Part shown: one piece after another, positions 1-48,029 of the stretch
Layout of the letters: every line of letters begins with the position of its first letter
How positions within the stretch are numbered: the first letter of the stretch is position 1
Origin: an uncultured Verrucomicrobiota bacterium
GTDB lineage: Bacteria > Verrucomicrobiota > Kiritimatiellia > RFP12 > UBA1067
Direction: 5' to 3'
NCBI GenBank assembly: GCA_945483525.1
Contig: CALYRV010000003.1
Span: forward strand, 1 to 48,029
DNA length: 48,029 nucleotides
Program-made: the position numbers and the translations under genes
The notes under the pieces: generated by a model
Databases searched by the model: none
Told to the model about the DNA's origin: nothing
What the model saw: only the letters and a program-made list of their open reading frames with translations

Positions 1-8
1 ATATTGGT

Positions 9-17
9 ATTATATCA
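9..17 (-). promoter_or_regulatory. Candidate extended -10 promoter reading off the left edge
   Basis: On the minus strand this reads TGATATAAT, a full TATAAT hexamer preceded by the TGN extension. The TG comes from the TGA stop codon of the TonB-dependent receptor gene. It would drive a gene lying outside the window to the left. The same nine bases precede the phosphatase gene at 47891-47899. The -35 region lies inside the receptor coding sequence and was not judged. The next gene is not visible, so this rests on the motif alone. Confidence 0.35.
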
Positions 18-2132
18 GAATTTTCCACGGATGCCGATCTCGAAGGTGCGGGGATCGCCAACGAAGCACTCGTACCAGTGACGGGAGGTGTCGATGTAGT
101 TCTCATTGAAGAGATTGCGGATACCGAGCGTGAGATACCAGCCTTCAGGTCCGCCGAACTTCAAGAAAGGGATCGTCACGTTTACATCGAAGACATGACT
201 CGCGTTCCAATGAAACTCCTCATGCTGATAGGTTCCGCGCATACAGCCGTACGCCATAGACTTATAACGATAGCCCAAGCTGACGACAACATCTTCGACC
301 CATTCCCAGCCATGAAGGCGATACGACGTATTAAGCGAAATGACGTTGCGTGGAGTGCGGGCGAATTCACGCGCCTTGCCTGTCTTGGTGTGATCCTCGT
401 AAAAATTATAATTATACATAGCCATGACTGTCCAGTTCTTGGTGATGTCACCCGCCAGCGAAAGCTCCACACCCTCGGACGAATTGTGTCCGTCAAAGTA
501 GTAGGCCGTGTAATCGCTCTCCATCCGCGGCATATTCTTCTGATCGATGTGGTAATATGACGCGGAGAGCCATAGCGCCTCAACCGGACACACCCGGAAT
601 CCGCCTTCATACTGCATAGCCGTCCATGGATCTTCGGGACGCCGTCCATCTACCGTATAGTACCCAAGCGTCGGCGTCACAGTTTCGGAACAGTTTGCGA
701 AAAAGACAAGCCAGTCCAACGGCTTCACCGTAAGTCCGACGCGTGGGGACCAAGCATCAACTGCAGCGGACGGAAAATTCACATACCTGCCGATATGATT
801 TATCGTAACCTTACCTAAACCACTGCTTTCCTCAAAATGGTCGTAGCGGACTCCGGCAAGCAGCGAGACCCACTTCCATCTAACTGAATCCTGAAACGAA
901 ACCCCATAACGTGATGTCGGAATGCCGAACGATCCAGATGAATCACGGTAATAGTAATCCGGCTGTACGAGAAAAGTGTTCCCGAGCCCCCAAGGAAGAT
1001 CTTCCTTCGTGTAAACGGAACGAACATAAAGATTAAAGCTCTTCTGAAACAGCCTACTTTCAGAGAAATTTGTCACCTGATACTTGTTGCCAGATGACCA
1101 AAGTCCTGTCCTAAGGAATTCCGTCAGCTCTGCGCCCGTTCCAGTATAGGGTTCGCGACTCGACTGCTCCATGTGCGAATAAATGAAAGCACCGCCAAAC
1201 TTCAGCAGCCAGTCGTCCGTCACCTGCCAGTCTAGCCAGGGATTGACCATCATCCCCATATACTTCGAACGGTCGTCCTTACGGCAGGACGACTCATGCC
1301 AGCTGAAACCGCCGGCGGGCCTGCCGTTCCACATCGGGATACCAATATACGAAGGGGAATCGGACGAAACGAACAACGTCTTGACTCCGAAGGAGACCTT
1401 ATCGGATGGTTTCCAGACGAACGACGGAGCGACGGTATACTGTTCGCGCGGACGCGCCCCATCTTGCTCGCCGCAGTTCGCGTATGCGGGCGAATAGATG
1501 TCGAACGCCGCGGGGAGCCGGATCGCAAACTTGTCGTCCACGATCACCTCGTTCGCGTCGACCATCGCGCGCTGTCGCCAGGTGTTTCGTCCCATCGAGG
1601 TCTGCTCCGAGAACAGCCGTTCACTATCACGAAGATGCGCGCCCTTCAGGTACATGTTAATCGAACCGCCCGCGCCGTTGTTGTTCTGTTGGGCGCCAGC
1701 GCCGCCGGTGAGGGAAGCCATCGGACCCTTCACCACCTCGACGCGCTCCATCATCGCCGGATCCAAGAAGAGCCCCGCGCCGCGTCCCACTGGAATCACA
1801 CCATCCAACGCCGGTTCGGTACCGCCCATACCGCGCACAGAGAAGAGTCCGGGCTGACGAACCAGTAGCGAAGTGCCGCCGGTCTCAACACCGGGAATCC
1901 AACGAAGGAGATCGTTAAGGTCAGTAGGATTCTTCTCGCGGATGAAATCTTCGGTCAACGTGTCGACGACACACGGAAGGTTTTCCGGCGCCTCGCCGGT
2001 AAAGGTCCCGCCTTCAACCTTTTCGGGGCGATACTTCGAAAGCGCGCTTCCTTCGACCAATACCGTTCCGAGGTCCGCAACGTTATTCGTCGAGACCACC
2101 GCCACGGCGGCAAAAAGCGCGATTATATTCAT
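15..2132 (-). CDS. TonB-dependent outer-membrane receptor
   Basis: 705-residue outer-membrane active transporter, probably for a siderophore or similar iron chelate; the ligand cannot be read from sequence. A short N-terminal signal (MNIIALFAAVAVVS) is followed by a plug domain at roughly residues 40-165, with the family motifs LLRWIPGVET, FSVRGMGG and VEVVKGPMASLTG. A beta-barrel of about 540 residues follows and ends in Phe (GIRGKF), as outer-membrane barrels do. The plug resembles the siderophore class rather than the SusC class, which is normally longer. The ATG lies 9 bp after the rmuC stop, so the two are probably cotranscribed. A TonB gene lies just upstream at 3479, but no ExbB or ExbD is present in the window. 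Confidence 0.93.
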   Translation of the reverse strand: MNIIALFAAVAVVSTNNVADLGTVLVEGSALSKYRPEKVEGGTFTGEAPENLPCVVDTLTEDFIREKNPTDLNDLLRWIPGVETGGTSLLVRQPGLFSVRGMGGTEPALDGVIPVGRGAGLFLDPAMMERVEVVKGPMASLTGGAGAQQNNNGAGGSINMYLKGAHLRDSERLFSEQTSMGRNTWRQRAMVDANEVIVDDKFAIRLPAAFDIYSPAYANCGEQDGARPREQYTVAPSFVWKPSDKVSFGVKTLFVSSDSPSYIGIPMWNGRPAGGFSWHESSCRKDDRSKYMGMMVNPWLDWQVTDDWLLKFGGAFIYSHMEQSSREPYTGTGAELTEFLRTGLWSSGNKYQVTNFSESRLFQKSFNLYVRSVYTKEDLPWGLGNTFLVQPDYYYRDSSGSFGIPTSRYGVSFQDSVRWKWVSLLAGVRYDHFEESSGLGKVTINHIGRYVNFPSAAVDAWSPRVGLTVKPLDWLVFFANCSETVTPTLGYYTVDGRRPEDPWTAMQYEGGFRVCPVEALWLSASYYHIDQKNMPRMESDYTAYYFDGHNSSEGVELSLAGDITKNWTVMAMYNYNFYEDHTKTGKAREFARTPRNVISLNTSYRLHGWEWVEDVVVSLGYRYKSMAYGCMRGTYQHEEFHWNASHVFDVNVTIPFLKFGGPEGWYLTLGIRNLFNENYIDTSRHWYECFVGDPRTFEIGIRGKF

Positions 2133-2141
2133 ACAACCCGG

Positions 2142-3416
2142 TTAAACGCCGCCAATCAGCTCCGGGTTCACCGAGGTCATCGTCTTAGATTTCAACTTAT
2201 CGTGCTTAACGCTAAGGGCAATCATCTTGTTCGCGGACTTCAGAACACTGCTCTTGTTATCTGGCGAGCCGTCGGTCAACCGTTTCAAGACCTTGTCGTA
2301 GGCCGATCGCGCCTTCGTCAAGTTCGTTCCGAGGTCCTCGAATTCCGAAAACAACGAATCAATCCTGTCGACGACATTCCTAGCCTCGTTCGCGATGTCC
2401 TTCAAATTCTCGGCGAAATCAAAGTTACCGAGGCATGTCTTCAACAACTTCAGGAGGTTGAACAAGTTGAGCGGAGAGGTGATATAGACGTTTCTTTCGG
2501 ACGCGTACTGCAGCAGCGTGCAGTCCTTCTCGAGCGCCGTGACCAACGCCCCGTCGCTAGGAATAAACATAATCGTGAACGGTGCGTAGGAATAGCCTTC
2601 CTTGTCAAGCTTCTTCTCGGGATACCGCTTACCGGCGAGGTTGTCGATCTGTTTACGGACGCTTTTGACATGTTCATCCAGCGCCTTGGCGCGCGCTTCC
2701 GGATTTTCGGAAGCGAACCCTTCGACATAATTCTTCCACGACATCTTCGAATCGATTACGATCACCTTCTTCGTCAGGTGGTCAAACAGCTGGCAGTCGG
2801 GAATCTTATCATCGCTGCCGCTCTGCATCACATAGTCCTCGCCCTTGACGAAACCACAACGATCCAGTACCAGCTCAAGGCGGGCTTCGCCGAAGTCTCC
2901 CTGGAACTTGTTGTTGAACTTAAGGTCGTTACGGAATCCTGTCGTCTCGCTCTGGATCTTCGTCGCGGAGTCCATAATCGTCCGCACGTAGCCCTTTAGC
3001 TCCGCACCGAGCGTAGTATTGCCCTGATGAACCTTGTCAGCCCGTTCGTCGTACTCCCTGATGCGCTGCTTCAGCGGATCCAGGATATCGGCAAGGCTCT
3101 TCTTCGAGAACTCGGCGAACTCCGCGCCATTAGACCTGAGCTGTTCACCAGAAGCGGTCTTAAACTTCTCAATAGCACCGGAGACGGTAGCGCTCATCAG
3201 TTCCTTAAGGGACGCCTCGCGCTCTTTGGCACGCTCCTCACCCTCAACGAACTCTTGCTGGCGCAGCGCACGTTCGATTTCCAGTTGTTTCTGCGCCTCC
3301 ATCAGATCAGTCCGAAGAGACTCCATGTCACCCGCCATTTTCCGCCATACGAAGACAAACAGTCCAATGACGCCGAGCGCCACCGCCCCGAGCACATATA
3401 CTACCGCATTATTCAT
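2142..3416 (-). CDS. rmuC: RmuC-family DNA recombination protein
   Basis: RmuC-family protein of about 424 residues. It has one N-terminal membrane anchor (VVYVLGAVALGVIGLFVFVW), a long charged coiled coil at about residues 25-160, and the conserved RmuC nuclease-like core at about 170-360 (FQGDFGEARLELVLD, VIVIDSKMSWKNY, YAPFTIMFIPSDGA). Members are linked to limiting inversions and DNA rearrangement; their biochemistry is poorly defined. An ATG six codons upstream (3434) is open, but the extended -10 TGGTATAAT at 3423-3431 lies inside that extension. The start at 3416, six bases after the -10, is therefore preferred. The TonB-dependent receptor follows after 9 bp; no functional link is apparent. 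Confidence 0.92.
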   Translation of the reverse strand: MNNAVVYVLGAVALGVIGLFVFVWRKMAGDMESLRTDLMEAQKQLEIERALRQQEFVEGEERAKEREASLKELMSATVSGAIEKFKTASGEQLRSNGAEFAEFSKKSLADILDPLKQRIREYDERADKVHQGNTTLGAELKGYVRTIMDSATKIQSETTGFRNDLKFNNKFQGDFGEARLELVLDRCGFVKGEDYVMQSGSDDKIPDCQLFDHLTKKVIVIDSKMSWKNYVEGFASENPEARAKALDEHVKSVRKQIDNLAGKRYPEKKLDKEGYSYAPFTIMFIPSDGALVTALEKDCTLLQYASERNVYITSPLNLFNLLKLLKTCLGNFDFAENLKDIANEARNVVDRIDSLFSEFEDLGTNLTKARSAYDKVLKRLTDGSPDNKSSVLKSANKMIALSVKHDKLKSKTMTSVNPELIGGV

Positions 3417-3422
3417 GCCCTC

Positions 3423-3431
3423 ATTATACCA
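3423..3431 (-). promoter_or_regulatory. Extended -10 promoter of rmuC
   Basis: Minus strand reads TGGTATAAT, with the hexamer ending 6 nt before the ATG at 3416. No convincing -35 is seen 16-19 bp upstream, which fits an extended -10 promoter. The geometry predicts a transcript starting at or next to the ATG, although GAGGG between the -10 and the ATG could alternatively act as a ribosome site if transcription starts further upstream. Confidence 0.55.
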
Positions 3432-3478
3432 CAAAACAATGCGCGGCGGTCCATATCACAAGACCAGTTCGTCAGGGC

Positions 3479-4117
3479 TCACTTAAGCTTAAAGGCCAGG
3501 GTAATGCGGGCAATGGAGGCGACGGTCTCGCCACCGGATCTTGCTGGCGTGAACTTCGCGAAACGGACCGCGCGGAGCGCGGCTTCGTCAAGCTCCACGA
3601 ATCCGCTCGAAGACACTACCGTCGCCTCATCGACCTCGCCTTGCGGATTCACCATCATCTCAACAACAACATCGCCCTGCTCGCCTCGCTGGCGCGAGCC
3701 CTTCGGATAGTCCGGTCTAATCGCACGCTTCGGACGCGGAGGCGCATCGACGCGGGCCTGGACGGGTGCTGGAGTGACAGGTGCAGGGTGCGGGGCGCGG
3801 AATGCCGGGAGGGTCGGCTTTTCAACGGGTTTGGGGATGTCGACCGCGTCGGGAATCGGCGGCAACGGCTCGGGCGTTTCCACGACCTTCGGCTCCGGCG
3901 GCCTTTCCGGTTCCGGCCGCGGCAGAAACGGATTCGACGACTGCGGCAAAACTGCCGCGGTTTCATCTTCTTCCTCCGCGAAGGAAAGCTCGACACTGGA
4001 AAGGTCGAGAGTCGCGAGGACGTCCGGCGAGGGAACGTATTCCATATACGCCCAAATGCCGAGTCCAACCAACAGGTGGACCGCCAGCGAAATCAAGATT
4101 GCAATCGGGAATCTCAA
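3479..4117 (-). CDS. TonB-like energy-transducing protein
   Basis: TonB-family protein that would span the periplasm and pass proton-motive energy to outer-membrane receptors. A single N-terminal transmembrane anchor (IAILISLAVHLLVGLGIWAY) precedes a Pro/Glu/Val-rich linker at about residues 45-135 and a TonB C-terminal domain (RPDYPKGSRQRGEQGDVVV, VVSSSGFVELDEAALRAV, AKFTPA). No ATG fits. The TTG at 4117 has GGGAG 8 nt upstream; the reading frame also allows a TTG at 4132 with weaker support. The start region lies in a 7-bp repeat array (4112-4154), and a second array (3765-3800) encodes part of the linker. It is the last gene of the long envelope operon. ExbB/ExbD are not adjacent. Confidence 0.88.
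   Translation of the reverse strand: MRFPIAILISLAVHLLVGLGIWAYMEYVPSPDVLATLDLSSVELSFAEEEDETAAVLPQSSNPFLPRPEPERPPEPKVVETPEPLPPIPDAVDIPKPVEKPTLPAFRAPHPAPVTPAPVQARVDAPPRPKRAIRPDYPKGSRQRGEQGDVVVEMMVNPQGEVDEATVVSSSGFVELDEAALRAVRFAKFTPARSGGETVASIARITLAFKLK
3765..3800. repeat. Heptanucleotide array in the TonB linker
   Basis: Plus-strand units are GGTGCTG, GAGTGACA, GGTGCAG, GGTGCGG, GGCGCGG: four 7-mers and one 8-mer, 36 bases in total, equal to 12 codons. It encodes a Pro/Ala/Val stretch of the TonB linker. The core GGTGCAGGGTGCGG also occurs, on the opposite strand, in the array inside the helicase gene (28864-28913). Confidence 0.6.
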
Positions 4118-4154
4118 CTTCTCAACTCCCAACTCTCAACCGCCCAACTGTCAG
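4112..4154. repeat. Heptanucleotide array at the toroid/TonB gene junction
   Basis: Plus-strand units are CTCAACT, TCTCAACT, CCCAACT, CTCAACC, GCCCAACT and a decayed GTCAGC, a 7-8 bp periodic array. On the coding strand the units read as GTTGAGA/GTTGGGA variants. The array spans the gap between the toroid gene stop (4159) and the TonB start and supplies both candidate TTG starts and the GGGAG ribosome site. Confidence 0.6.
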
Positions 4155-4158
4155 CGGT

Positions 4159-5199
4159 TCATTCGTCGACGGTTTCGTCACGCTGATACACGGGGAGCTG
4201 GCGATAGGGGACGGAGAATGCCAGTATGGTCATCGCCGTGCAGTACACCTGTGAACGCTCGTTGTGATGAGGCGGCCAGGAGCCATCCTCCCGCTGTCGC
4301 GGCAAGTAGGTAGAATACATCCAATCCTCGTAATCCTTCCAGTACTGACCACCGAGCTGGAAGAGCCCCTGCGCGGCGTAATACACGCCGTAATACATGA
4401 AGCCCTGTTCCGGCATCTTCTCCTTGTAGACGCCCACCAGATACTTGGCGGCATCGAGCGAATCCGGATCCTCATGGCTGCCGCAGAGCTCAAGACAGAG
4501 AATGCCAGCGCCGGAAAGCGTGACGCCGTTGCTGCCGTTGCTGCCCTGATAGCAGAAATTGCCGTCCTTCTTGTTGTGATGCGCGTGCATGTACTTGACG
4601 GCGCGCTTGATGACGATATCGGGAATCTGGGCGCCATTAAGACGAGCAGACCGGAGCGCCATCAGGTTCCAGCCTGAGCATGAGAGGTCGGAGTCGGACG
4701 AATTAGGCTCATAACGCCAGCCGCCAACATTATAGCCGTTCTTCTTTACGCGCTGAGCATCAATGATCACCTTAAGCGCCTTGGGAAGCCACTCATCAAT
4801 CTGCGCCTGGCGCTCCTTCGAGACCATGCCAGAGACCTCAGTAAGAAACAACGTCGAGATCGCGTGGGAATACATCTTGCCTCCACCCTGCTTACCGAAA
4901 TATCCGGTCTCGTCGTGATGCGAGAGAATGAAGTCCAGCGAACGTTCAATAAGCTGCCCGTACTTCTTGTCTCCCGGAACGTGTCCCTTGGCGAGACAAG
5001 CCATGCCCGCAAGTGCCGGCATCGCACAGGGGCACTCTCCCGGGAAACTTCCGTCCGGCTTCTGGACGTTGAGGAGATAGGTGAGCCCACGCTCAATCGC
5101 CATATCAACTTCATCTTCCTTTGGCGCGGCCCGAAGCGTAAAGAGTAAAGAATGAAGAACGGCTAGTGAAAGCACCAATGTCAGACGCTTATTCATCAT
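4159..5199 (-). CDS. Exported prenyltransferase/squalene-cyclase-type toroid protein
   Basis: 346-residue protein with an N-terminal signal peptide (LTLVLSLAVLHSLLF) followed by alpha/alpha-toroid repeats of the terpene cyclase/prenyltransferase type. Repeat-like segments include QKPDGSFPGE, YSHAISTLFLTEVSGM, GGWRYEPNSSDSDLSCSGW and DGSWPPHH. A true squalene-hopene cyclase is about twice this length. Here DSDLS sits where cyclases carry their catalytic Asp motif, so cyclase activity should not be assumed; a periplasmic binding or structural role is equally possible. Proteins of this type often accompany MoxR/BatA clusters in Planctomycetes, which matches the context. The start overlaps the DUF4175-like stop by 4 bp (ATGA), with GGAGG 6 nt upstream. 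Part of the signal peptide is encoded by a heptamer array (5134-5161). Confidence 0.85.
   Translation of the reverse strand: MMNKRLTLVLSLAVLHSLLFTLRAAPKEDEVDMAIERGLTYLLNVQKPDGSFPGECPCAMPALAGMACLAKGHVPGDKKYGQLIERSLDFILSHHDETGYFGKQGGGKMYSHAISTLFLTEVSGMVSKERQAQIDEWLPKALKVIIDAQRVKKNGYNVGGWRYEPNSSDSDLSCSGWNLMALRSARLNGAQIPDIVIKRAVKYMHAHHNKKDGNFCYQGSNGSNGVTLSGAGILCLELCGSHEDPDSLDAAKYLVGVYKEKMPEQGFMYYGVYYAAQGLFQLGGQYWKDYEDWMYSTYLPRQREDGSWPPHHNERSQVYCTAMTILAFSVPYRQLPVYQRDETVDE
5134..5161. repeat. Heptanucleotide array encoding part of a signal peptide
   Basis: Plus-strand units are GCGTAAA, GAGTAAA, GAATGAA, GAACGGC: four 7-mers following a GA(R)TRAA pattern. On the coding strand it encodes about residues 13-22 of the toroid protein (VLHSLLFTLR), which is the hydrophobic core of the signal peptide. 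The reading frame is intact through the array. Confidence 0.5.
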
Positions 5200-8100
5200 T
5201 TTTTGCCTCCTTGATTGAGAGCCTTGAAATAGTCACGGACCAATCCGCGGTATTCGCTCGGAACATCATCCATAGGATCAGCTTCGGCACCGGAAGAGGA
5301 AGAAGATTTCATGCGGAACCAGTCCACGCCGTCATCCTCACCGAGAGCCTCGCGAACATTACTGGTCTGACTCTGAGACTGCTGATGCTGCTGGTTCTCC
5401 TGCTGGCTCTGACTGCTCTGCTGTTGCTCCTGTTGCTGCTGTTGCTGGTCCTGCTGCTGTTGCTGATTCTGCTGATTCTGCTGCATTTGCTGCATCTGCT
5501 GCTGCATCGGGTTTTGCGGCTGCTGCATCTGCTGTTGCTGGAATTGCTCTTGGGGCATATTCTGCTGCTGCATCATCTGCTGCATCTGCTGCTTCATCAT
5601 CTCGGCCGCGGACTCGAACTTCTGCTGCATCTGCTGCATCTCCGGCGACTGCGGCTGCTGCGACTGCGACTGCTGTTGTTGCTGCTGCATCTCCTGCGCG
5701 GCCTGCTTTGCGATTTCGCCGAGTTTCGCCTTGAGCTCTTCCGGCGAGAGCTTACCGAACTCCTGCTTCATCTGCTCCATCGCCTGCTTCATGGACTCCT
5801 TCATCGCGTCGGCCATCGCTTTCGCCTGCTCGGGAGTCATGTTCGCCAGACTCTCCTTCATCGCCTCGAGCATCGCTTTCCTCTGTTCGGGAGACATCTT
5901 CTCCTGACCCGCCATCTGTTCTGCCGCCTGCTGAGCCATCTGCTCCATCTGCTCCTGCGACATCTGCTGATTGCCGAGCTCGGCCTTCGCCGCCTCCATC
6001 GCCGCCTGCATGGCCTCGTTGATCTTGTTCATCAGCTCCTGCATCTCCTTCGCCTCGTTGGCGAAGCGCTCGTTGGCCTGCTTCATGCGGTTCTGGGCTT
6101 CGGTCAGCTGCTCCTTGGCCTGGCTGAGCGCCTCCGAAACTTCATCCATGTTGGCCTTGGCTTCCTCGTTCTTCTGTTCTCCGAGGTTCTTCGCCGCATC
6201 CTTGGCGCTGTCGGTCGCATCCTCCTGACTCCACTTGGTGCTTTCAAGCGGTTCCGCCGTCCTACTTTCGTCCAGTTCCGGGATCCCGGTCTGCTTCTCG
6301 ACGTCCTGGAGCAGCTTGTCGGTCTCACGCACCAGGTTCTCGAGTTCGCGGGCGAGCTGGTTTTCGGAGTTCTTCTGTTCGTCGCCGGACATCTTCTCCT
6401 TGATATCCTTCTGCTTCTGTGCGAGTTCGTCCATCCGCTTGGCGATCTTCTCCGCCTTCTCGATCTCCTTGTCAAGCGAACGCTGCATGTCGTCCTGCAG
6501 CTCCCTCTGCATCTCGTCCATCAGCTGCTTCTCGGCGTCGCCAAGCTCCTGCGGACTCATCTCGCCCTTCTCAGCAGCTTCAGCCAACGCCTCCTGCTGC
6601 TCCTTGAGGTCTTCCAGCTTCTGCATGTCCTCAGCGGTCTTGGTGAGAATCTGGTATTTCTTGAGCGCCTCGTCATACGCCTTCATGAGTTCCTTGAAAT
6701 GATCGTAGCACTTGCACGCAGGGCCATACCGAGAGGAGATGTCGACGAGGTAGATATCCTCCACCTCCTGGCGGACGGGGACGAGATGCCGGTCCATCAC
6801 CGGGCGGAGGATCTCCGCGCCCGTGGACAGTCTGGTGTCGAGCAGGTTCTGGATGAAATCAGCGAAAAGGCCTTCCGCGTTGCTGATATGGGTCTTGCAG
6901 AGATCGTGGTTCTTCTTAGCGTCGTTCAGATTCCAGGGATTGTTCGTATGACGGTATCCGTTCCTGGCGTTCTCCATGTGCCGCATCGCGGTCTCGAGCG
7001 TCCTGCGGATGTCCTCCGACTCCTTCTTGGTCTCCTCGATCTGCTTCTGCAGCTCCTGCCGGCCGAGCGATTTGCCGCCGTCGCTGCCGTTCTGCCCCTT
7101 GGTCTGAAGTTCGACGAGGACGGACGAGGAGCGCGTGACGCCTGGTCCACCGAGTTCCTCGGGAAGGTTGTCTTCTACCCGCACGCGCACCTGGAATGCG
7201 GCAGACTTGCCGAGGCGCGAACCGAGCGCGAGGATCGACACCATCTCGGAGCCGACGACGTATCCGTCCTGTCCCTGCGACAGCTCGAACTCGCGCAGAT
7301 CCTTGTAGTCGGCAGTGCCGACCGCGATCTCAAGCACCGCCTTTGCGACCTTGAAGTCGTCCTTGGCCTTGAACTCCACCGGCAGGACTCCCGAACGCGG
7401 TAGCTTGATCTCGGCCGTTTCCGGCACAGTAAGCTCGACCGAGGGTGGAGTGTCCTTCGCAACCGTGACCGCGGAGGAGACGACCTGATTTGAGAAGCCG
7501 TTGGAATCCTGCGCCATCGCAGACCACATGCCGTCCATATCCTTGCCGACATCGAAGGCGAAGGCAAGCCCGTTCTCATCGACGGGCTCCGCCTCGAGGA
7601 TGCGCTCGCCAGGGATCTTAATGTAACCAGTGATGTCCTCGCGCGGTTTCCTAAACGAAATCACTACCCTCGATCCAGGAACGGCGACGACCTCGGCGGA
7701 GTTGGTGTATTCGGTCGGGTTGCGCTCCGTATACGCAGGATGCTCGATGCGGATCTTCCGGTCGACGAACGTCGGGGTCGGGACCACCTTCACGCTGTAC
7801 GCCTTGGTGAGGGCGCTGCCACAGTTGACGCGATAAGTGAAACTCTCGTGAACCGAAGGATAGTCGAACTCGTAGAAGATTGGACCCTTCGCCTCCTCTT
7901 CGGTCATGCGGACCATGCGCTCGACCGCCTCGCTCCTGCCGTTCACCGAAGTGCGGACGAACGCCTTGGACGGGAAGCCGCCGTTGACCGCAAGCGACAC
8001 CTTGAAGGAGCTGCCGGCGAGCAGCACCTGGTCGCCGGGAGCAACCTTCAGGGACGAGGCGTAGATGTTGTCGACCTCGGCGGCTGGCATCAGCGCACGC

Positions 8101-8648
8101 GCGACGAGTCGCGCGGTAGCAGTCGGAAACGCCGCGAAGAGCCCGAGCAGGACCAACACCGCGGCGGCGGCGACGATGAACCGGGGCTTGATCGTACGCG
8201 AGGTGAACTCCTTCTTCGGCGAGACCTTGGTAGCGTCCGTAATCGCGCGCTTGGTGATCTCATTGACAAGTTCCTTGGACCACACCTCGCCCCCCCGCCC
8301 CTCTTCCGCAAGCTCCACGACCGTCGACAGACGCTCCTCCAGCTCAGGATGATTACGCTCTATCAAGAGTGCGACATCAGAAAGCGAGATCTTGCGACGT
8401 AGCGGCTTAATAAGCGCGAACCAGGCTACTGAACCAGTACCTGAGACAACACCGCACCAGAGCATCCAACGGACCCAGTTTGAGTAGATCGTGACCATCG
8501 CATCAATCGCCATGATCGCGAGAACAGATGCGATAAAAACGGCGAGTGTAGCACAGATGCCGCGAAACAAGATAATGTGTCGAATGCGCGAAAGACTCGC
8601 TTTCAGAATCTTCGCTACCGCCGGAGGTATCTTCTTGGTATCATACAT
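5196..8648 (-). CDS. DUF4175-like membrane protein with coiled coil and Gln-rich tail
   Basis: 1150-residue envelope protein resembling the DUF4175 proteins that accompany MoxR/BatA clusters. Two N-terminal membrane helices (about residues 26-50 and 61-80) and a third (about 155-175) precede a long extracytoplasmic part with beta-rich, Ig-like segments to about 490. A charged Glu/Lys/Met/Gln coiled coil runs from about 500 to 980. The tail (about 985-1110) is dominated by Gln and Met, with runs of up to six Gln, then a short conserved-looking end (DDVPSEYRGLVRDYFKALN). The tail is encoded by CAG/CAA repeats (5371-5720). The function is unknown; a scaffold working with the neighbouring VWA proteins is an inference. 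It follows the VWA gene by 11 bp. Confidence 0.85.
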   Translation of the reverse strand: MYDTKKIPPAVAKILKASLSRIRHIILFRGICATLAVFIASVLAIMAIDAMVTIYSNWVRWMLWCGVVSGTGSVAWFALIKPLRRKISLSDVALLIERNHPELEERLSTVVELAEEGRGGEVWSKELVNEITKRAITDATKVSPKKEFTSRTIKPRFIVAAAAVLVLLGLFAAFPTATARLVARALMPAAEVDNIYASSLKVAPGDQVLLAGSSFKVSLAVNGGFPSKAFVRTSVNGRSEAVERMVRMTEEEAKGPIFYEFDYPSVHESFTYRVNCGSALTKAYSVKVVPTPTFVDRKIRIEHPAYTERNPTEYTNSAEVVAVPGSRVVISFRKPREDITGYIKIPGERILEAEPVDENGLAFAFDVGKDMDGMWSAMAQDSNGFSNQVVSSAVTVAKDTPPSVELTVPETAEIKLPRSGVLPVEFKAKDDFKVAKAVLEIAVGTADYKDLREFELSQGQDGYVVGSEMVSILALGSRLGKSAAFQVRVRVEDNLPEELGGPGVTRSSSVLVELQTKGQNGSDGGKSLGRQELQKQIEETKKESEDIRRTLETAMRHMENARNGYRHTNNPWNLNDAKKNHDLCKTHISNAEGLFADFIQNLLDTRLSTGAEILRPVMDRHLVPVRQEVEDIYLVDISSRYGPACKCYDHFKELMKAYDEALKKYQILTKTAEDMQKLEDLKEQQEALAEAAEKGEMSPQELGDAEKQLMDEMQRELQDDMQRSLDKEIEKAEKIAKRMDELAQKQKDIKEKMSGDEQKNSENQLARELENLVRETDKLLQDVEKQTGIPELDESRTAEPLESTKWSQEDATDSAKDAAKNLGEQKNEEAKANMDEVSEALSQAKEQLTEAQNRMKQANERFANEAKEMQELMNKINEAMQAAMEAAKAELGNQQMSQEQMEQMAQQAAEQMAGQEKMSPEQRKAMLEAMKESLANMTPEQAKAMADAMKESMKQAMEQMKQEFGKLSPEELKAKLGEIAKQAAQEMQQQQQQSQSQQPQSPEMQQMQQKFESAAEMMKQQMQQMMQQQNMPQEQFQQQQMQQPQNPMQQQMQQMQQNQQNQQQQQDQQQQQQEQQQSSQSQQENQQHQQSQSQTSNVREALGEDDGVDWFRMKSSSSSGAEADPMDDVPSEYRGLVRDYFKALNQGGKK
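5371..5720 (-). repeat. CAG/CAA-rich low-complexity coding tract
   Basis: Triplet-rich tract in the 3' part of the DUF4175-like gene, visible on the plus strand as CTG and TTG triplets with frequent CAT. It encodes the Gln/Met-rich tail. CAG and CAA are mixed, so the homopolymer is encoded by an interrupted repeat rather than a pure one. The complementary strand gives a spurious open frame rich in Leu. Confidence 0.8.
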
Positions 8649-8659
8649 GGCTTTTCGAA

Positions 8660-11356
8660 TCAGGAAAGGTTAGAACGTTTACGCAACACCCACTCTGCGG
8701 TGACCAACAGGATAACCAGGATGAAGAGCGGAGGCGTGGACCACAGCTGGTATTCAACACGATCCGAGAGCGTCTTCGATCCGCCGCCGAGATCGGAGGA
8801 GAGTTTTATGTAGTCCGTCGGCTTCAACACTTTTCCTCCCGTCGAAGCCGCGATCCGCTCGACCTGGTTGCGGGTCGAGGTGATGTCAACCTCTTCGGCG
8901 GGACGTTTGGTGGTAACGACCACGAACGAAGTCTCAAGCGCCGGCGGCATACGCCGGCCGAGACGTTCATTGGCCGCAGGGCACTCAAGCCGCAAACGAT
9001 AAACTCCCGGTTTGGCGCAACCAGGCAGGTCGCACTCGTAAAAGCCGTTTGAATCAGGGCGGAGTCGCAAGGAGTATGTACGACCGCTGCTAGCCTCAGG
9101 CGGAATGAGCATAATCTTTGGCTTAAGATCATTCAAGCCGTTATGTTTGTCGTCGAGAAACCTCGCGAACGCCTTGATCGGTTCACCCGCGCCATAGCGC
9201 AACTGATCGGTGCCGATACGCACGTAATGGTTGCCAGTACGCAGCTTCTCACCCGCACCCCATCGCATAACCTGACCCCAGAAGCGGTGATGCAGCTGAT
9301 CGCCAGCCTTCGAACGAAGCCGCCACATGTTGTCCGTCGTAAGCATGAGGACGCGTCCCTTACCCTTCATCTGCGAGACGACGAGCGCGTGACGCGCCTG
9401 CTCCGAACGCATCTCCTCGAGCCGCTTGAGCGCCGCTTCCGGATCATCTTCGATAGAGGCTGCAATAGTCTCGGCTTGCGCGGCCAGCTGACTGACCTTG
9501 CCGTCTTCTCCACGAGGCTTCGCATACGCCAGAACATCGGCACCAGGCTTCACACCTTGGATCGGCAGACGCCAATGGAAATCAGGAATATTCTGCCAGA
9601 TCTCTTCGTTCTCAGCACTTGAAGACGACTGACTCATTACCGGATGTCCACGACCCGCCGCAGTCAGCTGGAAGACGAAATCGTTTTCTGGCGCGACACG
9701 GTGGCTCTGTCCGTCCGGAGTGTACTCGATCGGCATGAGATCGCGCAAGGCAGGATTCTTATAGGTCATCGGCATGTATTCAGATCCCGCGATGAACACC
9801 AATAGCGTTCCTCGCTCCTCCACATTGTACTTAAGCTGCTGGATAGCCTCATCCGTGAAGACACTCTCGTCCACATCTCCAATGATAATGACATCGAACT
9901 GACGCCAGTCGTTATCCTGCACCGGCCACTCGCCGGCTTCGGAATCGCCGAAAGGACGAGAGGCCGAAGCGGGTTCGCGAATCTTGACAGGAACGCCGAA
10001 TACCATGTCCGGGTGGACAATCCAGTCCTGCAGATGCACCGACTTATCGCGTCCGTAAAAAAGGTTGCGCAGATAACGGTACTCCCACCGCGGACGGCCA
10101 TCAACAAGCAGGACGTTGGTACGGTCGTCTGAGACTGCGACATCCATCTCTCGGGAGTTATTGTCATCGAAGAGTTCTCCTGCCACTGGCTTGATATCGA
10201 ACGAATACTGGTAAACTCCTTGCTCCTTCGGCAGGTCGACGAACCGGAACTCCTTCGCCCATTCGTTACCTTCAATCGTAAAATCCTGCTCGTCAAGCTG
10301 GTCGCCCTTCTCGTTCTTGAAGGCGATACGCCCCTTCTTTCCATTAGCTCCCGTCGCGGAAACGGTGACCGAAAAACGAATCTTATCACCGAGAAACACC
10401 GACTCGCGCGCGTCTACCGAGGAGATGGCGATATCGAACGGCTTAATCGAACCACCAACAACCACCGAACTCACTTTAATACCATAGCCGCCAAGACGAC
10501 GGGCGATGGATTCAACGCCGGCGTCGCCGTTATGCCGTCCGTCGGTGAAAATGAGGATAGCAGTGATCTCCTCCGCAGGTACGTTCTTGACGACAAGCTC
10601 GAGGGCCTTGGCAAGGTCGGTTACGGACCTGAACATCTTCTCTGAAGCGGAAAGCATTTCCTCGTCATCGACCTGTTCCTTGCGACGAATGCCGTTACCG
10701 AAGCGAAAGATATCGACATGAAACTTCTCCCGAATCTTCTTGAGGAACGCGTTCTCACCACCCCTATGGAGGAGCTGACGCACCATTTCGGCGCGGGTCA
10801 TCCCGTTCTTGGGGAAAGCATTCAACCCGAGTGCTTCAGTGATATCTTTCTTCTCGTCGTCCGTCAACTGCCTGTCGCTGAAATGCATGGACGCGGAATC
10901 ATCAATGAGAATCACAACACGCTGCTTGACCTCACGATCGCGGTCGGAGATAATCACCGGCTGCATCAAGACGAGCAACACGATCGCCACCGCAGCCATG
11001 CGACAAGCAACGAGAATCTTCGCGATTCTGGGAGGAACGCGCGCGCATTCATGCGCGTAAAAGGCGCTGACCGCCTCAATCGAAAACGCCGAAAGAATCG
11101 AACCGAAGAACAACGACCAGTGCGTGGCCAGAAACATCATACGCCCGAGCGTCTGGAGCACAAGCCACGAGGCGATCGTGCCGAGCGGAATTGAAAAAAG
11201 CGCACGATACCAGACGTTGAACTTATTGGTAAGATAACGTTTGACCGCCCAATGACAGCAGACCCACGCCCCGATACCGAACACCGCGAGAACCGCAATG
11301 ATCCATAGCTGCATCGTCTCTGGCAACAGGTCGGTACGGACTACATTTTGATCCAT
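8660..11356 (-). CDS. VWA-domain membrane protein with GATase1-like domain
   Basis: 898-residue integral membrane protein of the BatB-like class. Four or so N-terminal membrane helices precede a von Willebrand A domain with a MIDAS motif at about residues 152-156 (IDDSASM). A beta-rich middle follows, then a class-I glutamine-amidotransferase-like fold (LLVDGRPRWEYRYLRNLF, FDVIIIGDVDESVF, RGTLLVFIAGSEY) lacking an obvious catalytic Cys. One C-terminal membrane helix (PLFILVILLVTAEWVL) ends it. The frame is open upstream to 11467, but the ATG at 11356 is preceded by GGAGGAGTC and gives a membrane start. It overlaps the BatA-like stop by 16 bp. MoxR-type AAA ATPases are thought to act as chaperones on VWA partners, so the FHA-MoxR upstream is the likely partner. 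Confidence 0.9.
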   Translation of the reverse strand: MDQNVVRTDLLPETMQLWIIAVLAVFGIGAWVCCHWAVKRYLTNKFNVWYRALFSIPLGTIASWLVLQTLGRMMFLATHWSLFFGSILSAFSIEAVSAFYAHECARVPPRIAKILVACRMAAVAIVLLVLMQPVIISDRDREVKQRVVILIDDSASMHFSDRQLTDDEKKDITEALGLNAFPKNGMTRAEMVRQLLHRGGENAFLKKIREKFHVDIFRFGNGIRRKEQVDDEEMLSASEKMFRSVTDLAKALELVVKNVPAEEITAILIFTDGRHNGDAGVESIARRLGGYGIKVSSVVVGGSIKPFDIAISSVDARESVFLGDKIRFSVTVSATGANGKKGRIAFKNEKGDQLDEQDFTIEGNEWAKEFRFVDLPKEQGVYQYSFDIKPVAGELFDDNNSREMDVAVSDDRTNVLLVDGRPRWEYRYLRNLFYGRDKSVHLQDWIVHPDMVFGVPVKIREPASASRPFGDSEAGEWPVQDNDWRQFDVIIIGDVDESVFTDEAIQQLKYNVEERGTLLVFIAGSEYMPMTYKNPALRDLMPIEYTPDGQSHRVAPENDFVFQLTAAGRGHPVMSQSSSSAENEEIWQNIPDFHWRLPIQGVKPGADVLAYAKPRGEDGKVSQLAAQAETIAASIEDDPEAALKRLEEMRSEQARHALVVSQMKGKGRVLMLTTDNMWRLRSKAGDQLHHRFWGQVMRWGAGEKLRTGNHYVRIGTDQLRYGAGEPIKAFARFLDDKHNGLNDLKPKIMLIPPEASSGRTYSLRLRPDSNGFYECDLPGCAKPGVYRLRLECPAANERLGRRMPPALETSFVVVTTKRPAEEVDITSTRNQVERIAASTGGKVLKPTDYIKLSSDLGGGSKTLSDRVEYQLWSTPPLFILVILLVTAEWVLRKRSNLS

Positions 11357-14172
11357 GACTCCTCCGTATCGATAATATCGCCGGTGCGGCGGTTCTTCGC
11401 GATCCAACGCGCAATGAACGGCTCGGCGACAAGGAACAGGAATGCGAAGATGGCAAGCATGCGCCACACTTCCTTTCCGAAGCTCTCACCCGCGATCGCC
11501 TTGATCACATCCTCATCCTTAATAGCCTGAGTGATCTGCACGTAGTCGGAAATCTTGGAAAGCTCCTCCTGCGTGATCGCCGTCAAGGTCGACTCCTCGA
11601 CGCCCGCCGAAACCGAGAACACGATCTCACCATCATCCTTGGTCATCACGCCGGCAAGAGCATCACGATATTGGTCGGGAAGACCGCCGACGCGGTATAC
11701 TCCTGGCACGATGCTCTTCTGAACGCGAAGGAAAAGTCCTTCGTCCGCCGGGAATATTTCGGCATAGAACACCTCGCCATGCGGATCAGTAACCTCAACC
11801 GGCTCACCGGCACCAGGGACTCCTGGAGCTCGTGTACGCACATGCCGCGACAAATCCTCACGCTTGGTATTGCCGACCATCCACCAGAGGGCGAACTCCG
11901 CGCGACCACCATCTTCTTCGAAGCGCACGTCAATCGGATAGGCCTTTCCCCCCTCAAGCTCAATTTCCGTCCCCCAGGGGTTGAGCTTCCGACGCGCGAC
12001 CATGACCTTAGCCCGATCATCGGCACTAAAGCCGATCTTGTATTTCTTGGTTTCAGGAGGAATCACGACTCCTCGCCAGCAGACTGAGAAATTATCAGCG
12101 GGGAAACTTGTGTTTGGGAAAGGCGAACCGTCGAAACGATAACGGCAACCCTGGTCGACACGAGTCACCGGCTTGCCTTTGAAGTTACGCTCGGGATAAT
12201 AAAAACCGAATAACCCGTTCTCCGCCGACGCCGAACCACCCTGAGAACCGGAAGCGATAAGCAACGTCAGACCCTCGGCCGGACGCACATCAAGCTGAAC
12301 CGCCGACGGCTGGGCAAGCGAATAGGCAAGCTCGTGCATCGCCGGAAGGAAGCCGCGTTTGGTGACGAATCCGGACGACGGCGTGAAATCGGTCGCGGCG
12401 ATCATCACCGTGCCGCGCCCGTAACTGCGCTGCAGGATGAACGGCGACCCGTCTTCAAGCTTCGCGACACAGACTGCGTTGGAACTCCACTCGCCGAAGC
12501 CGAAGATTCGCTCAGGCAACACCGTGGCGAGATCGGTTCCAGTCTTGAATCGCGCAAGCATGTCACTGAAAGACGAGGTGTCAAATACCGCTTTATTAGG
12601 ACGAAGCTTCTCAAGCGGTGCCGGAAGGAACGGATAACCGAGGCCTTTCCACGAATTTAAATCGGCGACGTCGGCGGCCACAGACGGCAACACCAGAAGT
12701 CCGCCTCCGGCGGCAACGAACGCCTCAAGGGCTTGCTTGTTCTTATCGGAAAGCTTACGCACGCCCGCGAGAATCACGGACGAACATCCGTTAAATGATA
12801 CCTGCTCGGCGACATCGGAAATCGGCTTCGTATCCGTTTCGATTAAGTACTGCCTGCCGCTCGCGCCAGACAGATCCGCCTGCTGGAATTCCGGGCGCAG
12901 CGCCAACGACACGTAAGTAGCCGAACGATCCATGCGGCTGCCCGACCCTCCGTCAAGTATCAACGTCTTCATAACCCCAGAGACCGGCAGTGCAAAATTG
13001 TACCTGTCGTCGTTCGGCAAATCGTCGCCACAGTCGACTTTCGCCGTAACCAACTGTCCTCCGCTATGACGGAAACGATGATCGAAGGAGAACGTCTGCG
13101 ATTCGCCAGGCTCAAGCTGATGAATGTCATGAGCCTCGTAGGTCTTGCCTTCAGCGGTAAGCGTAAGGCCCTTCGGAGTAACCGCCTCAGTACCGGCATT
13201 GACAAGCGTGACGTCAAGGCGAACTTCACGATCCGTCCCGATCACCGCGCGCGAAGGACGCACCGACTCGACCGCAAGGTTACGGATCGAAGTCGGCAAC
13301 GGCAACGTGCGCCAGGTAATGATCGGTTGGATCTTTAACGAGGCGAACACGCGCTGCAACGTTATCCAGCGATCTTTCTCGCCAAGCGGCCAGCCTACGG
13401 TCTGTCCGTCGCCAACGATCACGATCTGTTTAACCGCGTTCTTGCCTGCCGCGAGCGTGACTGCTGCAGCCGTAAGGTTCGCCGCGATCTGCATGGTGCC
13501 GTCCGCGAGATAAAGACGGTCCAAGGCATTCATGATTACGCGCTTGTCCGCCACAGGAACTGGGTTCAGAACCTGCGGGACCGGCCCGCCGATGATAACC
13601 GCGAACGCGGTGTTGCGCGGAGCGAGTTCAACGTACTTCTTCGTTTCCTCAATCGCCCTTTCGAAGTTGGTCTTGCCATCATGGACAATGGACATCGACG
13701 ATGAACCATCGACGATAAGAACCACGTCCTTGGTAGCTCCAAGCCCGAAACGCTTGAGATTAAGCCAACGCTCGAAGACAATTGTAGAAATCGACAGCGC
13801 AAAGAGGAATATGCCACCCCAGAACATGATCCGGCGCTGCTTGGGATAACGCCAGAGCGCGAAGGAAATGCCGAACATCGTCATCGCGAGTAGGAGTACC
13901 GGCATCGTCACCGCCCACGGCACAGGCGAATCGGGACGGACAAACGGACGCGCAAACGCAAGCGCGAGGAGCCCGCACGCAAGACAGCGGCACGCCATAA
14001 GGAGAATATCCTCGAGCAGCACCTTCTTCTTACGCTTCTTCATCGTCTTGTCAAGAAAGATCCACGCACCCCACTCAATCCGGCGAGAGTTCTTGCGGTT
14101 CAGGATCTGGATGATAATCGGAATCGCGACTGACGCGAGTCCGACAAGCATGAAGATATTGATGAACTGCAT
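11341..14172 (-). CDS. BatA-like protein with VWA, GATase-like and PA14 domains
   Basis: 943-residue membrane protein. The N-terminus matches the BatA/aerotolerance-type anchor (FINIFMLVGLASVAIPIIIQ, then HLLN-like ILNRK) with membrane helices at about 1-22, 53-75, 88-108 and 116-132. A VWA domain has a complete MIDAS start (VLIVDGSSSM, residues 155-159). A GATase1-like segment lies at about 410-515. At about 652-785 a PA14-type domain is recognisable (GLFGFYYP, NFSVCWRGVVIPPETKKYKI, ADDRAKVMV, ALWWM). A C-terminal helix (MLAIFAFLFLVAEPFIARWI) closes it. PA14 domains commonly bind glycans, and I do not know it as a usual part of BatA. The ATG is preceded by GGAGGCAGGT, and the gene starts 3 bp after the DUF58 stop. 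Confidence 0.9.
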   Translation of the reverse strand: MQFINIFMLVGLASVAIPIIIQILNRKNSRRIEWGAWIFLDKTMKKRKKKVLLEDILLMACRCLACGLLALAFARPFVRPDSPVPWAVTMPVLLLAMTMFGISFALWRYPKQRRIMFWGGIFLFALSISTIVFERWLNLKRFGLGATKDVVLIVDGSSSMSIVHDGKTNFERAIEETKKYVELAPRNTAFAVIIGGPVPQVLNPVPVADKRVIMNALDRLYLADGTMQIAANLTAAAVTLAAGKNAVKQIVIVGDGQTVGWPLGEKDRWITLQRVFASLKIQPIITWRTLPLPTSIRNLAVESVRPSRAVIGTDREVRLDVTLVNAGTEAVTPKGLTLTAEGKTYEAHDIHQLEPGESQTFSFDHRFRHSGGQLVTAKVDCGDDLPNDDRYNFALPVSGVMKTLILDGGSGSRMDRSATYVSLALRPEFQQADLSGASGRQYLIETDTKPISDVAEQVSFNGCSSVILAGVRKLSDKNKQALEAFVAAGGGLLVLPSVAADVADLNSWKGLGYPFLPAPLEKLRPNKAVFDTSSFSDMLARFKTGTDLATVLPERIFGFGEWSSNAVCVAKLEDGSPFILQRSYGRGTVMIAATDFTPSSGFVTKRGFLPAMHELAYSLAQPSAVQLDVRPAEGLTLLIASGSQGGSASAENGLFGFYYPERNFKGKPVTRVDQGCRYRFDGSPFPNTSFPADNFSVCWRGVVIPPETKKYKIGFSADDRAKVMVARRKLNPWGTEIELEGGKAYPIDVRFEEDGGRAEFALWWMVGNTKREDLSRHVRTRAPGVPGAGEPVEVTDPHGEVFYAEIFPADEGLFLRVQKSIVPGVYRVGGLPDQYRDALAGVMTKDDGEIVFSVSAGVEESTLTAITQEELSKISDYVQITQAIKDEDVIKAIAGESFGKEVWRMLAIFAFLFLVAEPFIARWIAKNRRTGDIIDTEESWIKM

Positions 14173-14175
14173 AGC

Positions 14176-15111
14176 TTACCTGCCTCCCGAGCGCCTGCGC
14201 GCGAGATATTCGACAATCGCCTTGTCAAACGGAACCTTGGTGTTCATCGGCACGTAATCGGCACCAGTCTTACGAATTCCGTCCACAGTCTTCTTAAGGA
14301 AATTGTTCACCTGCTCAAGGTAGCTAGCACGGATGGACTTGGCATCCAGCAACAACTCTTCCGCCCCTTCGAGATTCTTAAAATGAATGTGACCGTCATA
14401 ATTGAAACTAAGCTCCTCATCAGCCATCACATGCAGCACAATCATCTCGTGCTTACGGTAGTGGAAGTGGTGCAGAGCCTTGAGCAACCGGTCAATATCC
14501 TCAGTGAAGAGGTCTGAAATCAGGATAATAAGTCCGCGGGAAGGGATCCGCTCCGCAATCTCATCGCAGATAGGCGCGGGATCGGTCTCGGCCCCAGGCT
14601 TCGTCTTGTCAAGCGTTTCAAGAATACGGCGTGTCTGACTCGCGGACGACTTCGCCGGGAGATACTCGCGGATCTTCGTATCGAAGGTAACAAGACCAAC
14701 GCCGTCTTGCTGCCCGGCCAGCATGTAGGTAAGACCTGCCGCAAGATAGCGCGCATAATCAAACTTTGAAAGCCGCTTGCCATCCACCTCCGCAGCGACA
14801 TCTCCGGCGAAAGCCATTGAGCCAGAACAGTCAACGAGGATATTGGCACGGAGGTTCGACTCCTCTTCATACTGACGGATGTAAAGACGGTCCTTCCTAC
14901 CCAACACCTTCCAGTCAAGAGTACGAAGGTCGTCGCCCGGCATGTACTGGCGGTGCTCGGCGAACTCGACCGAGTTGCCCTTCTTCGGCGAACGGTGACG
15001 ACCAGAGATGAATCCGGACTTCATCGTGCGCCCGAAAAGCTCGCACCGCGCGATCGTGGCCGTCGTCTTCGGCGGCAGCCACTTCATGTAGTCTGGTTGC
15101 TTCGCAGCCAC
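14176..15111 (-). CDS. DUF58 (VWA-like) protein
   Basis: 311-residue cytoplasmic DUF58 protein, the standard partner of MoxR ATPases. The family signature is clear (PGDDLRTLDWKVLGRKDRLY) and is followed by a VWA-like strand with the metal-site motif DCSGS at residues 94-98. A second acidic strand follows (LIILISDLFTEDIDRLL). The start is GTG, immediately after the TAA of the MoxR gene, with GGAG 6 nt upstream; an internal ATG at 15087 lacks a ribosome site. In other systems DUF58 proteins are thought to be client or adaptor proteins remodelled by MoxR; the substrate here is unknown. Confidence 0.95.
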   Translation of the reverse strand: MAAKQPDYMKWLPPKTTATIARCELFGRTMKSGFISGRHRSPKKGNSVEFAEHRQYMPGDDLRTLDWKVLGRKDRLYIRQYEEESNLRANILVDCSGSMAFAGDVAAEVDGKRLSKFDYARYLAAGLTYMLAGQQDGVGLVTFDTKIREYLPAKSSASQTRRILETLDKTKPGAETDPAPICDEIAERIPSRGLIILISDLFTEDIDRLLKALHHFHYRKHEMIVLHVMADEELSFNYDGHIHFKNLEGAEELLLDAKSIRASYLEQVNNFLKKTVDGIRKTGADYVPMNTKVPFDKAIVEYLARRRSGGR

Positions 15112-16512
15112 TTAGATCTCCAGGTCGAGAGTGGGCTTGAGCTCCTTGAGCATCATGTTCACGAGATCGTCGGATGTCACGCCCGCAGCTTCAGCGGCGA
15201 AAGTGGTGATCACGCGGTGACGAAGCACCGGCATCGCAATTGCGGCGACATCCTTCATCGTGCAATGATGACGTCCGTGCAGAATTGCCCACGCCTTCGC
15301 GGCGGTTATGAGCGAGATGCCCGCACGGGGGCCGGCTCCCCAGCCGACGAGCTCCTTGACGAACTCTGGAACGCCCGGCTCCTTTGGACGCGACATGCGC
15401 GCGAGGGTCGTCGCGTACTTGATGACGTGGGAGGCGACGGGGACGCGCTTGACGACGTCCTGGAGCTTCATCACCGTTTCGCCGTCGAGCACCTTCTCGA
15501 GCTTGACCTTATGATTGGAAGTGACGTTCCGGATGATCGTCTCCTCGTCCTCTGCACCGGGGTACTTGACGATGATATTGAAAAGGAAGCGGTCCATCTG
15601 CGCTTCCGGCAGCGGATAGGTGCCTTCCTGTTCGATCGGGTTCTGGGTCGCCATGACGAAGAACGGCTCGGGCAGGTTGTAGGTGTGGGAGCCGACGGTG
15701 ATGTGGTGTTCCTGCATCGCCTCAAGCAGCGCGGCCTGAGTCTTCGGCGGCGTACGGTTGATTTCGTCGGCAAGCAGCATGTTGGTGAACACGGGGCCTT
15801 CGACGAAGCGGAATTTACGACCTCCGGACTCTTTGTCCTCCTCAAGGACGTCAGTACCGGTGATGTCGGAAGGCATCAGGTCGGGGGTGAACTGCACGCG
15901 CTTAAACTCAAGGTCGAGCACCTTGGAAAGCGTGGAGATAAGGAGCGTCTTTGCGAGCCCGGGGACACCCATCAACAGCACATGACCACGGGCAAAAATC
16001 GCAGTGAGGACAAGCTCGATCACATCCATCTGACCGATAACCACCTGCGAAAGGTTCTCCTTGGCAAGCTGAAACTTCTCATTGAGCAACTTGATGAGCG
16101 CCACATCGTCCGCACTCATCTCGGGCGGCGGGGTATTATCAACCTTGATATCGGTCTTGGCGACTTCGGGCGCCGGAGCCTTAGGCTCCTCCTTATGAAC
16201 CGCGACCTCCTTCTTCGGCTCCTCGATCTCGATCTTCGCCTGAACAGTCGTGCCGAACTTAATACGATCGCCATTCTTAAGCCCAACGGTCGAGATCTTC
16301 GCGCCATTCACGAACGTGCCGTTCGTGGAATTCATATCCTGCAACACCCACTGTCCCTTACGGCATGCGATGAAAGCATGAAGCGAGGAGACGTTCGGAT
16401 CCTGCAGCGCCAACTGGCACTGCCCAGGATCGCGCCCGATCTTAACGCCTTGCTCGGGTAACACGTACGCCTTGGTCTGTTCGTTGACGGTAACAGTCAG
16501 TTTAGCTTTCAT
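15112..16512 (-). CDS. FHA-MoxR AAA ATPase fusion
   Basis: 466-residue MoxR-family AAA+ ATPase with an N-terminal forkhead-associated domain. FHA core residues are visible: GRD at 26-28, SSLH at 42-45 and STNG at 62-65, the set that binds phosphothreonine. A Lys/Glu/Pro linker (about 98-130) leads to the ATPase, with Walker A GVPGLAKT at 182-189, Walker B LLADEINR and sensor motif ATQNPIEQEGTYPLPEAQMD. Most MoxR proteins are about 320-350 residues and lack the FHA domain. The fusion suggests that a Ser/Thr kinase controls recruitment to phosphorylated partners; no kinase lies in this window. The ATG at 16512 overlaps the preceding TAA by 1 bp and has GGAG 8 nt upstream. The frame is open further upstream to 16545. 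Confidence 0.95.
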   Translation of the reverse strand: MKAKLTVTVNEQTKAYVLPEQGVKIGRDPGQCQLALQDPNVSSLHAFIACRKGQWVLQDMNSTNGTFVNGAKISTVGLKNGDRIKFGTTVQAKIEIEEPKKEVAVHKEEPKAPAPEVAKTDIKVDNTPPPEMSADDVALIKLLNEKFQLAKENLSQVVIGQMDVIELVLTAIFARGHVLLMGVPGLAKTLLISTLSKVLDLEFKRVQFTPDLMPSDITGTDVLEEDKESGGRKFRFVEGPVFTNMLLADEINRTPPKTQAALLEAMQEHHITVGSHTYNLPEPFFVMATQNPIEQEGTYPLPEAQMDRFLFNIIVKYPGAEDEETIIRNVTSNHKVKLEKVLDGETVMKLQDVVKRVPVASHVIKYATTLARMSRPKEPGVPEFVKELVGWGAGPRAGISLITAAKAWAILHGRHHCTMKDVAAIAMPVLRHRVITTFAAEAAGVTSDDLVNMMLKELKPTLDLEI

Positions 16513-18836
16513 TACTTGTACTCCAGTTGAACTGTGGCTTTGCAATCACGGTCCGCGACGGCACGCAGCCAGTAAGCGCGGATATTCGAAATGTTGATGC
16601 GGTCTGCACTCTTGAATGTACGGAACGGAATCCATGTTCCAGTACCGGTGATGTCGAGCTCGATCGTGACGTTAGCTCCCTTATCGGACGAAACGGTAAG
16701 GAATTTCTCATCGAAACCGGTCATCAGATAAGGATCGGACGGAACGCCCTGCCTGACCTCGGTGTCCTTCCAGGGGCCGCCGATACCCGTCGGCTTGCCG
16801 AACTTCCAGAGGTCGTCGGCAACGCCGACCCAGAGCTGAGCCTTGCCGTCGTCGGACTTCACGACCTTGCCGAAATCCCCTTCTGGGACGATTCCGGAGA
16901 TGATGAAGAGCCCGCGCCACGTGCAGTAGTCGTACATCCACTCGCCCGGCGTCGAGACCGCGCGGATCTTCGCGTAACCGCCCGCGTTCTCGGCCGGCAG
17001 CTCGTAAATCACGCCCGCGAGATTGAGGAGGTCGCGCTCGGTGCAGCACTCGCGGCAGAGCCGTCCGGTCCGCGGCTCCTTCGTCGCATACGGGAAACGC
17101 CAGCGCCTGCCGTCGTCATCAGTGATGACCGCGGAAGCGGCATCGTACTCGTCGCCGAGTTTCTCCGCCGGATCAATCGCGAAATTCTTGCGCAGATCAG
17201 CGAGTTCCGCGGCGTCGCCGGACTTCTTCAGCCTGAGTTCCCCGTTCTCCGGGAGCATCACGTAAAGCGAATCGCCGACGCCGTATTCAAGCGGAATGTT
17301 CTCATCACCCTTCCCCGAACGGAGGATGCCGCGGCTTTCGACGGTCTTCGCCTTCGCAACCGCACGACGATCGAAGTTCGCGTAATTGAAGAACGCCGTC
17401 ACCTTCTCGGCGTCCTTGTTCGCGACAAGACGGATCCACGCGCCCTTCACGAACTTGAGATCATAAATGCCCGCGGAACGATTCTTGAGACCCGTCTTCA
17501 CCCACGTGCCGTCGCCCTTCTCGTCCACCTCGACGTCGAAGTCGAGGTCCCCAGCGACGTAAAGCGTGCGACTCTCGTAACCGTCCAGCAGATAGGGGTC
17601 AGAGAGCTGACCGGCCTTCACGTCATCCTCGTACCAGACCGCGCCGCGGCCGATGGCCGGGCCGAACGTGTCAAAGGCGGAAGGATCAAGGAACCAGAGC
17701 GAGCTGTTGGACTGCCCAGGGCCTCCCATCCTGCCCTTCGCCATGCGCTTGTTGAGGAATTCGTTCGCCGCCGTATCATCGCAGCCGAGCACCACCTTGT
17801 CGCCCCAGCGACAGAAGTCGCCGACGATCTTGAGGTAGTTGGAGCGCGGACGGATACCGGCGGAATTTCCAACGCTCATCGTCGCGGGGAAATGCCAGAA
17901 GGTCCCGTGCATCGTCATGAGGAAGTCGTCACCCTCGCCGATCTCGCGGATTCGCGGCCATTCAGTGTTCCAACCATGCGCTCCGTCGTAGGAATGGGAG
18001 CCCTTCGGAAGACGGTACTTGTGCCAGCCACCATCCTCGAGAATCATCAGGATCACACTGCGGTAGTCCCAGCCGATCGCCCACAGCGGATCCTTAGCCG
18101 GATCCTTCGCACCATGGATGCCGCCCTTCGAGGTGATGTCGGTGAACTGATTGCGAAGCACGACCTGCCAATTCTCCGCGCCCGGCTTGCCGTTCCACTG
18201 CGCAAGCACGCCGGCCTCGGTCGTGGGATCCTTCATCGCCGCCGGCGAGAACTCGCCGTTGTTGGCGTAGACGAGCCGGCCCTGACCGGAATAACCGCCC
18301 TTGCCGTGGTACCCTGGAAGCAGCACGCCGTCATGCTTGCCATACCCCTGGATGTTGCCGTCGCGGAAGAGCTCGGTGACCTTGAGGGTGTCGACGTCGA
18401 TCTCGTATACGCCTTCTTCCATCGTCATCGTGTAGATCTTCTTCGCCGGCTCGAAGAGATGCCGAGCAGAGGCGGTGAGCCGTCCGTAGAGATTGGTCGT
18501 GCCGTCGGGATTGATCGTGTCCATCACCCGGACCCCGCCCCGGGCGTCGATCGCATACGGACCGATGAAGAGCTGATTCGACTCGTCATGGATGAGCCGG
18601 TTCGCGGGCGTGCCGCCGATGGACTCCTTGCGGACGACCTTGGTGAAGTCGGACTTGATCTCGTAAAGCTTGTCCGTCGACCGGTTCGGCATGTGCGGAG
18701 CATAGGAGATCGCCCAGAGGGAGCCGGCCCACGGCACGACCGCACCAGTTCCGCATTCGCCTTCGCGATTATAGGTGTGAAGCTCGGGGTTAATGCCGGA
18801 GATCCAGGTCGCGGCGAGAAGAATTGTGGATATCAT
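16512..18836 (-). CDS. Large exported protein of unknown function with duplicated module
   Basis: 774-residue protein I cannot assign to a named family. A short hydrophobic N-terminus (MISTILLAATWISG) suggests export. The first 400 residues read like a beta-propeller or outcome-reporting fold (repeated W and G-D turns, for example GAVVPWAGSLWAISYAP and WAIGWDYRS), without a clear repeat period. A module of about 85 residues appears twice, at about 404-488 and 688-774. Both copies share SDPYL, a D-x-GTW core and a closing W-(I/L)R-x-(V/A)A segment. It sits between the TPR gene (3 bp gap) and FHA-MoxR (1 bp overlap), so it is firmly within the envelope operon. It may be a substrate or surface component of that system, but this rests on position only. 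Confidence 0.8.
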   Translation of the reverse strand: MISTILLAATWISGINPELHTYNREGECGTGAVVPWAGSLWAISYAPHMPNRSTDKLYEIKSDFTKVVRKESIGGTPANRLIHDESNQLFIGPYAIDARGGVRVMDTINPDGTTNLYGRLTASARHLFEPAKKIYTMTMEEGVYEIDVDTLKVTELFRDGNIQGYGKHDGVLLPGYHGKGGYSGQGRLVYANNGEFSPAAMKDPTTEAGVLAQWNGKPGAENWQVVLRNQFTDITSKGGIHGAKDPAKDPLWAIGWDYRSVILMILEDGGWHKYRLPKGSHSYDGAHGWNTEWPRIREIGEGDDFLMTMHGTFWHFPATMSVGNSAGIRPRSNYLKIVGDFCRWGDKVVLGCDDTAANEFLNKRMAKGRMGGPGQSNSSLWFLDPSAFDTFGPAIGRGAVWYEDDVKAGQLSDPYLLDGYESRTLYVAGDLDFDVEVDEKGDGTWVKTGLKNRSAGIYDLKFVKGAWIRLVANKDAEKVTAFFNYANFDRRAVAKAKTVESRGILRSGKGDENIPLEYGVGDSLYVMLPENGELRLKKSGDAAELADLRKNFAIDPAEKLGDEYDAASAVITDDDGRRWRFPYATKEPRTGRLCRECCTERDLLNLAGVIYELPAENAGGYAKIRAVSTPGEWMYDYCTWRGLFIISGIVPEGDFGKVVKSDDGKAQLWVGVADDLWKFGKPTGIGGPWKDTEVRQGVPSDPYLMTGFDEKFLTVSSDKGANVTIELDITGTGTWIPFRTFKSADRINISNIRAYWLRAVADRDCKATVQLEYK

Positions 18837-18839
18837 CGG

Positions 18840-20219
18840 TTACTTGGCCTTGAGTTTCTGGGAGACGGACATCATGCGCTCCGAGAGATCCTCGAAGCCG
18901 ATATCGGTGGAATAAACATCTTTATAGTACTGGTACGCCTTGTCAAGCTCTCCGGCATCCTCGGCGCAACGACCGAGCTGGTAAACCACCTTCTTCTTCA
19001 GATCATCCATCGTCGGAATCGCATCGCGCGCTGTCTCGAGCTGCATCACCGCCATATCGTTCTGGCCCTTGGCAAGGAAGCACATCGCGAGATAGTAGAG
19101 CGAACTCAGACGGTCCTTCGGAGACTTCTGCGCATGCTGAAGCTGCTCAAGCGCTTCGTCATAATACTCGTAAGTGTAGTACTGGACGCCCAAAAGGTAA
19201 CGCAGGTGTAGATCGTTCGGATAACGTTCGACACGTTGCGCAAGATCATCGAGAACATACTGGTTCTTCTCGGCCTCGATCTGCTGAGCCGTATCCTCGT
19301 CTCCCTGGGCACGCCAGGCATCAATGACCTGATCATAGTAAAGGATTCGAGTCTGCGAGAGCATGCGGTCAAGCTCAGGATCCATCGCGCCATTGACCTG
19401 AATCGCCTCTTCAAGGGCAGCGACCGCCTCCTCATAGCGCTTGGACTGCGTATAGATTCTCGCAAGCGCCCGACGGGCGTTCATGTTCTTCGGCTCCTTC
19501 GCGATTTGCTCAAGCTTCTCCTTGATGAGCAACTCCGCGTCGTCCCCGGTGACAACGGCCTTGTTCGCAGCATCAAGCTTGGCGGCCTGCTCCTTGTTCG
19601 CGATCAAATTCTGGAAGCCGCCCTTCTTGCCAGCGGTCTGCTCCCACCCGGAGTTCATCGTCGCACGAGCCTCGGTGTTCTTGAGAAGTTGGACGATACG
19701 CTGGTCGCCGGGCTTAAGCTCGGCAAGTTTAAGATAGGCGTCACGCGCCTTCTCCCAGCGATTGGCCATCGTATAATAGGTGGCGACACGCTCCAACAAC
19801 GAAGGGTCATTATTCGAGCACTCGTACGCCGCCTCAATCGTCAGCGCCGCAGCATCGGCGCGCCCAGCAGCCTCCGCAGCCTTAACCGCAGCCTCAATGT
19901 TGTCGGGGTCGAGCGGATTGAGCGAAAGCAGCTTCTCAGCCTCCAACATCGCCTCTGCGCCACGCCCCTTCTTTACAAGGCCCATGATCTTCTGGCGAGC
20001 CATCATATAACCGAGCTTCGCCCCGAAACCGACCTTGCCATTACGCTTGAAATTCGCTATCTGCGCCGCCCGGAGAAGCTTGCGCGTCTCCAAGACGTCG
20101 GGAGCCGCAGACACCGCCTCCATCAGCATATCAACGGCAAGATCATACTTGCCAGTCTCGAGAGCCTGACGCCCGCGATTAGTGAAGTTCTGGGCCTTCT
20201 GTGCCAAATCGACTGCCAT
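18840..20219 (-). CDS. TPR-repeat protein
   Basis: 459-residue protein made largely of tetratricopeptide repeats (for example QALETGKYDLAVDMLMEAV, ALARIYTQSKRYEEAVAALE, GVQYYTYEYYDEALEQLQHA, QLGRCAEDAGELDKAYQYYK). No signal peptide or membrane helix is evident, so it is probably cytoplasmic. A middle segment rich in Ala and Lys (about 195-225) interrupts the repeats. The ATG is preceded by AAGGAGGG with good spacing. TPR proteins are frequent neighbours of MoxR/Bat genes and usually serve as scaffolds. Its partner is not identifiable from sequence. Confidence 0.88.
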   Translation of the reverse strand: MAVDLAQKAQNFTNRGRQALETGKYDLAVDMLMEAVSAAPDVLETRKLLRAAQIANFKRNGKVGFGAKLGYMMARQKIMGLVKKGRGAEAMLEAEKLLSLNPLDPDNIEAAVKAAEAAGRADAAALTIEAAYECSNNDPSLLERVATYYTMANRWEKARDAYLKLAELKPGDQRIVQLLKNTEARATMNSGWEQTAGKKGGFQNLIANKEQAAKLDAANKAVVTGDDAELLIKEKLEQIAKEPKNMNARRALARIYTQSKRYEEAVAALEEAIQVNGAMDPELDRMLSQTRILYYDQVIDAWRAQGDEDTAQQIEAEKNQYVLDDLAQRVERYPNDLHLRYLLGVQYYTYEYYDEALEQLQHAQKSPKDRLSSLYYLAMCFLAKGQNDMAVMQLETARDAIPTMDDLKKKVVYQLGRCAEDAGELDKAYQYYKDVYSTDIGFEDLSERMMSVSQKLKAK

Positions 20220-20228
20220 AGACCCTCC

Positions 20229-20531
20229 TTACGATATCGCGATGCGGTCATCTCCAAGCGACTCCGCAACGCCCTTAGCCTTATAAGTTTTAAGCATGAA
20301 ATGGGTCGCCGTCGAAACCACCCCGTCAATCGTGGACAGGTCCTGCGCGACGAATTGCGCCACATCCTGAAGACTGTCTCCCTTGACGAAGACGAGCAGA
20401 TCGTAGGCGCCGGACATCAAAAAACACGCTTCCACCTGATCAAACTTGGACACCCTCTCGGCAAGCTTTCCGAAACCGCAGTCACGCTGTGGCGTGATCT
20501 TAAGCTCGATAACCGCATGAACGTCATTCAT
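20229..20531 (-). CDS. Stand-alone Lrp/AsnC ligand-binding (RAM) domain protein
   Basis: 100-residue protein equivalent to the C-terminal effector-binding domain of Lrp/AsnC regulators, with the characteristic strands AVIELKITPQ, VEACFLMSGAYDLLVFVKG and the closing TATHFMLKTYK. The DNA-binding helix-turn-helix is absent. Such single-domain proteins form ring-like oligomers that bind small molecules such as amino acids; the role here is unknown. A GTG at 20537 overlaps the LptE-like stop (GTGA), but the ATG at 20531 has GGAG 8 nt upstream and is preferred. The TPR gene starts 9 bp after its stop. Confidence 0.88.
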   Translation of the reverse strand: MNDVHAVIELKITPQRDCGFGKLAERVSKFDQVEACFLMSGAYDLLVFVKGDSLQDVAQFVAQDLSTIDGVVSTATHFMLKTYKAKGVAESLGDDRIAIS

Positions 20532-20533
20532 AT

Positions 20534-21052
20534 TCACTTCTCCGTTTTCGCATTGAAATCCATCTTGAGCACGTCATCAACTACATGCTGCGCAAGCAAG
20601 TCGGCTGCACGAGCGGTTGCATCACGAAGAGCCGTCGTACTGTCGTGCCCAGACGAAAACGGCGCCTCTCCAACATAAACACGGTTGTCAATCAGAATCC
20701 GCCCGTTAAGTTTGTCGATAACCGACACCATGGCGACGATCCGCATCGTCCCGCCGTAATACCGTGAGCCGATGCGGTAATTCGTCTCCACTCCGTATGT
20801 TGACACCTCCGTCACCGCTCCCTGGATCTCGAGCGCAGCACCATCGGACATCAGGCTGAAAGTTCCCTCTCGCTGGAACTCCCTAAGAACCTGCCGGGTC
20901 ACTAATGACGCCGACTCCGTAAGCGAAGATTCGTTACGGAAGGTTGGAACCTGCACCGAGCGCATCTTCGATGGTACGGACGACGTCCAGGTATATGAAG
21001 CGCAACCGGAAACTGATAACACCAGTAAAGCCACCGCCAGAAACCGCTTCAT
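20534..21052 (-). CDS. LptE-like outer-membrane lipoprotein
   Basis: 172-residue lipoprotein. The signal peptide ends in a lipobox (LSVSGC, Cys17), so it should be lipidated and sent to the outer membrane. The rest fits the LptE family: SKMRSVQVPTFRNES near the N-terminus, a beta-strand core and a C-terminal helix. LptE plugs the LptD pore in lipopolysaccharide export; LptD is not in the window. The match is by overall pattern, and short lipoproteins of this class are easily confused, so the name is tentative. The gene overlaps the preceding BamD-like stop by 4 bp and has a strong GGAGGAG site. Confidence 0.75.
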   Translation of the reverse strand: MKRFLAVALLVLSVSGCASYTWTSSVPSKMRSVQVPTFRNESSLTESASLVTRQVLREFQREGTFSLMSDGAALEIQGAVTEVSTYGVETNYRIGSRYYGGTMRIVAMVSVIDKLNGRILIDNRVYVGEAPFSSGHDSTTALRDATARAADLLAQHVVDDVLKMDFNAKTEK

Positions 21053-22077
21053 TTCAATTCTCCTCCGTTAGAAAGCTCGTCAATACGGGCTCGCGCCTCA
21101 GCTGCATGCGCCCCCTCAGGATAATCCTTGAGAAACACCCCATAGGCGTTAATCGCACTACGCTTTGTGCGCGTCCTCGAATCATAGAACTTCGCCGCAT
21201 TCCAGGCCTCGTCCTCCAGGATCGCCTCGGTCTCGCGCAGCCACTCATGCAACTCCGCCACCCGCCCCTCAGGCAGAACCACCCCAGTGAGCGTCTGCCG
21301 CAAGAACGCCGCGGTATCCCGTACCCGGTTGCGATTGTATTCGTGCCGACGAACAATGTTCATGCGCGTACGCGCTTCACGGTATGCAGCCTCCGTCGAC
21401 TCCTCGCCGACAGGATAGAGATTACGAAGATTCTCGTACACCGCTACCGCCTCGTACAACTGATCCTCGTCTTCACGCAATTCCGCGATTGTCAACATCG
21501 CCTTCGGCGTGAAGGAGGCGCCAGGCGCACGCAGCACCAGCGACTCGTATGCACGGCGGACATCGGTTGTATTGCGAAAATTGAAGAACACAATCGTCTT
21601 CCCCTCTTCCCGCATGATCTCCGCCAGTTTGTACATCTCGTCGGACACCATGGAAAAATCGCACTGCGAAGAATAGAAATCTAGCAGATAACGATACTCC
21701 TTGAACGCCTCCTCGTAATCAAGCTCGGATACGTACAACTCGGCGACCTTTAGTTGCGCCTTGCACGCCTCCGGAGCAGCCGGCCACTCCCGAACCAGCG
21801 CATCATAAGCACGCCGAGCACGAGAGATGGAACCGTTCGATTCCAGCTCCGCCGCCCAGGCGAATTGCGCAACGGGCGTCTCCATCTTCGGGCCGAAAAT
21901 AAACGAAAACCAGCTCGGCTCCTTCTTCGAAGGCTTGAAATTTCCTTCCTCTAGATCGAAACCCGGAAACGCATCAGTGGCATATCGTGCGTCGGGACCA
22001 TGCCCAACGCCCGGCGCGGCTACACCAGTGACAGTCGCGGCCAAAACGGACGCGAACAGTAACTCTTTCAATTTCAT
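21049..22077 (-). CDS. BamD/YbgF-like exported TPR protein
   Basis: 342-residue exported protein with a signal peptide (LLFASVLAATVTGVAA) and TPR-like helices resembling BamD, the helper lipoprotein of outer-membrane protein assembly (ARRAYDALVREWPAAPEACK, AVYENLRNLYPVGEE, AYGVFLKDYPEGAHAAEAR). There is no lipobox Cys, unlike classic BamD, so it may be periplasmic. It is the first gene of the twelve-gene envelope operon. The ATG is 8 nt from the extended -10 at 22086 and has no ribosome-binding site in the short leader, which suggests a leaderless start. The LptE-like gene follows with a 4 bp overlap. Confidence 0.8.
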   Translation of the reverse strand: MKLKELLFASVLAATVTGVAAPGVGHGPDARYATDAFPGFDLEEGNFKPSKKEPSWFSFIFGPKMETPVAQFAWAAELESNGSISRARRAYDALVREWPAAPEACKAQLKVAELYVSELDYEEAFKEYRYLLDFYSSQCDFSMVSDEMYKLAEIMREEGKTIVFFNFRNTTDVRRAYESLVLRAPGASFTPKAMLTIAELREDEDQLYEAVAVYENLRNLYPVGEESTEAAYREARTRMNIVRRHEYNRNRVRDTAAFLRQTLTGVVLPEGRVAELHEWLRETEAILEDEAWNAAKFYDSRTRTKRSAINAYGVFLKDYPEGAHAAEARARIDELSNGGELK

Positions 22078-22085
22078 AGTAAGAT

Positions 22086-22094
22086 ATTATAGCA
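22086..22094 (-). promoter_or_regulatory. Extended -10 promoter of the envelope operon
   Basis: Minus strand reads TGCTATAAT, with the hexamer ending 8 nt before the ATG at 22077. It lies directly against the T-tract of the preceding terminator, so the hairpin occupies the -35 zone, where GCCACA replaces any TTGACA-like sequence. The start point would fall at or very near the ATG. Confidence 0.6.
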
Positions 22095-22122
22095 AAAAAT
22101 CGCCTTTCATGTGGCGATTTTT
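22094..22122 (-). terminator. Rho-independent terminator after the metalloprotease gene
   Basis: A 10-bp perfect inverted repeat (AAAAATCGCC at 22095-22104 and GGCGATTTTT at 22113-22122) with an 8-nt loop. On the minus strand it ends in a run of six T. It begins at the TGA of the metalloprotease gene and ends the pcnB-mla operon. It could also work in the other direction because of its A/T flanks. Confidence 0.85.
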
Positions 22123-23528
22123 CAATGAGCGACTTTCCAGAACCTCTTCCACTCGTTACAGAAAAGTCGCAACGAATCTTCTGACGAAAAGGCCCGACTG
22201 ACGGCTTCCCGCATATCCTTGGTCTCGCTCAGCGCCTTGAAATAATCGCGCTTCAGATTCTTGAAAGGATCGTGTCGAACTTCACGCATACCGTGCTCCA
22301 TAAAGTACGCGATAGTCCATGCCAGTCGATAATTTGTCCGTCGTTGCACGTCCGTCCCCGCGTAGAACTGCGAATAATCCATCGCCAACAGCCGCGGCAA
22401 CGCCAGCTCCATCTCATCCCACTGCTCCTCCGTCAAGGGCAGGTCGAACGTATCCCGTCCCTCGTCCTCGAAATACTGCGCATACCCCTCGTTGAGCCAA
22501 GGCGATACCGGAATCATCGCCGTCGCATAGGAAAGATACTGATGAAACGCCTCGTGACGAAACGTTCGTCGCAGCTCGGCACGATCCCCGTCTTCTGGCA
22601 ACGCCGCCACCAACTCGCGCCTCGATGGACTCCAGTATGCAGCCGCCCACTGCATGTCCTCGCCGGCCGCCGCCAGGAAGTCCGACCGACTTCTGTATAT
22701 ACGGGCGACGGACAACACATCGGACGTGTCGACATCGGTCGGCAGCGCCGCGGCGAATCTGCCTCGCCATACCGCCAAATCATTCGTCAACGAGTTCACA
22801 AACACCCGCGCATCCCTTAAATCATCCAGAATCACGAAATCCTCGCCCGCCGTAACGTGCCACCGCTTATAGGCAGACACCGAATGCGCCGCATCCCGCT
22901 TCAACAACTCACGCTCCGACGGCTTCGCCTTCTTCCCCTTCCGCTCGCCATTCCCAATTTCCCGTTCCTCATTGCCCGTTTCCAGCTCTGCAAGCTCTTT
23001 CCAGAACTCGTCCTCAAAACGATCCTTCATCGCGCGGCAATCATCACCTTCCGGCAGATCCCAGATGGCGACGGACCAGTGATCCGACCTCACGGGCAGG
23101 AACGCACAGACGATCGCGGGAAGATTCGTGCCTTCATAATAACGGACGTCCTTCATGCCCCTAAACTTCTGCCGAGGACGAACGAAATTCTCAGGAATCT
23201 CAGACTGCAGCAACGCAGACAGCCCCCGCCGGAGCTGTTCATCATCGCGCTTATCCGGCTTAACCTTCGAATCCTCATAATCCCTGCGCGTCTCAATCCC
23301 CGCAACCGCCGGCGGCAATACGTTCAGACTAGCCAGCGTGAAACTCCGGCGACTATCACCGTCAAACCAGGAGCCGGTGACGGACTGCGAATACCAGAGC
23401 TCGTCCGTATGATAACGGTCCTCCAGACGAACCTTCCCGCCTTCCCGGACCAGCCAGCCTTCCGCGCGCGGCATCTCGACTGGTTCTGGAGTCGTGAAAA
23501 AGAACGATGCTAGCAGGAACGAGATCAC
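22122..23528 (-). CDS. Exported gluzincin-type metalloprotease
   Basis: 468-residue putative zinc peptidase. A short hydrophobic N-terminus (MISFLLASFFF) suggests export. The catalytic HExxH is present as RHEAFHQYL, and about 20 residues later WLNEGYAQYFED provides the Glu that completes a gluzincin site. The overall pattern resembles DUF1570-type peptidases. A loop at about residues 182-194 is encoded by a 36-nt heptamer array. The start is GTG, overlapping the mlaD-like stop by 4 bp (GTGA). It is the last gene before the terminator. A role in envelope protein turnover is inferred from its place after the Mla genes. Confidence 0.82.
   Translation of the reverse strand: MISFLLASFFFTTPEPVEMPRAEGWLVREGGKVRLEDRYHTDELWYSQSVTGSWFDGDSRRSFTLASLNVLPPAVAGIETRRDYEDSKVKPDKRDDEQLRRGLSALLQSEIPENFVRPRQKFRGMKDVRYYEGTNLPAIVCAFLPVRSDHWSVAIWDLPEGDDCRAMKDRFEDEFWKELAELETGNEEREIGNGERKGKKAKPSERELLKRDAAHSVSAYKRWHVTAGEDFVILDDLRDARVFVNSLTNDLAVWRGRFAAALPTDVDTSDVLSVARIYRSRSDFLAAAGEDMQWAAAYWSPSRRELVAALPEDGDRAELRRTFRHEAFHQYLSYATAMIPVSPWLNEGYAQYFEDEGRDTFDLPLTEEQWDEMELALPRLLAMDYSQFYAGTDVQRRTNYRLAWTIAYFMEHGMREVRHDPFKNLKRDYFKALSETKDMREAVSRAFSSEDSLRLFCNEWKRFWKVAH
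22948..22983. repeat. Heptanucleotide array in the metalloprotease gene
   Basis: Plus-strand units are CCATTCC, CAATTTCC, CGTTCCT, CATTGCC, CGTTTCC: four 7-mers and one 8-mer, 36 bases, equal to 12 codons. It encodes a hydrophilic segment (ETGNEEREIGNG) between predicted helices. The layout (7, 8, 7, 7, 7) is identical to that of the array at 3765-3800, though the unit sequence differs. Confidence 0.65.
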
Positions 23529-24505
23529 AGCGCACCAGTGGCAAGTGACGAAAACGTGGCGATCGGCGTGGTGTCACGATAATTGTCAAGAATCTGACGA
23601 ACGTCGAAGATAAGACCCTCGACCTCGTTGTACATACCGTCATCCTTCATCAACCTGCCAAGTGTACCCTGTCCGTTCTTCGCCCGATCCACCATTTCAT
23701 TAAGCGAGGCAAGCAACCTCTTGGCGCTCTCTGAAACCTCTCTAACATCTCCCTTCACACTGTCGCCAAAATCCATCGATTCACACGCCTTCCGGAACGC
23801 GGAAATGCCGTCCCGCAGCTCCTGCACCAACTTCTCATCGTCAAACCGCGCGGTAATCGAATTCGCGTGCGCAAAAGCCGCCTTCGCCTCGAATACCGTG
23901 GACGTCACGTCGTTATACAGGGAAACGTCTTTCGACAGCATCCTTCCAGCAAGTCCCTCTCCCGCCTCTACACGGGAAACGATCGCCTCGGCCTTGGCGG
24001 AGATGGAACAGACATTGGAAATCGTGTTACGAATCTCGTCAGACTCAGTAATCTCCTTCAGGTTGTTCGCGACCTTGGCCACATCGCGCATCCAGTCAAT
24101 CGGATCGGAGCCGGTCAGCTCGGCGGACGAATAATCGATCTCCTCACCATCGCCCTCGTCAAGCTGGAGGTAATTGCCCCCGAGCATCGTCAGTGCGCAA
24201 ACCGTCGCGGAATAGCCCGTGCGGATCTTGACAGACTTATCAACCTGAAGCCGCACCTTGAGTCCGTCATCGGTTAGCTCGATCCTCTCGACCGCCCCGA
24301 CCTTCGTGCCGCGATACATGACCGCGTCATGCTCCTTGAGCCCTCCTACCGCTCGGAAGTTAATCGTCATCGGCACCCGCTCCTTGCCGTTGACGATATC
24401 GACGCCAGAGATCACGATTGTAAAGTAGCCGAGCGCCAGCAGAACCGCCAACATGAAGATTCCAGTGATCAGATCCGAAAACGCGTGACTCTTCCTTCTT
24501 TTCAT
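23525..24505 (-). CDS. MlaD/MCE-family lipid transport protein
   Basis: 326-residue MCE-domain protein, the periplasmic substrate-binding part of an Mla-type lipid transporter. It has one N-terminal membrane helix (ITGIFMLAVLLALGYFTIVI), an MCE domain at about residues 45-120 (INFRAVGGLKEHDAVMYRGT, YSATVCALTMLGGNYLQLDEG), and a long helical C-terminal part (about 130-300) with GEGLAGRML and GQGTLGRLMKDD repeats typical of MlaD-like proteins. It overlaps mlaF by 4 bp. Confidence 0.92.
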   Translation of the reverse strand: MKRRKSHAFSDLITGIFMLAVLLALGYFTIVISGVDIVNGKERVPMTINFRAVGGLKEHDAVMYRGTKVGAVERIELTDDGLKVRLQVDKSVKIRTGYSATVCALTMLGGNYLQLDEGDGEEIDYSSAELTGSDPIDWMRDVAKVANNLKEITESDEIRNTISNVCSISAKAEAIVSRVEAGEGLAGRMLSKDVSLYNDVTSTVFEAKAAFAHANSITARFDDEKLVQELRDGISAFRKACESMDFGDSVKGDVREVSESAKRLLASLNEMVDRAKNGQGTLGRLMKDDGMYNEVEGLIFDVRQILDNYRDTTPIATFSSLATGAL

Positions 24506-25206
24506 ACCGTATCCCCTTTCATCGCCGCGATGAATTCACGGACATCTGGATTCTGTGATTTAACAAATTCCGCCGGCGCAGAACATTCGACAACCCTGCC
24601 GTCCTTGATAAGCAGCATCCGGTCGGCGATCTTAAGCGCGGACGGGATATCATGAGTGACTACTATCGACGTGATGCCGAATTCGACGTTAAGCTTCTTA
24701 ATGAGCGCATTAATATGAACACTCGTGACCGGATCGAGGCCAGATGTCGGCTCGTCATAGAGAATGACGTCCGCCTCACAGACAATCGCCCTGGCAAGTC
24801 CCGCGCGCTTCTGCATGCCGCCGGAGATCTCTGACGGATACTTGTCAGCCGCATCCGCAAGCCCTACCGCCGCGAGCGCTTTCATCACCTTCTCCTCAAT
24901 TCTGTCATCGGGAAGGTTGGTTGTCTCCTTAAGCGGCAGCGCCACGTTCTCCCAAACCGTGAGCCACGCAAGCAACGCGCCGGATTGAAAAAGATAGCCA
25001 ATACGATCCGTCGCCAACTCAATTTCTCCCGAATCCGGCTCGATGAGACCAACGATATGCTTAAGCGTCACCGACTTGCCAGTGCCCGAGGGACCGGTAA
25101 TGCAGACCACTTCACCCTTGTTGACCGAGAATGAGATCCCGTCCAGAACCTTGCCGGCTCCGAAACCCTTCGTCACATCGCGAAACTCTATGACTTTACC
25201 TTCCAT
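24502..25206 (-). CDS. MlaF-like ABC transporter ATPase
   Basis: 234-residue ABC ATPase that would power lipid transport with the MlaE-like permease. Walker A (GPSGTGKS), the signature (SEISGGMQKRAGLARAI), Walker B (DVILYDEPTSGLDP) and the His switch (VVTHD) are all complete. SGGMQKR is typical of the MlaF/Mkl branch. The ATG has no clear ribosome site; a 43-bp gap separates it from the permease gene. Confidence 0.95.
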   Translation of the reverse strand: MEGKVIEFRDVTKGFGAGKVLDGISFSVNKGEVVCITGPSGTGKSVTLKHIVGLIEPDSGEIELATDRIGYLFQSGALLAWLTVWENVALPLKETTNLPDDRIEEKVMKALAAVGLADAADKYPSEISGGMQKRAGLARAIVCEADVILYDEPTSGLDPVTSVHINALIKKLNVEFGITSIVVTHDIPSALKIADRMLLIKDGRVVECSAPAEFVKSQNPDVREFIAAMKGDTV

Positions 25207-25249
25207 CAGTCATTTGACATTGCACTACACCGCTAACCCGCACCTGATT

Positions 25250-25996
25250 TCACTCGTAAAACGCCCTCGTGACCATATATCCTAGGATCAGAATCAACAG
25301 AAAACTCATGACCACACTGCGCTGCGTCGCCTTGCCGACACCAGTCGCTCCTAGACGCGAACCAACACCTTCGGAAAACGACACCACGCCAATCACGAAC
25401 CCGAACAACGTCGCCTTGGCAAGCCCCACGAAAAGATCCTTCGCCTCCGCCATCGACAAAGCAGAGGCGATGTACTGCCCGAAATCCACGTTCAACTGAG
25501 TAATGCCGACAATGCCGCCTCCGAGCGTGCCGATCACACAACAGTAGAAGGCGATGATCGGCGCCATCAGCACCAGCGCCAAGATGCGTGGCGCCGCAAG
25601 ATACCGAATCGGCGAGATCTTCATGATCGTCAGCGCATCAATCTCGTCATTCACCTTCATTGTGCCGACCTCCGCCGCGATAGCCGACCCTACACACGCA
25701 GCGAAACAGATGCCACAGCAGAACGGCCCCATCTCGCGGATCAACGTCAGCATCACCGCCGCCCCGAGATAGATCTCCTGATTGAAACGCCGCAACTCCA
25801 ACCCGACCTGCAACGACAGGATCATCCCCATGAACAACGAAACCACCGTGACCACGGGGAGCGTGGCGATGCCGGTCCTGTAAAGTTGCAGCATGAAGTC
25901 CGCACGGCTATCAGCGCTACGGAAAACAGACGGGAACGCGGCCACCGAAGCGGCCGCGATCTTACCGGATTTACCGATCTCCCGTACGAACTTCAT
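25250..25996 (-). CDS. MlaE-like ABC permease
   Basis: 248-residue permease of the MlaE family with about five membrane helices and the family signatures TLPVVTVVSLFMGMILSLQ, REMGPFCCGICFAACVGSAI, AAEVGTMKVNDEIDALTIM and YLAAPRILAL. It forms the inner-membrane channel of an Mla-type phospholipid system that maintains outer-membrane lipid asymmetry. It starts 5 bp after the upstream YfgM-like stop. MlaB and MlaC are not visible, as is common outside Proteobacteria. Confidence 0.95.
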   Translation of the reverse strand: MKFVREIGKSGKIAAASVAAFPSVFRSADSRADFMLQLYRTGIATLPVVTVVSLFMGMILSLQVGLELRRFNQEIYLGAAVMLTLIREMGPFCCGICFAACVGSAIAAEVGTMKVNDEIDALTIMKISPIRYLAAPRILALVLMAPIIAFYCCVIGTLGGGIVGITQLNVDFGQYIASALSMAEAKDLFVGLAKATLFGFVIGVVSFSEGVGSRLGATGVGKATQRSVVMSFLLILILGYMVTRAFYE

Positions 25997-26001
25997 GAAT
26001 C

Positions 26002-26625
26002 TTACTCGGCTTTTGACTGAACTACAGCCGGATCGTCCTTGGCAACTGGAGCCTGATAGCGTCTGACCGTATCTTCGATAGCCTCCACACTAGCCTTGGA
26101 GAGCTCGTCGTCCTTAACCGACTCCTTGACCTCCGCAAGCTTCGCTAGCGCCTTCTCCTTGTCTCCACCAAGGGCAATCGCACGGACGGCTCCAAGCTTC
26201 GCGGTAAGCGCAAGGAAGCTCTTCGGATTCGCTGCGGCAAATGCCTCATAAGCTGCCAGCGCGTCAGCGTATTTGCCCTGCGCTTCAAGGCACTGCGCCT
26301 TACCGACCACGGGAATGTCCTCATAACCGCCAGGCGCCTTCGCCACAAGCTCGTCATAGATCGAGGACGCTTCCTCGTAACGCCCATCATCAAAATACTT
26401 CTTCGCGAGACGAAGCTTCAGCACACCACCGGCATCGGTAGAACCGAACCGCTGCACCGCCGCCTCGAATTCGTCCGTCGTATAGGAAGCGATAAGCGCG
26501 TTGCTGGATTCGACCCGACGGTTCTCCAAATAGTTCTTCACCCCGTAATAACCAGCGACCGCAATGGCCGCGACAATAAGCCACGGGAGGGTTGATTTGA
26601 TTTCCTGCATGAGTTCTTCGTTCAT
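26002..26625 (-). CDS. YfgM-like membrane-anchored TPR protein
   Basis: 207-residue protein with one N-terminal membrane helix (LPWLIVAAIAVAGYYGVKNYL) and TPR-like helices (LAKKYFDDGRYEEASSIYDEL, GKYADALAAYEAFAAANPKS) facing the periplasm, as in the YfgM family, which assists secretion and folding. The ATG at 26625 overlaps the pcnB stop by 4 bp and has AAGG upstream; the open frame reaches back to 26658. It precedes the Mla permease by 5 bp, so it is cotranscribed with lipid transport. Confidence 0.85.
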   Translation of the reverse strand: MNEELMQEIKSTLPWLIVAAIAVAGYYGVKNYLENRRVESSNALIASYTTDEFEAAVQRFGSTDAGGVLKLRLAKKYFDDGRYEEASSIYDELVAKAPGGYEDIPVVGKAQCLEAQGKYADALAAYEAFAAANPKSFLALTAKLGAVRAIALGGDKEKALAKLAEVKESVKDDELSKASVEAIEDTVRRYQAPVAKDDPAVVQSKAE

Positions 26626-27818
26626 CTGTTGCCTTTCTCTTCGTAGAGGTCTGACCATTCGTTTAAAACCTTCTCGTCGCGTCCCTCCGCCCGGAACACG
26701 ATGCGATTGTAATCAAGCGCATCAAGGAAGTCACGGTTGTGAATAAACCTCGTTCTTCCCTTCGAAGGAGAAACCAAAAACCGCACCCGGCTCTCGATCA
26801 GAAGCGAACCAAGGAAATACGTCGCCTTCGGAATATGGAGCGCCTCAAGCATCTTATGCATCACACGCCTACCCGCACCATTCTTCTTGTCAATGCGAGC
26901 AAGACCAGTCATCAGGACCGCGGCACGAAGCCCATTCGAGACCTCAAAGCCCTTTTCCGCCATCATCTTCTCATATCGGTCCAGAACCTCCAGATACTTC
27001 CATTCCGGACTCTTCGCCCCGCCTGAACGAGAAATGTAACGCGCGAGATCAGGAAGCAGATCACCAAGCATCCCCGTCTCCCACATTAGCCTGAATGCCT
27101 TCGCTGACTCGCCATACGGGAAAAGCCTGAACACCTCTTCACAAACACGCGGCTGCGATGCTGCAAGAATGCACGCGTGCCGCTTCTTCATCGCATCCAT
27201 CGTCTTCTTCTCAATTCTGAATCCAAGGCGCGAAGAGAACTTGACGGCACGCATCATCCTCACCGGATCTTCCTGAAAGCGGATGTCGGGATCTCCAATC
27301 GCACGAATGACCTTCTTCTCGATGTCACGCATGCCGCCGACCCAATCAATCACCGAAAAGTCTTTGATGTCGTAGAATAAGCCGTTGACCGTGAAGTCGC
27401 GACGATACGCATCGGTCTCAGGAGTTCCGAACGTGTTGTCCTCCAACGGACCCTCCGACGCATGCTCGATAATCTCGCCGACAGTCTGAGAATTCTGCCG
27501 AAAAGTCGCCGTTTCTATCACCTTCTCACCGAAACGCACATGCGCAAGACGGAAGCGACGCCCAATCAGGAAGCAATTGCGAAAGGCGCGCTTCACCTCA
27601 TTAGGACGCGCACTCGTGCCGACATCAAAATCCTTGGGCTTCCTGCCCATCAGCAGGTCACGCACCCCACCGCCGACAAGATATGCCGTAAAACCAAGAC
27701 TAGATAGACGATAAAGAACCTTCAACGCATCAGGATCGATGTTCTTCCGAGAAATACAATGCTCAGCCCGCTTGTAAATAACGGGCCCTTTTGCCTTCTT
27801 TTTCAGAAAATCGAACAT
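26622..27818 (-). CDS. pcnB: Poly(A) polymerase / CCA-adding family nucleotidyltransferase
   Basis: 398-residue class II nucleotidyltransferase. The N-terminal head has LVGGGVRDLLMGRKPKDFDV, which carries the G-G-x-V-R-D and DxD catalytic signatures; FTVNGLFYD and EDPVRMMRAVKFSSRLGF follow. It is placed with poly(A) polymerase I because of the PcnB-like N-terminal lead (VIYKRAEHCISRKNIDPDALKVLY) and the C-terminal SKGRTRFI segment. CCA addition cannot be excluded, though both tRNA genes here encode CCA. The ATG lies 8 nt from the extended -10 at 27827, with no ribosome site between. Confidence 0.9.
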   Translation of the reverse strand: MFDFLKKKAKGPVIYKRAEHCISRKNIDPDALKVLYRLSSLGFTAYLVGGGVRDLLMGRKPKDFDVGTSARPNEVKRAFRNCFLIGRRFRLAHVRFGEKVIETATFRQNSQTVGEIIEHASEGPLEDNTFGTPETDAYRRDFTVNGLFYDIKDFSVIDWVGGMRDIEKKVIRAIGDPDIRFQEDPVRMMRAVKFSSRLGFRIEKKTMDAMKKRHACILAASQPRVCEEVFRLFPYGESAKAFRLMWETGMLGDLLPDLARYISRSGGAKSPEWKYLEVLDRYEKMMAEKGFEVSNGLRAAVLMTGLARIDKKNGAGRRVMHKMLEALHIPKATYFLGSLLIESRVRFLVSPSKGRTRFIHNRDFLDALDYNRIVFRAEGRDEKVLNEWSDLYEEKGNR

Positions 27819-27826
27819 TGTCTGAT

Positions 27827-27856
27827 ATTATAGCAAATATGCGTCCACTTTAGCAA
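27827..27856 (-). promoter_or_regulatory. Promoter of the pcnB-mla operon
   Basis: On the minus strand a -35-like TTGCTA (27851-27856) is followed after 18 bp by TATAAT (27827-27832) with the TGC extension. The -10 ends 8 nt before the ATG at 27818, predicting a start point at or next to the start codon. The -35 lies just beyond the stop codon of the GNAT gene. Confidence 0.65.
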
Positions 27857-27857
27857 C

Positions 27858-28334
27858 TTATGCAAGTGACTTGCACATTGCGATTTCGGGACAGGTATAA
27901 GGATCGGCGTGCTTGGTGCAGTTGATGCAGCCCGTATAGAGCTTGTGCATGATCTGCGTCTTCGGAATCTCCCTGAAACCAAGCGCAGTGAAGAACTCCG
28001 GCGCGAAAGTCAGTACCACGACTTCATGCGGACAAAACATCTTCGCCTTCGCGATCACCGCCTCCACCAGCTCCTTACCAATACCTTGACGACGAAAGAT
28101 CGATTTCACCGCAACGGACACCACCTCGACCGCCGCAGCCTCGGCGTTGCCGATTTCGGGATGAATCGTATAAGACGCGCAACCAGCCATCTCGCCGTCC
28201 GTTTCCGCGACAAAAAACCGGTCGATCGATTCGACGATATTACCAAGCGAACGCGGCACGAGCTGATCTCGGTTCAAGTTGATGAGCGCGAAGATCATCT
28301 CCGCGTCCGCAAGTGTCGCAGGGCGAACGTTCAT
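27858..28334 (-). CDS. GNAT-family acetyltransferase with Cys-rich tail
   Basis: 158-residue GNAT N-acetyltransferase. The acetyl-CoA loop is visible as RRQGIGKELVEAVI and the last strand as FTALGFREIP. The C-terminus (CINCTKHADPYTCPEIAMC) has four Cys and recalls the tail of some short bacterial N-acetylglutamate synthases (ArgA-like), so an arginine-pathway role is possible but unproven. The frame is open upstream to 28508, but that part runs through the helicase tail; the ATG at 28334 has GGAGGAAGTC before it and overlaps the helicase stop by 4 bp. Confidence 0.88.
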   Translation of the reverse strand: MNVRPATLADAEMIFALINLNRDQLVPRSLGNIVESIDRFFVAETDGEMAGCASYTIHPEIGNAEAAAVEVVSVAVKSIFRRQGIGKELVEAVIAKAKMFCPHEVVVLTFAPEFFTALGFREIPKTQIMHKLYTGCINCTKHADPYTCPEIAMCKSLA

Positions 28335-30478
28335 GACTTCCTCCACGTGGTTTTGATAATCGTCGTAGATTTCGGCTTTGAATAACCGCCATACCCGCCG
28401 CCATATCCGCCTCGCGAACCATAGCCGCCACTGTACCCGCCACTGTACCCGCCGCGCGGACCATAGCCGCCGCCATAAGCCGGCGGGGCGGACTGCACGC
28501 GAATACAACTGCAGAGCTGCGGCGGAATCTCCTTTACGAACTGCGAGGGGTCCACCGGAAAGATCCCGCCGTCCGCCATCTTACGCATCTGCGGCACGAA
28601 CATATAAAGTTTGTCCTTCGCCCGCGTCACAACAACATAGAAAAGCCGCCGCTCCTCGTCCATCCGATTCTCCTCGACCGCCTTGCCCGACGGGAACATC
28701 GACTCGCACAACCACGGCACAATCACCACCGGCCATTCCATGCCCTTCGCCTGATGCACCGTCGACAGCGTCACGCGATCGAGTTCGGGATCATTCTTCC
28801 TCACGTCCAGGTTCGTCATCAGCGCGACATCGCTCAAGAACGCCTCCAACCGCCGCCATCCATCACTCTGCACTCCGCACCCTGCACCCTGCAGTTCTCC
28901 CTCCTGCACCTCTCCCCCCGCGATCTGCGCGGCGAGTTCCTTGACATCCTCAAGGCGGTCCTCGGCATCGGCATCACCGAACTCTCTACGGAGATAATCC
29001 TCATAAAACAGATCGCAGAAATCCTCGATCACTTCACCGATCGAATCGTCATCCAGGTGCTCCTGCACAACCTCCATCGCCTTCATAAGCGGCGGAAACA
29101 ATGGTTTCGCCTTCGCGCCGAAGAGCCCGAGGAGCGCCTCGCGGTCCTCCCTGCGCCTCATATCGAACTGACGGCCGAGCCTGTCCCACATCTTCTGCGC
29201 CCCCTTCTCTCCGACACCCGGGAAAAGGCAGACGAAGCGGAGGAAGGAAAGTTCATCCGCAGGATTCACGATAAGCCTGAGATACGCGAGCACGTCCTTC
29301 GTGTGGACCTGCTCGAAAACACCGACACCCGAGGTGATACGATGCGGAACGCCGCGACGGGCGAAGGACATCTGAATCTTGATGGACTGGAAATGGCTGC
29401 GGTACAGAACCGCGATATCCGAATAGCGAAAACCGTTCCGACGCATCTCTGCGACGACCTTCATAATCTCCGTCGCCTGCGCCTCGTCGTCATACACACG
29501 ATAGATCCACGGCTTGTCTTCGGTCACCGCACTGCGGATAGGCTTCAGAATCTTCTCGAACTGATTAGGCGCGTCGCGCATCACCACATTCGCGACGTTG
29601 AGGACACCGGGCACGGAACGGTAATTTCGTTCAAGCTTAATCACTCGACAGCCCTCCCAGCGCTTCGGAAACTCCATAATGTTCTCAATCTGGGCTCCGC
29701 GCCAGGTGTAGATGCACTGAAAATCATCGCCGACCGCGAGGATGTTGCGATGCTTCGCCGCTAGGATGTCAGTGAACTCCGCCTGGAGGCCGTTAGTATC
29801 CTGATACTCGTCCACCAGCACATGGAGGAAATGCTCCTGAAGCATCTCGCGGACATTCTCCTTTTCCTTCAGAAGACGGAGCCCGTTAACCAGCAGATCG
29901 TCGAAATCCATCGCCCCAAGCTCGAGCTTCTTCGCATTGTACTTGCCGGCAATCTCAACGATCTCCTCCGGTGTGAAACCTGCCGCCTTCGTCTGCCAGC
30001 GTGCAGCAATCAGTTCAATCGGCTTCGACTCATTCTGCGCCTCGGAGATCATCTTGGCGACGACCTCCTTCTTTGGAAAATCCTTCGTATCCTTCACCGT
30101 TGACTTGATGATCTCGCCGATCAGCTTCTTCTGATCGTCCTCATCCAGAATCTGAAAGCTCGGCTGATAACCGAGGGATCCGCCATAACGCCGCAGAAGA
30201 CGCGCGCAGATCGAGTGAAAGGTCCCAGACCAGATCCCCGCGACACCGTCACCAATCACCTTCTGCGCCCGATCGAGCATCTCGCGCGCCGCCCGATTAG
30301 TGAAGGTCAACAACAAAATGCGATCAGCCGGCACCCCATTTTCAATCAGATACGCCACGCGATGCACGAGGGTCCGCGTCTTGCCAGTTCCGGCCGCCGC
30401 CAACACCAGCAACGGACCATCCCCTGCCGTCGCCGCCGCGCACTGTTCCGGATTCAATAATTTCGAAAAGTCAGTCAT
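28331..30478 (-). CDS. UvrD/PcrA-like superfamily 1 helicase with Gly-Tyr-Arg tail
   Basis: 715-residue 3'-5' DNA helicase. Motif Q region (LNPEQCAAATAGDGPLLVLA), Walker A (AAGTGKTRTL), motif II (VDEYQDTN), motif III (GDDFQCIYTWRGA), motif IV (LERNYRS), motif V (STVHQAKGMEWPVV) and motif VI (EERRLFYVVVTRAK) are all present. At about residues 522-539 a linker is encoded by a heptamer array. The C-terminus is a GGY/RGG low-complexity tail from about 655 (YGGGYGPRGGYSGGY...) in place of the usual Tudor-like end of PcrA/UvrD. Start ATG lies about 55 nt after the -10, and the leader contains a second heptamer array. Confidence 0.93.
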   Translation of the reverse strand: MTDFSKLLNPEQCAAATAGDGPLLVLAAAGTGKTRTLVHRVAYLIENGVPADRILLLTFTNRAAREMLDRAQKVIGDGVAGIWSGTFHSICARLLRRYGGSLGYQPSFQILDEDDQKKLIGEIIKSTVKDTKDFPKKEVVAKMISEAQNESKPIELIAARWQTKAAGFTPEEIVEIAGKYNAKKLELGAMDFDDLLVNGLRLLKEKENVREMLQEHFLHVLVDEYQDTNGLQAEFTDILAAKHRNILAVGDDFQCIYTWRGAQIENIMEFPKRWEGCRVIKLERNYRSVPGVLNVANVVMRDAPNQFEKILKPIRSAVTEDKPWIYRVYDDEAQATEIMKVVAEMRRNGFRYSDIAVLYRSHFQSIKIQMSFARRGVPHRITSGVGVFEQVHTKDVLAYLRLIVNPADELSFLRFVCLFPGVGEKGAQKMWDRLGRQFDMRRREDREALLGLFGAKAKPLFPPLMKAMEVVQEHLDDDSIGEVIEDFCDLFYEDYLRREFGDADAEDRLEDVKELAAQIAGGEVQEGELQGAGCGVQSDGWRRLEAFLSDVALMTNLDVRKNDPELDRVTLSTVHQAKGMEWPVVIVPWLCESMFPSGKAVEENRMDEERRLFYVVVTRAKDKLYMFVPQMRKMADGGIFPVDPSQFVKEIPPQLCSCIRVQSAPPAYGGGYGPRGGYSGGYSGGYGSRGGYGGGYGGYSKPKSTTIIKTTWRKS
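28864..28913. repeat. Heptanucleotide array inside the helicase gene
   Basis: Plus-strand units are CACTCTG, CACTCCG, CACCCTG, CACCCTG, CAGTTCT, CCCTCCTG, CACCTCT: six 7-mers and one 8-mer. It encodes a segment around ELQGAGCGVQSDG in a loop ahead of WRRLEAFLSDVALMT, a helix conserved in UvrD proteins, so it looks like an insertion tolerated in a loop. Shares a 14-base core with the TonB linker array, on the other strand. Confidence 0.7.
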
Positions 30479-30503
30479 TAGCGGAAAAGCCGTTCCAAAA
30501 CTT

Positions 30504-30531
30504 GTTCACTGTTCTCTGTTCACTATTCACT
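30504..30531. repeat. Heptanucleotide array in the helicase leader
   Basis: Plus-strand units are GTTCACT, GTTCTCT, GTTCACT, ATTCACT: four consecutive 7-mers with one change each. It lies between the -10 (30535-30540) and the helicase ATG (30478) and would form part of the untranslated leader, which has no obvious ribosome site. Confidence 0.7.
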
Positions 30532-30534
30532 AAT

Positions 30535-30543
30535 ATTATACCA
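30535..30543 (-). promoter_or_regulatory. Extended -10 promoter of the helicase gene
   Basis: Minus strand reads TGGTATAAT. No TTGACA-like -35 lies at 16-19 bp. The ATG is about 56 nt downstream, so unlike several neighbours this transcript should have a leader, which contains the heptamer array. The site is next to, and divergent from, the tRNA-Pro promoter. Confidence 0.55.
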
Positions 30544-30551
30544 TATCCCAC

Positions 30552-30581
30552 TTGACTCATCAGGGGCAAAAGTAGTATACT
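30552..30581 (+). promoter_or_regulatory. Promoter of tRNA-Pro
   Basis: Plus-strand TTGACT (30552-30557), 18-bp spacer and TATACT (30576-30581), placed about 39 bp before the tRNA. It is a good sigma-70-type match with the same 18-bp spacing as the tRNA-Leu promoter. Confidence 0.75.
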
Positions 30582-30620
30582 ATACAATGTTTTGCGGCTT
30601 AGCAGCTCAAAATCCCGTGT

Positions 30621-30697
30621 CGGAGCGTAGCGCAGCCTGGTAGCGCGTTTGCTTCGGGAGCAAAAGGCCGAGGGTTCAAATCCCTCCGCTCCGACCA
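30621..30697 (+). tRNA. tRNA-Pro(CGG)
   Basis: 77-nt cloverleaf. Acceptor CGGAGCG (30621-30627) pairs fully with CGCTCCG (30687-30693). The anticodon stem TTTGC/GCAAA encloses TTCGGGA, giving anticodon CGG, which reads CCG. T arm is GAGGG-TTCAAAT-CCCTC. Discriminator A and an encoded CCA end the gene. It is the only plus-strand gene accepted in the window. Confidence 0.97.
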
Positions 30698-30708
30698 ATT
30701 TCCCTAGT

Positions 30709-31185
30709 TTAGAGCCTGTGGCACACTGCCGTCACCGATTTGACTGGGACTAGAAAATAGTCTTTGGTAACCGCAACGCCGATGCGCCTGGTCGCGTCAA
30801 GTTTCGCAAGGATCTTCGCGGAATCGGAAAGCGGCATCGATCCGTAACCCGGACTTCTCCGAGCTCCCCATTCTCCAGGCGTCGCCGCCTTGGCTTCGGC
30901 TTCGACGGAGTCCATCACCTGCTCCACCGCCGCCGCGCCAATCGACTGCGCGATCAATGCTTCAGTCGCCCCGAGCACGCTTAGCCTGCGCTGCCACTGG
31001 TCAAAACGAATCCCGATCGTGCCGCAAAGGTAAATTGCATCCTTCTCTGTCTTCCAGACGCCGCGGGCATCAATCGGTGCTTCCGCAATCAACGCCTTGA
31101 CGAGCTCCAGAAGTCCGCCTTCCAGCGGCTTCGCACCCGCCTTCATGTAACGGATTACTTCAGCCAGGGGAATCTCGATCTCCAT
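30709..31185 (-). CDS. Stand-alone methionine synthase reactivation-domain protein
   Basis: 158-residue protein matching the C-terminal activation (AdoMet-binding) domain of cobalamin-dependent methionine synthase. The key motif is visible as ARRSPGYGSMPLSDSAKILAK, with IGVAVTKDYFLVPVKSVTAV after it. In full-length MetH this domain rebinds AdoMet to remethylate oxidised cobalamin. Here it is a separate small protein, as in split MetH systems; the catalytic part is not in the window. It begins 3 bp after the Bax inhibitor-1 family stop. Confidence 0.85.
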   Translation of the reverse strand: MEIEIPLAEVIRYMKAGAKPLEGGLLELVKALIAEAPIDARGVWKTEKDAIYLCGTIGIRFDQWQRRLSVLGATEALIAQSIGAAAVEQVMDSVEAEAKAATPGEWGARRSPGYGSMPLSDSAKILAKLDATRRIGVAVTKDYFLVPVKSVTAVCHRL

Positions 31186-31188
31186 CGG

Positions 31189-31905
31189 TCAACGCTTGCG
31201 CCCCATCAACCGAAGCAAATGCAGAAACAGATTGACGAAGTCGAGATACAGATTAAGAGCACCGATAATGCCGACACGGTGAATCGCCACAGAATCCATC
31301 GTCCCTTCAGCCGCCGCCAAGCGCTTGATCTTCTGCGCATCGTACATCGTGAGACCAGTGAAGATTAGGATGCCCGCAATCGAACAGATATAATCTAACG
31401 CATCACTGTGCATGAAGATGTTGACAATCCCAGCCACAATCAGCCCCCAGAGCGCCATATAGCAGAACGAACCGACGGATGAAAGATCGTCTTTCGTGAA
31501 CGAGCCCCAGAGAGCAAGTCCGCCGAACATCGCCGCCGTAATAAAAAACACCCGCTGCACAGCCGCAAGTTCATAGGCGACAAAGACCACGGACAAAGTC
31601 AGCCCGTTCACCAGAGCGTAAGCCAGGAACATCACGTAAGCGAATGCCGCCGGCATTTTATTGATTGCCGCGCTCAAGATGAACACCAATGCCAGCTCTA
31701 CAATGACACAGGTCAGAAAGCCAGGTCCATTCAGAATCGTCGCCCACAACCCACTGGACGCCGTATACCACGCCGAGACACCCGACAACGCAAGTCCGAT
31801 CGCCATCCATCCGTAAACGATCTTGAACATTCTGGACAACGCGGCCTTCTCTGTAAACCCAGGCTGATGACCAGGCTTGCCGAATTCCTTTTCGAAGTCT
31901 ATCAT
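31189..31905 (-). CDS. Bax inhibitor-1/YccA family membrane protein
   Basis: 238-residue protein with seven membrane helices and the BI-1 family pattern: an acidic N-terminus, FKIVYGWMAIGLALSGVSAW, a helix-6 region AGILIFTGLTMYDAQKIKR (the family's conserved D-A-Q-K), and LNLYLDFVNLFLHLLRLMG at the end. Members are pH-sensitive Ca2+ leak channels or interact with membrane proteases (YccA with FtsH). The ATG has an excellent AAAGGAGG site. It is in the middle of a three-gene unit. Confidence 0.94.
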   Translation of the reverse strand: MIDFEKEFGKPGHQPGFTEKAALSRMFKIVYGWMAIGLALSGVSAWYTASSGLWATILNGPGFLTCVIVELALVFILSAAINKMPAAFAYVMFLAYALVNGLTLSVVFVAYELAAVQRVFFITAAMFGGLALWGSFTKDDLSSVGSFCYMALWGLIVAGIVNIFMHSDALDYICSIAGILIFTGLTMYDAQKIKRLAAAEGTMDSVAIHRVGIIGALNLYLDFVNLFLHLLRLMGRKR

Positions 31906-31919
31906 TGCTTAATCCTCCT

Positions 31920-32228
31920 TTACCTATTTTTCCTCTTAAGCTCCCGCTCTATACGATCGGCCGCCTCTTCGGCCTCCTTCGCCGCCCGCTCGTCCCCCTG
32001 GGATCTAAGCTTGACGGACATCCTACGTAAATCCCGCGCGGTCTTCGCCAAATCCTCCATACGCTGCTCCTCCTTAGCCCGCCAGGCAAACTCCATCTCG
32101 GACTTCACTCGCACATATGTACGATTATCCTCGTCATCACTACTGCAACGCACATCCAAGAAGCAGATGCTAGCAACCAAGACCATGGCCGCCAAAACCC
32201 ATACCGCACCTCGAACATTGAATATCAC
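31920..32228 (-). CDS. Small membrane-anchored coiled-coil protein
   Basis: 102-residue protein of unknown function. One N-terminal hydrophobic stretch (GAVWVLAAMVLVASICFL) is followed by a highly charged Arg/Glu/Ala coiled coil to the C-terminus. The frame runs upstream through the tRNA-Leu gene, which cannot be coding, so the start is internal. The GTG at 32228 lies 6 nt after TGTTATACT (32235-32243), matching the leaderless layout elsewhere; an ATG at 32186 would cut the hydrophobic stretch. Two Cys near the membrane do not make a standard lipobox. First gene of the unit with the BI-1 family protein. Confidence 0.6.
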   Translation of the reverse strand: MIFNVRGAVWVLAAMVLVASICFLDVRCSSDDEDNRTYVRVKSEMEFAWRAKEEQRMEDLAKTARDLRRMSVKLRSQGDERAAKEAEEAADRIERELKRKNR

Positions 32229-32234
32229 GGTAAA

Positions 32235-32243
32235 AGTATAACA
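32235..32243 (-). promoter_or_regulatory. Extended -10 promoter of the small membrane protein unit
   Basis: Minus strand reads TGTTATACT, ending 6 nt before the GTG at 32228. It begins directly after the T-tract of the tRNA-Leu terminator, the same terminator-promoter arrangement as at 22086-22122. Confidence 0.5.
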
Positions 32244-32266
32244 AAAAAAACCGCCGTCAGGGCGGT
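32243..32266 (-). terminator. Rho-independent terminator of tRNA-Leu
   Basis: On the minus strand ACCGCC, loop CTGAC, GGCGGT, then a run of seven further T. It begins about 10 bp after the tRNA end. Strong and simple. Confidence 0.85.
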
Positions 32267-32276
32267 ATTTCAGATT

Positions 32277-32361
32277 TGGTGCTCGGGGCGGGACTCGAAC
32301 CCGCAAGGAGTTACCCATATGCACCTCAAGCATACGTGTCTGCCAATTTCACCACCCGAGC
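32277..32361 (-). tRNA. tRNA-Leu(GAG)
   Basis: 85-nt class II tRNA with a long variable arm. Acceptor GCTCGGG pairs fully with CCCGAGC. Anticodon stem TATGC/GCATA encloses TTGAGGT, giving anticodon GAG, which reads CUC and CUU. T arm is GCGGG-TTCGAGT-CCCGC. Discriminator A and an encoded CCA are present. Confidence 0.97.
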
Positions 32362-32388
32362 ATTGTTTTGAGTAGCAAAACGCCACAT

Positions 32389-32418
32389 AGTATAACACAT
32401 GCGGCGCTTGCTTGTCAA
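32389..32418 (-). promoter_or_regulatory. Promoter of tRNA-Leu
   Basis: On the minus strand TTGACA (32413-32418), 18-bp spacer and TATACT (32389-32394) with a TGT extension. It ends 27 bp before the tRNA. The best -35/-10 pair in the window. Confidence 0.85.
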
Positions 32419-32437
32419 TAGCGAATTTTACGTTTTC

Positions 32438-33406
32438 TCACTTCTGCGGACGCCCCTTCGGGAAGACCCACTTCTCGATCGGCTCCGGAAGCGTCTCTGG
32501 AACGAGTCCGATCTGCGTCGCCGCATCCTTCGCCTTCCAATCCGGAATCGCCGCGGCCTTGATCTTGGCGGCTTCGTTATTGGGCTTCTTCCAGTATTCC
32601 TTATCCGCCGCCAACGCCTTAAGGACCTCCTGATACGCCGCGAAATAGCGCTTCGCGTACTCCTGCTGCGACTCCTTGGTATAGTGGATGTTGTCAGGCT
32701 GCAGCTTCACGTCTTCGGGACAGGTCGTGTACTTGCCGGGACCGTACGCGTACTCGCAGGTCCAGCGCTTCGCGTTCGCCAGAATTTTGCCAAACCAATC
32801 CTTCTCCATATTCGGATGAAGTCCGCCGCAGATCAACGGCACACCCTCGGCACCGACGTCCTTACGGAAACGCGCGATCATCTCAGGGAACCGATACTGA
32901 TAGAGATAGCCATTGCGACGCATGCAGTCCGACTCCCCCTGATGCCAGAGGATCGCCGTAAGTGTGCCCTTCTCCAACGCCTGCTTCGTACGCGCGACCA
33001 TGTCGTCATACGGATGCCAGTTGTTGCCGCCCTTATTGGACTTTCCGCCCGGAACCCACGCCTGCAACGGCGTGCCTCCGACCGCGGTCGGAACAAGTCC
33101 GACGACAATCGAGGGGTCGCTCTCGGCGAGAGCCTCGCCGAAGAACTTGCCCGGACCCACGCCGGAGTTCTTGATATCGTAATGAATCGGGTCAACACAC
33201 GGAACCCACTCGCCCTTCTGATTGAGCATCACCACCCGCGGATGCGCCTTGTTGTCCGCCGGATCAACCGTGCCGCGGCCAGCCATATTGGACTGTCCTG
33301 CAAGGACCACAATCTTGAACTTCAACTTGTCCGTCGGAATATTGACTTCCGCGAAGACTCCGGCACAAATGGCACAGCCGGCAAGCGCAATGATAAGCTT
33401 GTTCAT
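32438..33406 (-). CDS. Secreted SASA-family carbohydrate esterase
   Basis: 322-residue secreted esterase of the sialate O-acetylesterase/acetylxylan esterase (SASA, SGNH-like) type. Signal peptide LIIALAGCAICAGVFA; catalytic Ser39 in LAGQSNMAGRG; the block ILWHQGESD; and the closing Asp/His in DNIHYTKESQ. It would remove acetyl groups from plant or host glycans. The ATG at 33406 has AAAGGA 7 nt upstream; the open frame extends back to 33463. It has its own promoter inside the end of the MFS gene and follows the GH/MFS pair. Confidence 0.92.
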   Translation of the reverse strand: MNKLIIALAGCAICAGVFAEVNIPTDKLKFKIVVLAGQSNMAGRGTVDPADNKAHPRVVMLNQKGEWVPCVDPIHYDIKNSGVGPGKFFGEALAESDPSIVVGLVPTAVGGTPLQAWVPGGKSNKGGNNWHPYDDMVARTKQALEKGTLTAILWHQGESDCMRRNGYLYQYRFPEMIARFRKDVGAEGVPLICGGLHPNMEKDWFGKILANAKRWTCEYAYGPGKYTTCPEDVKLQPDNIHYTKESQQEYAKRYFAAYQEVLKALAADKEYWKKPNNEAAKIKAAAIPDWKAKDAATQIGLVPETLPEPIEKWVFPKGRPQK

Positions 33407-33436
33407 TGAAATTCCTTTCTCAAGTATTATGAAAGA

Positions 33437-33445
33437 ATTATACCA
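33437..33445 (-). promoter_or_regulatory. Extended -10 promoter of the esterase gene
   Basis: Minus strand reads TGGTATAAT. It overlaps the TAA stop of the MFS gene (33438-33440). The ATG is about 30 nt downstream with a ribosome site, so this transcript has a normal leader. Confidence 0.55.
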
Positions 33446-34751
33446 AATCCTTGAGCTTTGCACTATCTTTTTTGAAGGTGAAAAAGAAGGATATCATCAT
33501 CAATACCGCACCGATGACGTAGGTGACGCCCATGATTCCGAACCCGACTTCGAAGCCCCGAACGCCATATTCATCGGAAAGCCAGCCCATCAGCACGCCG
33601 GAAAGTCCGCCGAAGGAAAACGCGAAAAGCGTAAAGATCCCGACCGAAGTGGAACGGAACCGCGGATCCATCACGTCGAACAGCGACGCGTGGGTATTCA
33701 CCTCGAAGAAGCCGCGGAAGACGCCGTAAAGCGCGCTCATCACGATCATCATAGTCGCCGAGGACGAGAACCCGACGATCGCGAGACACGGGGCGCCCAG
33801 GAGCAGCGCCGTGATCTGGAAACCGAGACGGAAACGCGGAAACCGCTTCACAAAACGGTCCGTCACCACCGCGCCCGCCATGATCGCCGCGAACGCGAAC
33901 AGATGATGCCAGAGCATCGTCGCGGACCCCGCCTGCGCCACCGCATCCTTCATCGGCATATCCGCCATGAACTTCACCGCCATGAACTTCGGCGCCCAGC
34001 AGAGATATGCGTTGTTGACGAACACGATTGCAATGAAGCCGCACATCGCGAGAATCGCCGAAGGATTGGTGAAGAACGCCTTGTAGCCGGAGAAAAGCGA
34101 GGTTCGTGGTTCGTGGTTCGTGGTTCGTGGTTCGCGGTTGGATCCATCCTTCAACAGGAAGATGAACGACAATCCGAGCACAAAACCCGCCGCGCCGAAG
34201 GCGATGAAGACATTGCGCCAGTCACCGAGCAGCCCGAGCGTCTTCGCGACGATCAGTCCGGACGTCATGAGTCCGAAATAGAGCGAACCCTGATGGATCG
34301 AAAGCGCAACCGAAAGCGTCTCCTTGTGGTAACTCGCGATAAGCGGCGGATAGCACGGACCGTAGAAGCTCTCCCCGATGCCGGTCGCGATCGAGCGGAA
34401 GAACATCACGACGACGAACGCCGGCAGCACGAATCCGAGCACATGCCACTCGCCGACGAAGCCCATCATGACCGTCATCACGGACCACGCCATCAGCGAA
34501 ATCGTGATCACCCACTTGCGAGAGAAGCAGTCGCCCACCGGACCCGCGACGAACGCCATCGCCGCAAGCGTCCAGAAAAGCACCGTGTTGATCCAGCCGA
34601 TCTGGACTCCATCGAGACCGAGCTCGTTCTGAATCGGAAGCGTCAGGAGTCCGAAGAGAGCCCTGTCCGCCTGATGGAAGAAGAACGCCCCCGACAGCAG
34701 GAGTAGCAGAAACCACTTGTAATACTTACCCATGCAACCCTGCAACTTCAT
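33438..34751 (-). CDS. MFS transporter, probable sugar or sugar-acid uptake
   Basis: 437-residue major facilitator with about 12 membrane helices. FHQADRALFGLL, GPVGDCFSRKWVI (loop 2-3 signature) and GIGESFYGPCYPP in the N-half resemble the hexuronate/glycerol-3-phosphate branch. The substrate is not certain; the neighbours (glycoside hydrolase, esterase) argue for a sugar. The central cytoplasmic loop between helices 6 and 7 is partly encoded by a heptamer array (34101-34140), giving the repeated NxEPRT segment. The ATG at 34751 overlaps the hydrolase stop by 4 bp; another ATG at 34733 has AGGG 5 nt upstream and is an alternative start. Confidence 0.93.
   Translation of the reverse strand: MKLQGCMGKYYKWFLLLLLSGAFFFHQADRALFGLLTLPIQNELGLDGVQIGWINTVLFWTLAAMAFVAGPVGDCFSRKWVITISLMAWSVMTVMMGFVGEWHVLGFVLPAFVVVMFFRSIATGIGESFYGPCYPPLIASYHKETLSVALSIHQGSLYFGLMTSGLIVAKTLGLLGDWRNVFIAFGAAGFVLGLSFIFLLKDGSNREPRTTNHEPRTSLFSGYKAFFTNPSAILAMCGFIAIVFVNNAYLCWAPKFMAVKFMADMPMKDAVAQAGSATMLWHHLFAFAAIMAGAVVTDRFVKRFPRFRLGFQITALLLGAPCLAIVGFSSSATMMIVMSALYGVFRGFFEVNTHASLFDVMDPRFRSTSVGIFTLFAFSFGGLSGVLMGWLSDEYGVRGFEVGFGIMGVTYVIGAVLMMISFFFTFKKDSAKLKDLV
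34101..34140. repeat. Heptanucleotide array in the MFS gene
   Basis: Plus-strand units are GGTTCGT repeated four times without change, then GGTTCGC and a partial GGTTG. It is the most perfect array in the window. It encodes NREPRTTNHEPRT in the loop between the two halves of the transporter, a position that tolerates insertion. Confidence 0.85.
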
Positions 34752-36250
34752 TTCACACCATCCTTATCCGAGACCAGTACCACCGAGGCGCGAGGCGCGA
34801 CCATGACCGGAGAATCCCAAAGCGGGACAGACTTCATATCGTCGATCTCGAAGACGCGTCCCGTGATCATATCGGTCCAGGTCGCGCCCTCAACCTTTGA
34901 CCCGAAGACCTGCCCGAGATCGACCTTCTCGAACGCAAGCTCATTCGATGGCTGCTTATCGGAGAACCAGAAGAAGTTCAGTTCCTGCCCGAACCGCGAG
35001 AACCTCGCCCGTGTAATTTCGCGCGACCCGCACTTAAGCTTCTCCACGCCGAGCGGCTTCGCATCATCATCCAGCAGATTGAATACGTGCGCCATCGCGT
35101 TGTACGAGGGACGACGGTAGACGAATTCGCGCAGCAGGTTCGAACGGACCAGTCCATAGCTCTGCAACATGAACGTGTACTTGAGGTCAATCATCGTGAA
35201 GACGTTTGAAGGGATCGAACGCACCGCGTCGCCGATCGTCCTTCTGAGCAGCCACTTCGCCTGCGAATACTCGGTCCACTCGTTGTTGCACATCGCGTGC
35301 GCGTATTCAAGCTGACTCGGACACCCGACCTCACCCTGCATGATGTCGAAGTTCCCCGAATAGCTCTTCACGAGCCGGCGGAGCGGCATCGCCATCTGCC
35401 ACCCGAACTGTCCTTCGCCCGCCTCATACGAAGTGTCGGGATTCGCCGCGTAAGGATGATAGATGAAGTAACTCGCCAGATCAAGCGCATTCTCCTTCTT
35501 CAGCTTCTCGAGCACCACGAAGTAATCGCTCTTCGTCATGTCCGGACGCATCGAGACCGCGGTGCAGTAGCACTTCGCGGATGGCTGGACTTCCCTTACA
35601 GCCTTCGCGGTCTGATAGAACATCTCCGCGTATTCCTGCGCCTGGTCGAACGGTTCGTTCCAAATCTCCCATTCGTCCACGACATCCTTGTACCGTTCGA
35701 CGAGCGCCTTCGCGTAGCGGATCCACGCCGCGAATGACTCCGGGCTACCGGTCACCTGCTTCACGCGCATGCCGAGGCGGAAGTCGCTCCCCCAGACGGG
35801 GTTGCCGTAGGAGATGCAGATCCACGGCTTGATGCCCATCGCCGCACACTCGCGGATCTGCGGATCAAGCCAGGCGAAGTCGTAGACGCCCTTCTCCTGT
35901 TCCGTCTTCGCCCAGCCAGAGAAGAAGCGCGCGTGCTTCACGCCAAGCCCTGGCAAGAGCGCCTTGAAGCTGTCCCAATCGGCATAGTCGCGGTCCATGG
36001 TCTCGCAACCGATGGACCAGTTAGAGCCCTTGATGTCCTTCGACTCGCGCACCGCGAGCCGTCCGATCATCTTCAGCCCCGGATCGAGCGCATTCAGCTT
36101 CTCCCACGTGACGCGCCGCTTCTCCTTCTGCAGAACGTTCGTGATCGCATGCTTCGCCTTATGATCGTCCCACGCGTCCCATGACTTGATCTTGTCCGCA
36201 TCCTTGAAACTGACGATATTCGCCGCCAGCACGATTGCCGTAAGTATCAT
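34748..36250 (-). CDS. Secreted clan-A glycoside hydrolase (GH39-like)
   Basis: 500-residue (beta/alpha)8-barrel hydrolase. A short hydrophobic start (MILTAIVLAANIVSF) may be an export signal. The acid/base Glu199 is in WEIWNEP and the likely nucleophile Glu307 is in MQGEVG, the separation expected for clan A; HARFFSGWAKTE and the late barrel strand fit GH39/GH5-type enzymes. The family number is tentative and the substrate unknown. The ATG at 36250 has AAGGAGTAA upstream, which also ends the small ORF before it. It overlaps the MFS start, so hydrolysis and import are cotranscribed. Confidence 0.86.
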   Translation of the reverse strand: MILTAIVLAANIVSFKDADKIKSWDAWDDHKAKHAITNVLQKEKRRVTWEKLNALDPGLKMIGRLAVRESKDIKGSNWSIGCETMDRDYADWDSFKALLPGLGVKHARFFSGWAKTEQEKGVYDFAWLDPQIRECAAMGIKPWICISYGNPVWGSDFRLGMRVKQVTGSPESFAAWIRYAKALVERYKDVVDEWEIWNEPFDQAQEYAEMFYQTAKAVREVQPSAKCYCTAVSMRPDMTKSDYFVVLEKLKKENALDLASYFIYHPYAANPDTSYEAGEGQFGWQMAMPLRRLVKSYSGNFDIMQGEVGCPSQLEYAHAMCNNEWTEYSQAKWLLRRTIGDAVRSIPSNVFTMIDLKYTFMLQSYGLVRSNLLREFVYRRPSYNAMAHVFNLLDDDAKPLGVEKLKCGSREITRARFSRFGQELNFFWFSDKQPSNELAFEKVDLGQVFGSKVEGATWTDMITGRVFEIDDMKSVPLWDSPVMVAPRASVVLVSDKDGVK

Positions 36251-36254
36251 GATT

Positions 36255-36443
36255 TTACTCCTTGGAAATCTCAATCGCCGCCCGCTCGACGAGTAAACAC
36301 GGGGAAACACACACCGGGACGGACTTCACCGTCACCTTACAATTATGACAACCCCCTTCCGAGCGACGGCTCCCCGTAAACGCCTTTGAAGTCGCCTCCG
36401 ACAACGATACGGACATCAGGACCGATATGCGTCTCATCTTCAT
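36255..36443 (-). CDS. Putative small ORF ahead of the glycoside hydrolase
   Basis: 62-codon frame of unknown function, with no recognisable domain and no hydrophobic segment; it has three Cys near the middle. Support is positional: TGCTAGAAT (36450-36458) ends 6 nt before the ATG, AGGAG lies right before it, and the stop is 4 nt before the hydrolase ATG so that the two could be translationally coupled. It could equally be a non-coding leader of the hydrolase mRNA. Confidence 0.35.
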   Translation of the reverse strand: MKMRRISVLMSVSLSEATSKAFTGSRRSEGGCHNCKVTVKSVPVCVSPCLLVERAAIEISKE

Positions 36444-36449
36444 TCTCCT

Positions 36450-36458
36450 ATTCTAGCA
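36450..36458 (-). promoter_or_regulatory. Candidate extended -10 promoter of the hydrolase/MFS unit
   Basis: Minus strand reads TGCTAGAAT, one mismatch from TGCTATAAT used twice elsewhere. It ends 6 nt before the ATG of the small ORF at 36443. Confidence 0.45.
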
Positions 36459-36463
36459 TTTTA

Positions 36464-37666
36464 TCAGATCAGCTGACTCAGGAATGTTCTGGCGGGCACG
36501 ACGACAGGCGAATCGATCTCAAAGCAACTCCGATTGACGAACTTAGAGTCCAACACCACTTGAAACGCGTGTTTCGCCCCTGTTTGACGTTGAAACATCG
36601 CCAGAGCGTCGGAAATCACCTCGTCGCTTTTCTTGACCTCTACCAGGAACCACGGCTTATTGTCTATTGCCACGAGGAAGTCCACCTCTTTCTTCTGTTT
36701 GTTCCTCAGGTAATGCAATGAGAAATCACCGTACCCGAGATCGGTCCAGCCGTCAACCGCTTTCAGTAAATGACAGGCGACGAGCGTTTCGGCTCGTTTC
36801 CCTTCATCCTCGATCTGCGACCAATCGCGCAGAAACCATTTCGGCGTCTTGCGAATCGAATTCTCGACGTTTTTGAACCACGGACGGACCTCGAAGCCGA
36901 AATAAAGATACTTCAACGTCTTCACCCATTTCTTGATTGTCTTCTCATCGACGCCGACCTCAACAGCAAGGTTCTTATAGACGAGTTGTTCTCCCGAACG
37001 CCGTCCGAGGATCTCCGCCAGCATCGCTAGCTGATCCAGCTCGACAATCTGCGTCAAATCGCGTACATCCACCTTTGTCAACTGCTCGAAACGCAGCGAG
37101 TTCCACCGCCGTGAGAATCTGACATCCCTTCGGACGAAAGGATCGGGGAATCCACCAAACCTTAATAGTGCATCCCATTCCCCATCAGAGATTTTCCGCG
37201 GTTTCCTGACCAATGATTCGCCCGGGATCGATACATCAAGAAGTTCAGCTACACTAAGGGGATGAATGCGATATGGGAAATACCTTCCCATCATGCTGTC
37301 GCCGCCTTTCTTGTACACATCCATTTTCGCGGAACCAGTCGCGACGATTTTCAACCCTTTCGCATAGACGTCGTAAAATCCTTTAAGGAACTGCTTCCAG
37401 TGGTGGTATTTGAGAATCTCATCGAACACTACCACCTTATCCGTCTCGGAGAGCGCCGTCAGTCCGTAAGCGTCGACAACGGCTTTTTGCCCTGAAAGAA
37501 CAGCCCGCCGTGCGTCGTCATCGTCCCAACTCAGGTACTTGGTCGCCAACCCTTCCGCGACGGTCGTCTTGCCGACCTGACGCGGTCCGGACAGAAACAC
37601 CATCTGTCCGGACCGCGAGAAATGATCCGCGATAATCGTCCGATAGATGCGTGGATAATTCTTCAT
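36464..37666 (-). CDS. DUF4143-type AAA ATPase
   Basis: 400-residue ATPase of the AAA_14/DUF4143 class. Walker A is LSGPRQVGKTT (from residue 26), Walker B is VVFDEILK, and ATGSAKMDVYKKGG is the family arginine-finger region. The C-terminal DUF4143 half contains a nuclease-like KKEVDFLVAI ... FLVEVKKSDE segment that looks like a PD-(D/E)xK core. Such proteins are common and uncharacterised and often move between genomes. The ATG at 37666 follows TGGTATTCT by 7 nt; another ATG at 37672 is in frame and the frame is open to 37717. Two palindromes lie upstream. It has no clear tie to the sugar genes around it. Confidence 0.88.
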   Translation of the reverse strand: MKNYPRIYRTIIADHFSRSGQMVFLSGPRQVGKTTVAEGLATKYLSWDDDDARRAVLSGQKAVVDAYGLTALSETDKVVVFDEILKYHHWKQFLKGFYDVYAKGLKIVATGSAKMDVYKKGGDSMMGRYFPYRIHPLSVAELLDVSIPGESLVRKPRKISDGEWDALLRFGGFPDPFVRRDVRFSRRWNSLRFEQLTKVDVRDLTQIVELDQLAMLAEILGRRSGEQLVYKNLAVEVGVDEKTIKKWVKTLKYLYFGFEVRPWFKNVENSIRKTPKWFLRDWSQIEDEGKRAETLVACHLLKAVDGWTDLGYGDFSLHYLRNKQKKEVDFLVAIDNKPWFLVEVKKSDEVISDALAMFQRQTGAKHAFQVVLDSKFVNRSCFEIDSPVVVPARTFLSQLI

Positions 37667-37673
37667 ACTCATG

Positions 37674-37682
37674 AGAATACCA
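37674..37682 (-). promoter_or_regulatory. Candidate extended -10 promoter of the ATPase gene
   Basis: Minus strand reads TGGTATTCT, weaker than the other extended -10 sites (TATTCT). It ends 7 nt before the ATG at 37666. The nearer palindrome begins 28 bp upstream, around the -35 to -50 zone. Confidence 0.4.
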
Positions 37683-37702
37683 CAATCACCTGACGCCGTC
37701 AA

Positions 37703-37757
37703 TACCAAAACGGACACCTGTCCGTAATTTTCTTTACCAAAACGGACACCTGTCCGT
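37703..37757. promoter_or_regulatory. Two tandem palindromes upstream of the ATPase gene
   Basis: The 16-base palindrome ACGGACACCTGTCCGT (7-bp arms, CC/GG centre) occurs at 37710-37725 and again at 37742-37757. Both lie in a 23-base direct repeat (starts 37703 and 37735) with period 32 bp, about three helical turns. This is the layout of a cooperatively bound dimer operator. The second copy overlaps the stop codon of the pseudogene. A role in controlling the ATPase gene is inferred from position. Confidence 0.65.
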
Positions 37758-38053
37758 TACCGAATGATAAGAAGCAGACCGTATTTCATGACGAACGCGT
37801 AACAGCCGAGGTCGACGAAATCGTTCTCGCGCAGGCGGGGAATCCCGGCCAAATCCTTTGAATCCGCCGTCATCCAGTCGAGCTTCACGCCCGCACCGAG
37901 GCACGGATTCGGCTCGCCAGTGACTTCGGCCGGCAGCGTGTAGTCGCCAGGCGTGAAGACATCGCCATCCCAGGAACCATCCCAAACGAACGGACACCCC
38001 GTGATGACCTGACAATCGAAAGTCGCCGCTCGAGGGCGAGCGGAAAACTCATT
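37757..38053 (-). pseudogene. C-terminal remnant of a beta-helix protein
   Basis: An open stretch of about 98 codons with no plausible start, in a different frame from the large gene that ends at 38049. It translates to a segment matching the C-terminal end of that protein: FTPGDYTLPAEVTGEPNPC, then KDLAGIPRLRENDFVDLGCY, then GLLLIIR and stop. The large protein ends with GDFTPASGGALRNAG, KDLAGKKRIRNSNIDIGCY and GLKLFVK. It is best read as the tail of a deleted paralogue. The part upstream is gone, replaced by the end of the intact gene. Confidence 0.75.
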
Positions 38054-41000
38054 TCACAAACAACTTGAGACCGACCGGCGGCTGATACTCGTAGCAGCCG
38101 ATGTCGATGTTCGAGTTGCGAATCCGCTTCTTGCCCGCAAGATCCTTCTTCGGAGCGTTCGCGATCGTCACGCCGGCGTTGCGAAGCGCCCCGCCGGAAG
38201 CCGGTGTGAAATCGCCGTTCACGTAGTCCTTAAACGCCGCCGCGGTAATCGTCGCATCAGTCGCGCACGCGGTAAGGGCCGTATCCGCCGTCGCACCAGA
38301 GACAAGCGCGGACACGACATTGGTTGAGGTCGTTTCGTCACCATTGTCGACGATTTCGCGCTTCGTATTGCCGAACACCACGGTATTCGTAATGACCGCC
38401 GTGCCGGAAACATTGAGGGCCCCCGCGAGTTCATTGGTCGAGGTGAGGTCGTTACCGATGATGTCGCAGTTGACAATGCGTCCGCCCGTAGCCCGGACGG
38501 CATAGCATTTGCCGACCACATTACCCGTTACCCTATTCGCACCGATAAACGAGTTCTCAAGCGCACCGCCGGACATCGCCACCGCGACGGTGTCGTTCTC
38601 CTCCGTCGATTTCGCATCAATCAAGTTGTTAGTGATGACGCAATGCGTAACCAGACCTGCGGACATGTACACACCGGCCGAGGCCTGGAAATAGGACGGC
38701 GAATGATTGTTGCCGCGAATCACGCAGTTCGACACCGTGCCGCCGTTACTCCCCATGATGAGACCGGCCAAACCGGAGACATTACGAATCCGCGCGCCAC
38801 TGATCGTCACGTTGGCGACGAACGCGTCAGGGTGATTCACGGTCATCGTCTTGTAGGACGTATTGCCGGCGATGGAAGCCGTATTCTGAACGATGACATC
38901 GTCCGGATTGCCGGTCATGCCGATAATGCGGACTCCATTGGTGACGTCGAACTTCGCGCTGGTTGCGGACGAAGAATACGTTCCCGCCGCCAGATGGATC
39001 GTCATGCCGTCACTGGAAACCGACAGCGCATCCTGAAGAGTGCGGGCGGCGGTCTCTTCCGTGCAATACGGATAGACGGCGTTAGCGGAATCCGTGTCGA
39101 CGTAGATATCCGACGGAGCATAGTCGAAATAACGCGAAACCGCCCCGATAACCGTCCCGTCAACGTCAACCCGCATCGCTATCCGTCCGGGGCCGATACC
39201 GTTCTCGATTGTCCAGCCGACCGTGGACGACTCCGACTGGCGCTCGAAGATCCCGTCGCCGTCAAGATCCCAGTAGTAGACGGCCGTGCCGCTTACACCT
39301 ACGAAGTTCGCCGTGGCCGACAACGTAACCGGCGTAATCCGCGAGCCCTGCGTGAACATGATGTCCGCAAACGGCACGGAAGGATCGAACTCGTAGGCGC
39401 CGATGTCGACGCACGAACCGATAACGCGCGTCTTGCCCGCAAGATCGGTCGTGGAAGTCGCGCCCGTATCCGCATAGGCAACGCCGGCGTCACGCGCCTC
39501 GTTGACGATGCCGAGCCGGTAATCTCCGCTCGTCGAATCGACGAATATCCACTTGTCTCCGACAACGCACGACTCGTTGATCTTAACATCACCGAGACAG
39601 TTTTCGAATCCGTTCACATATCCGTCCAATCCGGCGGAGCCAGACGTATCGATACCCCAGTCCGTCGTGCTGTCGACATAACAGACGTCCGTCGGATTCG
39701 CATTCGTCCGCGTCGAACGGTTGCCGACGATCACGCAGTTGCGCACCTTGCCGACGTTCTTGTTCTTCTTGACCATGATGATTCCGCCGCACTGAGATTC
39801 GTTGTCCGTGATCGTGCAGTTCACGACCTCGCCGCCGCCGTAAACGACACCTGTCGCGACACCGCCCTTGTTGCCGATGATCAGCGAATTTTCAATGACG
39901 CCTCCCGATGTCGCAAACGCGCCGCCGCTCCACCGGTTCGCTCGGAGGTTGTTGCAGTTCGGCAGATTTCCGCCCTTGATGACGCACCGCGAGACCCGTC
40001 CGCCCGTGACCGCAAGATTGCCGCCGCCGTCATTGCCGCCGTTGCCACCGTTATACCCGTCGGCGATGATACAGTCCTCGACCGCACCGGCAGACACCAG
40101 CAGCGTGCCGCCGAGCTTACCGTGCGCGGTAATGCGTCCGCCCGAAAGCGTCACCTTCCTGATTTTCGCGCTCTCGTTGCCAAGGTTGAGAATCCGCACG
40201 CCGTCCTTGACTCGCGTAATGACGACATCCTTCGGATTGCCAGTCATGCCCAGCAGCTCGATCGGCGTCGTAATCGTCAACGCGCTTTCGGAAGCGCCCG
40301 GCTCGGCATAGGTTCCGGCGGCGATGTAGACGCGACCGCCATCCTCTCCGAGGTCGGTAACGGCCTTGGTGACGGACGCGAAAGCGGTAGCCGCCGTCAA
40401 GCCGTCGTTAGCGTCATCGTCGCCGGTCGTGCTAACGAAACGACAGACACCCTCGCCACCATTATAATCCGCGCAATTGTAAATCGTCAGTGCCGCGGAA
40501 GACGGATTCCCGACTTTGTAATTGCCGAGCTTGAGCGTCAGCTCGGCCGAGGTCTCGACCGTCACGCTCGGACAGATCATCGGCGCGATTTCAACCAGCA
40601 CCGAAGATGCGCCCGCCGGAATGACGGCCGTCCCGGAAAGCTGCTTGTAGACGCTGTCAGGCACAGCGGTCCCGGCGACATCATAAGCAACGGAAAGATC
40701 GCCCGCCGTCGCCGAGATCCCGCTGCCGCGAGTAATCTTGAACGCCCCGGCCACGCAGTTCTCCTCGTGCGCATCGGCCACCTTCTCAATCGCGATCTCG
40801 CCGGCGTAGATGGTATTCGTGCCCTCCGAGAATGCGACATAGCCGTCCAATCCGATCGCCAGCGCCGCGCACGAATAGACGACGTCTTGCGCAAGCGCAG
40901 GATAGCAGACGTAGGTGTTTCCGCCAGTCGCCGTAGCGGAGACAAGATTCGTCACGGACTCCTGCGTGCCCATATCGGTGAAGATCGCCCATACACTGCC

Positions 41001-43892
41001 GCGACCGGTCGCCAGCGCAACAGAGAATTCGACACGATCATTCGCCGCGTCAAAGACGAACGTCGGTGCACCGTCAAAACTCATGAAGGACTCACTGTAC
41101 TGGAACTCGTACGCGCCGACATCCACGCCGCGTCCGCTTTCACGCACCACACCAGCCGCATCCTTGTCGGACACACCGCCTGCCGCCGCATAGTCAGTCC
41201 CGGCATCGACAAGCGAACAACCCTCAACCGGAGTGTAGTCACCCTTCGCATAGTCGGCAAAGACGGTTTCATCAATGACCTTGCACGTCGCGTTGATCTG
41301 CTGCTCCGCCGCACAGTTGACGAAGTTCACGATATATGCGTCGGACGAAACCGTGTAGATCGCGTCGTGTCCCATGACGTCGTTTGCGCAAGTGTTGCCG
41401 TAAATCACGCAGTTGACTACAAATGCATCCTTACTTTCGAGGCGCACCGTGCCGCCGCAAGCATCTGAGGACGTCTTGGAATTGGCATTGCCGGTAATGG
41501 TGCAGTTCAGGAGCTTCGCCGTGCCGCTCAGGCGGGCGGCAGGAGCATAGCTGTCACGATTTCCGGTAATCAGGGAATTCTCGACCACGCCACCTGAAGC
41601 ACGGACTCCGCCGCCGACCTGTCGACCTGACGCTGTCGTTGTCGGATTCGTGTACCCGCCGCGAACGACGCAGCGAGAGACCAGCCCACCGGTCATATAG
41701 ACATTACCGCCGCCGCCATCCCAGGCGCTAGCATAACCATTCTCGAGAATGCAGTTCTCGATTAGACCTGCGGTCATATTGGCATTACCGCCGTTACCGC
41801 CTTGACCGCCGGACATCGTCAGATTCTTGACCGCCGCACCCTCGTGCGACAGTTTGAAAATCCCGACCTTGCCAACCTTGGCCTTAATGATAACGTCCTT
41901 TGGATCACCGGTCGTGCCGATCACCTCGATTGACCTTGAAAGGTCCACGCAAGGAGTCGCTGCTGCCGTCTCGGTGTAGGTGCCGGGCGCGACATACACC
42001 TTGCACGCACCGTCAACATCAGCTAGCGAAGCGACGGCATCCGCGATCGTCGCCTTGGCCATAAGGAGGGAAAGTCCGTCGTTATCATCAGAACCAGACG
42101 TGGAGACATACCGGACCGTATTGTCCGTTACGTAGTTGGCGATCTGGATCGTCGCCGCGTCCGTTCCGGTCGTAACGAAGTTCGCGGTTGCCGTCGGAGT
42201 GATTACGATGTTCACATTCTCCGTCGTCGCGGAATTGAAGATCGGTTTCACGCGGATCTCGACCGAGAACTCACCGGCGGGGATCGTCACCGTACCGAGA
42301 AGCGCCTCGTAATCGGACCCTGCAACCGCCGAACCAGCGACAGCGTAATTGACTACCAAATTACCGGTGACTGCCGCAGGGAGCGCAGAACGCCGCACCT
42401 TCACGATGCCTTCACCCAGCGTACCTTCGTCCGCATCCTTCGTCCCCTCGAACCACAGCGTCCCAGTGTAGAACGTCGCGCCGCTCCGAACGACGTCCGA
42501 ACCGCCGGTTGAGTGTCCGTAGGCCGCAGCGACATAAGTATGATCTTCGGACAATCCGGTCAAGGTCAGAGTATATGTCCCCGGCTCCGTAACCCCCTGT
42601 CCATTCTCCAGCAGATTCGTCGTCACGACCCCAGTGAAGGTATCCGTTATGACGGCGTAAAGATCGGCCGAACCGCCGGACACGGTAACCGCGAACACGA
42701 AATTCCCGTTCGCAAGATCATAGCTCACGATCGGTGTACCGAACTGCGGAGCGGTCACGTCACAGTCCGTGGCGGCACCGTATTCGAAGAAATCCTGCGT
42801 CATCGCCTTGTATTCGACGGACAGCCAATCGGCGGTCGGCACATCATCACGCAGACGCACCTCGTCGATCCATCCGCCCCAGGCCGCATCGCCCTGCGCG
42901 TTATCAATACCGGTCGGATTATTGCCGATGCCAAGCGGTAGCGTGCCGCTCCCGGTCACCTTGCCGATTGCCGTATCCTCGATTTTCTCACCATTACCAT
43001 AGACCGTGCATGTCGTACCGTTATAGACAAACGTGAGATAAGTCCACGTTCCGTTGCTGTCCGGAACTTCGATATTCGCGCTCTGGCCCTGCTTTCCGTA
43101 TCCGCACGGACCGATGATGCGTCCCGTGCCCGCATTGCGGTTTTCAATTGCAATGCCAGGTTCATTCGCATTAAGAGTGCTCTTCTTGTAGAAATAATGA
43201 TCCCAATAATAAGTCGCGCCATTATGCTTAAACCAGCCGGAAATCGTGAATGAGTCATCCGGAAGAAGCCTAGCATCTGGATCGCGCACAAAGACACCGC
43301 CGTAATTATAATTCCCGGTCTTCCCTGCAGCATTGTTGACACGGAAGCACTTGCCGACAGCACCATCCTCGTTCGCCGTGGAATAAATCGCCGCAAGCTC
43401 ACCATTGAAGGACGTGCCGTCGTTCGCAGCATTTGGGTAGACATTCTCCGTACTGAAGTCACCCATATGCCAGACGCCGATATAATCACTCCAAACCGAA
43501 GTCGCGGATGACGCTGGTATATCCGCGCTCCCGTAGTACATCGTGATCTTGCCGAGGGCGGATGATAAGGTGACGGGCTTGAGCCAGACGAGCGATTCGC
43601 CGGTCGGATCCCACGTGTCGATTTCGTGCGGAATGACGTTCCCCTGTTCATCCACGAAGATCATATCCGATCCGCGCGAACGCTGGAAGTCCGAATAAGC
43701 GAAGCCGGAAATCGCCGTGCTGAGCTTGACGAGAACCGGGACGTTGGCGAAAGATTCTTCTCCGATTGCGGTTTTCGCCGCATTCGAGAGCGTGAGCTCA
43801 ACCTTCTTCGCGAAGCCGGACGGCTCATCCGCGTGTAACGACGGCATACCCGCGGCCAGTACCGCAACGGCAAGAAACAGCAATTTGTTCAT
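38049..43892 (-). CDS. Giant secreted DUF2341/LamG/beta-helix protein
   Basis: 1947-residue secreted modular protein. Signal peptide LLFLAVAVLAAGMPSLHA; a DUF2341 domain at about 45-125 (VPVLVKLSTAISGF, SLVWLKPVTLSS, ITMYYGS); a LamG/concanavalin-like lectin domain at about 140-370 (YIGVWHMGD, GGWIDEVRL); an Fn3-like stretch; then three modules of Calx-beta-like or PKD-like domain plus right-handed beta-helix, each beginning with a V/I-Y-V-A-P/A-GTY strand and closing on a DAG ... DLAG(K)xR ... VDIGxYE motif (choice-of-anchor Q type). It probably binds or cleaves polysaccharide at the cell surface. The ATG at 43892 has AAGGAA upstream; the frame is open to 43964. A truncated paralogue lies just downstream. 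Confidence 0.9.
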   Translation of the reverse strand: MNKLLFLAVAVLAAGMPSLHADEPSGFAKKVELTLSNAAKTAIGEESFANVPVLVKLSTAISGFAYSDFQRSRGSDMIFVDEQGNVIPHEIDTWDPTGESLVWLKPVTLSSALGKITMYYGSADIPASSATSVWSDYIGVWHMGDFSTENVYPNAANDGTSFNGELAAIYSTANEDGAVGKCFRVNNAAGKTGNYNYGGVFVRDPDARLLPDDSFTISGWFKHNGATYYWDHYFYKKSTLNANEPGIAIENRNAGTGRIIGPCGYGKQGQSANIEVPDSNGTWTYLTFVYNGTTCTVYGNGEKIEDTAIGKVTGSGTLPLGIGNNPTGIDNAQGDAAWGGWIDEVRLRDDVPTADWLSVEYKAMTQDFFEYGAATDCDVTAPQFGTPIVSYDLANGNFVFAVTVSGGSADLYAVITDTFTGVVTTNLLENGQGVTEPGTYTLTLTGLSEDHTYVAAAYGHSTGGSDVVRSGATFYTGTLWFEGTKDADEGTLGEGIVKVRRSALPAAVTGNLVVNYAVAGSAVAGSDYEALLGTVTIPAGEFSVEIRVKPIFNSATTENVNIVITPTATANFVTTGTDAATIQIANYVTDNTVRYVSTSGSDDNDGLSLLMAKATIADAVASLADVDGACKVYVAPGTYTETAAATPCVDLSRSIEVIGTTGDPKDVIIKAKVGKVGIFKLSHEGAAVKNLTMSGGQGGNGGNANMTAGLIENCILENGYASAWDGGGGNVYMTGGLVSRCVVRGGYTNPTTTASGRQVGGGVRASGGVVENSLITGNRDSYAPAARLSGTAKLLNCTITGNANSKTSSDACGGTVRLESKDAFVVNCVIYGNTCANDVMGHDAIYTVSSDAYIVNFVNCAAEQQINATCKVIDETVFADYAKGDYTPVEGCSLVDAGTDYAAAGGVSDKDAAGVVRESGRGVDVGAYEFQYSESFMSFDGAPTFVFDAANDRVEFSVALATGRGSVWAIFTDMGTQESVTNLVSATATGGNTYVCYPALAQDVVYSCAALAIGLDGYVAFSEGTNTIYAGEIAIEKVADAHEENCVAGAFKITRGSGISATAGDLSVAYDVAGTAVPDSVYKQLSGTAVIPAGASSVLVEIAPMICPSVTVETSAELTLKLGNYKVGNPSSAALTIYNCADYNGGEGVCRFVSTTGDDDANDGLTAATAFASVTKAVTDLGEDGGRVYIAAGTYAEPGASESALTITTPIELLGMTGNPKDVVITRVKDGVRILNLGNESAKIRKVTLSGGRITAHGKLGGTLLVSAGAVEDCIIADGYNGGNGGNDGGGNLAVTGGRVSRCVIKGGNLPNCNNLRANRWSGGAFATSGGVIENSLIIGNKGGVATGVVYGGGEVVNCTITDNESQCGGIIMVKKNKNVGKVRNCVIVGNRSTRTNANPTDVCYVDSTTDWGIDTSGSAGLDGYVNGFENCLGDVKINESCVVGDKWIFVDSTSGDYRLGIVNEARDAGVAYADTGATSTTDLAGKTRVIGSCVDIGAYEFDPSVPFADIMFTQGSRITPVTLSATANFVGVSGTAVYYWDLDGDGIFERQSESSTVGWTIENGIGPGRIAMRVDVDGTVIGAVSRYFDYAPSDIYVDTDSANAVYPYCTEETAARTLQDALSVSSDGMTIHLAAGTYSSSATSAKFDVTNGVRIIGMTGNPDDVIVQNTASIAGNTSYKTMTVNHPDAFVANVTISGARIRNVSGLAGLIMGSNGGTVSNCVIRGNNHSPSYFQASAGVYMSAGLVTHCVITNNLIDAKSTEENDTVAVAMSGGALENSFIGANRVTGNVVGKCYAVRATGGRIVNCDIIGNDLTSTNELAGALNVSGTAVITNTVVFGNTKREIVDNGDETTSTNVVSALVSGATADTALTACATDATITAAAFKDYVNGDFTPASGGALRNAGVTIANAPKKDLAGKKRIRNSNIDIGCYEYQPPVGLKLFVK

Positions 43893-43935
43893 TATTGCAT
43901 TCCTTAAATTCCCACTAACGAGGCTTTTAACCAAA

Positions 43936-43964
43936 ATAGTAACATTCTTCTTGCCGATAAGCAA
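43936..43964 (-). promoter_or_regulatory. Possible promoter of the beta-helix gene
   Basis: On the minus strand TTGCTT (43959-43964), 17-bp spacer and TACTAT (43936-43941) with a TGT extension. The -10 is weak (four of six). The ATG is about 44 nt downstream, with a ribosome site. The spacer contains a small CTTGC/GCAAG inverted repeat. Read-through from the glycoside hydrolase gene, which ends 83 bp upstream, is an alternative. Confidence 0.4.
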
Positions 43965-43974
43965 GTGCTTTTTC

Positions 43975-46590
43975 TTACTTCACGAGCTCGTAAAGGTAGG
44001 TCGCGGAAGACGGATCACGCGCGGTATCGGCGGTGAAGACGAGTTCGTCGCCCTGGCGCTCCGCGGCGATTTCGCCGCGGCGGGAGCCATCTGAACCGAC
44101 CGCATAGACCTTCTCCGCGGCGGTTTTGACGCGAATCATCGCCGTCCCCTTGTGCATCATGTGCGGAAGCTTACCCCACTTGCAGAGGATTGTCTTCGCC
44201 TTGTCCGCATACAGCGTGCCGGTATCCTGAACGTCCGTAACGTGGGTTAACAGAACATGCGCGGATTCCGCGACCGGCTTGCCGTCCAGCGAACTCGCCC
44301 ACACCGCCGCCGGAGCCCCTGCAATCTCGGCCTTCACCGCACCCGCGGCAAAACCGCCGCGCTCGGCGAAGAAACCGCAGGTCATCGGCGTGACGACGCC
44401 GAAGATCCCCTGCTCGGGATCGAGCACGACCTGTCCGTCTCCGGGAGTAAGCCCCTTCACGAGATCGCGGTAGTACGAGTCCTTGACGGAATCGTATCCG
44501 GGATAATCGCCAACGGACCACTTCGGATCCAGGCCGGTGACCGCGGTCCCAAGCCGATAATACCACCCGAACCACTCGCTCTTCATGTCCGCCTGCGGAA
44601 GTCCGATCGTCTCGTCACGAAGCTTCGCCTCCGGAAACGCTAGCGCATAGGTCCTCGTCAGCGACTTCATGTCCTGACGCATGAAAAGCGTCATCACCGC
44701 TCTTTCGGTCGCACGCTGCAACGGATCCCTGGCAACGTCGAAATAGTTCATCGACTTCGGCGTCAGCGCGCCGTCGTGGTCGTGACTCCACGCGAAACGC
44801 CACGCGCCGTCATAATCCTGCAGCGCCGCCTGTGCGCCGAGCATCATGCCGCCGACGCCGCGGAACTGTCCAGGTCCCGAATAGTTGAACTCGGTGAGCG
44901 TGAACGGCTTATGCAGATCACGGTGCTTGAACACCGCCTCGAAGCCGAGATTGCGCGTATTGCGCACCGGGTTCGTGTTCGGAAGCTTCGAGGGCAGACG
45001 CCAGCTCTGCTCGAGGAAGGACGGATGATCGACGTAGAAGTGATCGTCGATGTAGTCGAAGAGCTGACGCGGTAGCTGGAACTGCACCGGATTCTTCCAG
45101 CAGGAGAGGTCCGTCAGCAGCACCTCGCTCTTGATCTCCTCCCGAATGAACCTCTGCATCTTCTTCACGAACGCGGTCTCCACGTCCGCCAGATAGATGC
45201 AGAATCTCTGATTGTCGACGGTATTCTCCCACGGATTCTTCGGAATCACGCCCTTGTACGCCGCCTTGACCTCGGGAAGCTCACGGATCACATCATAACC
45301 GCAGTTGCCGAGATTGCCCTCGTTGACGAGCGCGAGATGCGCGAGCGCGGGTTCATCCGCCCAGCGGCGTCCCGTCTTCGGATTGACGTGATTGAGGAAC
45401 TGACGCGCGAACGCGAGATAGTTAGAATACACGCCCTCCTGGAAAAGGATGCGCTCCTTGAACTCCTGCATCGGAATGATCCCGTCTTTATGAATACCGC
45501 AACTCCGCCACGGGACGTTGCGCGAGACGTAGAGATCGGTCGTGACATAGATGCCGCGCTTAATGCACGCATTCATCAGATAGTCGAGCTTCGCCATCTG
45601 CTCCTGACGGATTGTCGTGCCATCCTGCTTGTCGCAGAGCTCCCGCTCGTGATGATGGATGCGGATCGTGTTGTAGCCCATGCGCACGATCCGGTCCGCG
45701 AGATCCTCCGCCTCCCGCTCGTTCATGTAGCACGCGCCGAACACGAGGTTCACTCCGTAGAAACGCTGCTTCACGCCCGGCAGCTTCTCGAACTCGAAGT
45801 GTCCGTTCCGCACCACCACCCGTCCGTGCTTCCCCGCCGGCGCATCGATCCACGGCATCTTGGAGAAGTCGAGCACACTCCCCTCCCTGATCATGTTCGA
45901 ATCCTCAAGCGGAACCCATTCATCTCCGCCGATCACCGTCAGACCCTTCACGAACTCGAGCGCGCCATCAGCAGAAATCACGACCTCAAACGATCGCCGT
46001 TCACCGGACTCGAGATCATTCACCCCGGTCGAGAACCGGGCACCGTAATCGCGACCGTTCCACTTGCGGTTATCCTGCACATGGACCGCAGTCGGCGCAC
46101 TGAACCCGAATCCGAGCTTCCTGCCGCCCACCGTCATCGTCTTCACGGACCTGTTGGCGATAAACGGATTCTCCTGCCGTTCCACGGGAAGCGTCTTCTT
46201 CATCTCGCCCAGCAGCAGTTCCTCGCCCGCGAACTTCGTGATCGGAAGGCTCGTCGCGACGACGAGTCCGTTCCCCGAGAACGGCTCCTTGACCGTGAAA
46301 TCCCAACGGACCTTGATCTTACCGGAATCGGCGCTGTAATTCGCCTTGCCTTCGACAATCACCTTGCCCGCGCGATCCTTGAGCCTGAAGTCCGTTGTTC
46401 CGTCCTCCGCCGGCATCCACGAACCAGTCGCTCGGTACTGCGACCAGTCCTTATCAATGAGCACAGGACCCATCGTCACACCGAGTTCGCGCAGCTCTAC
46501 CGATCCGGCGTGTCCAGCCTCGATCACCGCCGCCCCCGCCACGAAACCCGCCGTCATTCCGACGACAGCCAGCATCATCTTCATATCCAT
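43975..46590 (-). CDS. Secreted clan-A glycoside hydrolase, large
   Basis: 871-residue secreted enzyme. Signal peptide (MMLAVVGMTAGFVAGAAV), a beta-sandwich N-domain to about residue 270, then a TIM barrel in which Glu424 (LALVNEGNLG) and Glu567 (FTLTEFNYSG) take the acid/base and nucleophile positions of clan A. MGYNTIRIHHHE and DYIDDHFYVDHP are further barrel strands. The C-terminal 200 residues are beta-rich. I cannot name the GH family. The ATG (with an in-frame ATG two codons later) follows AAAGGACGAT and is 35 bp after the phosphatase stop, so the two are likely cotranscribed. Confidence 0.87.
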   Translation of the reverse strand: MDMKMMLAVVGMTAGFVAGAAVIEAGHAGSVELRELGVTMGPVLIDKDWSQYRATGSWMPAEDGTTDFRLKDRAGKVIVEGKANYSADSGKIKVRWDFTVKEPFSGNGLVVATSLPITKFAGEELLLGEMKKTLPVERQENPFIANRSVKTMTVGGRKLGFGFSAPTAVHVQDNRKWNGRDYGARFSTGVNDLESGERRSFEVVISADGALEFVKGLTVIGGDEWVPLEDSNMIREGSVLDFSKMPWIDAPAGKHGRVVVRNGHFEFEKLPGVKQRFYGVNLVFGACYMNEREAEDLADRIVRMGYNTIRIHHHERELCDKQDGTTIRQEQMAKLDYLMNACIKRGIYVTTDLYVSRNVPWRSCGIHKDGIIPMQEFKERILFQEGVYSNYLAFARQFLNHVNPKTGRRWADEPALAHLALVNEGNLGNCGYDVIRELPEVKAAYKGVIPKNPWENTVDNQRFCIYLADVETAFVKKMQRFIREEIKSEVLLTDLSCWKNPVQFQLPRQLFDYIDDHFYVDHPSFLEQSWRLPSKLPNTNPVRNTRNLGFEAVFKHRDLHKPFTLTEFNYSGPGQFRGVGGMMLGAQAALQDYDGAWRFAWSHDHDGALTPKSMNYFDVARDPLQRATERAVMTLFMRQDMKSLTRTYALAFPEAKLRDETIGLPQADMKSEWFGWYYRLGTAVTGLDPKWSVGDYPGYDSVKDSYYRDLVKGLTPGDGQVVLDPEQGIFGVVTPMTCGFFAERGGFAAGAVKAEIAGAPAAVWASSLDGKPVAESAHVLLTHVTDVQDTGTLYADKAKTILCKWGKLPHMMHKGTAMIRVKTAAEKVYAVGSDGSRRGEIAAERQGDELVFTADTARDPSSATYLYELVK

Positions 46591-46625
46591 ATCGTCCTTT
46601 CTGCCCGAAGCGCCGTCCGTTACGA

Positions 46626-47861
46626 TTACTTCTCGAGCATGATGTCGCGAATCGCATTAAGCTCGTCGTCCGTGAGACCGATACCCTTGAGATACTTCAC
46701 GACGTTCTCGCGGATCGTGGCGCCGCCCATCTTCGAGGTCTTCGGATCGAGCTCGCCGAACATACCGGCCGCCTTGCGGCAGTAACGGAGACGCGGAAGG
46801 TTCTGATTGAAGGTCGGCAGCTCGTAGTCGTTGTAGATCTGCTCGTCGGTGCGGCCGAGGAGTCCGTCAAGGAGCACGCCGATCGTACCCGTGCGGTCGG
46901 AACCGACGGCGCAGTGGAAGTAGATCGGATAGTTCTCGATCTTCGTCATCACGCGGAAGATCTCGGCGATCTTGACCTTGATGTCCGGAAGCCCGATGTG
47001 ATACGGGTAGATCGGATGATAGAAGTGCTGACAGCCGAAGTGCTCGAAGCCGAGACAGTTGAACTGCTTCTCGGCCGAATCGGACTCGTCCTTGCCGCGA
47101 AGGTCGAGATCGGTCCTGATGCCGAGCATCTCGACATAGAACCACTTGAATTCATCCATGGTAGTCAGCTTACTCGCGTCGAAAAGACTGCGCCCGTGCG
47201 CCTTCTGTCCGCGGAAGACGAGCCCCTGACGCACCTTCACGCCGTCCGCGTTCTCGCCGCCGCCCATATCGCGGCAGTTGAGGGACGGCCAGCCGATCAT
47301 GCGCGGATGGTTGTCAAGGGTCGTGAACTCACGCACGTCCGAGACGACCTTCGCGCCACCCTCGTCCTTCGCGGTGACGCGCCAGTAATACTTTGTGCCG
47401 ACCTTCAGGAACCACGGAAACTTGCCCTTGGCGCCGTCCGGCAGCTTCTCGACGACGCTCTTCGCGAAGTCCTTCGTCTCGGAGAACTCAATCGTCATCT
47501 CCTTGCCCTTGAAGTCGGCCTGCCACTGGAACGGTTTGTAGGTCTTCGCCTCCTCGCAGGACTTCTTGTAGAGGGCCTCGGTCCATTCGTTGCGCTCGTA
47601 GAAGTTGTAGCGGCGCTCCCACTTCTTCGCGCGCGAGGCCTTGGGCTTGCCGGCGGCGACCCAGGCGTCGTACTTCTTGTTCTGCGCGTCACGCTTCTTG
47701 ATCTCGTCCTCGCTCAGCGGCGGCTCCGGCGGACGGACACTGCGCTCCGCGGGATGCGAGAGGAACTCGTTCACGCACGGCGTGTGGGTGTCGTAGGTCG
47801 CGCCGTTCTCCGGCGCGGTCAGCGTAATCGTGGCGGCGAACACTGCAGCTGTAATGAACAT
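46626..47861 (-). CDS. Secreted tyrosine-phosphatase-like protein
   Basis: 411-residue protein with an N-terminal signal (MFITAAVFAATITL), an Fn3-like region at about 30-185 (WFLKVGTKYYWRVTAKDEGG is the best strand pair) containing a charged insertion, and a C-terminal protein-tyrosine-phosphatase fold. The catalytic P-loop HCAVGSDRTG is complete, with Cys317 and Arg323; the upstream RTDLDLRGKDE is the motif of the Y_phosphatase3 class. The target may be a phosphoprotein, phospholipid or sugar phosphate. The ATG has a strong AAGGAGG. It heads the two-gene unit with the glycoside hydrolase. Confidence 0.88.
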   Translation of the reverse strand: MFITAAVFAATITLTAPENGATYDTHTPCVNEFLSHPAERSVRPPEPPLSEDEIKKRDAQNKKYDAWVAAGKPKASRAKKWERRYNFYERNEWTEALYKKSCEEAKTYKPFQWQADFKGKEMTIEFSETKDFAKSVVEKLPDGAKGKFPWFLKVGTKYYWRVTAKDEGGAKVVSDVREFTTLDNHPRMIGWPSLNCRDMGGGENADGVKVRQGLVFRGQKAHGRSLFDASKLTTMDEFKWFYVEMLGIRTDLDLRGKDESDSAEKQFNCLGFEHFGCQHFYHPIYPYHIGLPDIKVKIAEIFRVMTKIENYPIYFHCAVGSDRTGTIGVLLDGLLGRTDEQIYNDYELPTFNQNLPRLRYCRKAAGMFGELDPKTSKMGGATIRENVVKYLKGIGLTDDELNAIRDIMLEK

Positions 47862-47890
47862 CTTCTTCCTCCTTGTCTGATGACCTCGTT

Positions 47891-47899
47891 ATTATATCA
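47891..47899 (-). promoter_or_regulatory. Extended -10 promoter of the phosphatase unit
   Basis: Minus strand reads TGATATAAT. The ATG is about 30 nt downstream with a strong ribosome site. No -35 match is seen at 16-18 bp. Confidence 0.6.
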
Positions 47900-47950
47900 A
47901 AACTATTTGTCCTGAAAAGTACGGAATCCGATTGCATTATTACACCACCA

Positions 47951-47965
47951 TTGGGGTCAGACCCC
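47951..47965. repeat. GGGGTC/GACCCC palindrome
   Basis: The plus strand carries GGGGTCAGACCCC, an inverted repeat of six bases around a single A, flanked by TT and GG. Palindromes of this kind are, to my knowledge, recurrent next to REP-associated tyrosine transposase genes in many bacteria. No transposase is visible; the next 60 bases to the window edge contain no gene that I can support. Confidence 0.5.
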
Positions 47966-48029
47966 GGCCCACTGCCCCGCAGCCCAAATCGAATTGGCCA
48001 CGAGGTGTTGACTTCACACATAGAGACTT

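Follow-up and report, generated by a model that had tools for sequence, protein, structure and literature searches.

Heptad arrays in the window

The window, the whole stretch of 48,029 nucleotides analyzed here, comes from an uncultured Verrucomicrobiota bacterium of the class Kiritimatiellia (contig CALYRV010000003.1) and looks like a contig from a gut or rumen member of this group. It contains seven stretches that an initial annotation had read as dispersed tandem repeats with a 7-bp period; all seven are present in the sequence and are listed below with the genes that they touch.

3479 to 4132: gene (ORF) with a TonB_C domain match
3765 to 3800, minus strand: weak G/C-rich heptad-like stretch within the TonB-domain gene
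4112 to 4154, no strand assigned: heptad array, unit TCTCAAC (TRF score 42 at period 7, 46 at period 15)
5134 to 5161, minus strand: weak heptad array, unit AAGAGTA (autocorrelation 11.5; permissive TRF 35)
22948 to 22983, minus strand: degenerate heptads in the linker (residues 182 to 194) of a 468-aa protein
28331 to 30478, minus strand: UvrD/PcrA-type helicase gene
28864 to 28913, minus strand: heptad array, unit CACCCTG, in the UvrD linker (residues 522 to 539; TRF 39)
30504 to 30531, no strand assigned: heptad array, unit GTTCACT, in the UvrD gene leader, adjoining TATTATACCATA
33438 to 34751, minus strand: MFS transporter gene
34101 to 34140, minus strand: heptad array GGTTCGT (ACGAACC in the sense direction) in the mid-protein linker of the MFS transporter (residues 204 to 217)

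The stretch at 3765 translates to a Pro/Ala-rich TonB spacer (FRAPHPAPVTPAP). The array at 4112 follows the stop of ORF 4159-5199 on the side of the TonB-domain gene and extends over the 5′ end called for that gene (4132), and that at 5134 covers about codons 13 to 22 of ORF 4159-5199, in an N terminus that looks signal-peptide-like in translation. The heptads at 22948, which in our own reading follow RTTYCCC, lie in a protein with no Pfam or NCBIfam match.

The seven are not equally strong. Three window segments reach an autocorrelation score of ≥15 at period 7 (28864, 30503, and 34098), and none does at periods 2, 3, 4, 5, 6, 8, 10, 11, or 13. A strict TRF run (scores 2, 5, 7; minimum 30) returned period-7 rows at 4112 (42), 28864 (39), 30503 (44), and 34101 (71), the last being the cleanest heptad array of the window, and no such row at 3765, 5134, or 22948. 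It also returned a row at 34784 (34), which is outside the seven of the initial annotation. With permissive settings (2, 3, 5; best row per place only), five period-7 rows were obtained, at 34098 (74), 30503 (48), 3764 (40), 5134 (35), and 34784 (34), versus means of 2.1 in order-3 Markov and 1.6 in codon-block shuffles (20 shuffles per null model). The arrays at 4112 and 28864 are outside these five, presumably because another period scored better there, and the array at 22948 gave no row in either run. Thus, the arrays at 4112, 28864, 30504, and 34101 are clear, whereas those at 3765, 5134, and 22948 are individually not beyond chance; the permissive row at 3765 belongs to a class near chance. 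The layout of 7,8,7,7,7 that had been described as common to two coding arrays (3765 and 22948) can be written out by eye, but it rests on the two weakest arrays.

Unit families in related genomes

The checks proposed with the initial annotation (searching relatives for arrays, comparing orthologues that have or lack them, empty sites, copy number, and multiples of three) were done on relatives, which are records named Kiritimatiellae, Verrucomicrobia, or Lentisphaerae or uncultured bacterium. Among 81 sequences (1.25 Mb including the window), 20 period-7, 7 period-8, and 3 period-5 segments scored ≥15 by autocorrelation, with 0 each at periods 10, 11, and 13; one Markov copy of these sequences had no period-7 segment. 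In total, 139 period-7 and period-8 arrays were counted in 1.81 Mb of relatives, window included, not counting segments of <2.6 units or those accounted for by a shorter period. Densities are biased upward in the contigs of G036, G012, and G059, which were picked from names in array-containing searches, in some contigs of G010 picked from earlier matches, and in the regions of G020 picked from GGTTCGY matches. No array was found in 50 kb of Escherichia coli. These findings support the suggestion that some process makes period-7 arrays at many places (leaders, between genes, and inside genes), and they extend it to period 8.

With a crude ORF caller, 57 of the 139 arrays are intergenic, 34 extend over a gene end, and 48 have >90% of their length inside a called gene; noncoding bases amount to 4 to 17%, and arrays appear enriched outside genes. 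Their reported occurrence in both coding regions and leaders was seen, with intergenic sites in addition. An array edge is ≤5 nt from, or overlaps, a stop codon in 48% of 82 arrays versus 19% at random in the same gaps (50% versus 4% under a less fair control), a preference that we do not press, since stops within the arrays terminate every ORF that enters them.

The units had been thought to differ at every site; instead, they form a few families common to unrelated sites, with lineage-specific expansions. Among seven-base units, 156 of 662 pairs from the same genome and 368 of 2039 pairs from different genomes match within one mismatch (2.8% for letter-shuffled units); among eight-base units, the respective counts are 138 of 552 and 173 of 1528 (letter-shuffled, 1.3%). 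Even in the window, not every array has its own unit, as the units at 3765 and 28864 match within one mismatch; about 0.6 such pairs among 21 are expected at the shuffled rate of 2.8%, so the window alone is no proof of unit sharing. The same rate predicts about two chance matches per window unit among the relatives, and the matches of the 3765, 28864, and 34101 units therefore mean little. The 4112 unit is within one mismatch of at least eight relatives' arrays of the AACTTTC/TTTCAAC kind and the 5134 unit of six (e.g., ACTTTAC); for the 22948 and 30504 units, no relatives' array was found within one mismatch.

The 34101 unit, GGTTCGT, is that of a dispersed family in G020 and G041. Among 58 related genomes, a subset drawn from a larger genus group, three consecutive copies of GGTTCGY were matched 47 times in G020, 14 times in G041, once in G038, and not at all in the other 55. 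Three copies of GGGAAY were matched 121 times in G058, 89 in G033, 83 in G038, and once in G020, with 0 in 24 of the 58, and three copies of the octad ACCYAACC 21 times in G041 and 10 in G020, so that units are not exclusive to a genome. These counts include overlapping matches, several of which can come from a single array; the reversed patterns of GGGAAY, GGTTCGY, and ACCYAACC gave 0, 1, and 0 matches in all. ACT or AGT is present in 49 of 74 seven-base units versus 20.0 expected, and AAT, ATG, ATA, and ATC are rare; we do not press this unit grammar, as the families are few and not independent.

Variation at orthologous sites

Arrays inside genes sit in variable linkers (UvrD, the MFS transporter, and GltB). 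In the three genes tested, the segments are not conserved at the protein level in distant orthologues but vary strongly in length and sequence. The UvrD linker is shorter than that of the window in most of the 45 homologues listed, and one homologue, P0001, is identical outside the linker except for one residue, yet its linker is unrelated and has a 7-residue period. Orthologous sites free of arrays also exist: at the UvrD leader array (30504), both flank-matched loci (L012 and L118) have a shorter spacer without the array. A tandem peptide repeat occurs in the MFS linker of 25 of 121 proteins, versus 0 of 121 for a control stretch (≤24 residues, with linkers of up to 47); at the DNA level, 7 of 35 MFS linkers carry period-7/8 arrays, and in relatives the linker has other repeat kinds or no repeat. 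The linker of the 468-aa protein is variable, and two homologues (P0248 and P0249) show 7-residue repeats in it; in the comparison with the control stretch, some rows for this protein are empty. The repeats of P0001, P0248, and P0249, known from protein sequence, are taken as heptads from this 7-residue period.

At arrays called coding, 48 of 55 orthologue pairs differ in length by a multiple of 3, as do 29 of 81 pairs at the other arrays. In phase-variable contingency SSRs, a gene is switched by copy-number changes that shift its frame; 7-bp steps would do this, but most of the differences at arrays called coding keep the frame. The proposed multiples-of-three signal inside genes is present, but the selection for frame that had seemed unusual requires nothing beyond purifying selection.

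Two near-identical genomes, G020 and G041, are 97% identical over 12 kb and 95% over 4.5 kb. Among eight arrays compared, at sites picked for the presence of GGTTCGY in G020, three have a different unit, two others changed in length by whole units (7 bp and 49 bp, or 7 units), and three are kept, although the draft state of the relatives' assemblies can make array copy numbers wrong. Copy-number variation between close genomes, one of the proposed checks, is therefore seen at two of the eight. All three changed-unit sites are loops of one gltB gene, whose protein is nearly identical in the two genomes apart from these loops; unit and period change in parallel at several of them, one of the three sites is weak in G020 (score 11.5), and one gltB array of G020 still ends in an octad unit. 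G020 and G038 form no clean sister pair, being 98.8% identical at one locus but 78 to 99% elsewhere. At locus L361, breaks fall at two arrays relative to G038. These comparisons show that orthologous sites may be empty, share a unit, or bear another unit or period. Arrays did not emerge as general synteny breakpoints in a weak test (3 of 144 alignment ends ≤60 bp from an array versus 1.0% at random), the weakness being that many alignment ends probably reflect divergence.

Known repeats and the origin of the arrays

Heptamers of the STRR type were first described in cyanobacteria, where they are degenerate 7-bp direct repeats that are dispersed, belong to few unit families per genome, and lie mostly between genes. 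The suggested likeness to them holds: in the relatives, too, short degenerate tandem arrays of 7-bp units occur, with one unit family at many unrelated sites per genome. Our arrays differ in that they belong to another phylum, 8-bp units are about as common, other units occur at a fixed site in close relatives, and arrays are also found in enzyme linkers. For Calothrix, three heptanucleotides are mentioned (PMC4692102). The same source describes dispersed heptamers, GGGAATC and GGGGA(C/T)T, in Xanthomonas and Nostoc. They are often near gene ends, and in two related genomes most lie between corresponding genes while varying extensively in length and sequence; they are of one G-rich type, with a preference for four units, G-quadruplex potential, and increased stability of the neighborhood (PMC4692102). 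Kiritimatiellae also use GGGAAY but, unlike what is described there, their units are numerous, several are not rich in G, and the unit or period at a given site can differ. The TAACTGA direct repeats of Beggiatoaceae are one heptamer expanded in few genomes and patchy across phyla; the author remarks that modular proteins could tolerate repeats between their subunits (PMC4679880). The unit is fixed, similar heptamers are rarely repeated, and the part of that report available to us describes no replacement by other units. Surveys by Mrazek and coworkers of long heptanucleotide SSRs in bacterial genomes found period 7 overrepresented and proposed slippage; as summarized in PMC4679880 and PMC4692102, they are at survey level, and same-site unit change is not described. 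Borg tandem repeats evolve fast, lie between genes and in ORFs, and are in frame, where they make disordered regions; their units in ORFs have lengths that are multiples of three, are generally perfect, and are almost never found at a second locus (PMC9879509), whereas the units here are of 7 to 8 bp, degenerate, and common to several loci.

We conclude that these are probably dispersed arrays of the STRR kind, whose size changes by slippage and which are overwritten when one site is copied into another. Families of degenerate 7- to 8-bp (sometimes 9-bp) units would repeatedly settle in intergenic gaps and tolerant protein linkers; replication slippage or recombination within an array would alter copy number, favoring a unit of 7 to 8 bp; and units would spread, and old arrays be overwritten, by template switching or gene conversion at short stretches shared between sites, such as AACCAC. 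Purifying selection would then retain in-gene arrays only if in frame and free of stops, and arrays in leaders may incidentally alter spacing within the promoter or leader. This reading is supported by the excess of periods 7 and 8 in relatives, unit sharing, expansion in few genomes, same-site replacement in G020/G041, the linker change in P0001, and the repeats in the MFS linker. Evidence against copying between sites comes from the order of unit variants, which is barely more shared than after shuffling of units (mean longest match, 16.7 versus 15.4 within genomes and 14.8 versus 13.8 between genomes).

Local slippage alone, in which chance seeds are extended, polymerase geometry favors 7 to 8 bp, and sequence preferences make units recur, is rather unlikely. 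The whole-unit length differences and the sharp preference for periods 7 and 8 agree with it, as does a published proposal tracing the excess of heptamers to the segment that the polymerase contacts (PMC4679880, PMC4692102). Slippage preferences for certain sequences could also yield recurrent units, and slippage in ancestrally mixed arrays could mimic replacement, as the octad end of the G020 gltB array illustrates. It has difficulty accounting for an exact unit with tens of matches in one genome and no match in 55 related ones, or for unit and period changing in parallel in several loops of a single gene.

Insertion of the arrays by a dedicated writer, mobile or templated, is very improbable, whether the writer is a reverse transcriptase or a RAYT/Y1 transposase that works on REP-like palindromes. 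REP/RAYT systems consist of palindromes with a linked Y1 transposase; here, a subset of octad arrays form palindromes, some being long inverted pairs with TTTTTAAC-like ends that recall REP/MITE palindromes, and Y1 transposase matches occurred in 12 of 12 genomes searched (11 above cutoff). However, most arrays are direct repeats only, and Y1 genes showed no enrichment of arrays around them (the 84.7 kb surrounding 30 of the 46 listed Y1 matches contain a single array); this enzyme is not supported. RVT_1, present in 6 of 16 genomes searched, had no match in G020, G041, and G038, the genomes with GGTTCGT, and reverse transcriptases of the RVT_1 type were rejected, although these assemblies may be incomplete. 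An inverted partner was found for 3 of 28 G010 arrays (two forming one pair) and for 0 of 7 window arrays, and a general hairpin or terminator role was rejected on this ground despite the long palindromes of CGCAGAG octads in relatives. That chance repeats and low-complexity coding sequence were over-read by eye is hardly credible: this may hold for 3765, 5134, and 22948 singly but is already refuted for the strong arrays, given the period-7/8 excess in relatives, the near-empty reversed-pattern controls, and the whole-unit differences between near-identical genomes.

Copying between sites might go further, although we hold this extension to be doubtful: dialects could change in concert, the current 7- or 8-bp word being copied genome-wide into existing arrays, including the GltB, UvrD, and transporter loops, so that word and even period switch at many sites with flanks near-identical and without a reverse transcriptase. 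If true, flexible protein loops would be rewritten continually by a templated process that acts across loci.

Heptamer arrays are known in several phyla without an established mechanism. Near-identical genomes with different words at the same sites make growth, spread, and overwriting directly comparable, and a pair such as G020 and G041 is clear material to set slippage alone against copying between sites. Changed words at one spot in near-identical genomes indicate that ordinary enzyme loops evolve unusually fast; by entering and changing such loops, arrays offer a possible route to rapid change of flexible protein regions.

Period-7 arrays in the window and its relatives

The initial annotation placed seven period-7 arrays in the window, and all seven stretches were found (forward-strand coordinates):

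3765, array within the Pro/Ala-rich spacer of TonB
4112, array
5134, array within a signal-peptide-like N-terminus
22948, array
28864..28913, array in the UvrD linker
30504 (30503 in some rows), array
34101..34140, array in the MFS linker, unit GGTTCGT

Genes at these arrays encode a TonB_C-domain protein, a protein whose match to the squalene-hopene cyclase C-terminal domain is barely above the Pfam cut-off, a 468-aa protein matching no Pfam or NCBIfam family, a UvrD/PcrA-type helicase, and an MFS transporter. By autocorrelation, the window has three period-7 segments at a score of ≥15 and none at the remaining periods of ≤13 outside multiples of three. Tandem Repeats Finder (TRF; scores 2, 5, 7) gave period-7 rows at 4112, 28864, 30503, 34101, and 34784. 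Permissive settings (best row per place) gave 5 period-7 rows, whereas two types of shuffle (20 of each) averaged 2.1 and 1.6; thus, the arrays at 3765, 5134, and 22948 are individually indistinguishable from chance. At 30532-30546, TATTATACCATA (other strand TATGGTATAATA, promoter -10-like) adjoins the array, as happens at the arrays of L361, a locus of the related genome G020. Within a 1150-aa ORF (5196-8648), the stretch 5379-6015 has a 57-bp repeat together with numerous CTG-rich repeats that keep triplet phase; all of these look like ordinary in-frame repeats.

Searching with the window UvrD-like protein, whose best genome relative is 76% identical (gut and rumen MAGs), we kept 80 of 104 confirmed loci; the closest genomes are labelled Kiritimatiellae, Verrucomicrobia, Lentisphaerae, or uncultured bacterium. 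These loci and the window (1.25 Mb) contain 20 period-7 segments at a score of ≥15, along with 7 of period 8, 3 of period 5, and none of periods 10, 11, and 13; one Markov copy has no period-7 segments. The proposed scan of relatives revealed an excess of period 7 over the other periods and the Markov copy. Taken as a class, the period-7 arrays are real. Four relatives (1.76 Mb) and the 48-kb window hold 139 period-7 or period-8 arrays (G036, 48; G012, 41; G059, 24; G010, 23; window, 3), or 3.8 to 12.3 per 100 kb, densities that are upper estimates because part of the contigs was taken from hit lists. At an equal score, 50 kb of E. coli K-12 yielded no array.

Shared unit families expanded in few genomes

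A separate unit had been claimed for every site; instead, units are common to many arrays. With every array collapsed into a single consensus unit, agreement to ≤1 mismatch was seen in 156/662 pairs of 7-mers within genomes and 368/2039 between genomes (2.8% for letter-shuffled units), and in 138/552 and 173/1528 pairs of 8-mers, respectively (1.3%); sharing between genomes is partly inherited, since orthologous sites are included. Single-link clustering sorted the 74 arrays of 7-mers into 8 families and the 65 arrays of 8-mers into 9. Exact GGTTCGY x3, the unit of the window MFS array, has 47 matches in G020, 14 in G041, 1 in G038, and zero in the remaining 55 of 58 genomes; the reversed pattern has a single match across all 58. 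GGGAAY x3 matches 121 times in G058, 89 in G033, 83 in G038, and once in G020, and is absent from 24/58 genomes, while the octad ACCYAACC x3 is present in 7/58, most in G041 (21), with 10 each in G012 and G020. At the UvrD locus (L032 versus L030), G020 and G038 share 98.8% identity across 10.4 kb; in other stretches, the identity between these genomes is only 78-99%.

Unlike repeats at matching sites

Orthologues with and without arrays were compared, as proposed initially: among 140 flank-matched pairs (152 before removal of near-duplicates with ≥99% identity or an identical segment), 91 lacked an array at the site, 19 had an equal unit, 19 an array of the other period, and 11 a different unit. 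Two loci, L052 and L073, carry unlike heptads within one shared stretch; L071 and L026 differ by one 7-bp unit plus substitutions. Reading frame is mostly kept: length differences are divisible by 3 in 48/55 pairs at arrays called coding versus 29/81 elsewhere. The 7 out-of-frame coding pairs may be due to crude ORF calls or alignment ends.

G020 and G041 share 97% identity across a 12-kb stretch and 95% across one of 4.5 kb. Among eight arrays at sites picked for GGTTCGY nearby in G020, three are retained (one with a single substitution), two change length by whole units (49 bp, i.e., 7 units, and 7 bp), and three hold different repeats. All three changed sites fall in a single gene for the 1523-residue glutamate synthase large subunit, gltB (L349:2551-7122; GATase_2, Glu_synthase, Glu_syn_central, and GXGXG domains), which has several heptad arrays in loops. 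Two sites have CACGAAC heptads in G020 and ACCTAACC/ACCCAACC octads in G041; the third has weak TGTCGGA-like heptads versus CGCGGAGA-like octads. Outside these sites, the compared part of the proteins is almost identical. An ancestral mixture of units is possible, because one G020 array still has an octad unit at its end. Among the aligned positions listed, the G020 loops at 4966-5041 and 5243-5276 exceed the solved chain 7mfm_G in length. Near both arrays of L361 (9031-9065 and 10468-10536), G038 synteny breaks; each of the three flanking segments (94-99% identity) is on a G038 contig of its own, whereas in G041 they are contiguous.

Protein linkers also vary. The UvrD homologue P0001 differs from the window protein by a single residue outside the linker, which is GNGELGMGNGELGIGNGE in P0001 and EGELQGAGCGVQSD in the window. 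Tandem peptide repeats (periods of 2 to 11 residues) occupy the MFS linker in 25/121 proteins, a count that includes the query and P0121, which is identical to it, and a control stretch upstream in 0/121; UvrD and the 468-aa protein each have them in 2/121. At the DNA level, 7 of 35 MFS orthologues and close paralogues have period-7/8 linker arrays, and the units differ: the window has GGTTCGT, G016 has GGGAAC, four genomes (G010, G012, G019, and G043) have CGCAGAG/CTCCGCG octads, and L090 has short CTCCCGG-type heptads. Besides these, the linker of L082 has a 9-bp repeat and that of L085 a palindrome.

Proposed array turnover and known heptamer repeats

Slippage or recombination could change array length, and copying between arrays could spread units and overwrite old arrays. 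We infer such copying rather than observe it, because the order of unit variants is shared just slightly above expectation. No RVT_1 proteins were found in G020, G041, and G038, and Y1 transposase loci are not rich in arrays (1 in 84.7 kb). Inverted pairs of CGCAGAG octad arrays yield very long palindromes whose ends resemble TTTTTAAC (L105:3630-3860, L108:1250-1480, L150:10969-11094); one of them matches numerous places in relatives. At L167:3637-3708, G010 has a 72-bp palindrome built from 9-bp units (GTGTAGAAC) that is missing at the matching site of G012. A ~200-bp sequence (L167:6428-6629), possibly a MITE-like element, has matches at many sites across G036, G059, and further relatives. 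A 29-base stretch (L150, ~8981-9009) is identical in several relatives, and contig C86 of G040 has three at 58-bp spacing.

Excerpts of two papers (PMC4692102, PMC4679880) describe heptameric repeats as over-represented across many bacterial genomes, with dispersed heptamers in Xanthomonas, Nostoc, and Beggiatoaceae, and mention a proposal of slippage linked to polymerase contact length; excerpts of a third report that Borg repeats evolve rapidly (PMC9879509). Searches of open-licence papers for Kiritimatiell with tandem repeats and for heptamer repeats with planctomycet found nothing. The period-7 arrays work like the known dispersed heptamer repeats, here in another host group. Two features do not appear in these published excerpts: another unit or period at a given site in near-identical genomes, and the repeated occupation of enzyme loops.
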